A stretch of DNA of 64,000 bases from Nitrosospira briensis. Its GTDB lineage: Bacteria > Pseudomonadota > Gammaproteobacteria > Burkholderiales > Nitrosomonadaceae. The DNA is taken from contig NZ_FOVJ01000002.1 in the NCBI RefSeq assembly GCF_900115125.1, positions 62,001-126,000 on the forward strand. Reading direction: 5' to 3'. This document shows positions 1-64,000 of this stretch, piece after piece; position 1 is the first letter of the stretch; every line of letters begins with the position of its first letter. The notes under the pieces were generated by a model. That model had not been told where the DNA came from, did no database searches, and was given only the letters and a program-made list of their open reading frames with translations. Both the position numbers and the translations under genes were made by a program.

Positions 1-1145
1 ACGGTTGCGCCGTGCGCGCACTTTACATCATCCGCAAATATTTCCAGCTGAGGCTTGGTGTCGACGCGCGCCTTCGCGTTCAGCAACAGGCTGCGGTTTG
101 ACTGTGCGGAATCGGTGTGCTGGGCTCCCGCACGGACTACGATCTTGCCATTGAATACCGCGTGCCCGGCGCCATCCACGATACATTTGTGTGCCTGCCG
201 GCTTGTACAGCTGGGCCGCGCATGATCTATGCAGGTATGGGTATCGGCAAGTTGCCGTCCGCTTATCAATGCCAGTCCATCAACCGTGCATTCGGCGCCT
301 TCGTCTGCGAGCAGCACATTCAGATCATAGCGTGAAATCCGTGCGCCAAGCGCGACGCTGACTGATCGGTAGCGGCTTGCACGAGCGAGCGATACTGCAC
401 AGTTCCCAATATGAAAAGCCTGCGTACTATCGCGCTGGATCCGGACATGATCAACCTGAGCATTATCTTTCAGCACGATCTCGGTTACCGCATTGGTGAC
501 ATAGGCTTCTTCCCCTTCTTGCCCTAGCGTAACGTAATCCTCCACAATTGTTACCGCACTGCCTGATTCGGCAATCAGAAGGCAACGGGGATGGCTTGCC
601 GCTCCCGGTTGAGTAGAAACGGACAACACATGTACGGGCGCCTCGACCGCCGCATTTCGCGGCGCAACGATTACCGCCCCATGTTGCAGGAATGCAGTAT
701 TGAGCGCGGCGAACAGATTATCCTCAAACCCGGCGTGACGACCGAGATGCGGCTCTATGGCTGCCGCATGCCTCGGGACAGCAGCCGAAAGATCCGTGAT
801 TATCAACCCGGATTCCCCCGCTTTGCCCTGCTGGGTGGAAAATTGCGGCATGTAAGTTCCGTCGACGAATACGAGCCGGATGGCCGCCTCGTCCAGATAA
901 AAACGTTCCAGGTCCGTGGCTTGCAGTGTCGATATCACGCGTGCAGGCTGAAACGAGAGCTTGGCGAGCGGCGTAATATCGGTAAAGCGCCAATCCTCAT
1001 CGCGCGTGGTTGGGAGCTTCAGCGTGCCGACACGGTCAACGGCGCTTGCGCGCAACTGATTAAACCATGCCAGAGGACTTGGCGGCAGTTGTGGCTGCCC
1101 CTGAAGCAGGCTATCGAGATAGCTGTTGCCGGTAACCATGCTCAT
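1..1145 (-). CDS. sufD: Fe-S cluster assembly protein SufD (3' end cut by the window edge)
   Basis: SufD pairs with SufB and SufC to form the SufBC2D scaffold on which Fe-S clusters are built in the cytoplasm. I read this frame by translating the minus strand from 1145. It is open to the left edge for about 381 codons with no stop, so the gene is intact but its last part lies outside the window. The N-terminal region contains DEDWRFTD, typical of SufD, and the later part is the beta-helix region with 'AGAQHTDSAQSNRSLLL' and 'ADDVKCAHGA'. The conserved Cys and His of the family are present in that last segment. The start is ATG at 1145, or ATG at 1139 two codons later. It begins 2 bases after the sufC stop, so the two are translationally linked. 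Function is confident; only the C terminus is unseen. Confidence 0.93.
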   Translation of the reverse strand, partial: MSMVTGNSYLDSLLQGQPQLPPSPLAWFNQLRASAVDRVGTLKLPTTRDEDWRFTDITPLAKLSFQPARVISTLQATDLERFYLDEAAIRLVFVDGTYMPQFSTQQGKAGESGLIITDLSAAVPRHAAAIEPHLGRHAGFEDNLFAALNTAFLQHGAVIVAPRNAAVEAPVHVLSVSTQPGAASHPRCLLIAESGSAVTIVEDYVTLGQEGEEAYVTNAVTEIVLKDNAQVDHVRIQRDSTQAFHIGNCAVSLARASRYRSVSVALGARISRYDLNVLLADEGAECTVDGLALISGRQLADTHTCIDHARPSCTSRQAHKCIVDGAGHAVFNGKIVVRAGAQHTDSAQSNRSLLLNAKARVDTKPQLEIFADDVKCAHGAT

Positions 1146-1147
1146 GC

Positions 1148-1936
1148 TCAAGCTCCGATCGCGGAACGTCGCTCAGCGCCAACCCAATCGTAGCCCCGCG
1201 TTTCGAGATCGAGCGCAAGTTCTTTGCCGCCAGTCTTGATAATCCGCCCCCCCTGCATCACGTGCACATAATCGGGCACAATATAATTAAGCATGCGCTG
1301 ATAGTGCGTCACCAATATGATTGCATTGTCCCTGGTCGCGAGCTTGTTTACGCCAGTTGTAACAATTCTGAGCGCGTCGATGTCAAGGCCGGAGTCCGTC
1401 TCGTCGAGAATGGCCAGCCGCGGCTCAAGCAGCGCCATCTGCAATATTTCATTCCGCTTCTTCTCGCCGCCCGAAAAACCTTCGTTCACGCCGCGATCCA
1501 GAAAATCCGGATTCATGTCCAGCAGTTTCATCTTCTCGCGCACGAAATCCTCAAACTCGAGCGGATCAAGTTCGTCCTTGCCTCGCTGTGCCTGTACGGT
1601 ATTGTATGCAAGGCGCAGGAAATGACTATTCGAGACGCCTGGTATTTCTATGGGATACTGAAAAGCGAGAAATACGCCGGCACGCGCGCGCTCTTCGGGC
1701 TCGAGACCAAGCAGATCGTTGCCTTCGAACACGACTGAACCAGCCGTTACCGTGTAAGCGTTATGGCCGGCGAGCACTTTTGCGAGCGTGCTTTTGCCAG
1801 AACCGTTCGTTCCCATGATCGCGTGTATTTCACCGCTTCTAACCGTCAGGTCAATGCCCTTGAGTATTTCGATGCCGCTTACAGTTGCCCGCAAGCCACG
1901 TATTTCGAGCAGCTTTCTGCTGTCCTGATGAATCAT
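1148..1936 (-). CDS. sufC: Fe-S cluster assembly ATPase SufC
   Basis: ABC-type ATPase that drives conformational change of the SufBC2D scaffold; it is not a membrane transporter. The 262-residue protein has Walker A 'GTNGSGKST' near residue 43, the signature '[10 protein letters not shown]' near residue 155, and Walker B '[12 protein letters not shown]' near residue 175. The DETDSGLD ending is the SufC form. No membrane segments are seen. Its ATG overlaps the sufB stop codon in an ATGA junction at 1933-1936, and sufD starts 2 bases after its stop. It therefore belongs to the iscR1-iscA-sufB-sufC-sufD transcript. Length is normal for the family. Confidence 0.97.
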
Positions 1937-3369
1937 CCGACACTCCCTTCAAGCTTGAATTCAAGCAGTTTTGTCGCTTCGACCGCGAACTCCATAGGCA
2001 GTTGCTGAAACACGTCCTTGCAGAACCCATTAATTATCATCGATACCGCTTCCTCATTGCCTATGCCGCGCTGGGCAAAATAAAATAATTGATCCTCACC
2101 AATCTTCGATGTTGATGCTTCATGCTCGACCTTCGCCTGCTGGTTGCGAACCTGTATGTAAGGAAAGGTGTGGGCACCGCATTGATCTCCGATCAACATC
2201 GAATCACATTGCGAATAATTGCGTGCCCCGGCCGCGGTAGGCGCAATCCGCACCAGTCCGCGGTAGCTGTTATTGGAATGCCCGGCCGAAATGCCTTTGC
2301 TCACGATGGTGCTGCGCGTATTTTTTCCGATGTGGACCATTTTGGTGCCGGTATCCGCCTGCTGGTAATGATTGGTGACCGCTACCGAATAGAATTCCCC
2401 AACCGAGTTTTCGCCCTGCAAGATGCATGAAGGATATTTCCACGTAATTGCCGAACCCGTCTCGACCTGGGTCCATGAAATGCGTGAATTCACGCCTTTG
2501 GCCAAGCCGCGCTTGGTAACGAAATTGTAGATTCCGCCAAGCCCATTCTCATCCCCCGCATACCAGTTCTGCACCGTCGAGTACTTGATGTCCGCATTGT
2601 CCAGGGCCACGAGCTCGACCACGGCTGCGTGCAATTGGTTGGTGTCGAACTTGGGTGCGGTGCAGCCTTCGAGATACGAGACCGACGACCCTTCCTCCCC
2701 GATGATCAGAGTACGCTCGAACTGTCCCGATTCCTCCGTGTTGATGCGAAAGTAGGTGGACAGGTCCATCGGACATTTGACGCCCTTTGGAATGAAACAG
2801 AACGTGCCATCCGTGAAAACCGCGGAGTTGAGCGCGGCGTAATAATTGTCGCCGATCGGCACCACCGTGCCGAGATACTGCTTCACCAGATCCGGATACT
2901 TATGAACGGCTTCCGAAATCGAACAGAAAATAATACCCACCTCGGCAAGCTTCTGCTTATATGTCGTAGCAACCGACACGCTGTCGAAAATGACGTCAAC
3001 CGCCACGCCGGCAAGCGCCGCCCGCTCATGCATGGGCACACCGAGTTTCTCGAAGGTGCGCAGCAACTCGGGATCGACCTCATCCATGCTGCTCAGCTTC
3101 TTTTTCGGCTTCGGCGCGGCATAATAGCTTATGGCCTGAAAATCAATCTTCGGATACTTGACGTTCGGCCACTTCGGTTCCTCCATCTTCAGCCATTGCT
3201 CGTAGGCTTTGAGCCGAAACTCGAGCAACCAGGCGGGCTCATCCTTTTTCGTGGAAATGAGCTGGATGATATCTTCGTTAAGCCCTTTTGGCGCAATATC
3301 CGACTCGATTTCGGTGACGAAACCGTGTTTATAAGGCTGATTGACCAGATTTTGTAATACTGCACTCAT
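1933..3369 (-). CDS. sufB: Fe-S cluster assembly scaffold SufB
   Basis: SufB is the scaffold subunit that accepts persulfide sulfur and carries the nascent cluster in SufBC2D. The protein is about 478 residues, the usual length. It contains '[21 protein letters not shown]' type sequence in the middle and the C-terminal '[22 protein letters not shown]' segment, which holds the conserved Cys (SQCDS) used in cluster assembly. The start chosen is ATG at 3369, which has GGAG six bases upstream; a TTG four codons earlier (3381) is possible but would place the ribosome site inside the gene. It overlaps sufC by four bases and follows iscA after about 100 bases, so it should be cotranscribed from the IscR-controlled promoter. 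Confidence 0.96.
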
Positions 3370-3470
3370 AAGCTGCTCCAATATCGTTAACGCCGAAGAT
3401 CATCTCTGCGAATCGCTGATCCTTACTCGCCTTTGTTCCTGTTTTTTTGCTACCTTCCAGTCTTGCATGG

Positions 3471-3812
3471 CTAAGCTCCGGCTGGTTCTTTCAAGCTGAA
3501 GCTTTCACCGCAGCCGCAGGTGTTGTCGACGTTGGGATTCTCGAATTTGAAGGACTCGTTGAGCCCTTCCCTGACAAAATCGATGCGTGAGCCATTCACA
3601 TACGACAGACTGCCGGCATCAACCACCACATTGGCGTTATAAGACTCGAACATCTGATCGCCTGCGCGAACTTCGTCAGCGTAATCGAATGTGTACGCAA
3701 ACCCCGAGCAGCCTACCTTTTTAACGCCGATGCGCAGCGCCAGTCCCTTGCCGCGCTTCGCGAGCTGCTTCCGGATCTGTTTTGCTGCGTTTTCGGTTAA
3801 TGTTATTGCCAT
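3471..3812 (-). CDS. iscA: A-type Fe-S carrier protein (IscA/SufA family)
   Basis: A-type carriers receive clusters from the scaffold and pass them to apoproteins. With the ATG at 3812 the protein has 113 residues and the three cluster-binding cysteines fall at Cys35, Cys99 and Cys101, exactly the numbering of E. coli IscA. An upstream ATG at 3818 sits only two bases from the GGAG ribosome site, whereas the one at 3812 has a proper spacing. The sequence 'RGKGLALRIGVKKVGCSGFAY' style N-terminal half and 'FVREGLNESFKF' are closer to IscA than to SufA or ErpA by eye. It lies between iscR1 and sufB, giving a mixed ISC/SUF operon. Which subfamily name is right needs a tree; family membership is certain. 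Confidence 0.93.
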   Translation of the reverse strand: MAITLTENAAKQIRKQLAKRGKGLALRIGVKKVGCSGFAYTFDYADEVRAGDQMFESYNANVVVDAGSLSYVNGSRIDFVREGLNESFKFENPNVDNTCGCGESFSLKEPAGA

Positions 3813-3881
3813 TGCCATTCTCCAATCATCGTTCGCGATTATTCCTGCCCGGGATAGACGTGGAGCGTTTCGCGATTGGGG

Positions 3882-4400
3882 TCAAGCCGAAAACAAGGCG
3901 CGTTCACGTTCCGGGACAGCTTTTTCAGGCATGACCTTGCGCATGTCAAGCATCTGCACTACGCCATTCTCTCTTACCTTCTGCTCATCACTTCTTACCT
4001 TCTGTTCATCAACCAGCTGCTTCAACGTTACCGCGCCAAGATGGTCGAAAATAAGGTCGTTAAGTTTCACCCACAAATCATGCGTCATGCATTTCTTGTC
4101 GTTGTGGCAATTTTCCTTTCCGTTGCACTGGGTTGAATCGATTGGCTCATCAACAGCCAGGATAATCTCGGCAATAGACACGTGTGCCATGTCTTTAGCA
4201 AGACAGTAGCCTCCTCCCGGACCTCGAACGCTATCTACGAGCCCCCGTTGCCGCAACTTGGCGAACAATTGCTCAAGATAAGATAGCGAAATTTGCTGGC
4301 GCTGGCTAATTTCCGCGAGCGTCACCGGGCTGGTGCTGTGCTGCATGGCAAGATCCAACAGCGCCGTTACCGCAAACCGTCCTTTCGTCGTCAGCCTCAT
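3882..4400 (-). CDS. iscR: Rrf2-family Fe-S-sensing regulator IscR, copy 1 (suf operon)
   Basis: IscR binds a [2Fe-2S] cluster and represses Fe-S biogenesis promoters when cluster supply is sufficient. The 172-residue protein begins MRLTTKGRF, has the winged helix with 'SYLEQLF' (Glu43 included) and 'VRGPGGGY', and keeps all four cluster ligands at Cys92, Cys98, Cys104 and His107 in E. coli numbering. A strong GAGGAG site precedes the ATG at 4400. The C-terminal tail contains an in-frame duplication of seven codons (DEQKVRS, then DEQKVRE), visible as an 18-base near-perfect repeat at 3973-3990 and 3994-4011. It is the first gene of the operon leading to iscA-sufBCD. A second, shorter paralog lies at 30286-30756. 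Confidence 0.95.
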   Translation of the reverse strand: MRLTTKGRFAVTALLDLAMQHSTSPVTLAEISQRQQISLSYLEQLFAKLRQRGLVDSVRGPGGGYCLAKDMAHVSIAEIILAVDEPIDSTQCNGKENCHNDKKCMTHDLWVKLNDLIFDHLGAVTLKQLVDEQKVRSDEQKVRENGVVQMLDMRKVMPEKAVPERERALFSA

Positions 4401-4474
4401 GATAAACTCCTCTTAGCTTTCCATTCGATGAAATAGAGATATCGCTCATAAATTCATTAAGTCAATATCAGTCA

Positions 4475-4499
4475 ATACATGACTGATTTAGTCAACTAT
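4475..4499 (-). promoter_or_regulatory. IscR type-1-like operator A over the -10 region of the suf operon
   Basis: Read on the minus strand, this 25-base site has the left arm ATAGTTGACT, the centre AAATC, and the right arm AGTCATGTAT. It agrees with the E. coli type-1 IscR consensus as I remember it at 24 of 25 positions. It covers the -10 element at 4495-4500 and runs past the expected transcription start, a placement that fits repression. Binding is inferred from the match. Confidence 0.8.
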
Positions 4500-4523
4500 A
4501 AGATACCTGATTGATTTAGTCAA
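4495..4523 (-). promoter_or_regulatory. Sigma70 promoter of the iscR1-iscA-sufBCD operon
   Basis: On the minus strand the -35 TTGACT (4518-4523) and the -10 TATAGT (4495-4500) are separated by exactly 17 bases. Transcription should begin near 4488, giving a leader of about 88 bases before the iscR1 ATG at 4400. Both hexamers lie inside the two IscR-like operators, so repressor binding and polymerase binding would compete. Confidence 0.8.
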
Positions 4524-4527
4524 CTAT
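4503..4527 (-). promoter_or_regulatory. IscR type-1-like operator B over the -35 region of the suf operon
   Basis: Second 25-base site, 28 bases centre to centre from operator A. On the minus strand it reads ATAGTTGACT, AAATC, AATCAGGTAT, one mismatch from the type-1 consensus as remembered. It contains the -35 hexamer TTGACT. The two operators share a long identical left half, so this may have arisen by local duplication. A weaker third half-site resembling them (TATTGACTGATATTGACTTA) lies immediately downstream. Confidence 0.78.
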
Positions 4528-4751
4528 GACAGTTCATGTCACGTAAGACGGGGTACGGGACGCGGCTTGCTGCTCGCTCATGCGGCGCCCGTTCAGCAGC
4601 GGCATCCGGGCAGAACGTTCCAGGCGCGCGGAAAAACAAACGCCTCAACACGATTCTTAGACCGCCGCAGGTCCTCCAGTAGCCTGGAAGCCAGCAATGT
4701 GGACGGAAGGTGGGCGTAAAGCCTTAAACCAAGCGGAATGGGCTGTTACGA
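4528..4751. other. Intergenic DNA between the suf promoter and the tetR 3' end
   Basis: Together with the promoter region this makes a gap of about 350 bases between iscR1 and the regulator gene. Beyond the promoter and operators I see no open frame with a ribosome site, no clear terminator for the tetR transcript, and no repeat family. Both neighbours are on the minus strand, so the tetR transcript runs towards the suf promoter. Confidence 0.5.
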
Positions 4752-5372
4752 TCAAGCGCGGCGGCGCAAACTCATGTGGGCTTTTACCAATTCAATGGCC
4801 TGCCAGCGAAACTGGTCGCCGCGCGTATCTTTCACCCACATGTGCAACAGGCCGATAAAGAAGAGATGCGTATCCATTGCCAATTGGGTAGCGTCGTGAG
4901 AAGCATGCAATTGCTCTTGCAATTTGGCACGTTCATAGACCAGCTGCAGTTTTTCTGCAATACGGGAACAGTTGGATAGCACCTGTTGCAAGATCGTCGC
5001 GAATTCATCCACGTATTCGCACTTGATCATCATGATCTCGTAGACCTGCCGGGTTTCGATACTGTCGATCAACACCTGAATGGTGCCGCACAAGAAATTT
5101 TCTATACAGGTCAGCGCATCTTCCGAGCCTTCGATCAGCAGCGTATCATCCATGCGATCGATAAGCGGCAGGAATACCTGTTCACGCATCGCCTGAAACA
5201 AATCGATTTTATTGCTGAAGTGCCAATAGATCGCACCACGCGTAACACCGGCCTGGATGGCAATGTGTTCCATCGTTGTACGGCCCACCCCCCGCATGAG
5301 AAACACCTCGCGCGCCGCTTCAATAAGGCGTCGGCGGGTCCGTTCCGCATTTTCCTTTGTTTTTCGAACCGT
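4752..5372 (-). CDS. TetR/AcrR-family repressor of the efflux cluster, start codon not standard
   Basis: Local repressor of the divergent RND efflux genes. The recognition-helix region 'GVTRGAIYWHFSNK' and the conserved C-terminal TetR_C_AcrR-type region are clear. Family members begin MVRKTKE followed by a first helix. Here that segment is fully encoded in frame (VRKTKENAERTRRRLIEAAREV) but the codon where ATG is expected, 5370-5372, is ACG. No ATG, GTG or TTG is in frame between the upstream stop and this point. The first standard start in frame is GTG at 5306, which would remove half of helix 1 of the DNA-binding domain. An ATG at 5377 in another frame would need a -1 shift at the run of five A bases. 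The gene is therefore either started from a rare codon, damaged, or affected by a sequence error. Confidence 0.75.
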   Translation of the reverse strand, partial: TVRKTKENAERTRRRLIEAAREVFLMRGVGRTTMEHIAIQAGVTRGAIYWHFSNKIDLFQAMREQVFLPLIDRMDDTLLIEGSEDALTCIENFLCGTIQVLIDSIETRQVYEIMMIKCEYVDEFATILQQVLSNCSRIAEKLQLVYERAKLQEQLHASHDATQLAMDTHLFFIGLLHMWVKDTRGDQFRWQAIELVKAHMSLRRRA

Positions 5373-5414
5373 TCCATAAGTTTCGTAAATTTTAATTCTT
5401 TACGCTCTTTGATA

Positions 5415-5420
5415 TATAAT
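5415..5420 (+). promoter_or_regulatory. -10 element of the efflux operon promoter
   Basis: A perfect TATAAT stands directly before the palindromic operator at 5421-5444. The best -35 candidate at 17-base spacing, TTAATT at 5392-5397, is weak. The operator would then cover the transcription start, as expected for repression by a TetR-family protein. Confidence 0.55.
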
Positions 5421-5444
5421 TACATACATACACGAATGTATGCA
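5421..5444. promoter_or_regulatory. AcrR-type palindromic operator
   Basis: Inverted repeat TACATACAT (5421-5429) / GAATGTATG (5434-5442) in the intergenic space between tetR and the efflux genes. It agrees at 20 of 24 positions with the E. coli acrAB operator as I remember it (TACATACAT, centre, GAATGTATGTA). This supports an AcrR/TtgR-type regulator and also shows that the ATG at 5440, inside the palindrome, is not the start of the membrane fusion protein. Confidence 0.7.
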
Positions 5445-5481
5445 AGTTTTTCTCTTTTCACTTATCAGCATGGAGTTGACA

Positions 5482-6690
5482 ATGTCTGCTGCCGGACACT
5501 ATAAAAATAACTGTGGCGGCCTGTTGGCGCGTTTCTATTCCAGGACACTGCCCGCGCTGATTATAAGCTTTGCTGCAATTATTGCCTTGGGTGGCTGCGG
5601 CAAAAACGGTCAGACTGCGGATCAGCCTCAGCCTGCGATGGCGCTTCCCGTCAGCGTGATCGAAGTGCAACCCACCACCGTGCCCATCAGTGCCGAAGCC
5701 GTTGCCCAGACCGAGGGCGCCAAAGAGGTGGAAATACGCCCTCGTGTTGGCGGCATCCTGCTCTCGCGCCTGTACGAAGAGGGGAGCGAGGTGAAGGCTG
5801 GCCAACCGATGTTCCTGATTGATCCCGTGCCCTATCAAAATGCTCTCGCGCAAGCAAAAGCGCAACTGGCCGAACAGAAAGCCCGGGTGATACAGGCCAA
5901 ACGCGAAGAAAACCGCTTGCGCGATCTGCTGGAAACGCAGGCGGTCAGCCAGCGCGAGTACGATAACGCAGTCTCCGACCACGCAATCGCGAGCGCGGCC
6001 CTGCAGCAGGCAGAAGTGCGCGTAAAAGATGCCGAGCTCAACCTCTCCTATACCAAGGTAGTGGCGCCGGTAACGGGCATTTCCGGCCGCCGTCAGTTTT
6101 CCGAAGGAGCGCTGGTCGAGGCCAATAACAGTTTGCTGACGACGATCGTCCAGCTATCGCCCATATGGGTAAGCTTCAGCCTTTCCGACAACGAACTGGC
6201 GCGTATTGGTGGCCCCCTTACCGAAAACAGGGTACAACAAGTGACGCTGATTCTGTGGGACGGCACGGAGTACGAGAAAAAAGGCGAACTGAATTTTGCA
6301 GCCAGCCGGATCGACCCGGAATTGGGTACGCAGCAATTGCGCGCTACCTTCGACAACAGCGAGCGGCGCCTGCTGCCCGGGCAGTTCGTACGGGCGCGTG
6401 TCGTTACCGGCGAGCGCGACGGCGTTTTTCTCGTCCCGCAGGTTGCCGTACAGACTTCCGATCTGGGCAAGACGGTATATGTTGTCAATGACAAAAACGA
6501 AGCAACAATACGACCAGTCGTGGCGGGCAACTGGATAGGGAAAGACTGGGTCATTCTCGATGGACTCAAGGCGGGTGAGAGGGTTATTGTCGATAACATT
6601 ATCAAGCTCCGGCCGGGCGCGCTTGTGTCGCCGCATGCGCCTGAAGAAGCACCTGCCCTCTCCGCCCAGCCCACCGACAAGCAAACGTAA
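5482..6690 (+). CDS. RND efflux periplasmic adaptor (membrane fusion lipoprotein), pump 1
   Basis: AcrA/MexA-like adaptor joining the inner-membrane RND pump to the outer-membrane channel. The start is ATG at 5482, which has GGAG six bases upstream; two earlier ATGs (5440, 5470) lack a good site and one lies in the operator. With this start the protein has 402 residues with a signal segment and lipobox LGGC ending at Cys39. It then shows the barrel-sandwich/lipoyl part ('VEIRPRVGGILLSRLYEEGSEVKAGQPMFLIDP' region), a coiled-coil hairpin rich in A/Q/E around residues 105-165, and the beta-barrel and membrane-proximal domains ('LLPGQFVRARV'). The RND gene follows after 11 bases. Substrate cannot be read from the sequence. 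Confidence 0.93.
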   Translation: MSAAGHYKNNCGGLLARFYSRTLPALIISFAAIIALGGCGKNGQTADQPQPAMALPVSVIEVQPTTVPISAEAVAQTEGAKEVEIRPRVGGILLSRLYEEGSEVKAGQPMFLIDPVPYQNALAQAKAQLAEQKARVIQAKREENRLRDLLETQAVSQREYDNAVSDHAIASAALQQAEVRVKDAELNLSYTKVVAPVTGISGRRQFSEGALVEANNSLLTTIVQLSPIWVSFSLSDNELARIGGPLTENRVQQVTLILWDGTEYEKKGELNFAASRIDPELGTQQLRATFDNSERRLLPGQFVRARVVTGERDGVFLVPQVAVQTSDLGKTVYVVNDKNEATIRPVVAGNWIGKDWVILDGLKAGERVIVDNIIKLRPGALVSPHAPEEAPALSAQPTDKQT

Positions 6691-6701
6691 GCGGAGTCAC
6701 G

Positions 6702-9700
6702 ATGACCAGGTTCTTTATTACCCGCCCGATTTTTGCATCCGTCATATCCATCATCATCGTCCTGGCCGGACTGGCTGCGGCGATGCAATTGCCCATCGCC
6801 CAGTATCCACAGATTGCCCCGCCCACAGTCCTGATAACCGCTACATTTCCAGGCGCAAGCGCGGATACACTGGCAAAAACGGTTGCGGCGCCAATTGAAG
6901 AGCAGTTGAGCGGCGTCGATAATCTTCTTTACTTCAGCTCCAGCGCCGACTCCAGCGGCACGCTGACTATTACTGCAACCTTCGACGTCGGGACCGATAT
7001 CGACCAGGCAACGTTCAATACAAGTAACCGCGTGAATATCGCGTTGCCACGCCTGCCGGAAGAAGTCCGGCAGACGGGTCTGAGAATAGAAAAGCGATCC
7101 AACGACATCCTGATGGTCTTCATGCTCATATCCAGGGAGGAAGGAAAGTATGATCCTCTTTATCTGAGCAATTACGCCACGCTCAATGTTCTGGACGAGC
7201 TGAAACGCACTAAGGGCGTAGGTGATGCGATCGTTTTCGGCGGCCAGGATTATTCCATGCGCATCTGGTTGCGTCCAGACCGCATGGCACAGCTGGGTGT
7301 GGCCACAACAGATATTGCCGCCGCCATCCGCGCACAAAACGCGCAATATGCCGCCGGTAAAATAGGTCAGGAACCGGCGCCGCCCGACCAGCAACTGGTT
7401 TACACGGTCAATGCAAAGGGCCGGTTGCTGGAACCTGAGCAATTCGGAAATATCATATTGCGTGCCGACGGGCCCGAGGGCGTTCTCTATCTCAAGGATG
7501 TGGCGAGAATAGAGTTGGGCGCGTTAAGCTACGACGTGCGTACGACACTGAATGGCAAGCCCGGGGCGGGAATCCCCATCTTTTTGCAACCGGGTGCGAA
7601 TGCGCTCGATACCAAAAACGCACTTGTAGAAAAGATGGACGAGTTGAAGAAGCGCTTTCCGGAAGGCATGGATTATGTCGTACCTTACGATACCAGTCTA
7701 TTCGTCAAGGCTTCGATGTGGGAAGTGGTAAAAACGCTGGGCGAGGCAATGATCCTGGTGATACTGGTCGTATATATTTTTTTGCAAAGCTGGCGAGCGA
7801 CCCTGATCCCCATCATTGCGGTGCCCATCTCCCTGATCGGCACCTTTGCAGGCCTCTGGCTGTTTGGCTTCTCGATCAACACGCTGACGCTGTTTGCCAT
7901 GGTACTGTCCATCGGCATCGTGGTGGATGACGCGATTGTGGTGCTGGAGAATATCGAACGTTTGATGGACGAGGAAAAACTTTCGCCCCTGAATGCCGCT
8001 ATCCGCTCCATGGAGCAGGTTGCGAGGGCAGTCGTTGCTATTGTGCTGGTACTTTGCGCCGTATTTGTGCCCGTTGCATTCATGGGAGGAATCGCCGGAG
8101 AGCTATACCGTCAGTTCGCCGTCACAGTCGCAGTGGCTGTTACCATTTCCGGAATAGTGGCGCTGACCTTGACGCCCGCACTATGCGCTATCCTGCTAAA
8201 GCATACGCATGGCGAGTCCGCGTTCTTCCGTGCATTCAACCGCGGATTCAGTCATGTCACAAACTTCTACATTCGCATGGTGAGCACGACCTTGAGCCAT
8301 AAGGTAATCGGAACGTTTGTGTTCACTGGTATCATCGTGACCGCGGTGTATCTGCTCAAAATCGTCCCGGACAGCTTTGTGCCCCCTGAAGACCAGGGTT
8401 ATGTAGTGGCTGCGACGATTCTGCCGGATGGGGCGACACTGGCTCGAACGACGAAAACGTCGGAAGCCGTACGGGCTGCCATTGCCGAAGATCCCGCGGT
8501 ATCCCATCAATTCGTGGTCAACGGCTTCGACTTGATTGGCGGAGGAAATAAAACCAGCGCCGCCACGATGTTTGTGCCATTCAAGGATTGGTCCGAGCGC
8601 ACAGCCACGGCAGAGGATATCGTCAACAAACTGATGGGAATCGGGATGCAGCAGTCAGACGGCATTGCGATAGCGTTTAATCCGCCTGCGATTCGTGGTC
8701 TCGGCACGGCAGGAGGTTTTGAAGTCTACGTGCAGAGCCGAGGCAGTTCAGATCCCGTGCGCTTGGCCGGTGTTGTGAACAATCTCATCGATGCATTGAA
8801 CCAGGAGCCCCGGCTGGCTGGAATTGCTACCTTTTTCCGGCCTACAGTGCCACAATTTTTTATTGAAGTGGATGAAGCAAAGGCGATTTCACAGGGGGTG
8901 CGCGTTGCCGACGTTTACGCGACCCTGCAAAGTACGATGGGTTCGCTTTACGTCAATGACTTCAACAAGGCGGGACGAACCTACCGGGTGCAACTGCAGG
9001 CAGAACCACAATATCGCATGAATCCGGAGGACCTGGGCAAAGTTTATGTACGTTCCCAATCTGGCGCAATGGTACCTATGTCTGCATTGAGCAAAATCAG
9101 TACGGTAGTGGGCGCGGAGCAACTGGAACGCTACAACGGTCTGCTTTCCGCCAAGGTAATGGGGGGCGGTGCACCCGGAGTAAGCTCTGGTGATGCGATC
9201 GAACTGGTGGAACAGATTGCCGCGGAAACCCTGCCGGACAATTATCAGATCGCCTGGACAGCACAGGCCTTCCAGGAAAAAAGAACGGGTTCCGCTGCAA
9301 TCCTTGCTTTCAGCTTCGCCATCATCATGGTGTTTCTCATTCTGGCTGCGCAATTCGAAACCTGGGGACTGCCGCTAGCCGTGATCATGGCTGTGCCCTT
9401 TGCGCTCGTTGGCGCGCTGCTCGCCGTGCTTATCCGTGGCATGCCGAACGATATCTACTTTCAGGTGGGCTTGATCACCTTGATAGGGCTGGCGGCGAAA
9501 AATGCCATTTTAATCGTGGAATTTGCCAGCCAGAAGCTGAAAGAAGGCATGCCTGTGGCACAGGCCGCCCTCGAGGCTGCCCGACTGCGTTTCCGCCCTA
9601 TTGTAATGACCTCCATGGCTTTTGTTCTGGGTATCCTCCCCCTGGTGTTTGCGACTGGAGCGGGAGCTGCCGCTCGCCAATCCATGGGCACCGGCGTGCT

Positions 9701-9818
9701 GGGCGGAATGTTGCTTGCAACTTTTGTCGCCACCATCTTTATCCCGCTGTTTTTCACTTGGCTCAGCCGTGAGCGCACGGAAAAACCGGCCGGAACTTTG
9801 CAAGAGGGAACAACATGA
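6702..9818 (+). CDS. RND efflux pump, inner-membrane transporter 1 (HAE-1 / AcrB-like)
   Basis: Proton-driven trimeric multidrug exporter. The 1038-residue length is normal. It starts MTRFFITRPIFASV, has the first membrane helix at the N terminus, two large periplasmic loops, and two bundles of membrane helices. The proton-relay acidic pair is present in 'GIVVDDAIVVLENIER' (near residue 400) and the relay lysine in 'GLAAKNAILIVEFA' (near residue 930). The hydrophobe/amphiphile subfamily is indicated by this motif pattern rather than the metal-export CusA pattern. Its stop overlaps the start of the outer-membrane factor (ATGA, 9815-9818), so the three genes form one operon. Confidence 0.95.
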   Translation: MTRFFITRPIFASVISIIIVLAGLAAAMQLPIAQYPQIAPPTVLITATFPGASADTLAKTVAAPIEEQLSGVDNLLYFSSSADSSGTLTITATFDVGTDIDQATFNTSNRVNIALPRLPEEVRQTGLRIEKRSNDILMVFMLISREEGKYDPLYLSNYATLNVLDELKRTKGVGDAIVFGGQDYSMRIWLRPDRMAQLGVATTDIAAAIRAQNAQYAAGKIGQEPAPPDQQLVYTVNAKGRLLEPEQFGNIILRADGPEGVLYLKDVARIELGALSYDVRTTLNGKPGAGIPIFLQPGANALDTKNALVEKMDELKKRFPEGMDYVVPYDTSLFVKASMWEVVKTLGEAMILVILVVYIFLQSWRATLIPIIAVPISLIGTFAGLWLFGFSINTLTLFAMVLSIGIVVDDAIVVLENIERLMDEEKLSPLNAAIRSMEQVARAVVAIVLVLCAVFVPVAFMGGIAGELYRQFAVTVAVAVTISGIVALTLTPALCAILLKHTHGESAFFRAFNRGFSHVTNFYIRMVSTTLSHKVIGTFVFTGIIVTAVYLLKIVPDSFVPPEDQGYVVAATILPDGATLARTTKTSEAVRAAIAEDPAVSHQFVVNGFDLIGGGNKTSAATMFVPFKDWSERTATAEDIVNKLMGIGMQQSDGIAIAFNPPAIRGLGTAGGFEVYVQSRGSSDPVRLAGVVNNLIDALNQEPRLAGIATFFRPTVPQFFIEVDEAKAISQGVRVADVYATLQSTMGSLYVNDFNKAGRTYRVQLQAEPQYRMNPEDLGKVYVRSQSGAMVPMSALSKISTVVGAEQLERYNGLLSAKVMGGGAPGVSSGDAIELVEQIAAETLPDNYQIAWTAQAFQEKRTGSAAILAFSFAIIMVFLILAAQFETWGLPLAVIMAVPFALVGALLAVLIRGMPNDIYFQVGLITLIGLAAKNAILIVEFASQKLKEGMPVAQAALEAARLRFRPIVMTSMAFVLGILPLVFATGAGAAARQSMGTGVLGGMLLATFVATIFIPLFFTWLSRERTEKPAGTLQEGTT

Positions 9819-11233
9819 AGGCCGCGCCATTAAATAAGAAAGCGCGCAGCTCGCGGATATGGCTGCCATTGCTTTTTTCCAGCCTGTTTCTGGCATCCTG
9901 TGCAATGGGTCCCGACTATTCCCGTCCGCCTGTCGACACATCCGAAAGATTTCGCATGGCGGAAGTGGAAGGACAGTCCATTGCCAATCTTCCCTGGTGG
10001 GAACTCCTCCAGGACGAAGAACTTCAACGGCTTATCAAGCAGGCATTGCTTGAAAACAAGGATCTCAAGCAAGCGGTGGCAAGTGTTGAAGAGCTTGAGG
10101 CACGCGCCGCCACGGCGCGCTTCGACTTCCTTCCCAAACTGGATGCGAATGTCAACGCACCGGCGTTTGGTACGCTAGGCGGGTTCCTTATCCGCGGATT
10201 TCCTACGCCTTACAGTTATTTTGGTCAGGGCACTCTGAACTGGGAACTGGACATATGGGGCAGGATTCGCCGCTCCAATGAGGCCGCCCGCGCTGATCTG
10301 ATGGCCCGCGAGGAAAATCGCAGGGCAGTAGTGCTCACACTGGTGAGTTCGGTAGCGCAGTCTTATTTCGATCTTTTGCAATTCGACATGCAGTTGAATA
10401 TCGCTAGATATGCCCTGTCATCTTGGGAAGAATCAGTGGCCATCGCACGCGCGCAACTACGGGGCGGGTTGATTTCCCGTCTCGATCTGGATCAATTCGA
10501 TGCGGAACGGGCCAATGCGGCAACGAGAGTCCAGGAACTCGAACGGCAGATGGTCCAGAAGGAAAATGAGCTGAGCGTGCTACTCGGGAAGAACCCGGTG
10601 CCGATCGCGCGAGGCCATGCGCTGACCGAGCAGCTAATGCCGCCCGTGGTGCCGGCGGGCCTTCCTTCCGAACTGCTGCAACGGCGCCCCGACATTCTGC
10701 AGGCTGAACAAACACTCGCTGCGGCGACGGCCAGAATCGGGATGACCAAGGCGGCGCGCTTTCCCAGGCTAACGATCACGGGTTTTCTGGGTGTGGCCAG
10801 CCCTGCACTGTCAAAACTGCTGCTCTCCGGCAGTGAGTTCGGGGTGGGCGGGCTTGGTCTGGCGGGTCCATTGCTGAACGCACAGAGCCTGGGATTCGAC
10901 CAGCGGGCGGTAGAGGCTCAGGCAAGGCAGGTATTGGCGCAATACGAGCAAACTATCCTGGTTGCGTTCAAGGAGGTTGAGGACGCTCTCGTGGCTGTTC
11001 GTACCTTTGATGCGCAACGCAAGGCGCAAGAGGAGCAGGTCGAGGCCTTGCGCTCGGCATTACATGTGGCCGACCTGCGCTACAAGGGAGGCATTACGAG
11101 CTACGTGGACGTGCTTCTTGCCAAGCGCACTCTGTTCGATGCCGAATTCGCGCTTACTGCGACCCGCCGGCTGCATCTTGTGTCAGTCGTACAGCTTTAT
11201 AAAGCGCTGGGCGGGGGATGGACGCCGGTATAA
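9815..11233 (+). CDS. Outer-membrane efflux lipoprotein (NodT/OprM family)
   Basis: TolC-like channel of the tripartite pump. The 472-residue protein has a signal peptide and lipobox LASC with the lipidated Cys at 29, then 'MGPDYSRPPV', the usual start of mature NodT/OprM proteins. Two OEP domains follow, with helical repeats and 'LPSELLQRRPDILQAEQ' between them. The start overlaps the RND stop by four bases. It is the only outer-membrane factor in the cluster, although two adaptor-pump pairs are present, so both pumps may use it. Confidence 0.94.
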   Translation: MKAAPLNKKARSSRIWLPLLFSSLFLASCAMGPDYSRPPVDTSERFRMAEVEGQSIANLPWWELLQDEELQRLIKQALLENKDLKQAVASVEELEARAATARFDFLPKLDANVNAPAFGTLGGFLIRGFPTPYSYFGQGTLNWELDIWGRIRRSNEAARADLMAREENRRAVVLTLVSSVAQSYFDLLQFDMQLNIARYALSSWEESVAIARAQLRGGLISRLDLDQFDAERANAATRVQELERQMVQKENELSVLLGKNPVPIARGHALTEQLMPPVVPAGLPSELLQRRPDILQAEQTLAAATARIGMTKAARFPRLTITGFLGVASPALSKLLLSGSEFGVGGLGLAGPLLNAQSLGFDQRAVEAQARQVLAQYEQTILVAFKEVEDALVAVRTFDAQRKAQEEQVEALRSALHVADLRYKGGITSYVDVLLAKRTLFDAEFALTATRRLHLVSVVQLYKALGGGWTPV

Positions 11234-11329
11234 TCAATACCCGGAATCGTCTGATCATCCCTGAACACCAGGTGGGATAATCTTCATACCCGATACTCCC
11301 TTCCCGCAGGATAACCGAGAGCCGAGGAT

Positions 11330-12571
11330 ATGAATCCGTCAGTCAAGCGGTCAATAAGGTCAGCCATTCGAAATGGCACAGGCATGGCCCATACAGGCGC
11401 TGGCCTGTTCGTGATTCTGCTTGCCGCTTGCGCCGAAAAGGCGCCCCCTCCGCCTCCGCCCGCCCCTCAAGTGGAAGTCGTTACGGTAACCGCTAAAACG
11501 GTACCGGATGAGCCGGAGTTTATCGGACAAACGGAGGCGTTTCGCCCTGTGGAAATTCGCCCGCAGGTGACCGGGATCATCAAGGAAGTTTTTTTTACGG
11601 AAGGTCGAAACGTCAAAAAAAACGACCGACTGTACCTCATCGATCCTGTGCCATTCAAAGCCGTCTATCTCAGTGGCAAGGCCAGAGTTGCCCAGGCTCA
11701 GGCGAGGCTTGTCCAGGCGGAACAGGAACTGGCACGCGTAAAACCTCTTCTCGAGGAACAGGCCGTAAGCCAGAAAAATGTTGATGACGCCGTGGCCGAA
11801 ATGATGGGAGCGAAAGCTACGCTCGAAGCTGCGCAAAGCGAACTGGTCAAGGCAAAATTTGATCTGGACAATACGCTGATCACCGCGCCCGTGAATGGCC
11901 GGATCGGCCGCAGCCATTTTTACGAGGGGCGCCTCGTCTCGGCCCAGACAACCCTTTTGACCACCATCGATCAACTCGATCCGATGTATGTAAACGTGAA
12001 TGTTCCCGAAAGCTACCTCCTCCGGCGGCGGCGGGAACTCGCCGAGCATAGGGTGCAGAGGCCGGATATTTTTCAACTGCATGGGGTGATGACCTTCTCG
12101 GATGGGACTGTATATCCAGAGGAAGGAATACTGGATTTTGCCGATGTCACCTTGCGGTCCGAGACGGGCATGTTACAGGCGCGGTTTACATTTCCCAATC
12201 CGGAAGGGGGTTTTTCTCCCGGGAAATCCTATTTTTACCCTGGACAGTTCGTAAAGGTTCGTCTCAAAGGCTACATCCGGACTGCCGCCATCCTCATCCC
12301 TCAACGGGCTGTTCAACAGGGACCCAAGGGATCATTTGTCTATGTGGTCGACAAGGAGGACAAAGCGGAACTCCGTCCGATTCGGGCCAGCACGTGGCAT
12401 GAGAAGGAGTGGCTGATCGAAGATGGCCTTCATCCGGGAGAGCGGATAGTCGTGGAAGGTTTTCACCGGATTCAACCAGGCGTTCAAGTCAATGCTGTTC
12501 CATTTCAGAATGAGGAGACTGCTTCCCCGGATAGTCCCGCGGCGGAAAAAATGACGCGGAAGGCGCCATGA
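11330..12571 (+). CDS. RND efflux periplasmic adaptor (membrane fusion lipoprotein), pump 2
   Basis: Second AcrA-like adaptor. The 413-residue protein has a lipobox LAAC with Cys34, followed by a run of prolines (residues 38-45) that may act as a spacer. The barrel-sandwich ('VEIRPQVTGIIKEVFF'), coiled-coil hairpin and beta-barrel ('FYPGQFVKVRL') are present. It starts 96 bases after the outer-membrane factor; no terminator is visible in the gap, so read-through from the first pump is plausible. An in-frame ATG at codon 19 is an alternative start. It overlaps the next RND gene by four bases. Confidence 0.93.
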   Translation: MNPSVKRSIRSAIRNGTGMAHTGAGLFVILLAACAEKAPPPPPPAPQVEVVTVTAKTVPDEPEFIGQTEAFRPVEIRPQVTGIIKEVFFTEGRNVKKNDRLYLIDPVPFKAVYLSGKARVAQAQARLVQAEQELARVKPLLEEQAVSQKNVDDAVAEMMGAKATLEAAQSELVKAKFDLDNTLITAPVNGRIGRSHFYEGRLVSAQTTLLTTIDQLDPMYVNVNVPESYLLRRRRELAEHRVQRPDIFQLHGVMTFSDGTVYPEEGILDFADVTLRSETGMLQARFTFPNPEGGFSPGKSYFYPGQFVKVRLKGYIRTAAILIPQRAVQQGPKGSFVYVVDKEDKAELRPIRASTWHEKEWLIEDGLHPGERIVVEGFHRIQPGVQVNAVPFQNEETASPDSPAAEKMTRKAP

Positions 12572-15500
12572 ATTCCCATTTTTTTATCGATCGCCCAATT
12601 TTTGCGTCTGTCCTGTCGATCGTAATTGTGGTGGTCGGCCTGGTCTCTTTAAAGAACCTGCCGATTGCACAATTTCCGCAAATCACGCCGCCAATGGTGC
12701 AGATTGAAGCGGACTATCCCGGTGCCAGCGCAGAAGTTGTCGCGGAAGCAGTCGCACGTCCGATAGAGGTCCAGCTTCCCGGCATCGATAACCTCCTGTA
12801 CTACGACTCCACAAGTACGAACGATGGGCACATGACGATGAGGCTCACGTTTGAAATCGGAACCGATGTGGATATTGCGCAGGTCCAGGCGCAGAACCGG
12901 CAACGTCTTGCCGAACCTCAATTGCCTGACGAAGTCATTCGCCAAGGCGTAACTGTGAAAAAAATGTCGCCGGATATGCTGGCGGTCATTGCGCTGAGCT
13001 CTACCGATCCCCGGCATGATACGGTTTATCTCTCGAACTACGCCGTGCTTCGAATCCTTGACAGCATCAAGCGTCTTCCCGGTGTTGGAGACGCCATCAT
13101 CTTTGGCGCTCAAAACTATTCCATGCGGTTGATCCTCGATCCTGTCCGTATGGCACAGCTCGACATTACGCCGACCGAAATTGCAGCCGTGGTTCGCGAG
13201 CAGAACCGGGATTTTCCAGCCGGCAGGGTAGGCCGCGAACCGACGCCCCACGGTACGGAACTCACCATTCCGGTTATCACGCGTGGCCGGATGAGCGAGG
13301 TCAAGGAATTCGAGGATATGATCGTGCGTGCTTATCCGGATGGGTCCATGGTGCGCATGCGGGATGTCGCGCGCGTGGAACTGGGGGCCCAGTCCTACGA
13401 TCTTGAAGGACGATGGAACGGAAAGCCGAATACGTTTCTATTGACCTTTCTTTCGCCCGGAGCCAATGCGCTTGATACGGTTCAAAGGGTCCGCCAGGAA
13501 ATGGACAGACTTGCCGGGAGTTTTCCAACCGGCGTCTCCTACGACATCCCCTATGACACGACCACATTCATCGATGTCTCTATCAAGGAGGTCATGAAGA
13601 CGCTTGTTGAGGCAACGCTTCTTGTCATCCTGGTCGTGTTTGTTTTTTTACAAAGCTGGCGTGCGACGCTCATTCCCGCCGTCGCCGTCCCTATTTCACT
13701 CATTGGAACACTCGCAGGCATGGAAGCGCTGGGGTTTTCAATCAATACCCTGACCCTGTTCGGCATGGTCCTCGCGATTGGCATCGTGGTGGACGATGCA
13801 ATCGTCGTGGTGGAGAATGTTGAGCGGCACATGACCAAGGGGGGCCTTTCACCCAGGGACGCAGCGAAGAAGGCCATGGATGAGGTGGCCGGGCCAGTGG
13901 TGGCGATCGTCCTTGTGCTTGCTGCCGTGTTTGTGCCGGTCGCCTTTTTGGGAGGAATCACCGGAGAACTGTACAAGCAATTTGCGATCACCATAGCCCT
14001 GTCTGTCGCTATTTCGGGATTCGTGGCGCTTACCCTCAGCCCTGCTCTCTGTGCGCTTGTTCTCAAGCCGGAACACGGCGAGCCCAAGGGATTCTGGAAG
14101 ATGTTTAACCGGTCGTTTGACTGGATGCAGGCCCGTTATGCCGGAGCTGTCGGAATCATCCTGAAACGATCGGCGATTACTCTGGTCATCTTCGGAATGC
14201 TGATATTCGTCATCCTTGGCCTTTTCAAAACCATCCCGGACAGCTTCCTTCCGGAAGAAGATCAGGGTTATTTTATTACCGTTGTCCAGCTGCCGGATGG
14301 CGCTTCCAAGGCAAGAACGATCGAGGTGCTGAGTAAAATAGAGAATTATTTCCAAGCAATTCCGGCGGTCCATTCGACAGACGCTCTGGCTGGGCAAAAT
14401 TTTGTCTTCGGAACCCGGGGCACGAACCAAGCGACGATGTTCGTGCCGTTGCATCATTGGGACACTCGCACGGATGCGGACCAGCAGGTCCCTGGTCTTA
14501 TCGCGGCAGCTTTTGAGGAGTTCGCGAAAATTCCCGAGGCCCTTATCCTTGCATTCAATGCCCCTTCTATCAGGGGTCTCGGCTCCACGGGTGGTTTTTC
14601 CCTTCAATTGCAAGATCCCGGCGGCGGCGATTTCGCCGAGTTCGCCGAGGCCGCCCAGGAATTCGTAACCAAGGCCATGGAACACCCCGCGATCGCAGCT
14701 GCCGGCACCAATTTTCGCGTAAGCGCCCCCCGCCTGTATGCGACGGTTGACCGCGAACGCGCCAAAGCGCTCGGTGTGCCGATTTCTGAAGTCTTTGACA
14801 CCATGCAGGCTTATTTCGGGAATCTGTACGTGAACGATTTTGTAAAATTCGGACGCATCTATCGCGTGCAAACAGAGGCAATGCCGGAGTACAGATCCAA
14901 CCCCAGCGACATCAGCAAGATATATGTGCGGGCTCGGAGCGGCGCAGAACATACGATGATCCCACTGGATTCGGTCGTCACCACGGAATTTACCAGCGGG
15001 CCCGACCCCGTCACGCATTTCAACGGTTTCAATACCGCACTCGTGCTGGGCGGCGCCGCTCCCGGATATAGCTCAGGCCAGGCGCTTGAGGCACTGGAGC
15101 AGATAGCCGCTGAAGTCCTGACTCCCCGGGGCTACGAAATCGACTGGAGCGGCATATCGTTTCAGGAACGCAAGGCGGGAGGGCAGTCGGTCCTGGTGTT
15201 TGCCTTTGCGCTGCTCATGGTCTTTCTGGTACTGGCCGCCCTATACGAAAGCTGGTCCATACCTTTTGCCGTCATCCTTTCCATACCCTTTGGGGTTCTG
15301 GGCGCTTTGCTTGCCATATGGGCGCGCGGGCTGACCAATGATATTTATTTTCAGATCGGACTGGTGACGCTGATCGGACTGGCCGCCAAAAACGCAATCC
15401 TGATCGTCGAGTTCGCCAATCAACGATACGCTGCGGGTGTACCGTTAACCGAGGCCGCGCTCGAGGCGGCACGCCTCCGCTTTCGACCCATCGTGATGAC

Positions 15501-15720
15501 GTCCCTGGCATTCATTCTCGGGGTATTCCCACTTGTGGTGGCTACCGGCGCCGGCGCCGCGAGCCGGAATTCCATCGGGACGGGGGTATTTGGGGGAATG
15601 CTGGCTGCCACGTTTCTGGCAATTTTTTTTGTACCGCTTTTTTTCGTGGTGATTGGAAAATTAAAGCGGCGGGCGAAGCATTTACGTGTTGAGGACTCGA
15701 ACGAGACACCTCATCCTTGA
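12568..15720 (+). CDS. RND efflux pump, inner-membrane transporter 2 (HAE-1 / AcrB-like)
   Basis: Second full-length RND transporter, 1050 residues, starting MNSHFFIDRPIFASV. It has the proton-relay pair in 'GIVVDDAIVVVENVERHM' and the relay lysine in 'GLAAKNAILIVEFANQ', so it should be active. It differs clearly from pump 1 in the periplasmic loops (for example 'MEALGFSINTLTLF' is conserved but the binding-pocket loops differ), so it is not a recent duplicate and may have another substrate range. No third outer-membrane factor follows; the next gene is convergent cbbR. Confidence 0.95.
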   Translation: MNSHFFIDRPIFASVLSIVIVVVGLVSLKNLPIAQFPQITPPMVQIEADYPGASAEVVAEAVARPIEVQLPGIDNLLYYDSTSTNDGHMTMRLTFEIGTDVDIAQVQAQNRQRLAEPQLPDEVIRQGVTVKKMSPDMLAVIALSSTDPRHDTVYLSNYAVLRILDSIKRLPGVGDAIIFGAQNYSMRLILDPVRMAQLDITPTEIAAVVREQNRDFPAGRVGREPTPHGTELTIPVITRGRMSEVKEFEDMIVRAYPDGSMVRMRDVARVELGAQSYDLEGRWNGKPNTFLLTFLSPGANALDTVQRVRQEMDRLAGSFPTGVSYDIPYDTTTFIDVSIKEVMKTLVEATLLVILVVFVFLQSWRATLIPAVAVPISLIGTLAGMEALGFSINTLTLFGMVLAIGIVVDDAIVVVENVERHMTKGGLSPRDAAKKAMDEVAGPVVAIVLVLAAVFVPVAFLGGITGELYKQFAITIALSVAISGFVALTLSPALCALVLKPEHGEPKGFWKMFNRSFDWMQARYAGAVGIILKRSAITLVIFGMLIFVILGLFKTIPDSFLPEEDQGYFITVVQLPDGASKARTIEVLSKIENYFQAIPAVHSTDALAGQNFVFGTRGTNQATMFVPLHHWDTRTDADQQVPGLIAAAFEEFAKIPEALILAFNAPSIRGLGSTGGFSLQLQDPGGGDFAEFAEAAQEFVTKAMEHPAIAAAGTNFRVSAPRLYATVDRERAKALGVPISEVFDTMQAYFGNLYVNDFVKFGRIYRVQTEAMPEYRSNPSDISKIYVRARSGAEHTMIPLDSVVTTEFTSGPDPVTHFNGFNTALVLGGAAPGYSSGQALEALEQIAAEVLTPRGYEIDWSGISFQERKAGGQSVLVFAFALLMVFLVLAALYESWSIPFAVILSIPFGVLGALLAIWARGLTNDIYFQIGLVTLIGLAAKNAILIVEFANQRYAAGVPLTEAALEAARLRFRPIVMTSLAFILGVFPLVVATGAGAASRNSIGTGVFGGMLAATFLAIFFVPLFFVVIGKLKRRAKHLRVEDSNETPHP

Positions 15721-15851
15721 CAGTGACGGAAGAGGCCTGAGCAGGGATATCGCAAGGCCTGCGAAGAGATAAACAGCATCTCTGTCCCGCATCTTTTTAC
15801 TTATACTCCGTCATCACATCGCCACGCGGGTTGTGCGGCACTGTTCAAATT

Positions 15852-16775
15852 TCAATTGTCCACCCTTGCGACGTGCGCCACGAGTTCATGAGCTTCTTTC
15901 AACAGGAATTCCCTGAATGCTTGTGCCACGCTTGAAAGACGTTTATTTTTCCGATGCACCACATGCCAATGGCGCATGATGGGAAAGTCCTGCACATCCA
16001 GAATCCTGAGCCGTTTGGTCTCCAGCTCCAGCTCCGCCGTATGCAGTGACATGATCGCCAGCCCCATTCCCGCCTGGACCGCTTGTTTGATCGCTTCATT
16101 CGTATCGGCTTCCATGCCCTTGCTGATGGAGATTCGATGTTCGGCAAAAAAACGCTCCATTGCGCTGCGCGTCCCCGAGCCGGGTTCCCGCAGCAGAAAG
16201 GTTTCCTGCTCCAGCCTTTTTACAGGAATCCTGCGGACCCTGCATAAAGGGTGGCTGGGCGGAGCAATGACCACCAGCGGGTTTTCCATGAATGATTCAG
16301 TGGCAATATCCAGGCCATCCGGTGGCTGCCCCATGATGGCAAGGTCTGTCACGTTATCGGCCAGATGCTTCAGCACGGTTTCACGATTGGAAACATTCAG
16401 GCTTACGGTAATTCCACTATAGCGCTGGCAGAACTTGGCCAACAAATGCGGGGCGAAATAGTTGGCGGTACTTACCACCGAAATATTGAGCTTGCCGCGC
16501 TCCAGACCTTTCAACTCGTCAAGCGCCAACTCCATATCCGTCAATTGTTCGGAAATTGCCCGGCTGTAATGATAAAGTTCGCGCCCGGCATCGGTCAGAT
16601 AGATTTTCTTGCCTATTTGTTCGAAGAGGGGCAAATCGACGCTGTCTTCCAGTTGCTTGATTTGCATGGAGACGGCAGGCTGGGTAAGGTGGAGATCTTC
16701 CGCGGCGCGGGAGAAGCTCAGGTGGCGGGCAACTGATTCAAAAACTTTCAGTTGTCTCAGCGTGACATGCAGCAT
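15852..16775 (-). CDS. cbbR: LysR-type regulator of the RuBisCO operon (CbbR)
   Basis: CbbR activates Calvin-cycle operons in response to metabolites. The 307-residue protein has the N-terminal LysR helix-turn-helix ('LSFSRAAEDLHLTQPAVSMQIKQLE', residues 18-42) and a C-terminal effector-binding domain with 'ISVVSTANYFAPHLLAKF', which is typical of CbbR. It is transcribed divergently from cbbL, with 138 bases between the two start codons that hold inverted AT-rich repeats. The position and sequence make the assignment strong. The alternative, a general LysR protein, is unlikely next to cbbL. Confidence 0.92.
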   Translation of the reverse strand: MLHVTLRQLKVFESVARHLSFSRAAEDLHLTQPAVSMQIKQLEDSVDLPLFEQIGKKIYLTDAGRELYHYSRAISEQLTDMELALDELKGLERGKLNISVVSTANYFAPHLLAKFCQRYSGITVSLNVSNRETVLKHLADNVTDLAIMGQPPDGLDIATESFMENPLVVIAPPSHPLCRVRRIPVKRLEQETFLLREPGSGTRSAMERFFAEHRISISKGMEADTNEAIKQAVQAGMGLAIMSLHTAELELETKRLRILDVQDFPIMRHWHVVHRKNKRLSSVAQAFREFLLKEAHELVAHVARVDN

Positions 16776-16821
16776 GATATTGCCGGAATTGGTTTTGATC
16801 CATGTATAAGCATTATATTAT

Positions 16822-18383
<1,562 letters not shown>

Positions 18384-18402
18384 CAAATAGGAGAAAGTAA
18401 TT

Positions 18403-18837
18403 ATGATGACCAACATAGGAAATCAAGTCACGCAGGGTCAGTTCTCTTTTCTGCCCCCGCTGACGGACAAGCAAATCTCGGCGCAGATCAAGTATGCGCT
18501 GAAGAACGGCTGGGCTATCGGTATCGAATACACCGACGACCCACACCCGCGCAATACCTATTGGGAAATGTTCGGAAACCCGATGTTTGACTTGAAGGAC
18601 CCTGCCGGCATTCTGGCGGAGATCAATGACTGCCGCAAAACGTACCCCAATCACTACATTCGGGTAACCGCGTTTAACTCTACGCGCGGCGTGGAAAGCC
18701 CCACAATGTCGTATATCGTCAATCGTCCGAAGACAGAACCAGGCTTTGGCCTGGTGCGCCAGGAAGTGGAAGGCCGTAGCATTCGTTACACCATTCATTC
18801 CTACGCAACTGAAAAACCCGAAGCCGAACGGTATTAA
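18403..18837 (+). CDS. cbbS: RuBisCO small subunit, red-type
   Basis: Small subunit of the L8S8 enzyme. The 144-residue protein has 'GWAIGIEYTDDPHPRNTYWEMFGNPMF' and ends with the extended C-terminal segment that forms the beta-hairpin in red-type small subunits. Two ATGs (18403 and 18406) follow the TAGGAG site; either is possible. It is cotranscribed with cbbL. A GC-rich stem-loop follows at 18849-18871, before cbbX. Confidence 0.96.
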   Translation: MMTNIGNQVTQGQFSFLPPLTDKQISAQIKYALKNGWAIGIEYTDDPHPRNTYWEMFGNPMFDLKDPAGILAEINDCRKTYPNHYIRVTAFNSTRGVESPTMSYIVNRPKTEPGFGLVRQEVEGRSIRYTIHSYATEKPEAERY

Positions 18838-18848
18838 TCCGGCGCTTT

Positions 18849-18871
18849 CCCCTTCCCGTCTCGGGGAGGGG
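18849..18871 (+). terminator. GC-rich stem-loop between cbbS and cbbX
   Basis: CCCCTTCCCG (18849-18858) and CGGGGAGGGG (18862-18871) pair over ten positions with one mismatch and a TCT loop. No run of T follows. It more likely protects the cbbLS transcript or attenuates read-through into cbbX than acts as a full terminator. Confidence 0.45.
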
Positions 18872-19024
18872 AGCGATCAGGGGCGCAGTAACGGTGATGA
18901 CACCTGCCATACCTGCCTGCGTCCCACCCTGAACTTGCGGGACAGCCTGTGTCTCCGTGCCTGCCAAGTCAAAACAAAGTCAATGTCGCGTTTAATACGA
19001 TGTGCTTAATTGTGTGGATCAAAC

Positions 19025-19978
19025 GTGAAAAAAAATCTGAACGAACTTACCCCCTCCGATAACGGTTCAATTGATCTGGACGCGGAATTTCGCGCTTCCA
19101 ATATCAAGGAAGTATTGGATAAGCTCGATCTGGAATTGATCGGCTTGAAACCTGTAAAAACCCGTATTCGTGAGACTGCGGCCCTGCTGCTGGTCGATCG
19201 TGTGCGCAAGAAACTGGATTTGACCGCCGGAGCGCCGAGTCTGCATATGAGTTTCACCGGCAACCCGGGCACGGGAAAGACCACGGTAGCGCTACGCATG
19301 TCGGAGATTCTGCACCGTCTGGGTTACGTGCGCGAAGGACATCTTGTCTCCGTTACACGCGACGACCTGGTGGGTCAGTATATCGGCCATACCGCGCCCA
19401 AGACCAAGGAGGTGCTCAAGAAGGCGATGGGGGGCGTGCTTTTCATCGATGAGGCCTATTACCTCTACAAGCCCGAGAACGAACGCGATTACGGCGCGGA
19501 ATCCATAGAAATCTTGCTGCAGACGATGGAAAATAATCGGGAAGATCTGGTTGTTATCCTTGCGGGCTACAAAGACCGCATGGAAAAATTCTTCCGCAGC
19601 AATCCTGGCATGCGTTCGCGTATCGCCCATCACATCGATTTTCCCGACTATAGCGCCGATGAATTGGTAGCGATAGCAAAACTGATGCTGGCTGCGCAGA
19701 ATTACCGCTTTAGTTCCGAGGGTGAAAAGGCTTTTGGCGAATATATCCGGCTAAGGATGAAAATGGAGCATTTCGCCAATGCCCGTTCGGTTCGCAATGC
19801 TCTAGACAGGGCGCGGCTGCGGCAGGCCAACCGCTTGTTCGAGGGAGCAAGGAAGAATCTTTCGCGAACCGATCTGATGACCATAGAGGCCGAGGATATT
19901 CGTGCGAGTCGCGTTTTCAAGGAAGGCGCGGTGGATCTGGATGGCGACGAAGGTGCGAACGCGATATTAACGAACTGA
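19025..19978 (+). CDS. cbbX: Red-type RuBisCO activase CbbX (AAA+)
   Basis: AAA+ motor that pulls the RuBisCO large-subunit C-terminal tail to release inhibitory sugar phosphates. The protein (about 317 residues) has '[28 protein letters not shown]', typical of CbbX, then Walker A 'GNPGTGKTT', Walker B '[12 protein letters not shown]', and an arginine-finger region '[13 protein letters not shown]'. No ATG is suitable. GTG at 19025 gives an N terminus of family length; TTG at 19010 is five codons earlier. A terminator follows at 20100-20128. It probably shares the cbbLS transcript, with reduced level because of the stem-loop. Confidence 0.95.
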
Positions 19979-20099
19979 TGTAATCAATTACTCAAAACCA
20001 AGGGGATAAAGTTTTTCAAAAAATTCCTTCCTGATTCATCCTGGGATTCGGCACAGGCTATGCTCTGTTAATCCGGGTCTTTTAAAATCTTCCTCTGAT

Positions 20100-20128
20100 G
20101 GGCGTCCCGAACCGGCGCCCTTTTTTTT
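20100..20128 (+). terminator. Rho-independent terminator after cbbX
   Basis: GGGCG (20100-20104) pairs with CGCCC (20116-20120), followed at once by eight T residues (20121-20128). The stem is short but the T-run is good. It closes the cbbLSX unit and separates it from the ABC exporter. Confidence 0.7.
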
Positions 20129-20233
20129 GCGGGCGAATAAAATCCATCTGGTAGCCAAGAGTGATTTGCAACGACGCTGCGCAGCAGCGGCAAGCTATAC
20201 TGCTTTCACTACAGTGACTGAAGGAACCTAGTG

Positions 20234-22072
20234 ATGCGCCCTACCCGCTTGGAAAAACCTTCGGCTAATCGTAACGACTGGCAGACCATTCGCTCCCTGC
20301 TGCCCTATCTGTGGGAATTCAAAGGCAGGGTAGTGCTGGCACTGGTACTGCTGGTTATGGCCAAACTTGCCAACGTTACGGTACCGCTGATTTTGAAAGA
20401 GATCATCGACGCGCTCGACCGTCCGCGAGCCATGATGGTTCTGCCCGTTCTGCTCCTTGCCGGTTACGGCATATTACGCATGTGCAGCACGCTGTTCGGC
20501 GAATTGCGCGACGCTGTATTTGCGAAGGTGACGCAGCGTGCAATCCGGAGAGTGGCGATCAAGGTATTTGGTCATTTGCACGCCTTATCGCTGCGCTTTC
20601 ACTTGCAACGCCAGACTGGCGGAGTATCGCGCGACATCGAGCGTGGTTCCCGCGGTATTTCCTTCTTGCTTAACTTCATGCTGTTCAACATCCTGCCGAC
20701 CTTGCTGGAAATCGGCCTGGTAGCAGCAATCCTGATTTCCCGTTACGACATCTGGTTTTCGGTAATCATCTTTGTCACGCTGGCCGCCTATATCGCGCTG
20801 ACACTTATCGTTACCGAGTGGCGCATGATTTTCCGCCGAACCATGAATGACATGGACTCGAAAGCCAACACCCAGGCGATCGACAGTCTTTTGAACTATG
20901 AGACAGTCAAATACTTCGGCAATGAGTCATGGGAAGCTCGGCGCTATGATGAGCATATGCAAAAATGGGAAACTGCCGCAGTGCGCAACCAGACCTCTCT
21001 GGCCGCGCTCAACTCCGGGCAAAGCGCGATTATCGCGGTAGGGGTAACGTTATTACTGTGGCTCGCGGCTGACGGTGTGATCAAAGGCACCATGTCGCTG
21101 GGCGACCTCGTGCTGGTCAATACTTTCATGCTGCAACTTTATATGCCCTTGCATTTCCTCGGATTCGTTTACCGGGAAATCAAGCACTCGCTGGCTGATA
21201 TGGAAAAAATGTTCGGTTTGCTGGCGGAGCATGAGGAGATAAAAGATAAACCGGGCGCAACAGACCTCATTCCCGGCAACGCCGCGGTTCGCTTTGAGGA
21301 CGTGAATTTTAGCTATGAACCCAATCGCCAGATCCTGTTCGATGTAAGCTTTGACATCCCTGCCGGTGGCAACGTAGCAGTAGTAGGACATAGCGGCTCA
21401 GGTAAATCGACCCTGGCGCGTCTGCTGTTTCGCTTCTACGATGTCAGCTCTGGCCGCATTTTGATAAATGGCCAGAACATTAGCGACGTGACCCAGAAAA
21501 GTCTGCGCGCAGCCGTCGGTATCGTTCCTCAGGACTCGGTCTTGTTCAACGACAGCATCTATTACAATATCGCCTATGGCCGCCCGGAAGCAAGCCGCGA
21601 CGAGGTGCTTGAAGCCGCCAGGTCGGCGCACATCCATGACTTCGTAGAGAGCCTGCCGGATAAGTACGAAACCACGGTCGGGGAACGTGGATTAAAGCTT
21701 TCCGGGGGGGAAAAGCAGCGTGTGGCTATCGCGCGCGCGATTTTGAAAAAACCTGCGATCCTTATCTTTGACGAAGCTACCTCGGCACTGGATTCGAAAT
21801 CAGAGAAATCCATTCAGGCGGAACTGAAGCGCGTTGCAACCAATCGCACCACTCTGACCATTGCCCACCGCCTGTCCACCATAGTAGATGCCGATCAGAT
21901 TCTGGTTATGGACAAGGGCCGCATTGCCGAACGAGGTAACCACCGGGAACTCCTCGCCGCAAATGGGGCCTATTCCTATATGTGGAGGCTTCAGCAGCAG
22001 GAAGAACAGACAAGGCTGCAATTATTGGACAACATGAGGCTTGAACCGGATGCGGCAGGGGCGCAAGGTTGA
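20234..22072 (+). CDS. Atm1/HMT1-type ABC exporter (permease-ATPase half transporter)
   Basis: Homodimeric exporter with membrane and ATPase domains in one chain of about 612 residues. The first 330 residues hold six membrane helices; the ATPase domain has Walker A 'GHSGSGKST', signature 'LSGGEKQR' and Walker B 'ILIFDEATSALD'. 'NYETVKYFGNE' is the hallmark of the Atm1 family, whose bacterial members export glutathione-linked metal or sulfur compounds and protect from heavy metals; mitochondrial Atm1 serves cytosolic Fe-S assembly. The start is ATG at 20234, seven bases after AAGGAA; GTG at 20231 is closer to the site. A lipid A flippase (MsbA) role is less likely because of the Atm1 motif. 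Confidence 0.88.
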   Translation: MRPTRLEKPSANRNDWQTIRSLLPYLWEFKGRVVLALVLLVMAKLANVTVPLILKEIIDALDRPRAMMVLPVLLLAGYGILRMCSTLFGELRDAVFAKVTQRAIRRVAIKVFGHLHALSLRFHLQRQTGGVSRDIERGSRGISFLLNFMLFNILPTLLEIGLVAAILISRYDIWFSVIIFVTLAAYIALTLIVTEWRMIFRRTMNDMDSKANTQAIDSLLNYETVKYFGNESWEARRYDEHMQKWETAAVRNQTSLAALNSGQSAIIAVGVTLLLWLAADGVIKGTMSLGDLVLVNTFMLQLYMPLHFLGFVYREIKHSLADMEKMFGLLAEHEEIKDKPGATDLIPGNAAVRFEDVNFSYEPNRQILFDVSFDIPAGGNVAVVGHSGSGKSTLARLLFRFYDVSSGRILINGQNISDVTQKSLRAAVGIVPQDSVLFNDSIYYNIAYGRPEASRDEVLEAARSAHIHDFVESLPDKYETTVGERGLKLSGGEKQRVAIARAILKKPAILIFDEATSALDSKSEKSIQAELKRVATNRTTLTIAHRLSTIVDADQILVMDKGRIAERGNHRELLAANGAYSYMWRLQQQEEQTRLQLLDNMRLEPDAAGAQG

Positions 22073-22228
22073 ACGGAAGCCGTTACGAAAGGAAGGAGAC
22101 AAAGGATCTTTATTTGAAGACATAAACTTCTGCAACATCAATTACCTTAATGCTTTTGCTCAAGAGAAGTTTGCGCGAAGCGCTAAAGATATTCATCGCT
22201 TTATCGAGACTTAATCAAGCTGACATAC

Positions 22229-22234
22229 TATAAT
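22229..22234 (+). promoter_or_regulatory. Possible -10 element for psd
   Basis: TATAAT stands 29 bases before the psd start codon in a 190-base gap. No convincing -35 hexamer is found at the usual distance, so this is a weak call. Confidence 0.35.
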
Positions 22235-22262
22235 TTCCACTTTCTATTTCGGGTGCTCCAGA

Positions 22263-23123
22263 GTGCAAACCGCTTCTTTTTCCGTGTTTCCTCAGTATCT
22301 GCTGCCAAAGCAGGCTATGACCGTGTTGGCGGGACATATCGCAAATGCGGAAGCGGGTCGTCTCACCACCTTCATAATCCGGAAATTCGTCGAGCATTAC
22401 GGCGTAAACATGGACGAAGCCACAAACCCCGATATTCATAGCTACCGAACTTTTAACGATTTTTTTACCCGTTCCTTGCGTCTGGAAACGCGGCCCATAG
22501 CTCAAGCAGATTATAACTGCCCTGCCGACGGCGTCATTAGCCAGCTTGGCGTCATTTCAGGCGATCAGATATTCCAGGCTAAAAGGCACAATTACTCCGC
22601 TGTTGCATTGGTGGGGGGTGATACCGCGCTGGCTGAAAAATTTCAGGGCGGGAATTTTGCAACACTTTACTTAAGCCCAAAGGACTACCATCGGGTTCAC
22701 ATGCCGTGTGATGGCCGGCTGACCCGCATGATTCATGTTCCTGGCGCCTTGTTTTCAGTAAACCCCAGGACCGTTCGCGGTGTCCCCGGCCTGTTTGCCC
22801 GCAACGAGCGAGTGGTTTGCGTGTTTGAATCAGAGGCCGGAATGTTTGTGCTGGCTCTCGTCGGTGCCACCATCGTAGGCAGTGTATCCACTGTATGGCA
22901 TGGCGTTGTAAATCCGCGTTCCACGGCCGCCAGCGAGACTCGCGAGTGGCGGTATGATGAAAAGGATGTGGTGCTCAAAAGAGGCGATGAAATGGGCCGT
23001 TTCCAACTCGGCTCCACCGTAATCATGTTGTTTCCGAAAAACAGGGTGTTGTTTAACCCGCTTTGGGCACCCAATCGAGCTGTCCGCTTCGGTGAAATGA
23101 TGGCTACGAAAATTGACGGCTAA
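22263..23123 (+). CDS. psd: Phosphatidylserine decarboxylase (proenzyme)
   Basis: Makes phosphatidylethanolamine at the inner membrane. The 286-residue protein carries the self-cleavage motif 'LGST' near residue 263, where the serine becomes the pyruvoyl group. The Asp and His of the cleavage triad are seen in 'CPADGVIS' and 'DYHRVHMP'. Length matches the long E. coli-type enzyme, not the short PssD form. The start is GTG at 22263; no ATG is in a suitable place. It faces galU across a 176-base convergent gap. Confidence 0.95.
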   Translation: MQTASFSVFPQYLLPKQAMTVLAGHIANAEAGRLTTFIIRKFVEHYGVNMDEATNPDIHSYRTFNDFFTRSLRLETRPIAQADYNCPADGVISQLGVISGDQIFQAKRHNYSAVALVGGDTALAEKFQGGNFATLYLSPKDYHRVHMPCDGRLTRMIHVPGALFSVNPRTVRGVPGLFARNERVVCVFESEAGMFVLALVGATIVGSVSTVWHGVVNPRSTAASETREWRYDEKDVVLKRGDEMGRFQLGSTVIMLFPKNRVLFNPLWAPNRAVRFGEMMATKIDG

Positions 23124-23299
23124 ACGATTAGGACGGCGATCAGAACGCCAGGCCCATGCCGGCTCCTTGAGCTTCTTGCCGGATTTTTCGTCGGACTGAG
23201 CCTTAGTCAGAGCGCGGGAGCGATGCTACGGCCCTCACCTATTAGGGAGAGAAGCGCTCTTCACATGTGCATTACAGGTTCGAGAACGCGGCGGTGGGT

Positions 23300-24349
23300 T
23301 TATCCGGCCAAGGCGCTCTTCTTCAGCATTACCGCCTCGACATCCGCCTTATCGTCCTCCCGACCCGGCGCATAACGCGATTCTTCTGCAAGCCCGCGTC
23401 CGACTCGCACTAATATCTCGCGGAATTCCTTGCCAACCTCTGGATGTTGCAAACCGTAAGCTACCGTCGCCTCCAGGAAACCCGCCTTGCTGCCGCAATC
23501 ATAATGCTTGCCCTCGTAGCGGTACGCCATCACGGATTCGAGTTTAAGGAGTCGAGCAATCCCGTCTGTGAGCTGAATTTCTCCTCCTGTTCCGGGATCG
23601 AGATTTTCAATGCATTCGAAAATGGCGGGTGAAAGAATATAGCGGCCCACGATTGCCATGGTTGATGGCGCTGCTTCGGGGGACGGCTTTTCCACTACAC
23701 CCCGAATTTTCGTAACACGGTTTTCCGAATCCTCCTTTAATGCGTCCACGATACCATAACGTCGTGTTTCTTCCCTGGATACCTGCCGGACAGCGAGGAG
23801 GCTCCCGGGCGTCTGTTCATACTGCGAAATCATTTGTGCCAGCACCGGGGGCTCCCCGTCAATCAGGTCATCCGGAAGCAGCACAGCGAAGGGTTCGTTG
23901 CCTATCAGATGACGCGCGCAATATATGGCATGGCCTAATCCTCTCGGCTCCTCCTGGCGAACAAAGCTGAAATGGATGCCGCTTGGGGTCAGTTGCCGCA
24001 ACATCTTCAGAGAGGCATGCTTCCCCTGCGTCGCCAACTCGTTTTCCAGTTCCACTGCCCTGTGCAAGTGATCTTCGATTGCCCGCTTGCTGCGATGCGT
24101 TACAAAAATGATTTCTTCAATACCTGCCGCCGCCGCTTCATCCACGGCATACTGGATCAGCGGCCGGTCCACAATGGGCAGCATTTCTTTGGCCACCGCC
24201 TTCGTCGCCGGCAGAAAGCGCGTTCCCAGTCCGGCTACGGGGAATACCGCCTTGCGCACTGCTCTTGTGGACTTGCGTATCGAGGACGCGCCGTTCAGTG
24301 AAAGTACATCTTTTCGGTTTACAGTTACAGGTGCGGTGGAAATGCTCAT
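23300..24349 (-). CDS. galU: UTP-glucose-1-phosphate uridylyltransferase, copy 1
   Basis: Makes UDP-glucose for polysaccharides and lipopolysaccharide. The nucleotide-binding motif '[19 protein letters not shown]' lies about 40 residues from the start, and 'LLPDDLIDGEPP' and '[14 protein letters not shown]' follow. The start is ATG at 24349, with GGAGAG upstream, giving about 349 residues. The protein has a 35-residue N-terminal and a 40-residue C-terminal extension that the second copy (58794-59690) lacks. The two differ enough to be old paralogs, so one may use another sugar or partner. Confidence 0.92.
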   Translation of the reverse strand: MSISTAPVTVNRKDVLSLNGASSIRKSTRAVRKAVFPVAGLGTRFLPATKAVAKEMLPIVDRPLIQYAVDEAAAAGIEEIIFVTHRSKRAIEDHLHRAVELENELATQGKHASLKMLRQLTPSGIHFSFVRQEEPRGLGHAIYCARHLIGNEPFAVLLPDDLIDGEPPVLAQMISQYEQTPGSLLAVRQVSREETRRYGIVDALKEDSENRVTKIRGVVEKPSPEAAPSTMAIVGRYILSPAIFECIENLDPGTGGEIQLTDGIARLLKLESVMAYRYEGKHYDCGSKAGFLEATVAYGLQHPEVGKEFREILVRVGRGLAEESRYAPGREDDKADVEAVMLKKSALAG

Positions 24350-24478
24350 GATTACTCTCCCCCTGATAATCCGCCTTACATTAATAATTGGAACCAAACC
24401 GTGGAAACCCAAGGATGTTCCATTCGAATAATTTCAAACTCTACCCCGCTTCTCGCAAGGCCGACTGACAAGCACGGA

Positions 24479-26023
24479 CTATAGTTGCCGCATATACGCT
24501 ACCAGATCCGACTTCTCCTCGTCCGTGAGCTTGAGTTGCAACACAAGATTGAAGAATTCAACGGTGTCTTCCAGAGTCAGCAAGCGGCCATCGTGCAGAT
24601 AGGGAGGGCTGTCCTTGATGCCACGCAATGTGAAAGTCTTGATTGGCCCATCCCCGGGTTCGTTGAGAAAACGTTCGAGCTTCAGGTCGTGCATCTGATG
24701 ATCGAGGAAAGCAGGCGGCTGATGACAGCTCGCACACTGGCCCTTCCCGAAAAACACCTTCTCGCCACGGAGCTCCTTCGCGCTTGCCTTAGCCGTGTCG
24801 AGCCTGCCCTGCGTATCCAGTTTGGGTGCGGGAGGAAAATCCAGCATGTTCTGAAGCTGCGCCATATGGCTTACGTGAATCCGATCAATAACCGGGAACC
24901 CCTTTTTCATGGCGTGAATCGGATCACCATTAAAATAAGCGGTACGAAACTCGAACTCGGTGAAATCCTCCACAGAGCGCAAGCTGCGTTTGGAGCCGTG
25001 GATTTGCTGATTGAAAAGCCCGCGCAGGCTTACTGTGTCCAGTCGAAAACGCCTTTCCTGAGGTCTGATATCCGGGCTGAGATGAAATTGCGCGGTAGTA
25101 TGTCCGTTCACATGACAGTCAAAGCAAGTCACGCCCAAGCTGGGCTGGGTGCTTTTGCGGTCATCGGTCGGGTTGAACTCTTCCTGAGGAAGGGGACTGA
25201 GTAACATCTGGAGGCCGTTAAGCTGTACGGGTGTCAGAATATCTTTGAAGAGGCGATAGAAGTTGTTGATCGATACTACCTCTCCGCGAGAAACGTCCCC
25301 CAGTTCAGGCCGGTTCTGAAGGAAAATTGCTGGAGGAAATTCCGGTAGAAATGCGTCCGGCAAATCAAATTCCACGTCAAATCGTTCCAGCCGAGGAAAC
25401 ATATCTATTTGAACCTGAGGAAAGACCTGTCCCCCGGTGGACTGCTTCGGATGAGGCAAGGCTGGATACGGAAATATGTTTTTGCTCCGTATTTCGGATG
25501 GGGACATACTGGCCAGTTTTTGCCAGCTTGCCCCTGCCGGCAAGCGGGCGGTAGGTCCTACCGCCAAGGGCTTGCCACGGGACATCTTCGCTTCGCGATC
25601 CAGCCGCGGGGTCAAGTCATAGCGTCTCATGAGCAACTCGCGCTGAGTTCTGGTGACCCTGGGGCGATCGGCCACGTCCGCTTTCATGGTCTCCTCGAAA
25701 GTCTGCATCGGCTTTTTAGCATTCAGCGGATCACGATAAAAATCAAAGCCCGGTATCTTTCCCTTGTCGGGCTGATTTTCGAAAACAGGGGAAGAAGGCA
25801 TGGCATTTGGGGCGGCAAAAACACCGGAACGGTCATGCTCGTTCTTTTGCTGCTCCGGTCGAGTCACAGGAGTCTCCCGAGTCGTCTGAGCATCAAGAAC
25901 AGCGTCGCCTGATTGGCCTCTTGCCGGACGCATATCGTTGCCGGTTTGGCCAAGTGCGCTCGCCATTCCCGTGCTTAAGCCAACCACTCCCATCGCCAGT
26001 ACCAGGAAGTTTACTTTTTTCAT
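24479..26023 (-). CDS. Di-haem cytochrome c, peroxidase/MauG-like family
   Basis: Exported protein of 514 residues with a signal peptide (MKKVNFLVLAMGVVGLSTGMASA). It has two CXXCH haem sites, CFDCH (near residue 300) and CASCH (near residue 433), arranged in the order seen in di-haem peroxidase relatives. A long, low-complexity N-terminal region of about 180 residues precedes the catalytic part and is unusual. The C-terminal segment 'TFTLRGIKDSPPYLHDGRLLTLEDTVEFFN' is typical of the cytochrome c peroxidase/MauG superfamily. GGAG precedes the ATG. It lies downstream of a Crp/Fnr-type regulator on the same strand, separated by about 290 bases with no other gene. The exact substrate is unknown. 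Confidence 0.85.
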   Translation of the reverse strand: MKKVNFLVLAMGVVGLSTGMASALGQTGNDMRPARGQSGDAVLDAQTTRETPVTRPEQQKNEHDRSGVFAAPNAMPSSPVFENQPDKGKIPGFDFYRDPLNAKKPMQTFEETMKADVADRPRVTRTQRELLMRRYDLTPRLDREAKMSRGKPLAVGPTARLPAGASWQKLASMSPSEIRSKNIFPYPALPHPKQSTGGQVFPQVQIDMFPRLERFDVEFDLPDAFLPEFPPAIFLQNRPELGDVSRGEVVSINNFYRLFKDILTPVQLNGLQMLLSPLPQEEFNPTDDRKSTQPSLGVTCFDCHVNGHTTAQFHLSPDIRPQERRFRLDTVSLRGLFNQQIHGSKRSLRSVEDFTEFEFRTAYFNGDPIHAMKKGFPVIDRIHVSHMAQLQNMLDFPPAPKLDTQGRLDTAKASAKELRGEKVFFGKGQCASCHQPPAFLDHQMHDLKLERFLNEPGDGPIKTFTLRGIKDSPPYLHDGRLLTLEDTVEFFNLVLQLKLTDEEKSDLVAYMRQL

Positions 26024-26316
26024 GTCAGGTCTCCATTTTTTTAACCCCGGAATAAGGGCAGGCCTTTACCCCCGATCCCCGCTTCTTCTCGGATGTCCCA
26101 CAAAACCAGCCAGCCATCTCGGCCATTCTGGACAAAAAGAAACCGCTACCAGCAATTCTTTCATTAATTGGGGAATCAGTCTGTTCGAAAGCGCACAGTA
26201 GGACGTTAATCTTCCGCTCCGGGCCTTATTCCGGGGAAACGGACTTCTTCGCTCCACTTTGCGCGCAACCGGGCCCTCGCCAATCCAGTCGCTTTCACGT
26301 TCGTCGCGCTCACGAC

Positions 26317-27096
26317 TCACCTCGCTGGCTGAAAAAACCTCTTGAATTGTCTTGCGGGAGGCTCGGAAGAACTTGCAGTGGCCGAACGATAAACCTCCAG
26401 CAGGCGGTCATACTCTTTTTTTACGACTTTATAGTTTTCACCTGCGCTGGCCTCCAACTGCTGGCGGTCAACTACGGCAAGGTGGCCGCGCCTGCAACGG
26501 ATTGCGCCGGTCATTTGCAGCTTATGTGCCGCTACGGTGACGCTTTCACGCCGCACTCCCAGCATGATTCCCACCTGTTCATGCGTAATGTGAAGCTCGT
26601 TACCCGGCAGACGATCCAGGCTCATCAAAAGAAGATAGCTCAGCTGTTGATCCACCGTATGGTATCGGTTGGAAACCGCAATCTGCTCCGTTTGAACCAT
26701 CAGCGCGTGTGCAAAACGCAAGAGAAGATGTTGTAACTCTCCTCCCGATTCAAATTCTTTTTTTAATAAATCCGCTTTAATACGATAGGCATCGCCTGTG
26801 CTCTGTACTATTACGCGGGCGATACTGTTCTCCTCGCCGAAAATAACAGAAATGGAGGCCACCCCCTCATTGCCTACGATCCCCGTCTGTGTGCAAGCCC
26901 CGCTTTCCGTCTCGTACAAGCGCGCGATAATAGAGGTCGTGGGGAAATACAAATGCCTCATGGGCCGGCCCGGTTCGTAAATTACATGGCCAGCGGGCAT
27001 CTCTACAAATTCAAGAAGAGGTAATAACCGCGTGTAATCCGCGAGAGGCAATGCTGCCAATATCCTGTTTTGCTTAGGACTATGAGGTGGAGGCAT
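26317..27096 (-). CDS. Crp/Fnr-family transcription regulator
   Basis: Cytoplasmic regulator with an N-terminal cyclic-nucleotide-type beta-barrel (residues 10-120; 'MRHLYFPTTSIIARLYE') and a C-terminal winged helix ('ITHEQVGIMLGVRRESVTVAAHKLQ'). There is no N-terminal cysteine cluster, so it is not an oxygen-sensing Fnr. The barrel lacks the conserved RGE-type cAMP phosphate-binding pattern. Start: ATG at 27096 with GAGAG five bases before it; a TTG at 27108 is unlikely. It may control the cytochrome gene 290 bases downstream, but no site was identified. Confidence 0.85.
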   Translation of the reverse strand: MPPPHSPKQNRILAALPLADYTRLLPLLEFVEMPAGHVIYEPGRPMRHLYFPTTSIIARLYETESGACTQTGIVGNEGVASISVIFGEENSIARVIVQSTGDAYRIKADLLKKEFESGGELQHLLLRFAHALMVQTEQIAVSNRYHTVDQQLSYLLLMSLDRLPGNELHITHEQVGIMLGVRRESVTVAAHKLQMTGAIRCRRGHLAVVDRQQLEASAGENYKVVKKEYDRLLEVYRSATASSSEPPARQFKRFFQPAR

Positions 27097-27108
27097 GTCG
27101 ACTCTCAA

Positions 27109-27470
27109 TCGGTTTGTAGCTTGAAAAAAGATGTACTCGAAGCATCAATGGCACCGAGCGCAAGGCAAACTCATATACTTGCCGCCGCTCTTGTTCAGAC
27201 CCCGGACAGGATGCCTTGGGCGGGCTCAAGCTTTCCTTGCACTCCTGCTCAAGGATGAAGAATGCTAGTCCATAAGGAGGTCTTGCTCTGTGCGGCGGCC
27301 CACATAGGGCAAAACCCCCGCAACGGCGCAGGTCAATGAAGAGGGGGTAGACGGCGTGGGAACAAGCCGTCCACGAGGATTTCAGCAGGAACCGAGACTG
27401 GAACGCAGCCTGGCTAGCAGGAAGAGGTATATTACCGGAGCATAAGATCGTGATCTGGGCGAATGCGGAC
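27109..27470. other. Gap of about 360 bases without a recognised gene
   Basis: The stretch between the DUF4870-type gene and the Crp/Fnr gene has only short frames without ribosome sites. I see no terminator with a T-run, tRNA fold or repeat. It should contain the promoter of the regulator gene, but I could not assign hexamers with confidence. Confidence 0.4.
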
Positions 27471-27878
27471 TCAGACAGGCATAGGGTTATGCTCGTTGAG
27501 CGCCATCCAGCCGCGCATGATTCGATAGATCACCCAAATGCCCGTACCTACAGCAAGGATATACGCGAATATAATACCGATGACGGTCGCGAAGAGCATT
27601 GCTGCAATCACCAGCCAAAGCAGCGTGTACCAGAATGTGCGTATTTGCCAGCTGAAATGGGAGTCGAGATACGTGCCCCGCACATCGTTCCGTTTCACGT
27701 AGTTGATGATCACGGCGATGATCGAAGGCCAACCAGTGAGAAATGTTGTAATGATGAGCGCCGGCCCCAGGACCCCCATCAGGATACTGAAACCATGCAA
27801 TAAATAGATAATATGAGTAAGGCGGACGAGGCCTGCCGGAGGAACGGTGAGCACAACCCGTGAGTCGAATTCGCTCAT
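27471..27878 (-). CDS. Small integral membrane protein, DUF4870/Tic20-like
   Basis: 135 residues with three or four predicted membrane helices ('IIYLLHGFSILMGVLGPALIITTFL', 'LLWLVIAAMLFATVIGIIFAYILAVG'). The charge pattern 'YVKRNDVRGTYLDSHFSWQIRTFWYTLLW' between helices is the conserved centre of the DUF4870 family. The function of the family is not established. It is 128 bases downstream of mlaA on the same strand. Family call is by memory of the pattern. Confidence 0.75.
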   Translation of the reverse strand: MSEFDSRVVLTVPPAGLVRLTHIIYLLHGFSILMGVLGPALIITTFLTGWPSIIAVIINYVKRNDVRGTYLDSHFSWQIRTFWYTLLWLVIAAMLFATVIGIIFAYILAVGTGIWVIYRIMRGWMALNEHNPMPV

Positions 27879-28006
27879 GTTATTTATATTCCCATCCGGA
27901 TGATAAGAGACGCGAAAGCCCCAGTCTGGGAAGCCGGGGTATCCGCGGTACCGAACGCAACCCGTTTCAGGTAGCTACTGATGGAAACTTCACCGAACGA
28001 ATACCA

Positions 28007-28801
28007 TCAATTCGTGGACTTAGTCGGAGACTCGTTCTCGATGGGTTCATCCTCTATGAGTTGATCGTAAACTTCCGGTGGCGGATCTCCGTCATAGATC
28101 ACGTGCTTGCGCTGCTGGAGGTAGGCATCGCGGACAAACAGGTATGGCTCCAGCGCAGCCTGGTCGCGAATGCGCATAGGACCTGATAACCTCGCTCGTT
28201 TGTCAACGGCGCCAAGAGCACTAAGAGGCACGGTGACAGGTGCGCCAATCACAAAAATGCCGGTCCAGAAAAGGACGTTGGTGACGGCAGTGACAGGTAT
28301 GCCAGATATATCGCGGTTACTGCTGGGTCCGAGCAGCGGTACAAACAGATAGGTCTTGGCATCAACCCCCCAAACGCCCAGCGTTTGCCCGAAATCCTCG
28401 TCGTGCTGCGGTAAACCCATGGGTGAAGCCATATCGAAGAGTCCCGCTCCTCCTATGGTCGAGTTGATGACAAAACGAAGGCTGTCCCGAAACCCCTGAC
28501 GTACCTTACCTTGCAGAAAATCATTCAGAATGACGTTCGGATACTGGAGATTGTCAAAGAAATGCCCGATGGAACGCTGCATGCGGCCCGGTATATAGTC
28601 GATATAGGCATCAGCAATCGGCTCCATGATTTTCCGGTCAACCACATCGGTAAATACATAAAACTTCCGGTTAATGTTTTCGTAGGGATCGATGGGATCG
28701 AACGATTCCGTGCTCTTGTCTTGCGAACGGGTGGTGGCGCAAGCGGGGAGAAGCGCTACGCAGATCAATAACAGCAACGCTGTAGAATAATTATGTCTCA
28801 C
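28007..28801 (-). CDS. mlaA: Outer-membrane lipoprotein MlaA (VacJ), phospholipid retrograde transport
   Basis: MlaA removes misplaced phospholipids from the outer leaflet and passes them to MlaC. The 264-residue protein has a lipobox LPAC with Cys21, then 'DPIDPYENINRKFYVFTDVVDRKIMEP', the family hallmark, and 'RFVINSTIGGAGLFDMA' in the middle. A TTGACA hexamer lies about 100 bases upstream on the minus strand without a clear partner. The other mla genes are not in the window. An acidic tail follows residue 240. Confidence 0.93.
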   Translation of the reverse strand: MRHNYSTALLLLICVALLPACATTRSQDKSTESFDPIDPYENINRKFYVFTDVVDRKIMEPIADAYIDYIPGRMQRSIGHFFDNLQYPNVILNDFLQGKVRQGFRDSLRFVINSTIGGAGLFDMASPMGLPQHDEDFGQTLGVWGVDAKTYLFVPLLGPSSNRDISGIPVTAVTNVLFWTGIFVIGAPVTVPLSALGAVDKRARLSGPMRIRDQAALEPYLFVRDAYLQQRKHVIYDGDPPPEVYDQLIEDEPIENESPTKSTN

Positions 28802-29051
28802 GATCGAGGTAATAAGCGAAATGACACGGTTAATTAGTGTTTACGAGAATCGGGGTGACACCGATTCCCTCCGGATAAAATCAGAAGTATAACCATAATT
28901 GTCAAGGTAACGAATAAGATTATTCAACATTCGGCAACCATGGTATTTCAGGATTTGACCCTTATCCAGTACTGGCAGCACATCCTTCCCTGATAACGAT
29001 TGCGCTATGGCGTTTTATCATCCGCCGGCGGATGCATAATTGATCCAGCGC

Positions 29052-30209
29052 TCAGATCAGGACCGTGTTCATTCGCGTCAATTCCTCCGCAATCCGGCTC
29101 AAGGCACCAAGAAAATTCTCAACCTGTAACGGCGAGTTCTCGTCACCCAGGCTTACCCGAACGGCGCAGCGCGTCAGCGCTGCGTCTACTCCCATCGCTT
29201 CCAGTACGTGGCTTCGCCCAGGGTTCACACTGGAGCATGCGGCGCCGCTGGCAACCGCGAAGCCTGCCTTGTCGAGACGAACCACGAGCGTGTCTCCCTC
29301 AATGCCGGGCAAAGCGAAGTAGCAGGTATTGGGCAATCGGGAGGCGCCCAAGCCGAAAATGACCGCGCCCATCCCCATCAACCCTTGCTCCAACTGAGCA
29401 CGCATGGCGGAAATGCGAGCAGTCCTTTCCGCTATCCGTATTTTGACCAGGCCACAAGCCACCCCCAGCCCCACGATGGCGGGAACGTTTTCCGTGCCGG
29501 AGCGTAATCCGTTCTCATGCCCGCCCCCGTAAATAAGCGGCTTGAGCAATAGCCGCTTATCCATAATGAGCGCGGCTGCGCCCTTGGGACCATGAACCTT
29601 GTGGCCCGACAACGTCAACGCATGTACATTGAGGGACGCAAAATCCACTGGAATTTTGCCGAATGCCTGCACCGCATCAGTATGCACCCACGCGCCGTAT
29701 GCCCGGGCTTTCGCTGCTATCCCGGCCACATCCTGAATGACGCCGGTCTCATTATTGGCGAGCATTACCGATACCAAGCCCGAGTGGTGTTCCAACATCG
29801 CTTCGTCTACGTCGGCGACGTCGACGCGCCCCAATTTATCGACCGCCAATTGCCGCAAATTCCAGCTCCCACGCGAATTCCTCGTCAATGCCTGAGCAGC
29901 CCGCATCACGCAGGGATGCTCAACCGAGCTTACGACTATTTGCGTCGGCTTCAGATAGCCTGCTGCGCCCTGGATAAACAGATTATTGGCTTCCGACCCT
30001 CCACTGGTAAAAATTACTTGCCCCGGTTGCACTCCGACCGAGGCGGCCACCTGCTCACGGGCCTGGTTCACCGCACGCCGGGCAGCCAGGCCCGGGCCGT
30101 GGCGGCTGGAAGGATTGCCATAATCTTTTTGAAAATACGGCAACATGGCGTCCAGCACCGCATTGTCAACCGCGGTGGTGGCGTTGTGGTCGAAATAAGC
30201 GTAAGACAC
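29052..30209 (-). CDS. iscS: Cysteine desulfurase IscS/NifS (group I)
   Basis: PLP enzyme that takes sulfur from cysteine for Fe-S and thio-cofactor synthesis. The PLP lysine lies in 'LSGHKVHGPKG' and the persulfide cysteine in 'ASGAACSSVNPGRSHVL', the group I loop. The start is GTG at 30209, which has GGGAGG six bases upstream and gives a normal N terminus (MSYAYFDHNATT), 385 residues. The ATG at 30263 would add 18 odd residues without a site at proper distance. It follows iscR2 as in the classic isc operon, but the next gene is mlaA in place of iscU. The C terminus lacks the tail of E. coli IscS that docks IscU, as far as can be judged. Confidence 0.93.
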   Translation of the reverse strand: MSYAYFDHNATTAVDNAVLDAMLPYFQKDYGNPSSRHGPGLAARRAVNQAREQVAASVGVQPGQVIFTSGGSEANNLFIQGAAGYLKPTQIVVSSVEHPCVMRAAQALTRNSRGSWNLRQLAVDKLGRVDVADVDEAMLEHHSGLVSVMLANNETGVIQDVAGIAAKARAYGAWVHTDAVQAFGKIPVDFASLNVHALTLSGHKVHGPKGAAALIMDKRLLLKPLIYGGGHENGLRSGTENVPAIVGLGVACGLVKIRIAERTARISAMRAQLEQGLMGMGAVIFGLGASRLPNTCYFALPGIEGDTLVVRLDKAGFAVASGAACSSVNPGRSHVLEAMGVDAALTRCAVRVSLGDENSPLQVENFLGALSRIAEELTRMNTVLI

Positions 30210-30285
30210 AATTCCCTCCCGGCTGACGCCACTACCCGGCGCCTTGGGTTTGAATGCACTCATTCGGTTCGATGGCGCTCCGCAC

Positions 30286-30756
30286 TCAAGCCAGAATGCT
30301 TTCCCGCGACGGCTTGCACGCCCTCATATCCTGCAATACGGAAATATCTTTGACTTTCGGGTTCGATACCAGTTGCTCCAGCGTAACCAGCGCCAGATAA
30401 TCCCGTATCTTGACATTAAGATTGGCCCACAAGTTATGGGTCATGCACCGCTGATCATTGTAGCAATTCTCCTTGCCCCCGCATTGTGTGGCATCAATTG
30501 GCTCATCCACGGCGAAAATGATATCGACCACCGACACTTCGCTCATTGGTTTTGTCAGATGGTAACCGCCACCCGGACCGCGCACGCTGCCGACCAATTT
30601 ATTACGCCGTAATTTTCCGAACAATTGTTCGAGATAGGATAGTGAAATTTTCTGCCGTTCACTGATTCCGGCCAGCGTAACCGGCCCTTCTCCGCTATGC
30701 AATGCAAGATCAATCATCGCGGTAACCGCGAAACGTCCCTTAGTCGTTAATCGCAT
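30286..30756 (-). CDS. iscR: Rrf2-family Fe-S-sensing regulator IscR, copy 2 (isc locus)
   Basis: IscR paralog of 156 residues starting at ATG 30756 (TTGGAG upstream; a TTG at 30768 is not needed). It aligns without gaps to copy 1 through the DNA-binding part and keeps Cys92, Cys98, Cys104 and His107, so it should hold a [2Fe-2S] cluster. It lacks the 7-codon duplication of copy 1. Position between trmJ and iscS is the ancestral place for iscR, so this is probably the original copy. Its own promoter carries one IscR-like operator. Confidence 0.95.
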   Translation of the reverse strand: MRLTTKGRFAVTAMIDLALHSGEGPVTLAGISERQKISLSYLEQLFGKLRRNKLVGSVRGPGGGYHLTKPMSEVSVVDIIFAVDEPIDATQCGGKENCYNDQRCMTHNLWANLNVKIRDYLALVTLEQLVSNPKVKDISVLQDMRACKPSRESILA

Positions 30757-30906
30757 TTTTTGCTCCAATAAAATTCATAACCAGGATTAATGTCTGCTAA
30801 ATTGCCGGTGCAAGGAACTTTCAATAGGCCCTCCTGGCATCCCATCCCCTAAAACCGGCATGCTTCTTTTCCGCCAAAACCGGTGGACTTATCCAGAGGC
30901 TTGTTA

Positions 30907-30931
30907 ATACCCGACAACGTTGGTCAAGTAT
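30907..30931 (-). promoter_or_regulatory. IscR type-1-like operator of the iscR2-iscS operon
   Basis: On the minus strand the left arm ATACTTGACC and the right arm GTCGGGTAT flank a central AACGTT. It agrees with the remembered type-1 consensus at 21 of 25 positions. It overlaps the -10 hexamer at 30927-30932, a repressing position, and is weaker than the two sites at the suf promoter. Confidence 0.62.
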
Positions 30932-30955
30932 ATGAAGCCCCCTTACCGAGGTCAA
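30927..30955 (-). promoter_or_regulatory. Sigma70 promoter of iscR2-iscS
   Basis: On the minus strand TTGACC (-35, 30950-30955) and TATACT (-10, 30927-30932) are 17 bases apart. The expected start, near 30920, gives a leader of about 165 bases before the ATG at 30756. trmJ, on the same strand upstream, ends at 31027. Confidence 0.75.
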
Positions 30956-31026
30956 CTATTTTGTTCAGGTCTTGGGGTGCCAATCGCCCTGGATTGACTA
31001 TTGTCAGTGCTTCCCTGGTTTATTCG

Positions 31027-31806
31027 CTATTTGTCAGGCATGGCCGGATCGTCTGTAGAAATGACGCCGCGCGTATTCATCCGTTTTTCACAAGCGCCGA
31101 GAATCCCGCGTAATATATTTACTTCTTCCTTTTCCAGGCGAGCACGTGCAAACAGCCGCCGAATCCGCTGCATCAGCCGTTTCGGCTCCTGCGGATCAAG
31201 GAAGCCGCTACTGATCGCCACACGTTCGAGATGATGGAAGAGTAATTCGATTTCCTCGAAACGTGCCGCCACGCTGGTCATGCCGATCGCTGATGAAAAA
31301 GACCCGGGTTCCGCCGCCATGCGTAATTCATAGGCCAGCAATTGCACAGCGCTGGCAAGATTCAAAGAGGAATACTCCGGATTTGCGGGAATATGCACGA
31401 CCATCTGGCACTTGCTCACTTCCAACGTAGTGAGCCCGGACATTTCCGTGCCGAAAACCAGCGCAACCGGGTTTTGCCGCGCATAGCCGAGCAACTCAAT
31501 TGCTCCCCGTCGCGCATCAAAAACCTGATGCGAAAGATCGCGTGGGCGGGCAGTGATAGCGGCTGCCAGAATCGTACCGCTCAACGCCTCGCCAAGGTCT
31601 GCGCAAACCATGGCCCCGGTCAGGATGTCCCAAGCCCCGGCAGCACGCCTCTCCGCTTCCTTGTCGGGAAAAGATTTGGGATTCACGAGGCAAAGTGATT
31701 TCAGCCCCATCGTTTTCATAGCCCGCGCCGCGGCGCCTATATTACCGGGGTGGCTGGTGTGGCTTAGCACCACGCGGACATTATCAAGCGGATGGGCAGG
31801 ATTCAT
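31027..31806 (-). CDS. trmJ: tRNA (cytidine/uridine-2'-O-)-methyltransferase TrmJ
   Basis: SpoU-class enzyme that methylates position 32 of tRNA. Start ATG at 31806 gives 259 residues beginning [31 protein letters not shown], the family N terminus; the open frame continues 75 codons upstream but overlaps suhB and is not coding. The AdoMet knot motifs '[12 protein letters not shown]' and '[18 protein letters not shown]' are present. It is divergent from suhB and upstream of iscR2, the same order as in enteric bacteria. Confidence 0.94.
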
Positions 31807-31845
31807 ATTAAAATTCACAGTCCTCTCACTTCCGAATCCCAAACA

Positions 31846-32655
31846 ATGCAACCCATGCTTACCATTGCGGTAAAAGCCGCGCGCCGCGCCGGCGGTATCA
31901 TCAATCGTGCTGCGCAGAACCTCGACTTGCTGCACGTTTCGCGCAAGGCGCACAGTGACTTTGTCAGTGAAGTGGATGGCGCGGCGGAAGAAGCCATCAT
32001 CGAGACGCTGCTGGATGCCTACCCCAGCCATTCCATTCTAGCAGAAGAAAGCGGCGCTCAAGGTGATCCGGCCAAGTCCGAGTATCAATGGATAATCGAC
32101 CCGCTCGACGGCACAACCAATTTCCTGCATGGCTTTCCGCATTACTCGGTATCCATCGGACTGATGCATAAGGGCATCCTGTCCCAGGCTGTGGTATACG
32201 ACCCCTCCGCCAATGAATTATTCACCGCCAGCCGCGGCCGGGGCGCTTATCTGAATGATCATCGCCTACGGGTAAGCAAGCGTGCCAAGCTCGCCGATTG
32301 CCTGATCGGGACCGGCTTTCCGTTTCGTGAATTCACGCATGCCGAAGCCTATCTGGCCATGTTCAAGGACCTCATGCCCAGAACCGCCGGCATCCGCCGC
32401 CCCGGTTCCGCCGCACTGGACCTGGCCTTTGTGGCGGCTGGACGTTACGACGGATTCTGGGAGTTCGGGCTGTCCCCTTGGGATATGGCCGCGGGTTGCC
32501 TCCTCATCACCGAAGCAGGCGGACTGGTAGGCGACATCGAAGGCAACGCCACGTATCTGCAGAGCGGTAACGTAGTTGCGGGCAACCCGAGGATCTTCGG
32601 CCAACTGTTGCAGGTTATCGCGCCGCATCTGACGCCGGAATTAAAGACGGGCTAA
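31846..32655 (+). CDS. suhB: Inositol monophosphatase family protein SuhB
   Basis: Mg-dependent sugar-alcohol phosphatase; in enteric bacteria it also binds the NusA-containing rRNA antitermination complex. The ATG at 31846 gives 269 residues starting [16 protein letters not shown]. Metal-binding motifs are visible: 'ILAEESG', '[12 protein letters not shown]' and '[15 protein letters not shown]'. Only 39 bases separate its start from divergent trmJ, so promoters must overlap the coding starts or lie inside them. Confidence 0.95.
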
Positions 32656-32702
32656 TGGCATTGATGAAAAAGGCCCGGCCAGCCGCGCATTTGAGATAGC
32701 AA

Positions 32703-34781
32703 ATGAAGCCGCCGGATTTTGTCCGCTTCGGCCGTGCAATCTGCTGTGATCTGGAGCAAGCCAGGCGACGCGAGTGGTGGATGGGAAACGGTCTCGGTGG
32801 ATATGCTGGCGGTACGATTGCTCAATGTCTGACACGCCGTTACCACGGTCTTCTCATTACCCCGGCGCACCCCCCGCTGGGGCGCCTTCTCGTCTTTGCC
32901 AAGGCGGACGCCACCCTGCACGATCAAGGGCGCAAGTGGCCGCTATTCACCAATTGCTGGGGCAGCGGCGCAATCGAACCCCAGGGGCTCATACACATTG
33001 AATCGTTCCGGCTGGATGGCAGCATGCCGGTCTGGCGGTTTGCAATCGGCGACCTGGTTGTGGAGCAATGCATCTGCCTGGAACCAAAGCAAGAGACGGT
33101 CTGTGTCGCCTGGCGTCTAGCGCACGCCGTGGAACGCCCCGTTCACCTCGGCGTCGATCTCCTGGTGAATTGCCGCAGCCATCATGGAGAAACCCATCAA
33201 TGGGAATTCGCCCCGGAGATCGAAGGCGGCGAAAATCATATAAGCATTACGCACGGCGGTGGCCGCGCACTGCATTTTCATACTCATGACGGACAACTCT
33301 TCCGTAAACGCCAATGGATTGTTGATTTTGACTTGCCCAGGGAACGCGAGCGAGGGCTGCCGGATCGCGACTCCCATCTCTGCGCGGCGCACATGCGCTT
33401 ACCGTTGGGAGCTGAATGGAACGGCGTGATCGCTACAACGAAGGCTGGCTCCGAGGATGGTTTTCGGCCAAGTTGCACTGAAATGCTGGATCGACGTCGC
33501 GCCCATGACACTGCAGGGCTGATGATGGCCACACAATGGACGCAGGAGCTTTGTGATGCCCCAGGCTGGGTTCACCAATTGGTGATAGCCGCAGATAGCT
33601 TTCCAATAGTTCGGCCTGTACCGGCAAAGGAAAGAAAGGAAGGAACGGAAGAACCTGATCGGCACGCAGAGCGAGGGGAATCGATTATTGCGGGGTATCC
33701 ATGGTTTGGCGACTGGGGACGCGATACGATGATTGCGCTGCCCGGGCTGACGCTGACCACAGGGCGTTACGCCTCGGCCCGTAATATCCTCGCCGCCTTT
33801 GCGGGTTTTGTTGATCGCGGCATGCTGCCCAATATGTTCCCGGATGATGGCGGGCAGCCGCAATACAATACCGCCGATGGCGCCCTCTGGTATTTCGAGG
33901 CCTGGATGGCCTACATCGCAGCCAGCCATGATACGGCAGCACTTCGGGAAATTTACCCCTTGCTCTGCGAAATGATAGACTGGCATGTGCGCGGTACACG
34001 TCATGGTATGTGCGCTGATCCCAATGACGGCTTGTTACGTGCGGGGGAGCCCGGCGTGCAACTGACCTGGATGGACGCCAAGCTGGGCGGCTGGGTAGTT
34101 ACTCCCCGGCAAGGCAAACCAGTCGAGATCAATGCGCTATGGTTCAACGCGCTCGAATGCATGGCGAAGTTCAGCCGTTTGCTGGAAAAAGACCCTGAAA
34201 TATTTGAAACGCTTGCCAAACGGACCCATGCCGGATTTACCCGTTTCCTGAAAGCCGCTGGCGGTCTATATGATGTGCTGGATGGGCCGGAAGGCAACGA
34301 CGAGAGCGTGCGTCCGAATCAAATCCTCGCTGTGACCCTGCGCTATTCTCCGCTCTCACCCGAGGCTCAGGCACAGGTGGTTGCCGAAGTGAAGCGGCAC
34401 CTCCTTACTTCTTACGGCTTACGCTCACTGGCGCCGGAACATTTTGCTTACCGGGGCCATTATCAAGGCGGCGTATGGGAGCGAGATTCCGCGTATCATC
34501 AGGGACCGGTATGGAGTTGGCTGTTGCCCCAATATGCATTGGCGGAATACCGGGTTACCGGTAATGCCGAGCTGGCGCAATCCCGTCTCGCCCCTATTCG
34601 TGATCACCTGCTGGATGCGGGGCTCGGAACAATATCGGAAATTTTCGACGGCGAACCGCCTCATGCACCACGGGGCGCACCATCACAGGCGTGGAGCGTC
34701 GCCTGTGTACTGGAAGCCTGGGTCAAACTGGAGCGAGCCCGAGCTGTGGCGACAGAAAGCACCGATAAACAAGAGGAGTAA
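32703..34781 (+). CDS. Glycogen-debranching-type enzyme (amylo-alpha-1,6-glucosidase, archaeal-type GDE)
   Basis: Predicted debranching enzyme with an N-terminal GDE_N domain (residues 20-220, 'EWWMGNGLGGYAGGTI') and a C-terminal (alpha/alpha)6 barrel with 'GYPWFGDWGRDTMIALPGL' near residue 340 and 'GVQLTWMDAK' near residue 455, which supply the acidic catalytic residues of the GH133 type. 692 residues, full length for the type. It is separated by five bases from the GH63-type gene, so the two form an operon probably acting on stored or imported alpha-glucans. No glgA, glgB or glgP is nearby. Substrate is inferred. Confidence 0.85.
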   Translation: MKPPDFVRFGRAICCDLEQARRREWWMGNGLGGYAGGTIAQCLTRRYHGLLITPAHPPLGRLLVFAKADATLHDQGRKWPLFTNCWGSGAIEPQGLIHIESFRLDGSMPVWRFAIGDLVVEQCICLEPKQETVCVAWRLAHAVERPVHLGVDLLVNCRSHHGETHQWEFAPEIEGGENHISITHGGGRALHFHTHDGQLFRKRQWIVDFDLPRERERGLPDRDSHLCAAHMRLPLGAEWNGVIATTKAGSEDGFRPSCTEMLDRRRAHDTAGLMMATQWTQELCDAPGWVHQLVIAADSFPIVRPVPAKERKEGTEEPDRHAERGESIIAGYPWFGDWGRDTMIALPGLTLTTGRYASARNILAAFAGFVDRGMLPNMFPDDGGQPQYNTADGALWYFEAWMAYIAASHDTAALREIYPLLCEMIDWHVRGTRHGMCADPNDGLLRAGEPGVQLTWMDAKLGGWVVTPRQGKPVEINALWFNALECMAKFSRLLEKDPEIFETLAKRTHAGFTRFLKAAGGLYDVLDGPEGNDESVRPNQILAVTLRYSPLSPEAQAQVVAEVKRHLLTSYGLRSLAPEHFAYRGHYQGGVWERDSAYHQGPVWSWLLPQYALAEYRVTGNAELAQSRLAPIRDHLLDAGLGTISEIFDGEPPHAPRGAPSQAWSVACVLEAWVKLERARAVATESTDKQEE

Positions 34782-34786
34782 CGTCA

Positions 34787-37477
34787 ATGGCCATTCAACC
34801 GGACGCCGAACGGCAGCGGCTGGAAAACCAGCGGCAAGGCAGAGAACCCTGGCGCTTGTGGGGACCCTATCTGTCCGAGCGTGCCTGGGGCACGGTTCGC
34901 GAAGACTATAGTCCGGACGGCACTGCCTGGGAATACTTTGATCACGAGCAGTCCCGTTCCCGTGCCTATCGCTGGAATGAGGATGGCCTCGGCGGGATTT
35001 CGGACGAGGCACAGCACCTCTGTTTCGGGCTGGCGCTCTGGAACGGCAAGGATGCCATTCTCAAGGAGCGCGCTTTCGGCCTTACCGGAAACCAGGGCAA
35101 CAGGGGGGAAGATGTAAAAGAATGCTACTTCTACGTTGACGCGACGCCTTCGCATTCCTGGCTCCACTACCTCTACAAATATCCCCAGTCTCCGTTCCCT
35201 TATACTCGATTAACAGAGGAAAACGCACGCCGTTCCCGCAAGGACCCTCCTTTTGAACTCATTGATAGCGGCGCTTTCACCGATAGGTGCTATTGGGATG
35301 TGGAAGTATTCTACGCGAAGGCGTCACCTGACGAATTGCACATCCGCATACTCGCCAGCAATCGCGGACAAGCCGAAGCCACCCTATGGTTGCTGCCGCA
35401 GCTCTGGTTCCGAAACTATTGGTCGTGGCTGGAAAAAGGTGAAGTGAAACCGGTATTGCACGCCACGGCGGCGCCTGAGGGCGCTGCATGGGCGTTAATG
35501 GCAGAGCATCCAGCGCTGGGAAATTATAATCTCTACGGGCGGCAGCAGGCCGTCCTCCTCTATACCGAAAATGAGACCAACAACTCCCGCTTATGGGGCG
35601 TGCCCAATGCCGGGCCTTATGTCAAAGATGCATTTCATCGCTACCTGGTGGACAGCGAACATGAGGCAGTAAATCCCGCCCGGCAGGGAACCAAATTTGG
35701 AGCGGCTCACAAACTCACTATTGAGGCAGGCGAGTCCCAAATGATCGAACTGGTGCTATCGGCCGCACCCCTGCCTCAGCCATTTGCCTGTCAAGATCAA
35801 GTTTTTGCCCAGCGTCGCGCAGAAGCTGATGCTTTTTTCAGGACCTTGCTCCCCGAAGCCGCCGTTCAGGATAAACGTATCCTGCGCCAAGCATTGGCAG
35901 GCATGATATGGAACAAGCAGTTCTTTCACTATGATGTTTCCGACTGGCTGAAAGGCGACCAGGCAACGCCGCCCCCTTCGAGGAGGCATGGACGCAACCA
36001 CAACTGGCGCCACCTCAAGGCGAACCATGTCATCTCCATGCCGGATGCCTGGGAGTATCCCTGGTTTGCGGCTTGGGACCTCGCTTTCCATTGCGTACCG
36101 CTAGCGCTCATCGACGTGGATTTCGCCAAGGAGCAGGTCGAGCTGCTATTGAATGAAAACTATCTGCACCCCAACGGACAGATTCCTGCCTATGAATGGG
36201 CGTTCAGCGACGTGAATCCACCGGTACACGCCATGGGCGCCCTCAAGGTGTTTCGAGCCGAGCGCGTCCAACGCGGCCGGGGCGATATCGGTTTTCTCAA
36301 ACGGGTGCTGCACAAATTGCTGCTGAATCACACTTGGTGGATCAACCTCAAGGACGCCACCGGCATGAATGTATTCGAAGGTGGCTTTCTTGGAATGGAC
36401 AATATATCCGTGTACGATCGCTCCGAGCCGCTTGACCCAGGCTATACGCTAAAGCAGGCCGATGCGACCGGCTGGATGGCAATGTTTTCCCTGCAACTGA
36501 CAGTGATCGCACTGGAAATCGCCGTTGACGATCCCGCCTATGAAAACATCGCTATCCAGTCCTACAGCCAGTTCCTGGCCATTGCGAATACTATTGCCGG
36601 GCATACCGGCGCGGGGGTATCCCTCTGGGACAACGTCGATGGCTTCTTCAAGGATCTGGTGGTTGAACCGGATGGCCGTGTGCACCGTATCGACGTTTTT
36701 TCCTGGGTGGGCATCATTCCGCTATTTGCGTGCGAGGTCGTGGATGCGCGCTTGCTCGCAAACCGGAAGCGCTTTAACGCCTTGCTGTGGGAACACAAGG
36801 GTGGCATGTTCGACGGAAGCGCCATTTGCGCATGCCCGGTAGATACTAATGAGCGCGGCGAGCACTTGTTATCGCTGGTAACCCCTTCCATGTTCGTGAA
36901 AATGTTGCCGCGCATTTTTGATGAAGAAGAATTCTTCTCACCGTACGGCGTGCGGAGCGTTTCAAAGCGCCACGCGATCGAACGGCATCTGGGCCATATC
37001 CCTGGCCTCGGCGAGGCCGTCATTCGCTATGTCCCAGGCGAATCCGAGTCCGGACTTTTCGGCGGCAATTCCAACTGGCGGGGACCGGTATGGATGCCGA
37101 CCAATTATCTGCTGGTTCAGGCAGTCGAAAAAATGCACCGTTACCTGGGCGACGCTTTTACTTTTCCTGCGCCGTGCCTGAACGGCTACGAAATTAACCT
37201 AAAGTATGCCGCTAACATGCTGGCGGACCGGCTTGCGGATATTTTCCGCCCCGATGAATCGGGCCTGATCCCGGCCTTCCCTGAAAACAGCCCACATCAG
37301 GCCGATCCTCACTGGCGCGACCTGCTGCTATTCCACGAGTTTTTTCATGGCGAGACCGGTCAGGGACTGGGCGCCGCCCACCAAACCGGATGGACCGGAC
37401 TTGCGGCAAACCTGGTGATGCGGCGGTACCGGGCGGATATTCCGGATTTTTGGAGGCAACAATACCCTAAAGGTTGA
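34787..37477 (+). CDS. GH63-type alpha-glucosidase (MGH1-like)
   Basis: 896-residue protein with the (alpha/alpha)6 barrel of GH63/mannosyl-oligosaccharide glucosidase-like enzymes. The C-terminal 'HEFFHGETGQGLGAAHQTGWTGLAANLV', the 'WRGPVWMPTNYLLVQA' segment and 'WEYPWFAAWDLAFHCV' are characteristic. No signal peptide, so it acts in the cytoplasm, consistent with a partner to the debranching enzyme. A fraction of related proteins act on mannosylglycerate or glucosylglycerate, so the substrate could be a compatible solute instead of an alpha-glucan. ATG at 34787 has GAGGAG upstream. Confidence 0.83.
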   Translation: MAIQPDAERQRLENQRQGREPWRLWGPYLSERAWGTVREDYSPDGTAWEYFDHEQSRSRAYRWNEDGLGGISDEAQHLCFGLALWNGKDAILKERAFGLTGNQGNRGEDVKECYFYVDATPSHSWLHYLYKYPQSPFPYTRLTEENARRSRKDPPFELIDSGAFTDRCYWDVEVFYAKASPDELHIRILASNRGQAEATLWLLPQLWFRNYWSWLEKGEVKPVLHATAAPEGAAWALMAEHPALGNYNLYGRQQAVLLYTENETNNSRLWGVPNAGPYVKDAFHRYLVDSEHEAVNPARQGTKFGAAHKLTIEAGESQMIELVLSAAPLPQPFACQDQVFAQRRAEADAFFRTLLPEAAVQDKRILRQALAGMIWNKQFFHYDVSDWLKGDQATPPPSRRHGRNHNWRHLKANHVISMPDAWEYPWFAAWDLAFHCVPLALIDVDFAKEQVELLLNENYLHPNGQIPAYEWAFSDVNPPVHAMGALKVFRAERVQRGRGDIGFLKRVLHKLLLNHTWWINLKDATGMNVFEGGFLGMDNISVYDRSEPLDPGYTLKQADATGWMAMFSLQLTVIALEIAVDDPAYENIAIQSYSQFLAIANTIAGHTGAGVSLWDNVDGFFKDLVVEPDGRVHRIDVFSWVGIIPLFACEVVDARLLANRKRFNALLWEHKGGMFDGSAICACPVDTNERGEHLLSLVTPSMFVKMLPRIFDEEEFFSPYGVRSVSKRHAIERHLGHIPGLGEAVIRYVPGESESGLFGGNSNWRGPVWMPTNYLLVQAVEKMHRYLGDAFTFPAPCLNGYEINLKYAANMLADRLADIFRPDESGLIPAFPENSPHQADPHWRDLLLFHEFFHGETGQGLGAAHQTGWTGLAANLVMRRYRADIPDFWRQQYPKG

Positions 37478-37868
37478 ATCCAGCCTGAACCGAATTCCAA
37501 TTGATAGGCGAGTATATTATTGACGGCCAAAAAATTGCATGATCTGGAACAGGCCCCTGGCAAGCCGATCTCACTCAAGGATGAGTAGCCTCGGCTGTCA
37601 AGGAACTGTCCCGCCATATCTTCTCCGCCGGCCATTGCATCTGTTCACTGCTGTTCGATCCCGAGAAGCTGAAGGTGTAAGCGTGATCCGGAGCATGAAT
37701 AACCTGGGCGCGACTGACAAGAGCATCATCGCAGCAAATTGCAGCTATGCGACTTGAACCTAAATCCGGTAGTTGCCCACTTATTTTTCAGTCTAGCGTT
37801 ATGATCTGCAAATACTTGTTGTATCACATGGCATTCACCTTTTTGGTGAGTTCGCCACGGGGCGGATT
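37478..37868. other. Non-coding stretch before the mutS repeat
   Basis: About 390 bases between the GH63 gene and the tandem repeat. It holds only short frames without ribosome sites. A fragment that reads like the end of a small coding region (about 37500-37570, ending in a stop) may be a gene remnant. It then becomes AT-richer, from 37770 to 37870, before the very GC-rich repeat. No terminator with a T-run was found. Confidence 0.4.
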
Positions 37869-37923
37869 ATGCAGTTTCTGCGGCACATGGCTGCGTTGCA
37901 ACTCCTTGGAATGGGGCACCTCG

Positions 37924-38220
37924 AAGCGTTGCACGCGGGGCCCTGCGAAGCAGGGATCGGGCAGCGCCGGGGATGCCGCGAACGAGCTCCCAAGTTCGTT
38001 TGTGGCGCCTGCCTCCCGCTGCGGGGTCGCACCTTCCTCCGGAAGGCACTGCTCCGCCCTGCGCGGTGGCGCCCCAAAGCGTTGCACGAGGGGCCCCGTG
38101 AAGCGGGGATCGGGCAGCGCCGGGGATGCCGCGAACAAGCTCCCAAGTTCTTTTGTGGCGCCTTGCATCCCGCTGCGGGGTCGCACCTTCCTCCGGAAGG
38201 CACTGCTCCGCCCTGCGCGG
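37924..38220. repeat. Tandem GC-rich structured repeat, two copies, upstream of mutS
   Basis: Copy 1 (37924-38066) and copy 2 (38077-38220) have a period of 153-154 bases and are nearly identical over long blocks. Each contains hairpins: at 37941-37955 CCCTGC/GCAGGG with a GAA loop, replaced in copy 2 (38094-38108) by CCCCGT/GCGGGG, so a T-A pair changed to C-G by substitution on both sides. CCTTCC/GGAAGG with a TCC loop is identical in both (38032-38046; 38186-38200). Frames open across it on both strands only because it is GC-rich. It lies just before the mutS start and may be a mobile or structural intergenic repeat. Confidence 0.8.
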
Positions 38221-38303
38221 TCGCGCCCTTCCGCGTCGGTGCGCCTTGCCCTGCACCCCAAAAAACGCACACTCCACCCCGTCCAACTACCGAGGTTGAA
38301 GAG

Positions 38304-40931
38304 TTGACTAAGCACACCCCCATGATGCAGCAATATCTCCGCATCAAGGCGCAGCATCCCGGCATGCTGATGTTCTACCGCATGGGTGACTTTTACGAGC
38401 TGTTCTTCGAAGATGCGGAAAAAGCGGCAAGGCTTCTTGATATCACGCTGACCCGGCGCGGCACTTCAGCGGGAGAGCCGATCAGGATGGCAGGCGTGCC
38501 TTATCATTCCGCCGAACAGTATCTTTCGAAACTCGTCCGGCTGGGTGAATCGGTGGTGATCTGTGAGCAGACCGGGGATCCCGCCACGGCGAAGGGGCCG
38601 GTAGAGCGCGAGGTCACACGCATTATCACGCCGGGCACGCTGACCGATGCAGCGCTGCTGGAAGAAAAACGCGAAAGTGTTTTGCTTGCCGTGTTCGTGC
38701 ACGAATCGACGCTGGGATTGGCGTGGCTCAACCTGGCAGCCGGGCAATTCAACGTGATGGAGACTTCACTCCCCAATCTGGCAGCCGAACTCGAACGCCT
38801 GAAGCCCGCGGAAATTCTTTTGCCGGATTCGCTGGATTCCGCTGCGCTCAACAACATGGTTGCGCAAAGAAAATTATGTCTAAAACGTCTACCGGCCTGG
38901 CAGTTTGATGCCGAAGCCGCTGTTTCCAATCTTTCCCGCCAATTTGGAACCCATGATCTCTCCGGTTTCGGTTGCGACGGCCTGTATTCGTCACTTGGTG
39001 CAGCGAGCGCACTCCTGGATTACGCCCGCCTGACGCAAGGTACAGGTATCGCCCATGTCAAGGTGCTGCGGGTGGAGCGGGAGGGGAGCTATCTGCGAAT
39101 GGATGCCGCCACCCGCCGCAACCTGGAGATTTCCGAAACCATACTTGGCGATACATCGCCGACACTGCTGTCTCTGCTCGATTCGTGCTCGACCAACATG
39201 GGCAGCCGCCTGTTGCGGCACTGGTTGCACCATCCGCTGAGAAACACCGCCCTGGTCCAGGACCGGCTTGAAGGGGTGTCGTACCTGATTGGAGATGCCG
39301 GAACAGGACCTTATCTTTCAGTGCGCGACTGTCTCAAGCGTGTGGTGGACATCGAGCGCATTACTACTCGTATCGCGCTGAAAACGGCGCGTCCGCGGGA
39401 TTTATCGGGACTACGCGATAGCCTGAAACGGCTTCCCCAAGCTATTCAAGCTATCACTGCCGCCGCTGCCGCTGCTGCAATTGCGACGCCTGACGGGTAC
39501 ACCAGCAGGCTTATTGTCGCGCTGACGCAATCCATGACGCCCGATGCGGCCCTTGTCGCGCTTCTGGAAGAATCGCTCCGGGAAGAACCGGAAGCGGCGC
39601 TGCGGACGGGGGGCGTGATAGCTGACGGCTATGATGCCGATCTGGATGAACTGCGCGCCATACAGAACAATTGTGGCGAATTTCTGCTGCAACTGGAAGC
39701 AAGAGAAAAAGCGCGCACCGGCATCGCAAACCTCAAAGTGGAATATAACCGGCTCCACGGTTTTTATATTGAAGTGACGCATACGCACAGCGAGAAGATA
39801 CCCGAGGATTACCGCAGGCGACAGACACTGAAGAATGCCGAGCGCTACATCACGCCGGAACTCAAAGCGTTCGAAGAGAAAGCGCTTTCAGCGCAGGATC
39901 GCGCGCTTGCCAGGGAGAAGTGGCTATACGATGAACTGCTGGACATGCTTTTGCCCTACATTGGACATTTGCAGGAAATCGCTCAGAGTGTCGCCGAACT
40001 GGATGTATTGGCAACCTTTGCCGAACGCGCACTTGCACTCGATTACGTTATGCCGGCCTTTAGCGATGAGGCCACTATCGATATTGAGGCCGGCCGTCAC
40101 CCGGTTGTGGAAAAGCAGGTGGAGAACTTCATGGCCAATGATCTACGGCTCGGCGGCAACAGCTCTGCCAGACGCCAGATGCTGATCATAACCGGCCCCA
40201 ATATGGGGGGGAAATCCACCTATATGCGGCAAGCCGCGCTGATTGCATTGCTCGCTCATTGCGGCAGCTTCGTACCCGCAAAAAGCGCTCGCTTCGGACC
40301 ACTCGATCAGATTTTTACTCGCATCGGCGCATCCGATGACCTGGCTGGCGGACGGTCGACTTTCATGATGGAAATGACCGAGGCTGCCAATATCCTGCAT
40401 AATGCCACGCCGCAAAGCCTGGTATTGATGGATGAAGTAGGACGGGGAACTTCCACCTTCGACGGACTGGCACTGGCGTTCGCGATTTCCCGGTATCTCC
40501 TGGAAAAGAACCGCAGCTATACCTTATTCGCGACTCATTATTTCGAACTGACGAGACTTGCCGAGGAATTCGCGCAAGCCGCCAATGTGCATCTGCGGGC
40601 GGTGGAACACAGGCACCATATCGTATTCCTGCATGCCGTCAATGACGGACCGGCGAGTCAAAGCTACGGCCTGCAAGTCGCTGCGCTGGCGGGCGTTCCG
40701 GAGCCCGTTATCAAGACCGCGAGAAAATATCTGGTGAAACTCGAACAGGAAACGGCTGGTGCCCGATCGCAACGGGATCTATTCTCCGATCCTCTCCCTA
40801 CTGTGGACGCCTCTCCGCCGGAGGAACATCCCGTCCTTGTGTCCCTACGCGCTATCGTGCCAGACGAGTTGAGCCCCAGGCAGGCACTGGAGGAACTCTA
40901 TGCGCTGAAAAAGGCAGCAGAGAAAGAATAG
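38304..40931 (+). CDS. mutS: DNA mismatch repair protein MutS
   Basis: Recognises mismatches and starts repair. The start is probably TTG at 38304 with GAGG eight bases upstream: this gives [19 protein letters not shown], which aligns with E. coli MutS; ATG at 38322 would lose the first six residues. The frame is open 145 codons further, but that part is the tandem repeat and is not MutS. Mismatch-reading Phe-Tyr-Glu is at residues 30-32. Walker A 'GPNMGGKST' and '[15 protein letters not shown]' are in the C-terminal ATPase, and 'VANVHL'/'ASQSYG' type segments follow. Total 875 residues. No other mut gene is near. Confidence 0.94.
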
Positions 40932-41018
40932 CCACGGCCAGGAGCGAAATTGGCTTATCCCTTGATTGATTGCACACCCGTTTTTTCAGGCAGACCCCCA
41001 GCCAAAAACGGTCTTCTG

Positions 41019-41498
41019 TCAGTGCTCATGTCCATGAGCGCCATGGACATGACCGTGCGACAGTTCCTCGGCGGTCGCCGGGCGGACCTCGGTAACCGTG
41101 CAATCGAAACGCAAGGTCACCCCGGCCAACGGATGGTTGCCGTCCACCACCACCTTGTCTTCGGCAATATCTGTTACCGTATAGATCATGGCGTCATCGG
41201 AACCTTCTTCGCCTCCTTCAAACTGCATTCCGACCGTCACATCGTCTGGAAAAAGAGCGCGAGGCTCTACCCTCACCAATTGGCTGTCGTATTCACCAAA
41301 AGTATTTTCTGGTTCCATCAGGACCGAGCAACTATAACCCACCTCCTGGCTATGCAATTTTTCTTCCACCATGGGGAAGATCCCATCGTAACCGCCGTGC
41401 AGGTAACTGACCGGTTCGCTGGGTTTTTCCATCACTTTCCCGGTCAGGTCAGACAGCTCATAGTTCAGTGAAACGACTGTATCCTTTTCAATTCGCAT
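41019..41498 (-). CDS. slyD: FKBP-type peptidyl-prolyl isomerase SlyD
   Basis: Folding helper and metallochaperone. 159 residues with the split FKBP domain around the insert-in-flap chaperone domain (residues 68-120) and a short histidine-rich tail ('HGHVHGAHGHEH'). The tail has six His, far fewer than in E. coli SlyD, so nickel storage capacity may be smaller. It faces mutS convergently; the gap of 87 bases has no clear terminator. Confidence 0.92.
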   Translation of the reverse strand: MRIEKDTVVSLNYELSDLTGKVMEKPSEPVSYLHGGYDGIFPMVEEKLHSQEVGYSCSVLMEPENTFGEYDSQLVRVEPRALFPDDVTVGMQFEGGEEGSDDAMIYTVTDIAEDKVVVDGNHPLAGVTLRFDCTVTEVRPATAEELSHGHVHGAHGHEH

Positions 41499-41707
41499 AA
41501 TAATAATTCAAACTGTAAGTTAAGCTTCCGCAATAGATGAGCATCACGAACCCTCTCGTTCAGGGAAACCGCTAAACCCCCCAACCCGCCATTTAAATTC
41601 TATCAGCAACGGGAGACGAATCATTATTGCATTAGTAGTAACGAAATGAAATAAAGTTCCTTTTTGAGAAACTCCGGAGCGAATACGGGGCGTCGCGTGC
41701 ACCAGGC

Positions 41708-42313
41708 TTATTCAGCGGTTTCGTAAATTTTACAGCCTGCCATCAATTCCCTGACTGGCGCAAAACTGCGGCGATGCACCGCCGAAACCCCATGAATCCG
41801 TAATGCTGCAATGTGCTGCTCGGTGGAATACCCTTTATGCCGGTCGAAGCCATAATGCGGAAACCGCCGGTGCAACGCCACCATCTGGGCATCACGCGCA
41901 GTCTTTGCCAGGATGGAAGCAGCCGAGATTTCCGGCACCAGGCTATCTCCCCTGACGATGGTGGTCACGGGGCAACTCAGGCGGGGACCATGATTTCCGT
42001 CCACCAGCACCCTCCCTGGAATGAACGACAGGCTCTGTACAGCGCGCTTCATCGCGAGCAAGCTCGCCTGTAGAATATTCAGCCGGTCAATCTCCTTGAC
42101 CGATGCGAAACCAACAGCCCAGGCTATGGAATGCGCTTTAATGGCAAGGGTGAGACTGTCGCGTTTTTGTTCGCTGAGCGTTTTCGAGTCTGCAAGACCC
42201 TCGATCTGATAGGCTGGATCGAGTATCACGCAAGCTGCAAACACCGGCCCCGCCAACGGCCCCCTGCCGGACTCGTCGACACCGCAGACCCAGTGAGACT
42301 CAATCCCTGGCAC
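41708..42313 (-). CDS. rnhB: Ribonuclease HII
   Basis: Cuts RNA at RNA-DNA junctions. The active-site motif '[14 protein letters not shown]' near residue 11 and '[10 protein letters not shown]' hold acidic residues of the four-residue site, and '[16 protein letters not shown]' follows. 201 residues. The start is GTG at 42313; the frame is open upstream without a better start. It lies directly after fabZ (45 bases), where lpxA and lpxB would usually be expected. Confidence 0.94.
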
Positions 42314-42358
42314 TTCTACGGTTCCACTTTTCGGTATCCATAGCGGAAATCTTCCGCG

Positions 42359-42796
42359 CTACTCTTTAGACCGTATGGTGCACATCAACTCGGCCTCGGT
42401 AACGACACGCCCATCCACTTCTGCCTTGACGGAATATTTCCAGATTCCGATGCGCTCCCTAAGGATTGTTGCCCTGAGTATCAGTTGGTCACCTGGCAGA
42501 ACGGGCTTCTTGAAGCGGGCGCGATCTATACCAACGAAGTAGTAAACGGAATTTTCGTCGGTTTGAAGATTCGCGGTCTTGAGCGTAAGAAGTGCGGCAG
42601 CTTGTGCCAGCGCTTCGATTATCAGCACTCCCGGCATGACTGGATGATGCGGGAAGTGGCCGGAAAAGAAGGGCTCGTTGATGGTCACGTTCTTGAGTGC
42701 GGAAATGGTCTTTCCCGGTTCACAACTCAGAACCCGGTCCACCAGCAAAAAAGGGTAACGATGAGGAAGGTATTTCAGAACTTCATGGATATCCAT
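42359..42796 (-). CDS. fabZ: (3R)-hydroxyacyl-ACP dehydratase FabZ
   Basis: Type II fatty-acid synthesis dehydratase. The 145-residue hot-dog fold has the active-site His in '[20 protein letters not shown]', with the Glu in the same helix. N terminus [22 protein letters not shown] is standard. It lies between skp and rnhB. The usual neighbours lpxD (upstream) and lpxA/lpxB (downstream) are missing. Confidence 0.96.
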
Positions 42797-42876
42797 GGTG
42801 CAATCTTTCCCAAATTCTCGATAACGATGATAGACAGGATTGCCGCTTCCATATGGGCGGCACGGCGTTCCCGCTG

Positions 42877-43404
42877 CTATTTGTCGGCCAGCGCCTTGAT
42901 TACCTTTTCCGTAATGTCGATGCGCGGACTACGGTAAACGAGATCGCGCAAGGGCAAAACAAGATCATACTTCTCTGCTTCCGCGATGATTTGAATAGCC
43001 TTGCTGGCCGTCAACTGGAGTGTAGCAACTTCGTCATTCTGACGCAGACTCAGGTCTTCGCGCATCTGACGTTGAGCACGCTGAAACTCCCGATTGAGCG
43101 CGGCAAGATCGCGCTCCTTGCTGCGTCGATCCGCTTCCGGCATGCTCTTCCCTTCTTTTTCCAGAAGATCCTGAAGCTCCTTTGCCTCCAGGGCCATCCT
43201 TTTTATTTCCTGGTCCCGCGGCAAGAATTCCTTTTCTATCTTTTTGAGCGCTCTCACCGCGGGTGCGGATTCAGCGAGAATTCTTTCCGTATCAACGACC
43301 CCCACTTTAATATCATCCGCCACGGCCTCGGCAGCTCCCCAAGCAGATACGAAAATCACTGAGGCCGCTACCATCAAAGCTCGCAATAGAACCTTGTGCT
43401 TCAA
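42877..43404 (-). CDS. skp: Periplasmic chaperone Skp/OmpH
   Basis: Trimeric chaperone that holds unfolded outer-membrane proteins. Signal peptide residues 1-29 ending in AVA, then '[18 protein letters not shown]' and a long helical arm rich in charged residues (residues 60-130), ending with the typical '[12 protein letters not shown]'. 175 residues. It follows bamA after 25 bases and was probably cotranscribed with it. Confidence 0.93.
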
Positions 43405-43429
43405 TTTTTATCTCCAAATTTTATTTAAT

Positions 43430-45712
43430 TTAGAACTGTTGTCCAAATTGAAACTGGAATCGCTGCAAGTTATCACCCGGTTGATTGTTAATCGGCTGCG
43501 CGACGCTGACTTTAAGGGGGCCCATCGGTGAAATCCACATAACCGCAATACCCGCGGAATAGCGCAGGCCTTCCTGCTCCGGTCTGACCCCGCCGCTACC
43601 ATAGACCGTGCCGCCATCGATAAAAGCACTCAGGCGTACTGTGCGGTCATTTCTCATGCCCGGCATTGGAAACATTATCTCCGCATTTCCTACTACTCGG
43701 GTGTTACCCCCCAGCGCTCTATTGTTCGCGTCGCGTGGACCCAGGGAACTGATATTGTAGCCGCGAACCGAAGTATTGCCACCCGCAAAGAAATTCTTGA
43801 AGAAGGGGAGATCTTTCCCGGCGTAACCGTCGCCGTAACCTACGTCCCCATGCAGCAGAAGGGTAAATAGCTCAGAGATGGGATAATACCATTTGAGATC
43901 GTAATTCACTTTGTAATAAGTGAGGTCTCCGCCCGGCAGGCCTGCCTCGGCAAATACCCGTTGCGTGGTGCCTGATGTCGTCCATATAGCGCTATCGCGT
44001 CCATCACGCCGCCAGCTGACGGTTACCGGTATGTTTATGGTGCTTCGGCCGAACTTTTCCACAAAATCAATGTTGCGCTGCGGACTGTTGGGGCCTAGAT
44101 CGATCACCGTATTTTCTATCCCCAGGCCGGTCATGATACTGTCATTCTCGTTGAGCGGAATGCCTGCCCGGATTCCAGCGCCTGTGGTATCGGTATTGAA
44201 GTTCATGACTGAAGACAGCGTGCTTGTGTTGAGAACGCGCTTATAAAGATCGAAACCGGCGGTTACACCGTCGCGGGTAAAATAAGGATCGGTATAGGAT
44301 AGCGAGTATGTCTTGTTGACGCGACCGGTGTTTATCATGAGATTGACCAGCTTGCCGGTACCGAATATGTTGTCCTGGGCAATGGAGCCGCTGAGTATCA
44401 GCCCTTCCATGTTGGAATACCCGGCTCCGAACATCACCGCGCCGGTGGGCTTTTCCTTAACCTCTACGTTTACGTCAACCTGATCGGTAGTCCCCGGGAC
44501 CGCCGGCGTTTCAAGATTGACAGCGGTAAAGTAATTCAATCTGTCCACCCGCACCTTGGAGCGATTGATTTTGCTGGTCGAATACCAGCTCCCTTCGAAT
44601 TGACGCATTTCCCTGCGTATTACTTCGTCCCGGGTTCGGCTGTTGCCTGTTATGTTGATACGTCTTACATATACCCGCCGTCCCGGGTCTACAAAAAAGG
44701 TAAATGCTACCTGCTGCTTCTCCTTGTCCAGTTGCGGGGAGGCATTGACGTTGGCAAACGCATAGCCGTCATCGCCCAGGCGGTCGGTAATGAGCTTGAC
44801 TGATTCGGTCAGGCGCTCGCGGGAAAACACTTCGCCGGGGGCAAGCTTTATAAGTGAGCGCAATTCATCTTCCGGCACCAGCATTTCGCCGGCAAGTTTT
44901 ATTTCGGAAACCTTGTACTCCGGTCCCTCGGCGATATTTACGGTGATATAAATATCCTGCATGTCCGGGGTAATGGACACCTGAGTGGATTCAATGCTGA
45001 ATTCGAGGTAACCACGATTGAGATAATACGACCGCAGTGACTCAAGATCGCCGGAAAGCTTCTGCTTTGAATACTGATCCTCTTTCGTGAACCAGGTAAG
45101 CAAGCCAGGTGTTCTCAGTGAGAAAGTGCTCAGCAGTTCCTTTTCCTTGAACGCCTTATTACCGACGATGTTGATCTTGCGAATCTTGGCGGTCTTGCCT
45201 TCATCCACGTGAAAAGTGATTCCCACGCGATTACGGTCGAGTGGCGTGGTGGTAGTGGTGATTTTTACCGCGTATTTGCCACGGCTGATGTACTGCTGCT
45301 TCAACTCCTGTTCGGCTTTTTCCAGCGTGGAGCGATCAAAGATGCGCGACTCCGCCAAACCCGCCTGTTTCAGGCCTTCTTTCAATTTATCCTTCTCGAA
45401 TTCCTTGGCGCCAATAATGTTGATTTGCGCAATGGCGGGACGTTCCTCCACCACTACGATCAGCACTCCGTCTTCCGACTCCAGCCGCACGTCCTTGAAA
45501 AAACCGGTGGCATAAAGCACCTTGATGGCGGCTGCGGCCTTTTCATCGTCGAGCGTGTCGCCGACCTTCACGGGCAAATAACTGAATACTGTCCCCGCCT
45601 CGGTCCGTTGTATGCCTTCAACCCGAATGTCCTTGACTACGAATGGCTCGCGCGCCCATGAAACCGAAGCGCAAAAGACAGAAACAAGCGCGACGAGATG
45701 CTTGACTTTCAT
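43430..45712 (-). CDS. bamA: Outer-membrane protein assembly factor BamA
   Basis: Central outer-membrane insertase. Signal peptide ends in SWA (about residue 20), five POTRA repeats run to about residue 420 with 'FVVKDIRVEGIQRTEAGTVFSYLPV' beginning POTRA1, and the C-terminal barrel contains the lid-lock motif VRGY and ends with the aromatic signature (RFQFQFGQQF). 760 residues, normal. It lies after rseP (3 bases) in the dxr-rseP-bamA order. Confidence 0.97.
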   Translation of the reverse strand: MKVKHLVALVSVFCASVSWAREPFVVKDIRVEGIQRTEAGTVFSYLPVKVGDTLDDEKAAAAIKVLYATGFFKDVRLESEDGVLIVVVEERPAIAQINIIGAKEFEKDKLKEGLKQAGLAESRIFDRSTLEKAEQELKQQYISRGKYAVKITTTTTPLDRNRVGITFHVDEGKTAKIRKINIVGNKAFKEKELLSTFSLRTPGLLTWFTKEDQYSKQKLSGDLESLRSYYLNRGYLEFSIESTQVSITPDMQDIYITVNIAEGPEYKVSEIKLAGEMLVPEDELRSLIKLAPGEVFSRERLTESVKLITDRLGDDGYAFANVNASPQLDKEKQQVAFTFFVDPGRRVYVRRINITGNSRTRDEVIRREMRQFEGSWYSTSKINRSKVRVDRLNYFTAVNLETPAVPGTTDQVDVNVEVKEKPTGAVMFGAGYSNMEGLILSGSIAQDNIFGTGKLVNLMINTGRVNKTYSLSYTDPYFTRDGVTAGFDLYKRVLNTSTLSSVMNFNTDTTGAGIRAGIPLNENDSIMTGLGIENTVIDLGPNSPQRNIDFVEKFGRSTINIPVTVSWRRDGRDSAIWTTSGTTQRVFAEAGLPGGDLTYYKVNYDLKWYYPISELFTLLLHGDVGYGDGYAGKDLPFFKNFFAGGNTSVRGYNISSLGPRDANNRALGGNTRVVGNAEIMFPMPGMRNDRTVRLSAFIDGGTVYGSGGVRPEQEGLRYSAGIAVMWISPMGPLKVSVAQPINNQPGDNLQRFQFQFGQQF

Positions 45713-45715
45713 ACT

Positions 45716-47083
45716 TTAACTGGGGATAAACCGGCTGATATCGTTGTATATGGCAAAAGCCATCAGGGCAAACAAGAGCATCATCCCCACCCGTTGCCCC
45801 GTTTCGATGGCTTCGGGGGATAGCGGCCTGCCCCTGAGGATCTCGATTACATAATACATTAAATGCCCTCCATCCAGTACGGGAATAGGTAACAGGTTGA
45901 GGACGCCCAAACTGATGCTGATGAGCGCGAGAAAGCCAAGGTAAGGTGAAAGGCCCATTTGAGCCGACTTTCCCGCGTAATCGGCGATTGTAATAGGTCC
46001 GCTCACATTCTTCCACGACACTTCCCCCACTACCATTTTCCCCAGCATTTTCAATGTGAATACTGATGTTTCCCAGGTCTTGCCTATTGCCTTGACTATG
46101 GCTGTGCCAGCCGGGTAACTGACTTCCACCAAAAGTTTTTCCAGTTCATCATGATCGATTTGCGGTCCAATTCCGATTTTGCCGATTTTTTTTCCGCCTT
46201 CGGAAACGGTATCGGGAATCACTTCTACGCCCATGACCTGGCCGGCACGGCGGACTTCCAGCATGAGCCGCGTTCCCGGACTGGTTCTTATCTTTTCTAC
46301 AAGATCTTCCCAAAGTGCGATTTTGCTACCGTTTACTGTCAGAATTTCATCACCCGTCAGCAAGCCGGCGCGACTACCCGAGCTGTCGGGCGCCACGCTC
46401 GAAATGACGGGTTTCACTGCCGGCTGAAAAGTGGTCAAGCCGATCTTCTTCAGGAAATCTCCGTCCAGATCATCTGCGCTGACGCCACTTAAATCCATTT
46501 TCCGCAGAGTGGTTAGTCCGCTCGCATCCACGGTTTCCACCGCCACCGCGGGTGATCTTTCCACCGCGTGCGACAACAGCAGCCAGCGGGCATCCTGCCA
46601 GGTGGCGACGGGTTCGTTATCAATTCTTGTGATGGTATCGCCCCTCTCGAAACCCGCGAACGCAGCCGCCGTTGCAGGAACTGCGGTCCCCACGACCGGT
46701 TTCATCGTAGTAACGCCAAGTATGAATAGCAGCCAGTAAAGCACGATTGCCAGCAGAAAATTGGCGATCGGGCCTGCAGCGACGATGGCGAACCGGCGTG
46801 CAACGGGTTTGCGGTTGAATGAACGCGATAGCTCCTCGGGTGCTACACTGCCCTCGCGCTCGTCGAGCATCTTTACGTAGCCGCCGAGAGGAAAGGCAGC
46901 GATCACCCATTCCGTTTGATCCTTTCCCCAGCGCTTTCGCAACAAAGGCTGGCCGAAGCCGATCGAAAAGCGCAGCACCTTTACCCCACACCAGCGCGCC
47001 ACCAGAAAATGGCCGAATTCATGAAATACGATCAGCAACCCCAAGGCGGCAACGAAAGCAATAATGGTAGATAAAAATGTCAT
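45716..47083 (-). CDS. rseP: Site-2 protease RseP
   Basis: Intramembrane zinc protease of the sigma-E stress pathway. Zinc-binding 'HEFGH' lies near residue 22 in the first membrane helix, and the third metal ligand in 'NLLPIPVLDGGHL' near residue 400. Two PDZ domains occupy the periplasmic part (residues 115-300). 455 residues. It is upstream of bamA on one transcript. The usual neighbour dxr is separated by 500 bases. Confidence 0.96.
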   Translation of the reverse strand: MTFLSTIIAFVAALGLLIVFHEFGHFLVARWCGVKVLRFSIGFGQPLLRKRWGKDQTEWVIAAFPLGGYVKMLDEREGSVAPEELSRSFNRKPVARRFAIVAAGPIANFLLAIVLYWLLFILGVTTMKPVVGTAVPATAAAFAGFERGDTITRIDNEPVATWQDARWLLLSHAVERSPAVAVETVDASGLTTLRKMDLSGVSADDLDGDFLKKIGLTTFQPAVKPVISSVAPDSSGSRAGLLTGDEILTVNGSKIALWEDLVEKIRTSPGTRLMLEVRRAGQVMGVEVIPDTVSEGGKKIGKIGIGPQIDHDELEKLLVEVSYPAGTAIVKAIGKTWETSVFTLKMLGKMVVGEVSWKNVSGPITIADYAGKSAQMGLSPYLGFLALISISLGVLNLLPIPVLDGGHLMYYVIEILRGRPLSPEAIETGQRVGMMLLFALMAFAIYNDISRFIPS

Positions 47084-47583
47084 ACGATCGGGCGCCCGCC
47101 TCTGCAGCGCAGAGAAAAGGTAAAGGGAGAAACTACGAAGGGAAGCGCCTCAAGCGGAGGCAATAGCTGGAAGAAATAGTTTTCCGTCCTCAGAAAAACG
47201 GGATGGAAGCCGCCATACCGGGAATGAATGATCCTGCCGGCGCCGAATGCTGCACGAGTAAGCCCACTTATACCTGAAATGGCTTTCCTTTTGGCGAATC
47301 GGCCAGACTGACTGGAGTGGGCGGAAATGCCGGATACACGCTGCTGGCTCACCTTTCGCCCCTGGTTTTGTTAAGGGTGTTGTGCAGGAGGCGAACCATG
47401 GCGAAGTTCCATACTATCGCGGCGCCCCAGTGACATATTGGGATGGGAACTCCAGCTATCAGGTTTTCAAGTTCGGGCGTGGGCTTATGTCCTGCTCGAT
47501 ACGCGTAACGAGGAATTTTCGTCCGTAAGAATGGATAACCCCGTGTTGCGTGGCCCATTCCGAAGGCCAATATTCCCGGCGTT
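47084..47583 (-). other. Unassigned 500-base gap between dxr and rseP
   Basis: The two genes are normally adjacent. Here the gap has two small minus-strand frames, 47349-47570 (73 residues) and 47080-47352 (90 residues, GTG start), joined by a GTGA overlap like a translation-coupled pair. Neither product resembles a known family and the amino-acid composition is unremarkable. They could be remnants, new small genes or chance. I leave them unassigned. Confidence 0.35.
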
Positions 47584-48771
47584 TCATGCCAGGCACGTCA
47601 GCCACTCCCGAGCGGCTTCACGCGCCAAGCTGTCTGCGGCCAGCACATCATTAAGTGTTGCGATATCCTTGCGGCCGACCGTCTGCATGACTTCTTCAAT
47701 CATGGCCGGGATTGCGGTAAAAGGCATTTGGCACTTGAGGAAAGACTCTACAGCGACTTCGTTGGCGGCATTGAGTATTGCGGGAGCGCTTCCCCCCGTT
47801 GCCAGCGCCTGATAGGCAAGCCTCAAACATGGAAAGCGCCTGAAGTCAGGCGCCTCGAAATCCAGCCTTGCCACTTTGAACATATCCAGAGGCGCAACGC
47901 CCGTTTCAATGCGCTCCGGGAAACCCAGGGCATGCGCAATGGGGGTACGCATGTCGGGATTGCCAAGTTGCGCCAGCACCGAGCCATCCACATACTCGAC
48001 CATTGAATGTATTATGCTTTGTGGATGGATCACCACCTGGATTTGCTCCGGTGGAGCTTCAAACAGCCAGTGCGCTTCAATGACTTCCAAACCCTTGTTC
48101 ATCATGGTGGCGGAATCGACGGAGATTTTTTGCCCCATTACCCAGTTGGGATGTGCGCAAGCCTGTCCCGGCGTCACGTGTTCCAGCGAACTCAGGGGTA
48201 ATTGGCGGAATGGCCCGCCTGACGCGGTCAACAGGATGCGCCGCACTCCCACCGCGCCGAGGTCGCCGTTGAAATGGTGCGGCAGTGATTGAAAGATCGC
48301 GTTATGTTCGCTGTCGATCGGGAGCAGAGTGGCATGATTTTCCTTGACGACATCCATGAAAATACGCCCGGCCATGACCATGGTTTCCTTATTGGCGAGC
48401 AGCACCTGCTTGCCCGCACGAGCGGCCGCAAAGGTAGGGCGTATGCCGGCGGCGCCAACGATAGCCGCCATTACCGTATCGACATCTTCTAGCGACGCCA
48501 CTTTTTCCAGCGACTCGACACCTGACAGCACTTCGGTTGCGAGCCCCGCTGCGCGAACTTCCACCCGCAGCCATTCAGCGCTTGCTTCGTCAAGTAACAC
48601 CGCATAACGCGGCTCGAAGCGGCGGCATTGCTCCAGAATTTTTTTGACGCCCTTATTGGCCGTCAGCGCGACGACGCGAAACCGGTCAGGATGACGAGCA
48701 ACCACATCCAGCGTACTTACACCGATACTGCCGGTAGAGCCCAGTATGGTGAGATGACGAACAGCTATCAT
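47584..48771 (-). CDS. dxr: 1-deoxy-D-xylulose-5-phosphate reductoisomerase
   Basis: Second step of the MEP isoprenoid pathway. The NADPH motif '[14 protein letters not shown]' is at the N terminus; '[12 protein letters not shown]' (metal/substrate) and 'TASGGPFRQ' (flexible loop) are present. Start ATG at 48771 gives 395 residues; a TTG two codons earlier overlaps the cdsA stop. It follows cdsA after 2 bases. Confidence 0.96.
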
Positions 48772-48773
48772 AA

Positions 48774-49589
48774 TCAAGTCTGTAACAGTAGGAGTGACAA
48801 AATGGCGATGGGCAGGGTTGAAGTCAGTGCATCAATACGGTCAAGTATACCACCGTGGCCGGGCAAAATATTCCCGCTATCCTTGACTCCCGCATGTCGC
48901 TTCATCAGCGACTCGAACAAATCCCCGATAATCCCCATGCCGGCAAGAAGCACCAATAGTGGTATCAGCAACTTGATGCGAGATTCATCTTCGGTGCTGT
49001 AATTCCAAATGAGTGCATAAATAAAAACCGCCGCCAGCGCTCCCACGACGCCTTCCCACGTTTTTCCCGGGCTGATTCCCGGCGCGAGCTTATGTTTTCC
49101 CCAAGCACGGCCGCTAAAATAGGCAGCGGTATCGGATATCCAGACGGCGGACATGAACCCGAGCAGGAGGAATGGATCGATGGCGCGTAACTGGTATAAA
49201 GCCAAACAGGTAGGCAACAGCAGCAGCCAGCCAGCCAGCGCCAGTGCGGGGGGGTTCTTGATCCGACGTTTGGACGTCAGAAAGAATGGAACGAATAGAG
49301 CCCAGAACGCTGCCGACGCCATGTAAAACCAGAAAAAAGACATGGTATGCGGATCAGCCAGAACCATATCGTTCAGCACGAACAACAGTTCTCCGGTCAG
49401 AATCACCGTGAATAAAAGATAAGCGATGGAGCCAGTCAGAGAAAATTTTGCAAGCCTGCTCCATTCCCATATGCCTGTGGCGGTCAAGGCAAGCAGCAAC
49501 ACCATCCAGAAAATGGATGACAGGTAAAATAATGCCGCCAAAAATACGAATAGCATGATGACGGCGGTAAAAATCCGGGCCCTGAGCAT
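48774..49589 (-). CDS. cdsA: Phosphatidate cytidylyltransferase
   Basis: Makes CDP-diacylglycerol for phospholipids, upstream of psd activity. 271 residues with about eight membrane helices and the C-terminal signature '[29 protein letters not shown]'. It sits between uppS and dxr in the conserved order. Confidence 0.95.
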
Positions 49590-49637
49590 GACTGGTAACG
49601 TAGGAAAGAAGCAACCCAGATTGGAGAGGCGCAGAGG

Positions 49638-50435
49638 CTACGCCGTTTTTTTTACGGCAACCTCTCTTCCTCCATGAGCAGATGATCTCGCTTGAATCTG
49701 CTCGCTGGTGCGCCCAAACCGGCGCTCGCGTTGTTGATAGGACTGAATGGCAAGATCCAGTGCACGAGCATCGAAATCCGGCCAGAGCGTATCGGTGAAA
49801 TACAGTTCGGTGTATGCCAGTTGCCACAATAAAAAGTTGCTGATGCGCTTTTCACCGCCGGTACGGATAAACAGATCGGGTTCCGGCGCGTAGTTCAAGG
49901 CAAAATGCGGCATCAGGTCGCTCTCGTCAAAACAGTTCGCTAATTGCGGATGTTGCTCCAGCATTTTGCGAACCGCCTGCATGATATCCCAGCGTCCTCC
50001 GTAATTGGCTGCGATGGTAAGCGTGAAGCGGGTATTTGCCGCTGTAAGCGCCTCGCCATTGCGAATGAACTCGACTATTTTCGAATCGAATTTCGATAGA
50101 TCCCCAATTACCTTGAAGCAAATGCCGTTCTCATGCAGCTTGGTAACCTCCTGCTCCAGCACGTTGATGAAAAGCTGCATCAGGAATGCGACTTCATCCG
50201 TTGGCCGGCGCCAATTCTCGCTGCTGAAAGCAAACAAGGTGAGGTATTCCACGCCGCGCTCGATGCAAGCCTTGATTGCGGTACGTACTGTCTCCACACC
50301 ACGTTTATGCCCGGCCATCCGCGGCATGAAGCGGTTTTTCGCCCAGCGCCCATTGCCATCCATGATGATCGCAATATGCTGCGGGATCATGCCCGTTTCA
50401 GGTATTTCCCGTGTTGAACTGGAGATGACAGACAT
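49638..50435 (-). CDS. uppS: Undecaprenyl diphosphate synthase
   Basis: cis-Prenyltransferase that makes the lipid carrier for cell wall synthesis. '[14 protein letters not shown]' with the catalytic Asp near residue 26, and '[26 protein letters not shown]' near the C terminus, are diagnostic. 265 residues; a start at the internal MIPQH (codon 16) is possible. A charged tail of about 20 residues follows the conserved core. Confidence 0.95.
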
Positions 50436-50533
50436 GGAGAACTATTGAGTTAAGGTGACTTCTAAAAATCCGGCAATGTTTAAATCAATTGCCTGCCCCG
50501 CAATGTCATGGCGTGGCCTTATGGTTTGCCGCC

Positions 50534-51091
50534 TCAGATCGCCATCAGCTCGGCTTCCTTGATTTGCAGGAGCTTGTCGATTTCCGCGATATGGCGGTCG
50601 GTAAGTTTCTGGATCTCATCCTGTCCGCGGCGTTCCTCATCCTCGGCGATCTTTTTTTCCTTGAGCAAATCCTTCAGCTGGGTATTTGCATCACGGCGGA
50701 TATTTCGCATCGCCACCCGTGCGTTTTCACCCTCATGCTTTACGATCTTGGTAAGGTCACGGCGACGCTCCTCGGTAAGGGCCGGCATCGGTATGCGAAT
50801 CAACTCACCTACAGTGACAGGGTTCAGGCCCAGGTCGGAACTACGGATAGCTTTCTCGATCGCGCTCAGCATCTTTTTTTCCCAGGGCGCAACGGTAATG
50901 GTACGCGCATCCGCCAGGTTGACGCTTGCCACCTGACTGATGAGTGTGGGCGCACCATAATAGTCGACTGTAATGTGATCCAGCAAACCCGTGTGAGCGC
51001 GGCCGGTCCGTACCTTGCCCAGATCCAGCTTCAGTGCCTCCAGGCTTTTCTGCATCTTTTGTTCAGCGGATTTTTTTATGTCGGCGATCAT
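50534..51091 (-). CDS. frr: Ribosome recycling factor
   Basis: Splits post-termination ribosomes with EF-G. 185 residues: the N-terminal [33 protein letters not shown] and '[19 protein letters not shown]' are typical. It follows pyrH after 27 bases. Confidence 0.97.
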
Positions 51092-51118
51092 GATATTTTC
51101 TTCAGAATGGCGAACAAT

Positions 51119-51835
51119 TCAAACTTGTACCAGCGTACCTTCATTCTCGCCCAGCACTACCCGTCTTAGTGCGCCGGGCTTGAAGATACTGAACACGTTG
51201 AGCAGTAGCTTGTGGTCGCGGCAAAGTGTCAGGGCCGTAGCATCCATAACCTTGAGATTCTGGGCAATGGCCGCGTCGAATGACAGCTTCTCGTAGCGTA
51301 TGGCACCGGGGTTCTTCTTGGGATCCGTCGAATATACCCCATCCACCTTGGTGGCCTTGAGTACGATATCCACGTTCATCTCCCTTCCACGCAATGCAGC
51401 GGCCGTATCGGTAGTGAAAAAGGGATTGCCGGTGCCGGCGGCGAAAATCACTACCTTACCCTCCTCCAGATAACGTATTGCCTTACCGCGAATGTAAGGT
51501 TCCACTACCTGATCAACGCGCAACGCCGACTGCACCCGGCTCACCAATCCCCCGCGGCGCATGGCGTCCTGCAGCGCCAGGGCATTCATGACGGTCGCCA
51601 GCATTCCCATATAATCCGCGGTTGCGCGGTCCATCCCATCTTCAGCGGACGTCATGCCCCGAAAAATGTTGCCGCCGCCTATCACTACCGCCACTTGAAC
51701 CCCCAACCGGCTCACCTCGGCGATTTCAGCAACGATTCTCTCCATTACCACGCGATTTATGCCGTAGCTGTCATCACCCATGAGAGCCTCGCCGGAGAGC
51801 TTCAGGAGAATACGCTTATAAGCGGCGGTCGTCAT
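51119..51835 (-). CDS. pyrH: UMP kinase
   Basis: Phosphorylates UMP to UDP. 238 residues; '[13 protein letters not shown]' at the N terminus, 'GGGNIFRG' near residue 50, and '[18 protein letters not shown]' near residue 125 form the nucleotide sites. It is 8 bases after tsf in the rpsB-tsf-pyrH-frr cluster. Confidence 0.97.
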
Positions 51836-51843
51836 GAATGATT

Positions 51844-52752
51844 CTAATTTGCCTGCGGTGTTTTGTCTTCTTTCGCCTGGTTCACCTGCGCCATTACTTC
51901 AGCAGCAAAATCGCCAGTTTTCTTTTCGATCCCCTCTCCAACAACGAACAAGGTAAACGCATTGACCTTGGCAGACTTTGACACAAGCAGCTTTTCCACG
52001 GTCTCGTCCGGATTCTTGACGAATGGTTGACCGAGGAGCGTCACTTCTGCAAGGTATTTGGCAATCCGTCCATCAACCATTCTTGCAACGATATCGGCGG
52101 GCTTGCCGCTTTCTGTCGCCTGGGCCGTATATATCTGCCGTTCACGCGCGAGCAACTCGGGCGACACCTGCTCGCTTGACACGCAAAGCGGTTTGCTGGC
52201 CGCAATATGCATGGCCAAGTCCTTGCCCAGCATATCGTCGCCGCCTGTGTAATCGACCATTACGCCGATTTTGGCGCCATGAAGATATGACGCCAGGCGC
52301 CCCTCCGTCGTATGACGGGCGAAACGGCGCACGCTGATATTCTCACCCAGCTTCATGACCAGCGCCTTCCGGAACTCCTCCACGCTTTCTCCACCCGGCA
52401 GTTCGGCGCTCGCCAATGCTTCGATATCCGTCACGCCCTGTGTCGCCACCAACTGCGCGAGATCCCGGCTAAATTTGATGAAGTCTTCGTTCCTTGCGAC
52501 AAAATCGGTTTCGCAATTGACTTCCACCAGCGCGCCACTCTTTCCATCACGCGCAATATACGCAGCCACCATCCCTTCCGACGCGACACGCCCCGCCGCC
52601 TTGCTCGCCTTGGCGCCACTCTTGATACGCAGCAGGTCCTCCGCTGCCTTGATGTCCCCGCCGGTTTCGGTCAACGCTTTCTTGCATTCCATCATGCCCA
52701 GTCCGGTCATGTCGCGCAATTCCTTAACCCTTTGTGCGGTGATATCCGCCAT
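51844..52752 (-). CDS. tsf: Elongation factor Ts
   Basis: Nucleotide exchange factor for EF-Tu. The start is ATG at 52752, with GGAG six bases before; the extra 13 codons upstream belong to the leader. '[16 protein letters not shown]' at the N terminus and '[10 protein letters not shown]' near residue 80 are the family marks. About 302 residues. Confidence 0.97.
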
Positions 52753-52773
52753 ATTCACTCCATATATTTTGTT

Positions 52774-52802
52774 AAAAAGCCGCGTGATCATATCACGCGG
52801 CT
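52774..52802 (-). terminator. Stem-loop with T-run between rpsB and tsf
   Basis: A perfect 10-base stem, AGCCGCGTGA (52778-52787) with TCACGCGGCT (52793-52802), has a 5-base loop. On the minus strand it is followed by TTTTT (52774-52778). As in enteric rpsB-tsf, it probably acts as an attenuator that lowers tsf relative to rpsB. Confidence 0.8.
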
Positions 52803-52854
52803 GACGCTGCTCTGCGGAAGCACCCCGCCATGGTTCCCCATGGCCAACCTGACC

Positions 52855-53595
52855 TTATTCCGCGGCTACTGCCTCATCCATCTCCGCAAACTCGTTCTTG
52901 ACGATATCCTGGACAGCCTGGTTACGCCCCTCCAGGATCGCATCGGCGACGCCGCGCGCATATAAGCGTATCGCCTGACTGGAATCGTCATTGCCGGGGA
53001 TGACATAGTCCAGACCTTCAGGGCTGTGGTTGGTATCTACCACCCCTACTATCGGAATGCCAAGTTTCTTTGCCTCGGTAATTGCGCCTTTCTGGTAACC
53101 GACATCAATCACGAACATGGCGTCGGGAAGGCCTTTCATATCCTTGATACCACCCAGGCTGCGGTTGAGTTTTTCCAGTTCGCGCTGGATATCCAGCGCT
53201 TCCTTCTTGGAAAGCTTGTCGAGCGTCCCGTCCTCGGTCATCGTTTCCATATCGTGGAGGCGTTTAACGGACAACTTTATCGTCTTGAAATTGGTGAGCA
53301 TACCGCCGAGCCAGCGTTGATCAACGAACGGGGCGCCGCAGCGGAGGGCTTCCTCGCGTACGATGTCACGCGCTTGACGCTTTGTTCCAACGAACAGGAT
53401 ATTGCCCTTGTTGGCCGATAACTGACGCACATAGTTCATTGCCTCCTGATACATCACCAGAGTTTTTTCGAGGTTGATGATGTGTATCTTGTTGCGATGA
53501 CCGAAAATATACTGCGCCATCTTGGGATTCCAGAAACGGGTTTGATGCCCAAAATGGACGCCCGCCTCCAGCATTTGCCGCATGGTTACTGACAT
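52855..53595 (-). CDS. rpsB: 30S ribosomal protein S2
   Basis: Small-subunit protein. 246 residues starting [26 protein letters not shown], the standard S2 N terminus, with 'LFVGTKRQA' and '[29 protein letters not shown]' following. The ATG is preceded by GAGGAG. It heads the rpsB-tsf-pyrH-frr cluster and has a structured leader. Confidence 0.98.
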
Positions 53596-53609
53596 TGAAA
53601 TTCTCCTCT

Positions 53610-53665
53610 AAGGGTTGAGCCTCCAGCCGCCATAGCCGCTCCCGCAAAATTGCGGAAGCACCCTT
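53610..53665 (-). promoter_or_regulatory. Structured rpsB leader
   Basis: In the rpsB 5' untranslated region, AAGGGT (minus strand, 53660-53665) pairs with ACCCTT (53610-53615) to close a domain that contains a CCGCA/TGCGG hairpin near 53643-53656. Leaders of rpsB genes are targets of S2 autoregulation. That role here is inferred. Confidence 0.5.
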
Positions 53666-53774
53666 TTTAATGGCGGATGTGCGAATTTAAGCCGGCTTAT
53701 GGGGGCCGATCCAAACGTAATCCAAATGATACGAACGGAAAGAGGTAAGCTGAAACAAGCCGGATTAGCGCGAA

Positions 53775-53804
53775 ATTATATCATTTTTATGTCGATTCGC
53801 TCAA
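53775..53804 (-). promoter_or_regulatory. Sigma70 promoter of the rpsB cluster
   Basis: On the minus strand TTGAGC (-35, 53799-53804) and a perfect TATAAT (-10, 53775-53780) are 18 bases apart. The transcript begins near 53768 and has a leader of about 170 bases, room for the structured domain. Confidence 0.75.
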
Positions 53805-54042
53805 TTTGAAGCTGCGGTATTTTTGCAGGCGCGTCACTGCATCGGGTCACGATGAAAAAAACGTCGAAAATGCGGCGATAACCGCTCCATCCCGGCAGTC
53901 AGGAAGAGACAATATCAATGAGCGCCTCATTATGTGTGTCAACGTACATATCCCCATCAACTAATACACCATAATACAGCTTCATACCGAGAAGCCGCAC
54001 ATCGGATTATGCATTTTTTCCATAATTAAATAAGGAGCCAAC
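53805..54042. other. Divergent intergenic DNA upstream of the DUF883 gene
   Basis: With the rpsB leader this makes a 447-base gap between divergent genes. No further gene is seen. The promoter of the DUF883 operon must be here, but I could not pick hexamers with confidence. A GGAG site precedes the DUF883 ATG. Confidence 0.4.
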
Positions 54043-54456
54043 ATGGAACAGGATACTTCGACGAATAAAATTGGCGATGCAAAAGATGCAGCAGAAAATA
54101 CGGCGCAACGCGCGGGCGCTGCAGCTCATCGGGTTGGCGACGCAGCCCGATCAGCAGGGAAACACGTGGGGGAAGTCGCCAGTGATGAACTGTCAAATCT
54201 CCGCGCCGATCTGGACGACCTGATTTCACGCATTCCCAGCCTATCCGATATCGATCTGGAGGAAGCCAAGGAAAAACTGATGGCAAAGATCGCATCCACA
54301 AAGGAAGCAGCAACAGACCTTGCTCACGATGCTCGTGAACAGTTCGATTACGGGGTGGAGTGTTCAAAGGAGTGCATAAGGGAACACCCGCTGCAGTCGG
54401 TTGGTTACGCCGCGGCGGCCGGCTTTGTCATTGGCCTGTTACTGACCCGCCGCTAA
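54043..54456 (+). CDS. DUF883-family (ElaB/YqjD-like) membrane-anchored protein
   Basis: 137 residues, mostly alanine-rich amphipathic helix (residues 10-110), then a single C-terminal membrane anchor 'VGYAAAAGFVIGLLLTRR' ending in the RR typical of the ElaB/YgaM/YqjD family. In E. coli such proteins tether ribosomes to the membrane in stationary phase. It heads a set with YqjE- and YqjK-like genes, as in enteric bacteria. Confidence 0.88.
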   Translation: MEQDTSTNKIGDAKDAAENTAQRAGAAAHRVGDAARSAGKHVGEVASDELSNLRADLDDLISRIPSLSDIDLEEAKEKLMAKIASTKEAATDLAHDAREQFDYGVECSKECIREHPLQSVGYAAAAGFVIGLLLTRR

Positions 54457-54496
54457 ACGGCTTCCGGCCCCAACACATAAGTCGAGATAAATCGCC

Positions 54497-54865
54497 ATGT
54501 TTGAGACCATCAGAAAAGCCAGACAAATCGGAACAATTGCTTTGGAACGTGTTGGGGAATACGCGGAGTTGCTGAAGATATCAGCGGAGATTCAGGGTCA
54601 GAATTTGAAGAAGCGGATAGTCAGTTTTGTAATGGTAGCGCTTCTTGCTGTCTTGAGCCTGATTTTCCTGGGGCTGGCTATCATCGTTACCTGCTGGGAT
54701 ACGCCCTATCGGGTGATCTCCGCATGGGGCGTGGCCGGTTTTTATGCCCTTGCAGCGTTTATCGCATATATCGCGGCCCCCAGCCGGGCCGATTCTGTTT
54801 CAGCTTTCGATACCGTGCGCGAGGAATTGCAGCAGGATATAAAGCTAATGAAGGACGTGGTATGA
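54497..54865 (+). CDS. YqjE-like / holin-X-family membrane protein
   Basis: 122 residues with two membrane helices ('IVSFVMVALLAVLSLIFLGLAIIV' and 'AWGVAGFYALAAFIAYIAA') and charged flanks. This fits the Phage_holin_3_6 (YqjE) family, which is not a true lysis holin. It follows the DUF883 gene and overlaps the next by four bases. Confidence 0.82.
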   Translation: MFETIRKARQIGTIALERVGEYAELLKISAEIQGQNLKKRIVSFVMVALLAVLSLIFLGLAIIVTCWDTPYRVISAWGVAGFYALAAFIAYIAAPSRADSVSAFDTVREELQQDIKLMKDVV

Positions 54866-55218
54866 GTACTGCCCTCGAAGGCGAAAGAAAAGCCCTATTG
54901 GAGCGAATGAGAGCCAGCCGGAGGTACTATCGATCCGTGTTCATCCCTGAGGATGAACATCCGGCTGGCGATCCTGATCATATCCGGGCATTCCCGCGCA
55001 GCCATACGTTCAAATTTTTATCGCGGCATCCCTATTCCACTTCACTGGGGTTGCTTGTAGCTTTGTCGATGATGCCGCCCGGACGGCTGAACAGAGCAGT
55101 AAAAGGCGGCCTTGCCCTCACGGCGGGAATTCTCGGGAGCGGCGCGAGAGCACTTATGATGCGCCAGGTTTTGCCCTCGATGATACGTTCGTTCGGGTCG
55201 CGTAAGCGCCGTTCGTAA
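54862..55218 (+). CDS. YqjK-like small protein
   Basis: 118 residues from ATG at 54862, the ATGA overlap with the YqjE-like gene; the longer frame from 54724 only shadows it. It has an N-terminal charged helix ('GERKALLERMRASRRYYRSVF'), a middle hydrophobic segment and a basic end (RSFGSRKRRS). Similarity to YqjK is by place and general layout, so the name is provisional. Confidence 0.72.
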   Translation: MSTALEGERKALLERMRASRRYYRSVFIPEDEHPAGDPDHIRAFPRSHTFKFLSRHPYSTSLGLLVALSMMPPGRLNRAVKGGLALTAGILGSGARALMMRQVLPSMIRSFGSRKRRS

Positions 55219-55294
55219 TGTTTGAGTTGCAAACCGAAGCAACCTGATCAGGTAGCGGCTGAATCCTGCATCAGGTCTTTAAGGAGGAGACATC

Positions 55295-55369
55295 GTGGGT
55301 AAATATTTCATTGCCTGGCTTCTCGGCGTGCCGGCGTTTGTTTTGATAATAATCTACCTTTTGTTTTAA
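55295..55369 (+). CDS. 24-residue membrane peptide
   Basis: GTG start at 55295 with a very strong AAGGAGGAG site 5-6 bases before it. The product is MGKYFIAWLLG, then VPAFVLIIIYLLF to the stop: one membrane helix from the third residue on. Such short 'WLLGVP' peptides are known as hypothetical genes in proteobacteria. It follows the DUF883-YqjE-YqjK set by 76 bases and may share its transcript. Function unknown. Confidence 0.6.
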   Translation: MGKYFIAWLLGVPAFVLIIIYLLF

Positions 55370-55451
55370 ACTGTTTTTCGTGCCCCCAAGCTTGTTCTGC
55401 TTGGGCCAGTCTTACCGATTACCGGCAGGTGCCTACTGTCAGGGAGGTGCT

Positions 55452-55745
55452 GTGAGATATTTACCGGCATTACAGAACATGAAAGTGCACTTGCTGATAA
55501 TCTCGATTTTCAGCATCGTTGGACCAGCTCATGCGGAAGCAAGTAAAGGGCAAAAGGCGGATGCGCCTGAACTGGTATCGCCGCCTTGGGAATTGTATGA
55601 CGCCAACAAGGACGATTACATAAGTGCGGAAGAAGCCGAGGCTCAGAAAATGCCGAGCCAGACTTTCAGGAGCCTGGACGTTGATCGGGATGGAAGGCTG
55701 AACCATGAGGAGTTTTCCAAAGCACCTCCCATCAAGCTGGAGTGA
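55452..55745 (+). CDS. Exported EF-hand calcium-binding protein
   Basis: 97 residues from GTG at 55452, which has AGGGAGG upstream; ATG at 55479 has no site. A signal peptide ends near AHA. Two EF-hand loops are canonical: 'DANKDDYISAEE' and 'DVDRDGRLNHEE', 20-40 residues apart. It probably binds calcium in the periplasm. It lies at the end of the stress-envelope set; no partner is obvious. Confidence 0.78.
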   Translation: MRYLPALQNMKVHLLIISIFSIVGPAHAEASKGQKADAPELVSPPWELYDANKDDYISAEEAEAQKMPSQTFRSLDVDRDGRLNHEEFSKAPPIKLE

Positions 55746-56042
55746 AGTAATACATTCCGCTTGAACGGTTGAGCCACTACCCTTCCGGCGCCAATCAAAG
55801 CGAAAGCTTGGCGAAAACTACAATCCTGTCGCGGCCAGCCGGCTAATGTTGCGATCGGATGGGTAATATTCTGAAAAGTTTTGATGTCCTCCAGCAATAT
55901 CGGCATCCCTTAAGATGAGCTTTTCCCGGCCGCTAACCCTGTCACTGTTCTTACGTAGGTGATTGCATTTTCAGCTACAATCGCGTGAATGAATGCAATA
56001 AATGCGATAGTGGCGTTCGACAATGCCATGAATGAACTTGTG

Positions 56043-56567
56043 ATGGATGAGGCAAGGGGGAATATCTTTCTGGTGGGCATGATGGGTGCCGGAAAAACGA
56101 CCATCGGCCGGCTTTTGGCCGGTTTCCTGAAAAAGACATTTTATGATTCGGATCGGGAAATTCAAAAAAGAACAGGCGTCAGCATTCCCCTTATTTTTGA
56201 AATTGAGGGCGAAGCTGGTTTCCGCAAGCGTGAGACAGAAATGTTGTCGGAGCTTGTGAAAACGAGAAATATTGTTCTTGCCACAGGAGGCGGAGCAGTG
56301 CTGAGTGCACAAAACCGCGAAATGTTAAAGCAGAGCGGTACCGTAATTTACTTGAGGGCGACGGTCGATGATCTTTGGCGGCGCACCCGGCAGGACAAGA
56401 ACCGCCCGTTGCTGCAGACTCAGGATCCCCGCACTAAACTCCTTGAGCTATATGGCCAGCGCGATCCGCTTTATCAGGAGACAGCGCACATCATCGTCGA
56501 GAGCGGAAAACGAAGCGCACGTCATCTGGCGCAATTACTGGCCCAGCAATTGGCCTGCTCCCGCTGA
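56043..56567 (+). CDS. aroK: Shikimate kinase
   Basis: Fifth step of aromatic amino-acid synthesis. The Walker A 'GMMGAGKTTIGR' lies a few residues from the start MDEARGNIFLVG, which matches E. coli AroK; upstream ATGs at 55989 and 56028 lack ribosome sites. 'DSDREIQ' binds shikimate and 'LATGGGAV' and 'RDKNRPLL'-like 'RQDKNRPLL' (lid) are present. 174 residues. aroB, which normally follows, is absent; the next gene is convergent def. Confidence 0.94.
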   Translation: MDEARGNIFLVGMMGAGKTTIGRLLAGFLKKTFYDSDREIQKRTGVSIPLIFEIEGEAGFRKRETEMLSELVKTRNIVLATGGGAVLSAQNREMLKQSGTVIYLRATVDDLWRRTRQDKNRPLLQTQDPRTKLLELYGQRDPLYQETAHIIVESGKRSARHLAQLLAQQLACSR

Positions 56568-56763
56568 CCTCGGACGAAGCATAAGAAGAGTCAGTTCCAA
56601 AGCATCGAAAGTGACCCCTGCAAGAGCCATAGGTCAGGCAGGCGAGCCGGGGAAGCCCATCCGCGCTTTTTCCGACGCTCGCACTGTTGCTCATCGCTGG
56701 TCTTGCCTCGCCAAAAGAACTACGCTCTACCCTGTCAAATGCTGACGCCGCGTCAATTCCCGC

Positions 56764-57297
56764 TTACTCTGCCATTGGCTCATGATCTGGAAACAATACG
56801 TCGGTAAAACCGAATGTCCGGAAATCGGTAACACGCATGGGGTAGAGGATGCCCTGCAAATGATCGCACTCGTGTTGCACAACCCGGGCATGGAACCCAT
56901 CGACCCTCCGATCGATGGGTCTTCCATATTGATCCGAACCTTGATAACGCACGCTGGCAAAGCGGGGAACCATGGCACGCATACCGGGGACGCTCAGGCA
57001 GCCTTCCCAACCCTGTTCCATGTTTTCTGTAAGGGGCGTCAATACGGGATTTATCAGGACCGTGTAAGGAACTTCCTCCGCATCGGGATAGCGCCGGTTG
57101 CGCTTGACCCCAAAAATGACGACTTGCAGGCCAACCCCGATCTGTGGCGCGGCCAATCCTGCACCATCCAGCGCTTCCATGGTTTCATGCATATCCCGAA
57201 TCAGAGCCTCCAGCTCCGGGATGTTGAATTTCTCTACGCTCCGCGCCACTTCCAGCAATCGCGGATCACCCATTTTCAATACCGGTTTAATCGACAT
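56764..57297 (-). CDS. def: Peptide deformylase
   Basis: Removes the formyl group from nascent proteins. ATG at 57297 gives 177 residues beginning [18 protein letters not shown]. The three metal motifs are seen: 'GLAAPQIGV' (near residue 43), 'EGCLSVPG' (Cys ligand) and '[12 protein letters not shown]'. The longer upstream frame overlaps mtnP. The start overlaps the mtnP stop by 11 bases. fmt and the 16S methyltransferase gene usual next to def are not here. Confidence 0.95.
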
Positions 57298-58033
57298 CGA
57301 ACTCCACCACGCGCTCGAGAATGTTCCTGACGCCCACCATCGTTTTTTCCAGAACGGCATGCGCGTCTTCCAGGCTGATCGCATGCGCGCTCGTCTTGCG
57401 GCCTGCAGCATGGTTCGCCACCACGGCAATGGTCCCATAGCAAAGCCCCAATTCTTTAGCCAGGGCTGCTTCCGGCATGCCGGTCATGCCTATCATATCA
57501 ACTCCGTCCCGCTCCAGCCGGTTGACTTCAGCAGCGGTTTCCAGGCGCGGCCCCTGCGTCGCGCCATAAACACCCCCATCGATCACACGCTCATTCGCGC
57601 GTTCCGCTGCGTCCAGAAGTCGCTTGCGCGTCAACTGGCAATAAGGTTCGGTAAAATCTATGTGCGTGACCGCCTTGTCTATGACGTCATGGTAAGTATA
57701 CTTGCGGCCATGGGTGTAGTCGATAATCTGGTCAGGAATTGCAACCGTACCGGGCGTCAAATCCGCCCGAATGCCGCCAACCGAAGCAACCGATATCACA
57801 CGCGACAAATTCAGTGAGTGCAAGGCCCACAGATTGGCGCGGTAATTTACCTGATGGGGTGGAATGGTGTGGCCATAGCCGTGACGGGCCAGGAACACGA
57901 CAGTGTTGTCATTGATTTTGCCGAAAGTCAGCGGACCGGACGGCTCGCCATAGGGAGTGGTCATAATCTTCCGGTGCGATATCTCAAGACAGGCAAGTTG
58001 GGCCATACCGGTACCGCCAATGATTGCAAGCAT
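57287..58033 (-). CDS. mtnP: Methylthioadenosine/methylthioinosine phosphorylase
   Basis: Phosphorolysis of a methylthio-purine nucleoside in methionine/purine salvage. 248 residues with '[13 protein letters not shown]', '[21 protein letters not shown]' (phosphate site), '[39 protein letters not shown]' and 'VANHAAG'. Betaproteobacterial members of this group act on S-methyl-5'-thioinosine, and the next gene downstream of the promoter, hpt, would salvage the hypoxanthine. The substrate is inferred; family is firm. Confidence 0.88.
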
Positions 58034-58206
58034 ATCTTTCAGGAATCAAACCGGGATTGAAAAATGCGGGAGCCTAACCGCCTCAAAAAATCACAAATTC
58101 TGTCGATACTCGATCCAAAGCAATGGCGGCGCTGAGCGCAGCCTTTCTCGCATTCCATACTATGACCTCCCGGCATAGGTGAAAGGACATATATTACGGC
58201 TTCCAC

Positions 58207-58752
58207 TTATTCTTTCACGGCATAAATTGCAGGCAAATTGCGCCATGCGCCACGCACATCCATGCCGAAACCAAACACATAACGATCCGGTACCACGACA
58301 CCGACAAAATCGGCACGGATCGGCTTGGACCTGCCAATATCCTTGTCGGCAAAAACGGCGCTATAGAATGCGGCCGCGCCCTGATTCATGACCCGTTCCC
58401 GGATCGCCGCAAGCGTGATTCCTTCATCCAGAATATCGTCCAGCACCAGTACCACCCTGTTCTGCACATTTTCACGTGGCAATACTGTCCAATTAAGCTT
58501 ACCACCATGGGTCTTGTTATCGTAGCGGCTGACGTGAAGATAATCGAAATTGAGGGGGAATTCCAGCAAGGGCAGCAATTGGCCGGTAAATACGACTGCC
58601 CCTCCCATAATGCTCAACACCAGGGGGTACTGATGCGACAGCAACGTGGTGATATCGATCGCCATGCGTTTGACAGTTTGCGACACCACATCGGCAGAAA
58701 ATATCTGCTCTGCCGTGCCGAAAATTTTCCTTGCTTCTTCGGAGGACAGCAT
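58207..58752 (-). CDS. hpt: Hypoxanthine-guanine phosphoribosyltransferase
   Basis: Returns hypoxanthine or guanine to nucleotide form. 181 residues; the PRPP-binding motif '[14 protein letters not shown]' near residue 100 and 'FVGVVVPDRYVFGFGMD' near residue 150 are typical. It lies 173 bases upstream of mtnP on the same strand, consistent with a joint salvage route. Confidence 0.93.
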   Translation of the reverse strand: MLSSEEARKIFGTAEQIFSADVVSQTVKRMAIDITTLLSHQYPLVLSIMGGAVVFTGQLLPLLEFPLNFDYLHVSRYDNKTHGGKLNWTVLPRENVQNRVVLVLDDILDEGITLAAIRERVMNQGAAAFYSAVFADKDIGRSKPIRADFVGVVVPDRYVFGFGMDVRGAWRNLPAIYAVKE

Positions 58753-58793
58753 TAGCGCAAATCCCGGCTAGAACAGTGAAGGAAACAACGGAC

Positions 58794-59690
58794 TCATGAA
58801 CTGGAAGGGCTGGACGGAATATGGCAGCCTATGGCGTCCAGATATTCGGCGAACTCCCGCCCCACTTCGGGATGCTCGAGCGCCAGCGCAATGGTAGCCT
58901 TGAGGTAGCCTATCTTGCTTCCACAATCGTAACGGGTTCCGGAAAACTCATACGCCAGGGCGCGCTCTTCCAGCAATAGCGAGCCGATCCCATCCGTAAG
59001 CTGGATCTCACCTCCCGCGCCGGGCTTGACCTTTTCCAGATGTTCGAAAACTTTTGGAGTCAGAATGTAACGGCCAACCACGCCCAGTGTTGAAGGCGCA
59101 TTCTCCGGTTCGGGTTTTTCCACGATACCGGTAATGGGATGCAGACCGCTCATTCCCGGCCCGCATTTAACGATCCCATAATTTACCGTATCTTCTGCCT
59201 CTACATTTTGTACGGCCAATATCGAACAACCGTTCTGCTCATATACCCGGCACAACTGTCCCATGATCGGCTCGTCACCCACCAGCAAGTCGTCCGCCAG
59301 CAGCACCGCGAACGGCTCGTTGCCTACGGCGGGACGCGCGCATAATATCGCATGTCCTAATCCGAGTGCTTCGGATTGTCGTATATAGATGCAAGAGATG
59401 TGTTTTGGCAGAATACTTCGCAGCATTTCCAGCGTTTCGTTTTTGCCACGCGCTTCCAGTTCGGCCTCCATCTCATAGGCTTTATCGAAATGATCCTCGA
59501 TCGCGCGTTTATGGCGGCCCGTAATGAAAATGAGTTCTGTTATTCCGGCCGCGATGGCCTCTTCGACGGCGTACTGGATTAGCGGCTTATCCACAACCGG
59601 CATCATTTCCTTGGGACTTGCCTTGGTAGCGGGCAAAAAACGGGTGCCCATACCTGCCACTGGAAAAACGGCTTTGCTTATTTTTGGCAT
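58794..59690 (-). CDS. galU: UTP-glucose-1-phosphate uridylyltransferase, copy 2
   Basis: UDP-glucose pyrophosphorylase of 298 residues, the standard GalU length. '[33 protein letters not shown]' at the N terminus, '[12 protein letters not shown]' and '[19 protein letters not shown]' in the core. This compact copy looks like the housekeeping enzyme; copy 1 at 23300-24349 is longer at both ends. Confidence 0.94.
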
Positions 59691-59721
59691 ATAGGTTTTT
59701 GTAAGGGAAATGTAGCCCGCC

Positions 59722-63113
<3,392 letters not shown>

Positions 63114-63117
63114 ACGA

Positions 63118-64000
63118 TCAGCTTATCACAGCGGCATCGCTCAGCCGGACAGCTTCTTCGATCTCTACCGCGACCACCCGCGAAACACCTTTTTCCTGCA
63201 TGGTGACACCGATCAATTGCTGCGCCATTTCCATAGTGATTTTGTTATGGCTGATGAATATGAATTGAGTCTGACGCGACATTTTTCGCACCAGGTTGCA
63301 GAAGCGTTCTGTATTGGTATCGTCCAGAGGAGCATCCACCTCATCCAGCAGGCAAAACGGTGCCGGATTCAGCTGAAACAGCGAGAATACCAGCGCTAGC
63401 GCCGTTAATGCCTTTTCGCCGCCTGACAGCAAATGGATGGAACTGTTTTTCTTGCCGGGTGGTTGTGCAAAAATCTGTATCCCCGAATCCAGTATTTCTT
63501 CGCCCTTCAATATCAACTTCGCTTGCCCGCCCCCGAACATGGTGGGAAACATCTCATCCAGGTGACTGTTGACTTTGCCGACAGTGTCCAACAGACGCTC
63601 GCGGGTTTCCCGGTCTATTCGCCGGATTGCATTTTTAAGCGTCTCCGATGCTTCCTCCAGGTCCTGCGACTGCGAATCCAGATAGGCCTTGCGCGCCCGA
63701 CAGGATTGCAATTCGTCGAGCGCGGCGGAATTGACCGCTCCCAACGCGGCTATTTCCCCACTGAGACGATTGATCTCGGCTTGCAGTGCGGAAGGCCGCC
63801 CTTTCCCAAGTGCACGCATCAACTCATCCTCCGCCTCACCCGATTCCTTTAATTGTTCGCCGAACCGGTTCTCCGTAATTCTCGCCTCCTGTTCCTTGAG
63901 CCGCGCCTGGCTAATGGCTTCTCGCAACGGTTGCAATTTTTGTTCGGAAGTCATGCGATCCTGCTCTATCTCGCGTAACCCACGAGCCACGTCTTCCAGA
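63118..64000 (-). CDS. smc: Chromosome segregation protein SMC (5' part outside the window)
   Basis: The visible 294 codons are the C-terminal end: coiled coil (from the right edge to about 63450), then the ATPase signature 'LLSGGEKALTALALVFSLF' and Walker B 'FCLLDEVDAPLDD', and the D-loop region. The frame is open through the right edge, so the hinge and the N-terminal Walker A lie outside. It ends 4 bases before zipA. Confidence 0.95.
   Translation of the reverse strand, partial: LEDVARGLREIEQDRMTSEQKLQPLREAISQARLKEQEARITENRFGEQLKESGEAEDELMRALGKGRPSALQAEINRLSGEIAALGAVNSAALDELQSCRARKAYLDSQSQDLEEASETLKNAIRRIDRETRERLLDTVGKVNSHLDEMFPTMFGGGQAKLILKGEEILDSGIQIFAQPPGKKNSSIHLLSGGEKALTALALVFSLFQLNPAPFCLLDEVDAPLDDTNTERFCNLVRKMSRQTQFIFISHNKITMEMAQQLIGVTMQEKGVSRVVAVEIEEAVRLSDAAVIS

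Follow-up and report, generated by a model that had tools for sequence, protein, structure and literature searches.

The window analysed here, 64,000 nucleotides of DNA from the ammonia oxidiser Nitrosospira briensis (positions 62001-126000 of contig G000:C11), carries two iscR genes, each at the head of an operon. One is followed by a carrier and a scaffold and the other by a desulfurase, and the question is whether the two loci are complementary halves of one system, as the sequence-only reading proposed, or have separate tasks.

The SUF operon

The operon at the left edge of the window lies on the minus strand and starts with iscR1 (3882..4400), whose product scores 208.1 bits with TIGR02010 (cut-off 207.55). 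It continues, as first described for 1-4.4 kb, with an IscA-like carrier gene and the start of a sufB-sufC-sufD series. The carrier gene, which is in the sufA position (3471..3818), encodes an A-type, IscA/SufA-like protein that exceeds the cut-off of subfamily TIGR00049, with scores below cut-off for both TIGR02011 (IscA, 139.8 bits) and TIGR01997 (SufA, 111.7 bits); the other A-type carrier of the genome is ErpA (189 bits, cut-off 117). The scaffold genes all exceed their model cut-offs: sufB (1933..3381) scores 902 bits with NF008773 (cut-off 717), sufC (1148..1936) 355 bits with TIGR01978 (cut-off 212.8), and sufD, truncated by the window edge (1..1151), 292.8 bits with TIGR01981 (cut-off 222).

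The left edge of the window cuts through this operon. The entire sufD gene (L002:9826-11151) extends beyond it and is directly followed by sufS (L002:8564-9823; TIGR01979, 582 bits, cut-off 475), sufU (L002:8082-8564; TIGR01994, 150 bits, cut-off 92.5), nfu (L002:7509-8069; Nfu domains) and hemJ (L002:6892-7398; HemJ, 145 bits, cut-off 138). The order iscR1-sufA-sufB-sufC-sufD-sufS-sufU-nfu forms one operon, and SufU follows iscR1 at a distance of 5.8-6.0 kb in 22 of the 23 genomes of the genus. The claimed absence of sufS and sufE holds inside the window only; the apparently desulfurase-less SUF operon is an artefact of the window edge. SufE is not found anywhere in the genome, and the partner of SufS in the operon is SufU, not SufE.

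Absence of the ISC scaffold and chaperones

The NifU_N model (PF01592) gives a single match in the genome, which is SufU, and no IscU is found. HscB is missing from the genome and from all 61 genomes of the family (0/61), none of which has a NifU_N match in the IscU range of 171-185 bits either. No protein of the genome exceeds the HscA cut-off; the one strong match below it is DnaK, whose gene adjoins GrpE- and DnaJ-like reading frames. Among 40 genomes of the same order, IscU-range matches occur in 27, and these are exactly the genomes with an HscB match (above the HscB cut-off in 26). SufU is present in 57 of the 61 family genomes. These absences support the earlier suggestion that the IscU scaffold was replaced: to judge from gene content, SUF has taken over from ISC scaffold assembly in the genome and the family.

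The iscR2 locus and its desulfurase

At the second locus, also on the minus strand, iscR2 (30286..30756; TIGR02010, 210.0 bits) is followed by a cysteine desulfurase gene (29052..30263) and then by mlaA (28007..28801; PF04333, 215.9 bits). Upstream is trmJ (31027..31806), assigned by TIGR00050 (206 bits, cut-off 167) and synteny, which is part of the ancestral isc-locus context. Divergent from it, on the plus strand, is a suhB-like inositol monophosphatase gene (31792..32655), assigned by synteny and NF008027 (304.7 bits, below the cut-off of 332). The order originally read at 28.0-32.7 kb, suhB/trmJ-iscR-iscS-mlaA, is correct except that the desulfurase is not iscS. No isc gene occurs in the 250 bases separating the desulfurase gene from mlaA, which bears out the reported lack of further isc genes at this locus, and neither Fdx nor IscX is encoded beside the desulfurase there. 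iscR2 adjoins the desulfurase gene in 23 of 23 genus genomes. The two loci are 26 kb apart in the window, on the same strand, and do not make up a single isc-suf operon; in 19 of the 23 genus genomes both operons are listed on one contig, on one strand and 20.6-49.4 kb apart.

The enzyme had been taken for a retained ISC desulfurase. It scores 268 bits with the IscS model, which has a cut-off of 643.2; its score with the NifS model is higher, 376.5 bits, but still below the cut-off of 530.75, and it is therefore named only NifS-like. In a quick tree of desulfurases (20 of 41 iscR-iscS loci and 10 of 35 iscR-NifSlike loci, with frames of less than 300 aa excluded), the branch that splits its NifS-like clade from IscS has a support of 97. 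The C-terminal tail of IscS, the part that docks IscU, is present in 64 of 66 rows labelled IscS (38/38 from the order and 26/28 from outside it) and in none of 80 NifS-like rows. Model scores, tree branch and missing tail rule out IscS, and the enzyme is a NifS-like paralogue without the IscS tail. Aminotran_5 has nine matches in the genome. The two strongest are SufS and the NifS-like enzyme, the third resembles SerC, and none of these three is a true IscS. A search of solved-structure sequences with the desulfurase returned only other cysteine desulfurases and their kin.

In relatives, the NifS-like gene stands between iscR and true iscS in 24 loci (iscR-NifSlike-iscS) and ahead of the suf genes in 11 (iscR-NifSlike-suf), one of which, L019, ends at a contig end. 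This second class has 11 members by reading and 10 by script, which filed L157, where a NifS-like gene lies beside iscR, as SUF-only. Nearly full-length matches to the NifS-like protein occur in 58 of the 61 genomes of the family. Among the order-level genomes, a NifS-like gene (E <1e-100) occurs in 7 of the 27 that match HscB and in 6 of the 13 that do not, so that many genomes lack it. Among those without HscB, G070, G075, G088 and G098 have only weak matches (1e-13 to 1e-17), taken as SufS, and G077 has none; a second desulfurase is therefore not always needed. In the Nitrosomonas-like and g4 loci that were read, iscR2 and its operator have been lost from the NifS-like gene and suf has been kept.

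IscR and its operators

Both IscR proteins exceed the NCBIfam cut-off only narrowly, and they are 60% identical to each other. The cluster ligands of IscR are Cys92, Cys98, Cys104 and His107; these four residues and Glu43 are kept in both proteins, just as the sequence-only reading had noted.

Two type-1-like operators with one mismatch each lie ahead of iscR1-suf (4475..4499 and 4503..4527), and one with three mismatches ahead of iscR2 (30907..30931), all on the minus strand. The scan used the 25-bp type-1 consensus of E. coli, not the host's own. At up to three mismatches, these are the only type-1-like sites in the whole genome, and all are in the two iscR promoters; the reversed pattern gives one chance site. 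Among 123 iscR promoters, 81 hold a site at ≤3 mismatches, compared with 0/123 in each of ten shuffles, and 30 of 31 iscR2 promoters in the family (two of the 31 from the same genome) hold one at ≤4 mismatches. Because the only three type-1-like sites of the genome lie in these two promoters, the two loci are probably tied through IscR, and the regulatory link claimed for them appears sound. In related genera without iscR2, none of six NifS-like loci has an IscR operator within 600 bases. Since the operator is absent where iscR2 has been lost, IscR control is not essential to the role of the NifS-like enzyme.

Proposed roles of the two operons

The reading that we favour, with a probability of roughly 0.7, is that SUF is the only Fe-S assembly system and that the second locus is an orphan iscR-desulfurase operon, probably serving thiolation, with both operons under predicted IscR control. 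It is built on gene content, absences, clades, a missing tail and operator-like sites, all observed directly. Judging from their families, SufS would take sulfur from cysteine and SufU would pass it on, SufBCD would provide the scaffold, and SufA and Nfu would act as cluster carriers. The trmJ-iscR2-nifS-like genes would be what survives of either the former isc locus or one iscR-nifS-like-suf cluster of the kind that several relatives have kept. The NifS-like enzyme, from a separate clade that in other bacteria often adjoins true IscS, would do work that is otherwise that of IscS. Because the tail that docks IscU is missing, it most likely gives sulfur to other acceptors, with TusA and tRNA thiolation as the first candidates. 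TusA is present in the genome; inspection by eye found no linked thiolation gene at the window locus or at three Nitrosomonas-like loci. Holo-IscR would repress both operons through the predicted type-1 operators.

More tentatively, and with the odds somewhat against so broad a statement, iscR-led operons of Pseudomonadota may have a conserved second desulfurase that has been overlooked, the tailless NifS-like enzyme, kept through the swap from ISC to SUF for thiolation and not for clusters, with a private two-operon IscR regulon in the genus that couples its output to SUF.

Origin of the two loci and alternative readings

It is almost as likely as not that a native isc operon was reduced to the 29-32 kb locus after a SUF operon had arrived by transfer together with an IscR of its own. 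The IscR tree argues for this. It has 98 rows (96 of 125 classed plus the two from the window, with L161, L096, L049, L069 and L040 dropped and every fourth kept of 32 near-identical iscR-NifSlike rows), and a 26-row clade with a support of 95/91 contains all 23 SUF-associated IscRs, with IscR1 inside it and IscR2 outside. Locus L027, where trmJ-iscR-iscS-iscU-iscA is divergent from iscR-sufABC, is a possible intermediate. However, the AU test does not reject IscR2 placed with the SUF-associated IscRs (p 0.48), and the NifS-like protein is nearer to those of iscR-NifS-suf loci, giving p 0.053 when forced with ISC-linked ones (rows L163, L020 and L161 dropped, as in the second NifS-like constraint below).

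Somewhat below even odds is the possibility that a single trmJ-iscR-nifS-like-sufABCDSU cluster broke in two and each part retained an iscR. The eleven relatives with such a cluster fit this possibility, as do the two pieces on the same strand, 26 kb apart, and the SUF proteins of the family nest among such lineages (100/100, 98/96; midpoint root). A split requires duplication of iscR, however, and forcing IscR1 and IscR2 of the family into one clade costs 16.9 log units (AU p 0.137, not rejected); forcing the NifS-like protein of the family with those of the clusters gives p 0.154. As for the duplicated regulator of the sequence-only reading, the two IscRs are in different places in the tree, yet duplication within the family is not rejected; a recent duplication is not established by these sequences.

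It is improbable that the NifS-like enzyme also feeds SufU/SufB in some conditions, which would make the iscR2 operon a back-up for SUF; predicted IscR control common to both operons and the wide occurrence of both the enzyme and SufU in the family are consistent with such a supply, but the NifS-like gene also lies beside true iscS, which makes a SUF-specific partner unlikely. Complementary halves, with the desulfurase at 29-30 kb feeding a SUF scaffold that has none of its own, retain hardly any probability despite operator-like sites at both operons and their shared strand and proximity, because SufS and SufU are encoded in the SUF operon itself just past the window edge, and the Nitrosomonas-like and g4 loci dispensed with iscR2 and its operator while keeping suf. 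The SufS-SufU pair is the outcome that the sequence-only reading had named as its refutation, with SufU in the place of the absent SufE, and it rules the proposal out as stated. A false lead, that of a divided system, is thereby removed.

Comparison with known systems

In Caulobacter and Rhodobacter, according to the excerpted account, iscR and an IscS-like desulfurase gene stand ahead of suf genes that include sufS, under IscR control (PMC11475020). The iscR-NifSlike-sufABCDSU clusters of the eleven relatives resemble this alphaproteobacterial isc-suf operon, which is one operon with one IscR, whereas N. briensis has two loci, each with its own IscR, together with SufU and a NifS-like desulfurase. 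Mycobacterium tuberculosis is described as having a complete SUF system and a lone iscS, for which tRNA thiolation is raised as a possible role (PMC10848736), and so resembles N. briensis in having a full SUF operon plus one extra, leftover desulfurase. Unlike that of N. briensis, however, the mycobacterial enzyme is called IscS and is in the same operon as trmU, and the excerpts of that paper mention neither an IscR-desulfurase operon nor a second IscR. SUF in Nitrosomonadales is already in the literature, with an earlier study cited for it, in an account whose excerpts do not mention a residual iscR-desulfurase locus or shared operators (PMC10631705). At the level of titles and abstract openings, nothing on point was found on the NifS-like/IscS tandem or on these loci in ammonia oxidisers; as excerpted, PMC11559095 and PMC8593673 have no bearing on these loci.

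In Betaproteobacteria, the "iscS" that follows iscR can encode a different enzyme, and this would mislead annotation as well as models of how ISC and SUF are distributed. The series from ISC, through ISC with the NifS-like enzyme, the NifS-like enzyme with SUF and the orphan NifS-like enzyme, to the loss of iscR2 is a natural experiment on a desulfurase without a scaffold.

The SUF operon and the second locus

Both loci of the sequence-only reading are present in the window, as established by gene reading and profile models: iscR1, an A-type carrier gene and suf genes at 1-4.4 kb, and the trmJ, iscR2, desulfurase and mlaA genes at 28.0-32.7 kb. The residues which it cited are retained in both IscR proteins. 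Because the suf genes are on the minus strand, the operon extends to the left of window base 1, where the fetched DNA encodes, by profile models, sufD, sufS, sufU, nfu and hemJ consecutively; aroB and other genes, read by eye, lie beyond hemJ. SufU scores 150 bits against its own model, over the cut-off of 92.5, and matches the IscU model poorly (47.5 bits, cut-off 192.4). Since sufS and sufU are in it, the SUF operon includes its own desulfurase and sulfur relay. The earlier proposal, that a truncated isc operon and a SUF system without its own desulfurase are complementary halves, therefore fails, the counterpart of a sufSE pair being found after sufD in its SufU form. The remaining picture is a complete SUF operon accompanied by an orphan desulfurase operon, probably controlled by IscR, which is a modest variant of known arrangements.

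SUF in Nitrosomonadales is already mentioned in PMC10631705. The nearest precedents are the isc-suf operon of Alphaproteobacteria (PMC11475020) and, in an organism with SUF, a lone iscS (PMC10848736). Among the titles and abstract openings listed by searches of open-licence PMC papers, none describes such a residual iscR-desulfurase locus.

Absence of ISC

ISC is gone throughout the family, Nitrosomonadaceae (name inferred). In the N. briensis genome (3.23 Mb, 99.7% complete), the only NifU_N protein found in a genome-wide check for iscU is SufU. Across 101 genomes, this one and 100 relatives, HscB is matched in 27 (26 over the cut-off), all from other families of the order, and in none of the 61 family genomes. 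NifU_N scores split into two bands, and exactly the 27 genomes matching HscB have scores in the IscU range (171-185 bits). Exactly one SufU-range match occurs in 57 of the 61 family genomes and no NifU_N match in four (G018, G029, G044 and G047), while the 13 same-order genomes without HscB have SufU-range matches alone in 11 cases and no NifU_N match in two (G077 and G096). The profile search finds no SufE in the N. briensis genome, and one of the 101 genomes has SufE over the cut-off. The sole strong HscA match is below the cut-off and, since it is flanked by GrpE-like and DnaJ-like frames, is DnaK. The genome also encodes two A-type carriers (that of the window and ErpA), one TusA and nine Aminotran_5 matches, of which the three strongest were read: SufS and the NifS-like enzyme of the window are the first two, and the third looks like SerC. 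G077 (1.8 Mb, 97% complete) has no match to HscB, NifU_N, IscR, SufE or the desulfurase query.

Identity of the desulfurase

The window desulfurase scores 376 bits against the NifS model (cut-off 531) and 268 bits against the IscS model (cut-off 643). A quick tree of 146 rows places it in a NifS-like group, split from IscS by a branch marked 97*. The C-terminal tail of IscS contacts IscU. This conserved tail is present in all 38 IscS rows from the order and in 26 of 28 IscS-labelled rows from outside it, and the IscS-type tail occurs in none of the 80 NifS-like rows.

Predicted IscR operators

All operator counts are sequence matches to the E. coli type-1 consensus, which we take as the operator pattern. 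The window has three type-1-like sites at up to five mismatches, of which two, with a single mismatch apiece, lie upstream of iscR1 and the third, with three mismatches, upstream of iscR2; six Markov shuffles of the window give 0, 0, 0, 0, 0 and 1. Genome-wide, only these three are found at up to three mismatches, and the reversed-pattern control gives one. Among the 123 iscR promoters with at least 250 bases of sequence, a site occurs in 38 at up to two mismatches, in 81 at up to three and in 110 at up to four, compared with 0, 0 and 0-1 in ten shuffles. Family iscR2 promoters (n=31, two from one genome) have a site at up to four mismatches in 30 cases and at up to three in 25, and for iscR1 a site at up to two is present in all eight family promoters read, from the window and from seven loci. 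With such sites at both iscR promoters, the two loci are predicted to be members of one small IscR regulon.

Fate of iscR2 and the desulfurase in the family

Family counts were read by hand from match lists that include weak matches up to a limit. Among these matches, IscR adjoins the NifS-like gene in 23 of 23 Nitrosospira genomes, 8 of 9 in group g2 and none of 21 in g3 (Nitrosomonas, name inferred), and an intact IscR does so in none of 8 in g4; a few g3 and g4 genomes have a second, weak IscR match that is counted without being among those listed. Three g3 and three g4 loci, when read, have no intact iscR beside the gene. The g4 genome G028 has a broken iscR2 remnant (G028:C22:18004-18381), with trmJ on one side and the NifS-like gene on the other, and two further loci (L169 and L170) have no iscR left between these genes.

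The NifS-like gene is matched near full length in 58 of the 61 family genomes, is fragmentary in G037 and G041, and is unmatched in G044 (74% complete). An in-frame stop is flagged within the matched stretch in seven of the 58, with open frames still of at least 385 aa. Since near-full-length genes occur in groups without an adjacent IscR, the enzyme is retained where IscR2 is missing. The 600 bases upstream of the gene have no IscR site in six loci lacking IscR2. By the matches listed, the two iscRs of Nitrosospira share a contig and a strand in 19 of 23 genomes, at distances of 20.6-49.4 kb, and are on different contigs in three, and IscR1 is not among the matches in G018. The top listed IscR match with an organism name is from Nitrosospira multiformis Nl18 (89%), with the trmJ-iscR-desulfurase-mlaA order common to both.

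Gene contexts and evolutionary history

The 125 classed iscR rows come from 130 loci, 80 with organism names, the best of a longer match list, and 50 from relatives' genomes. iscR is followed by iscS in 41, by a NifS-like gene and iscS in 24, by a NifS-like gene and suf in 10 (11 with locus L157) and by suf in 12; three have other contexts. A NifS-like gene with nothing further in view follows in 35, many of which are short and near-identical, so that these rows are not independent. NifS-like and IscS frames are adjacent in 27 of 28 loci outside the family (L177-L204), which are the best matches from a 249-genome sample and give no estimate of frequency. Within the order, 7 of the 27 genomes that have HscB and 6 of the 13 that lack it contain a match to the NifS-like enzyme with E below 1e-100.

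Two origins remain for the second locus. It may be a piece of a split iscR-NifSlike-suf cluster: the family SUF proteins form a single clade (100/100) that is nested within a set of lineages, some with suf behind iscR-NifSlike, and the AU test gives p 0.154 for the NifS-like proteins of the family and of such loci as one clade. It may also be a remnant of isc, for which grouping the NifS-like proteins of the family with those of ISC-linked loci gives p 0.053. All 23 SUF-linked IscRs fall within one 26-row clade (95/91), which includes IscR1, excludes IscR2 and also contains two rows linked to ISC and one without a class (Gallionellaceae, going by the tree drawing). For IscR the AU tests decide little: p is 0.137 for IscR1 and IscR2 of the family as one clade, 0.544 for SUF-linked IscRs alone and 0.48 for these with IscR2.

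A betaproteobacterial metagenome bin (L027:2800-13023) has trmJ-iscR-iscS-iscU-iscA beside a divergent iscR-sufABC, possibly an intermediate in the replacement of ISC by SUF.

Other features of the window

By eye, two closely spaced efflux-pump adaptor genes at 5440-12571 enclose genes for an RND pump and for an outer-membrane factor. The 514-aa protein encoded at 24479-26023 has no Pfam match at E 0.001 and, by eye, two CxxCH haem motifs.
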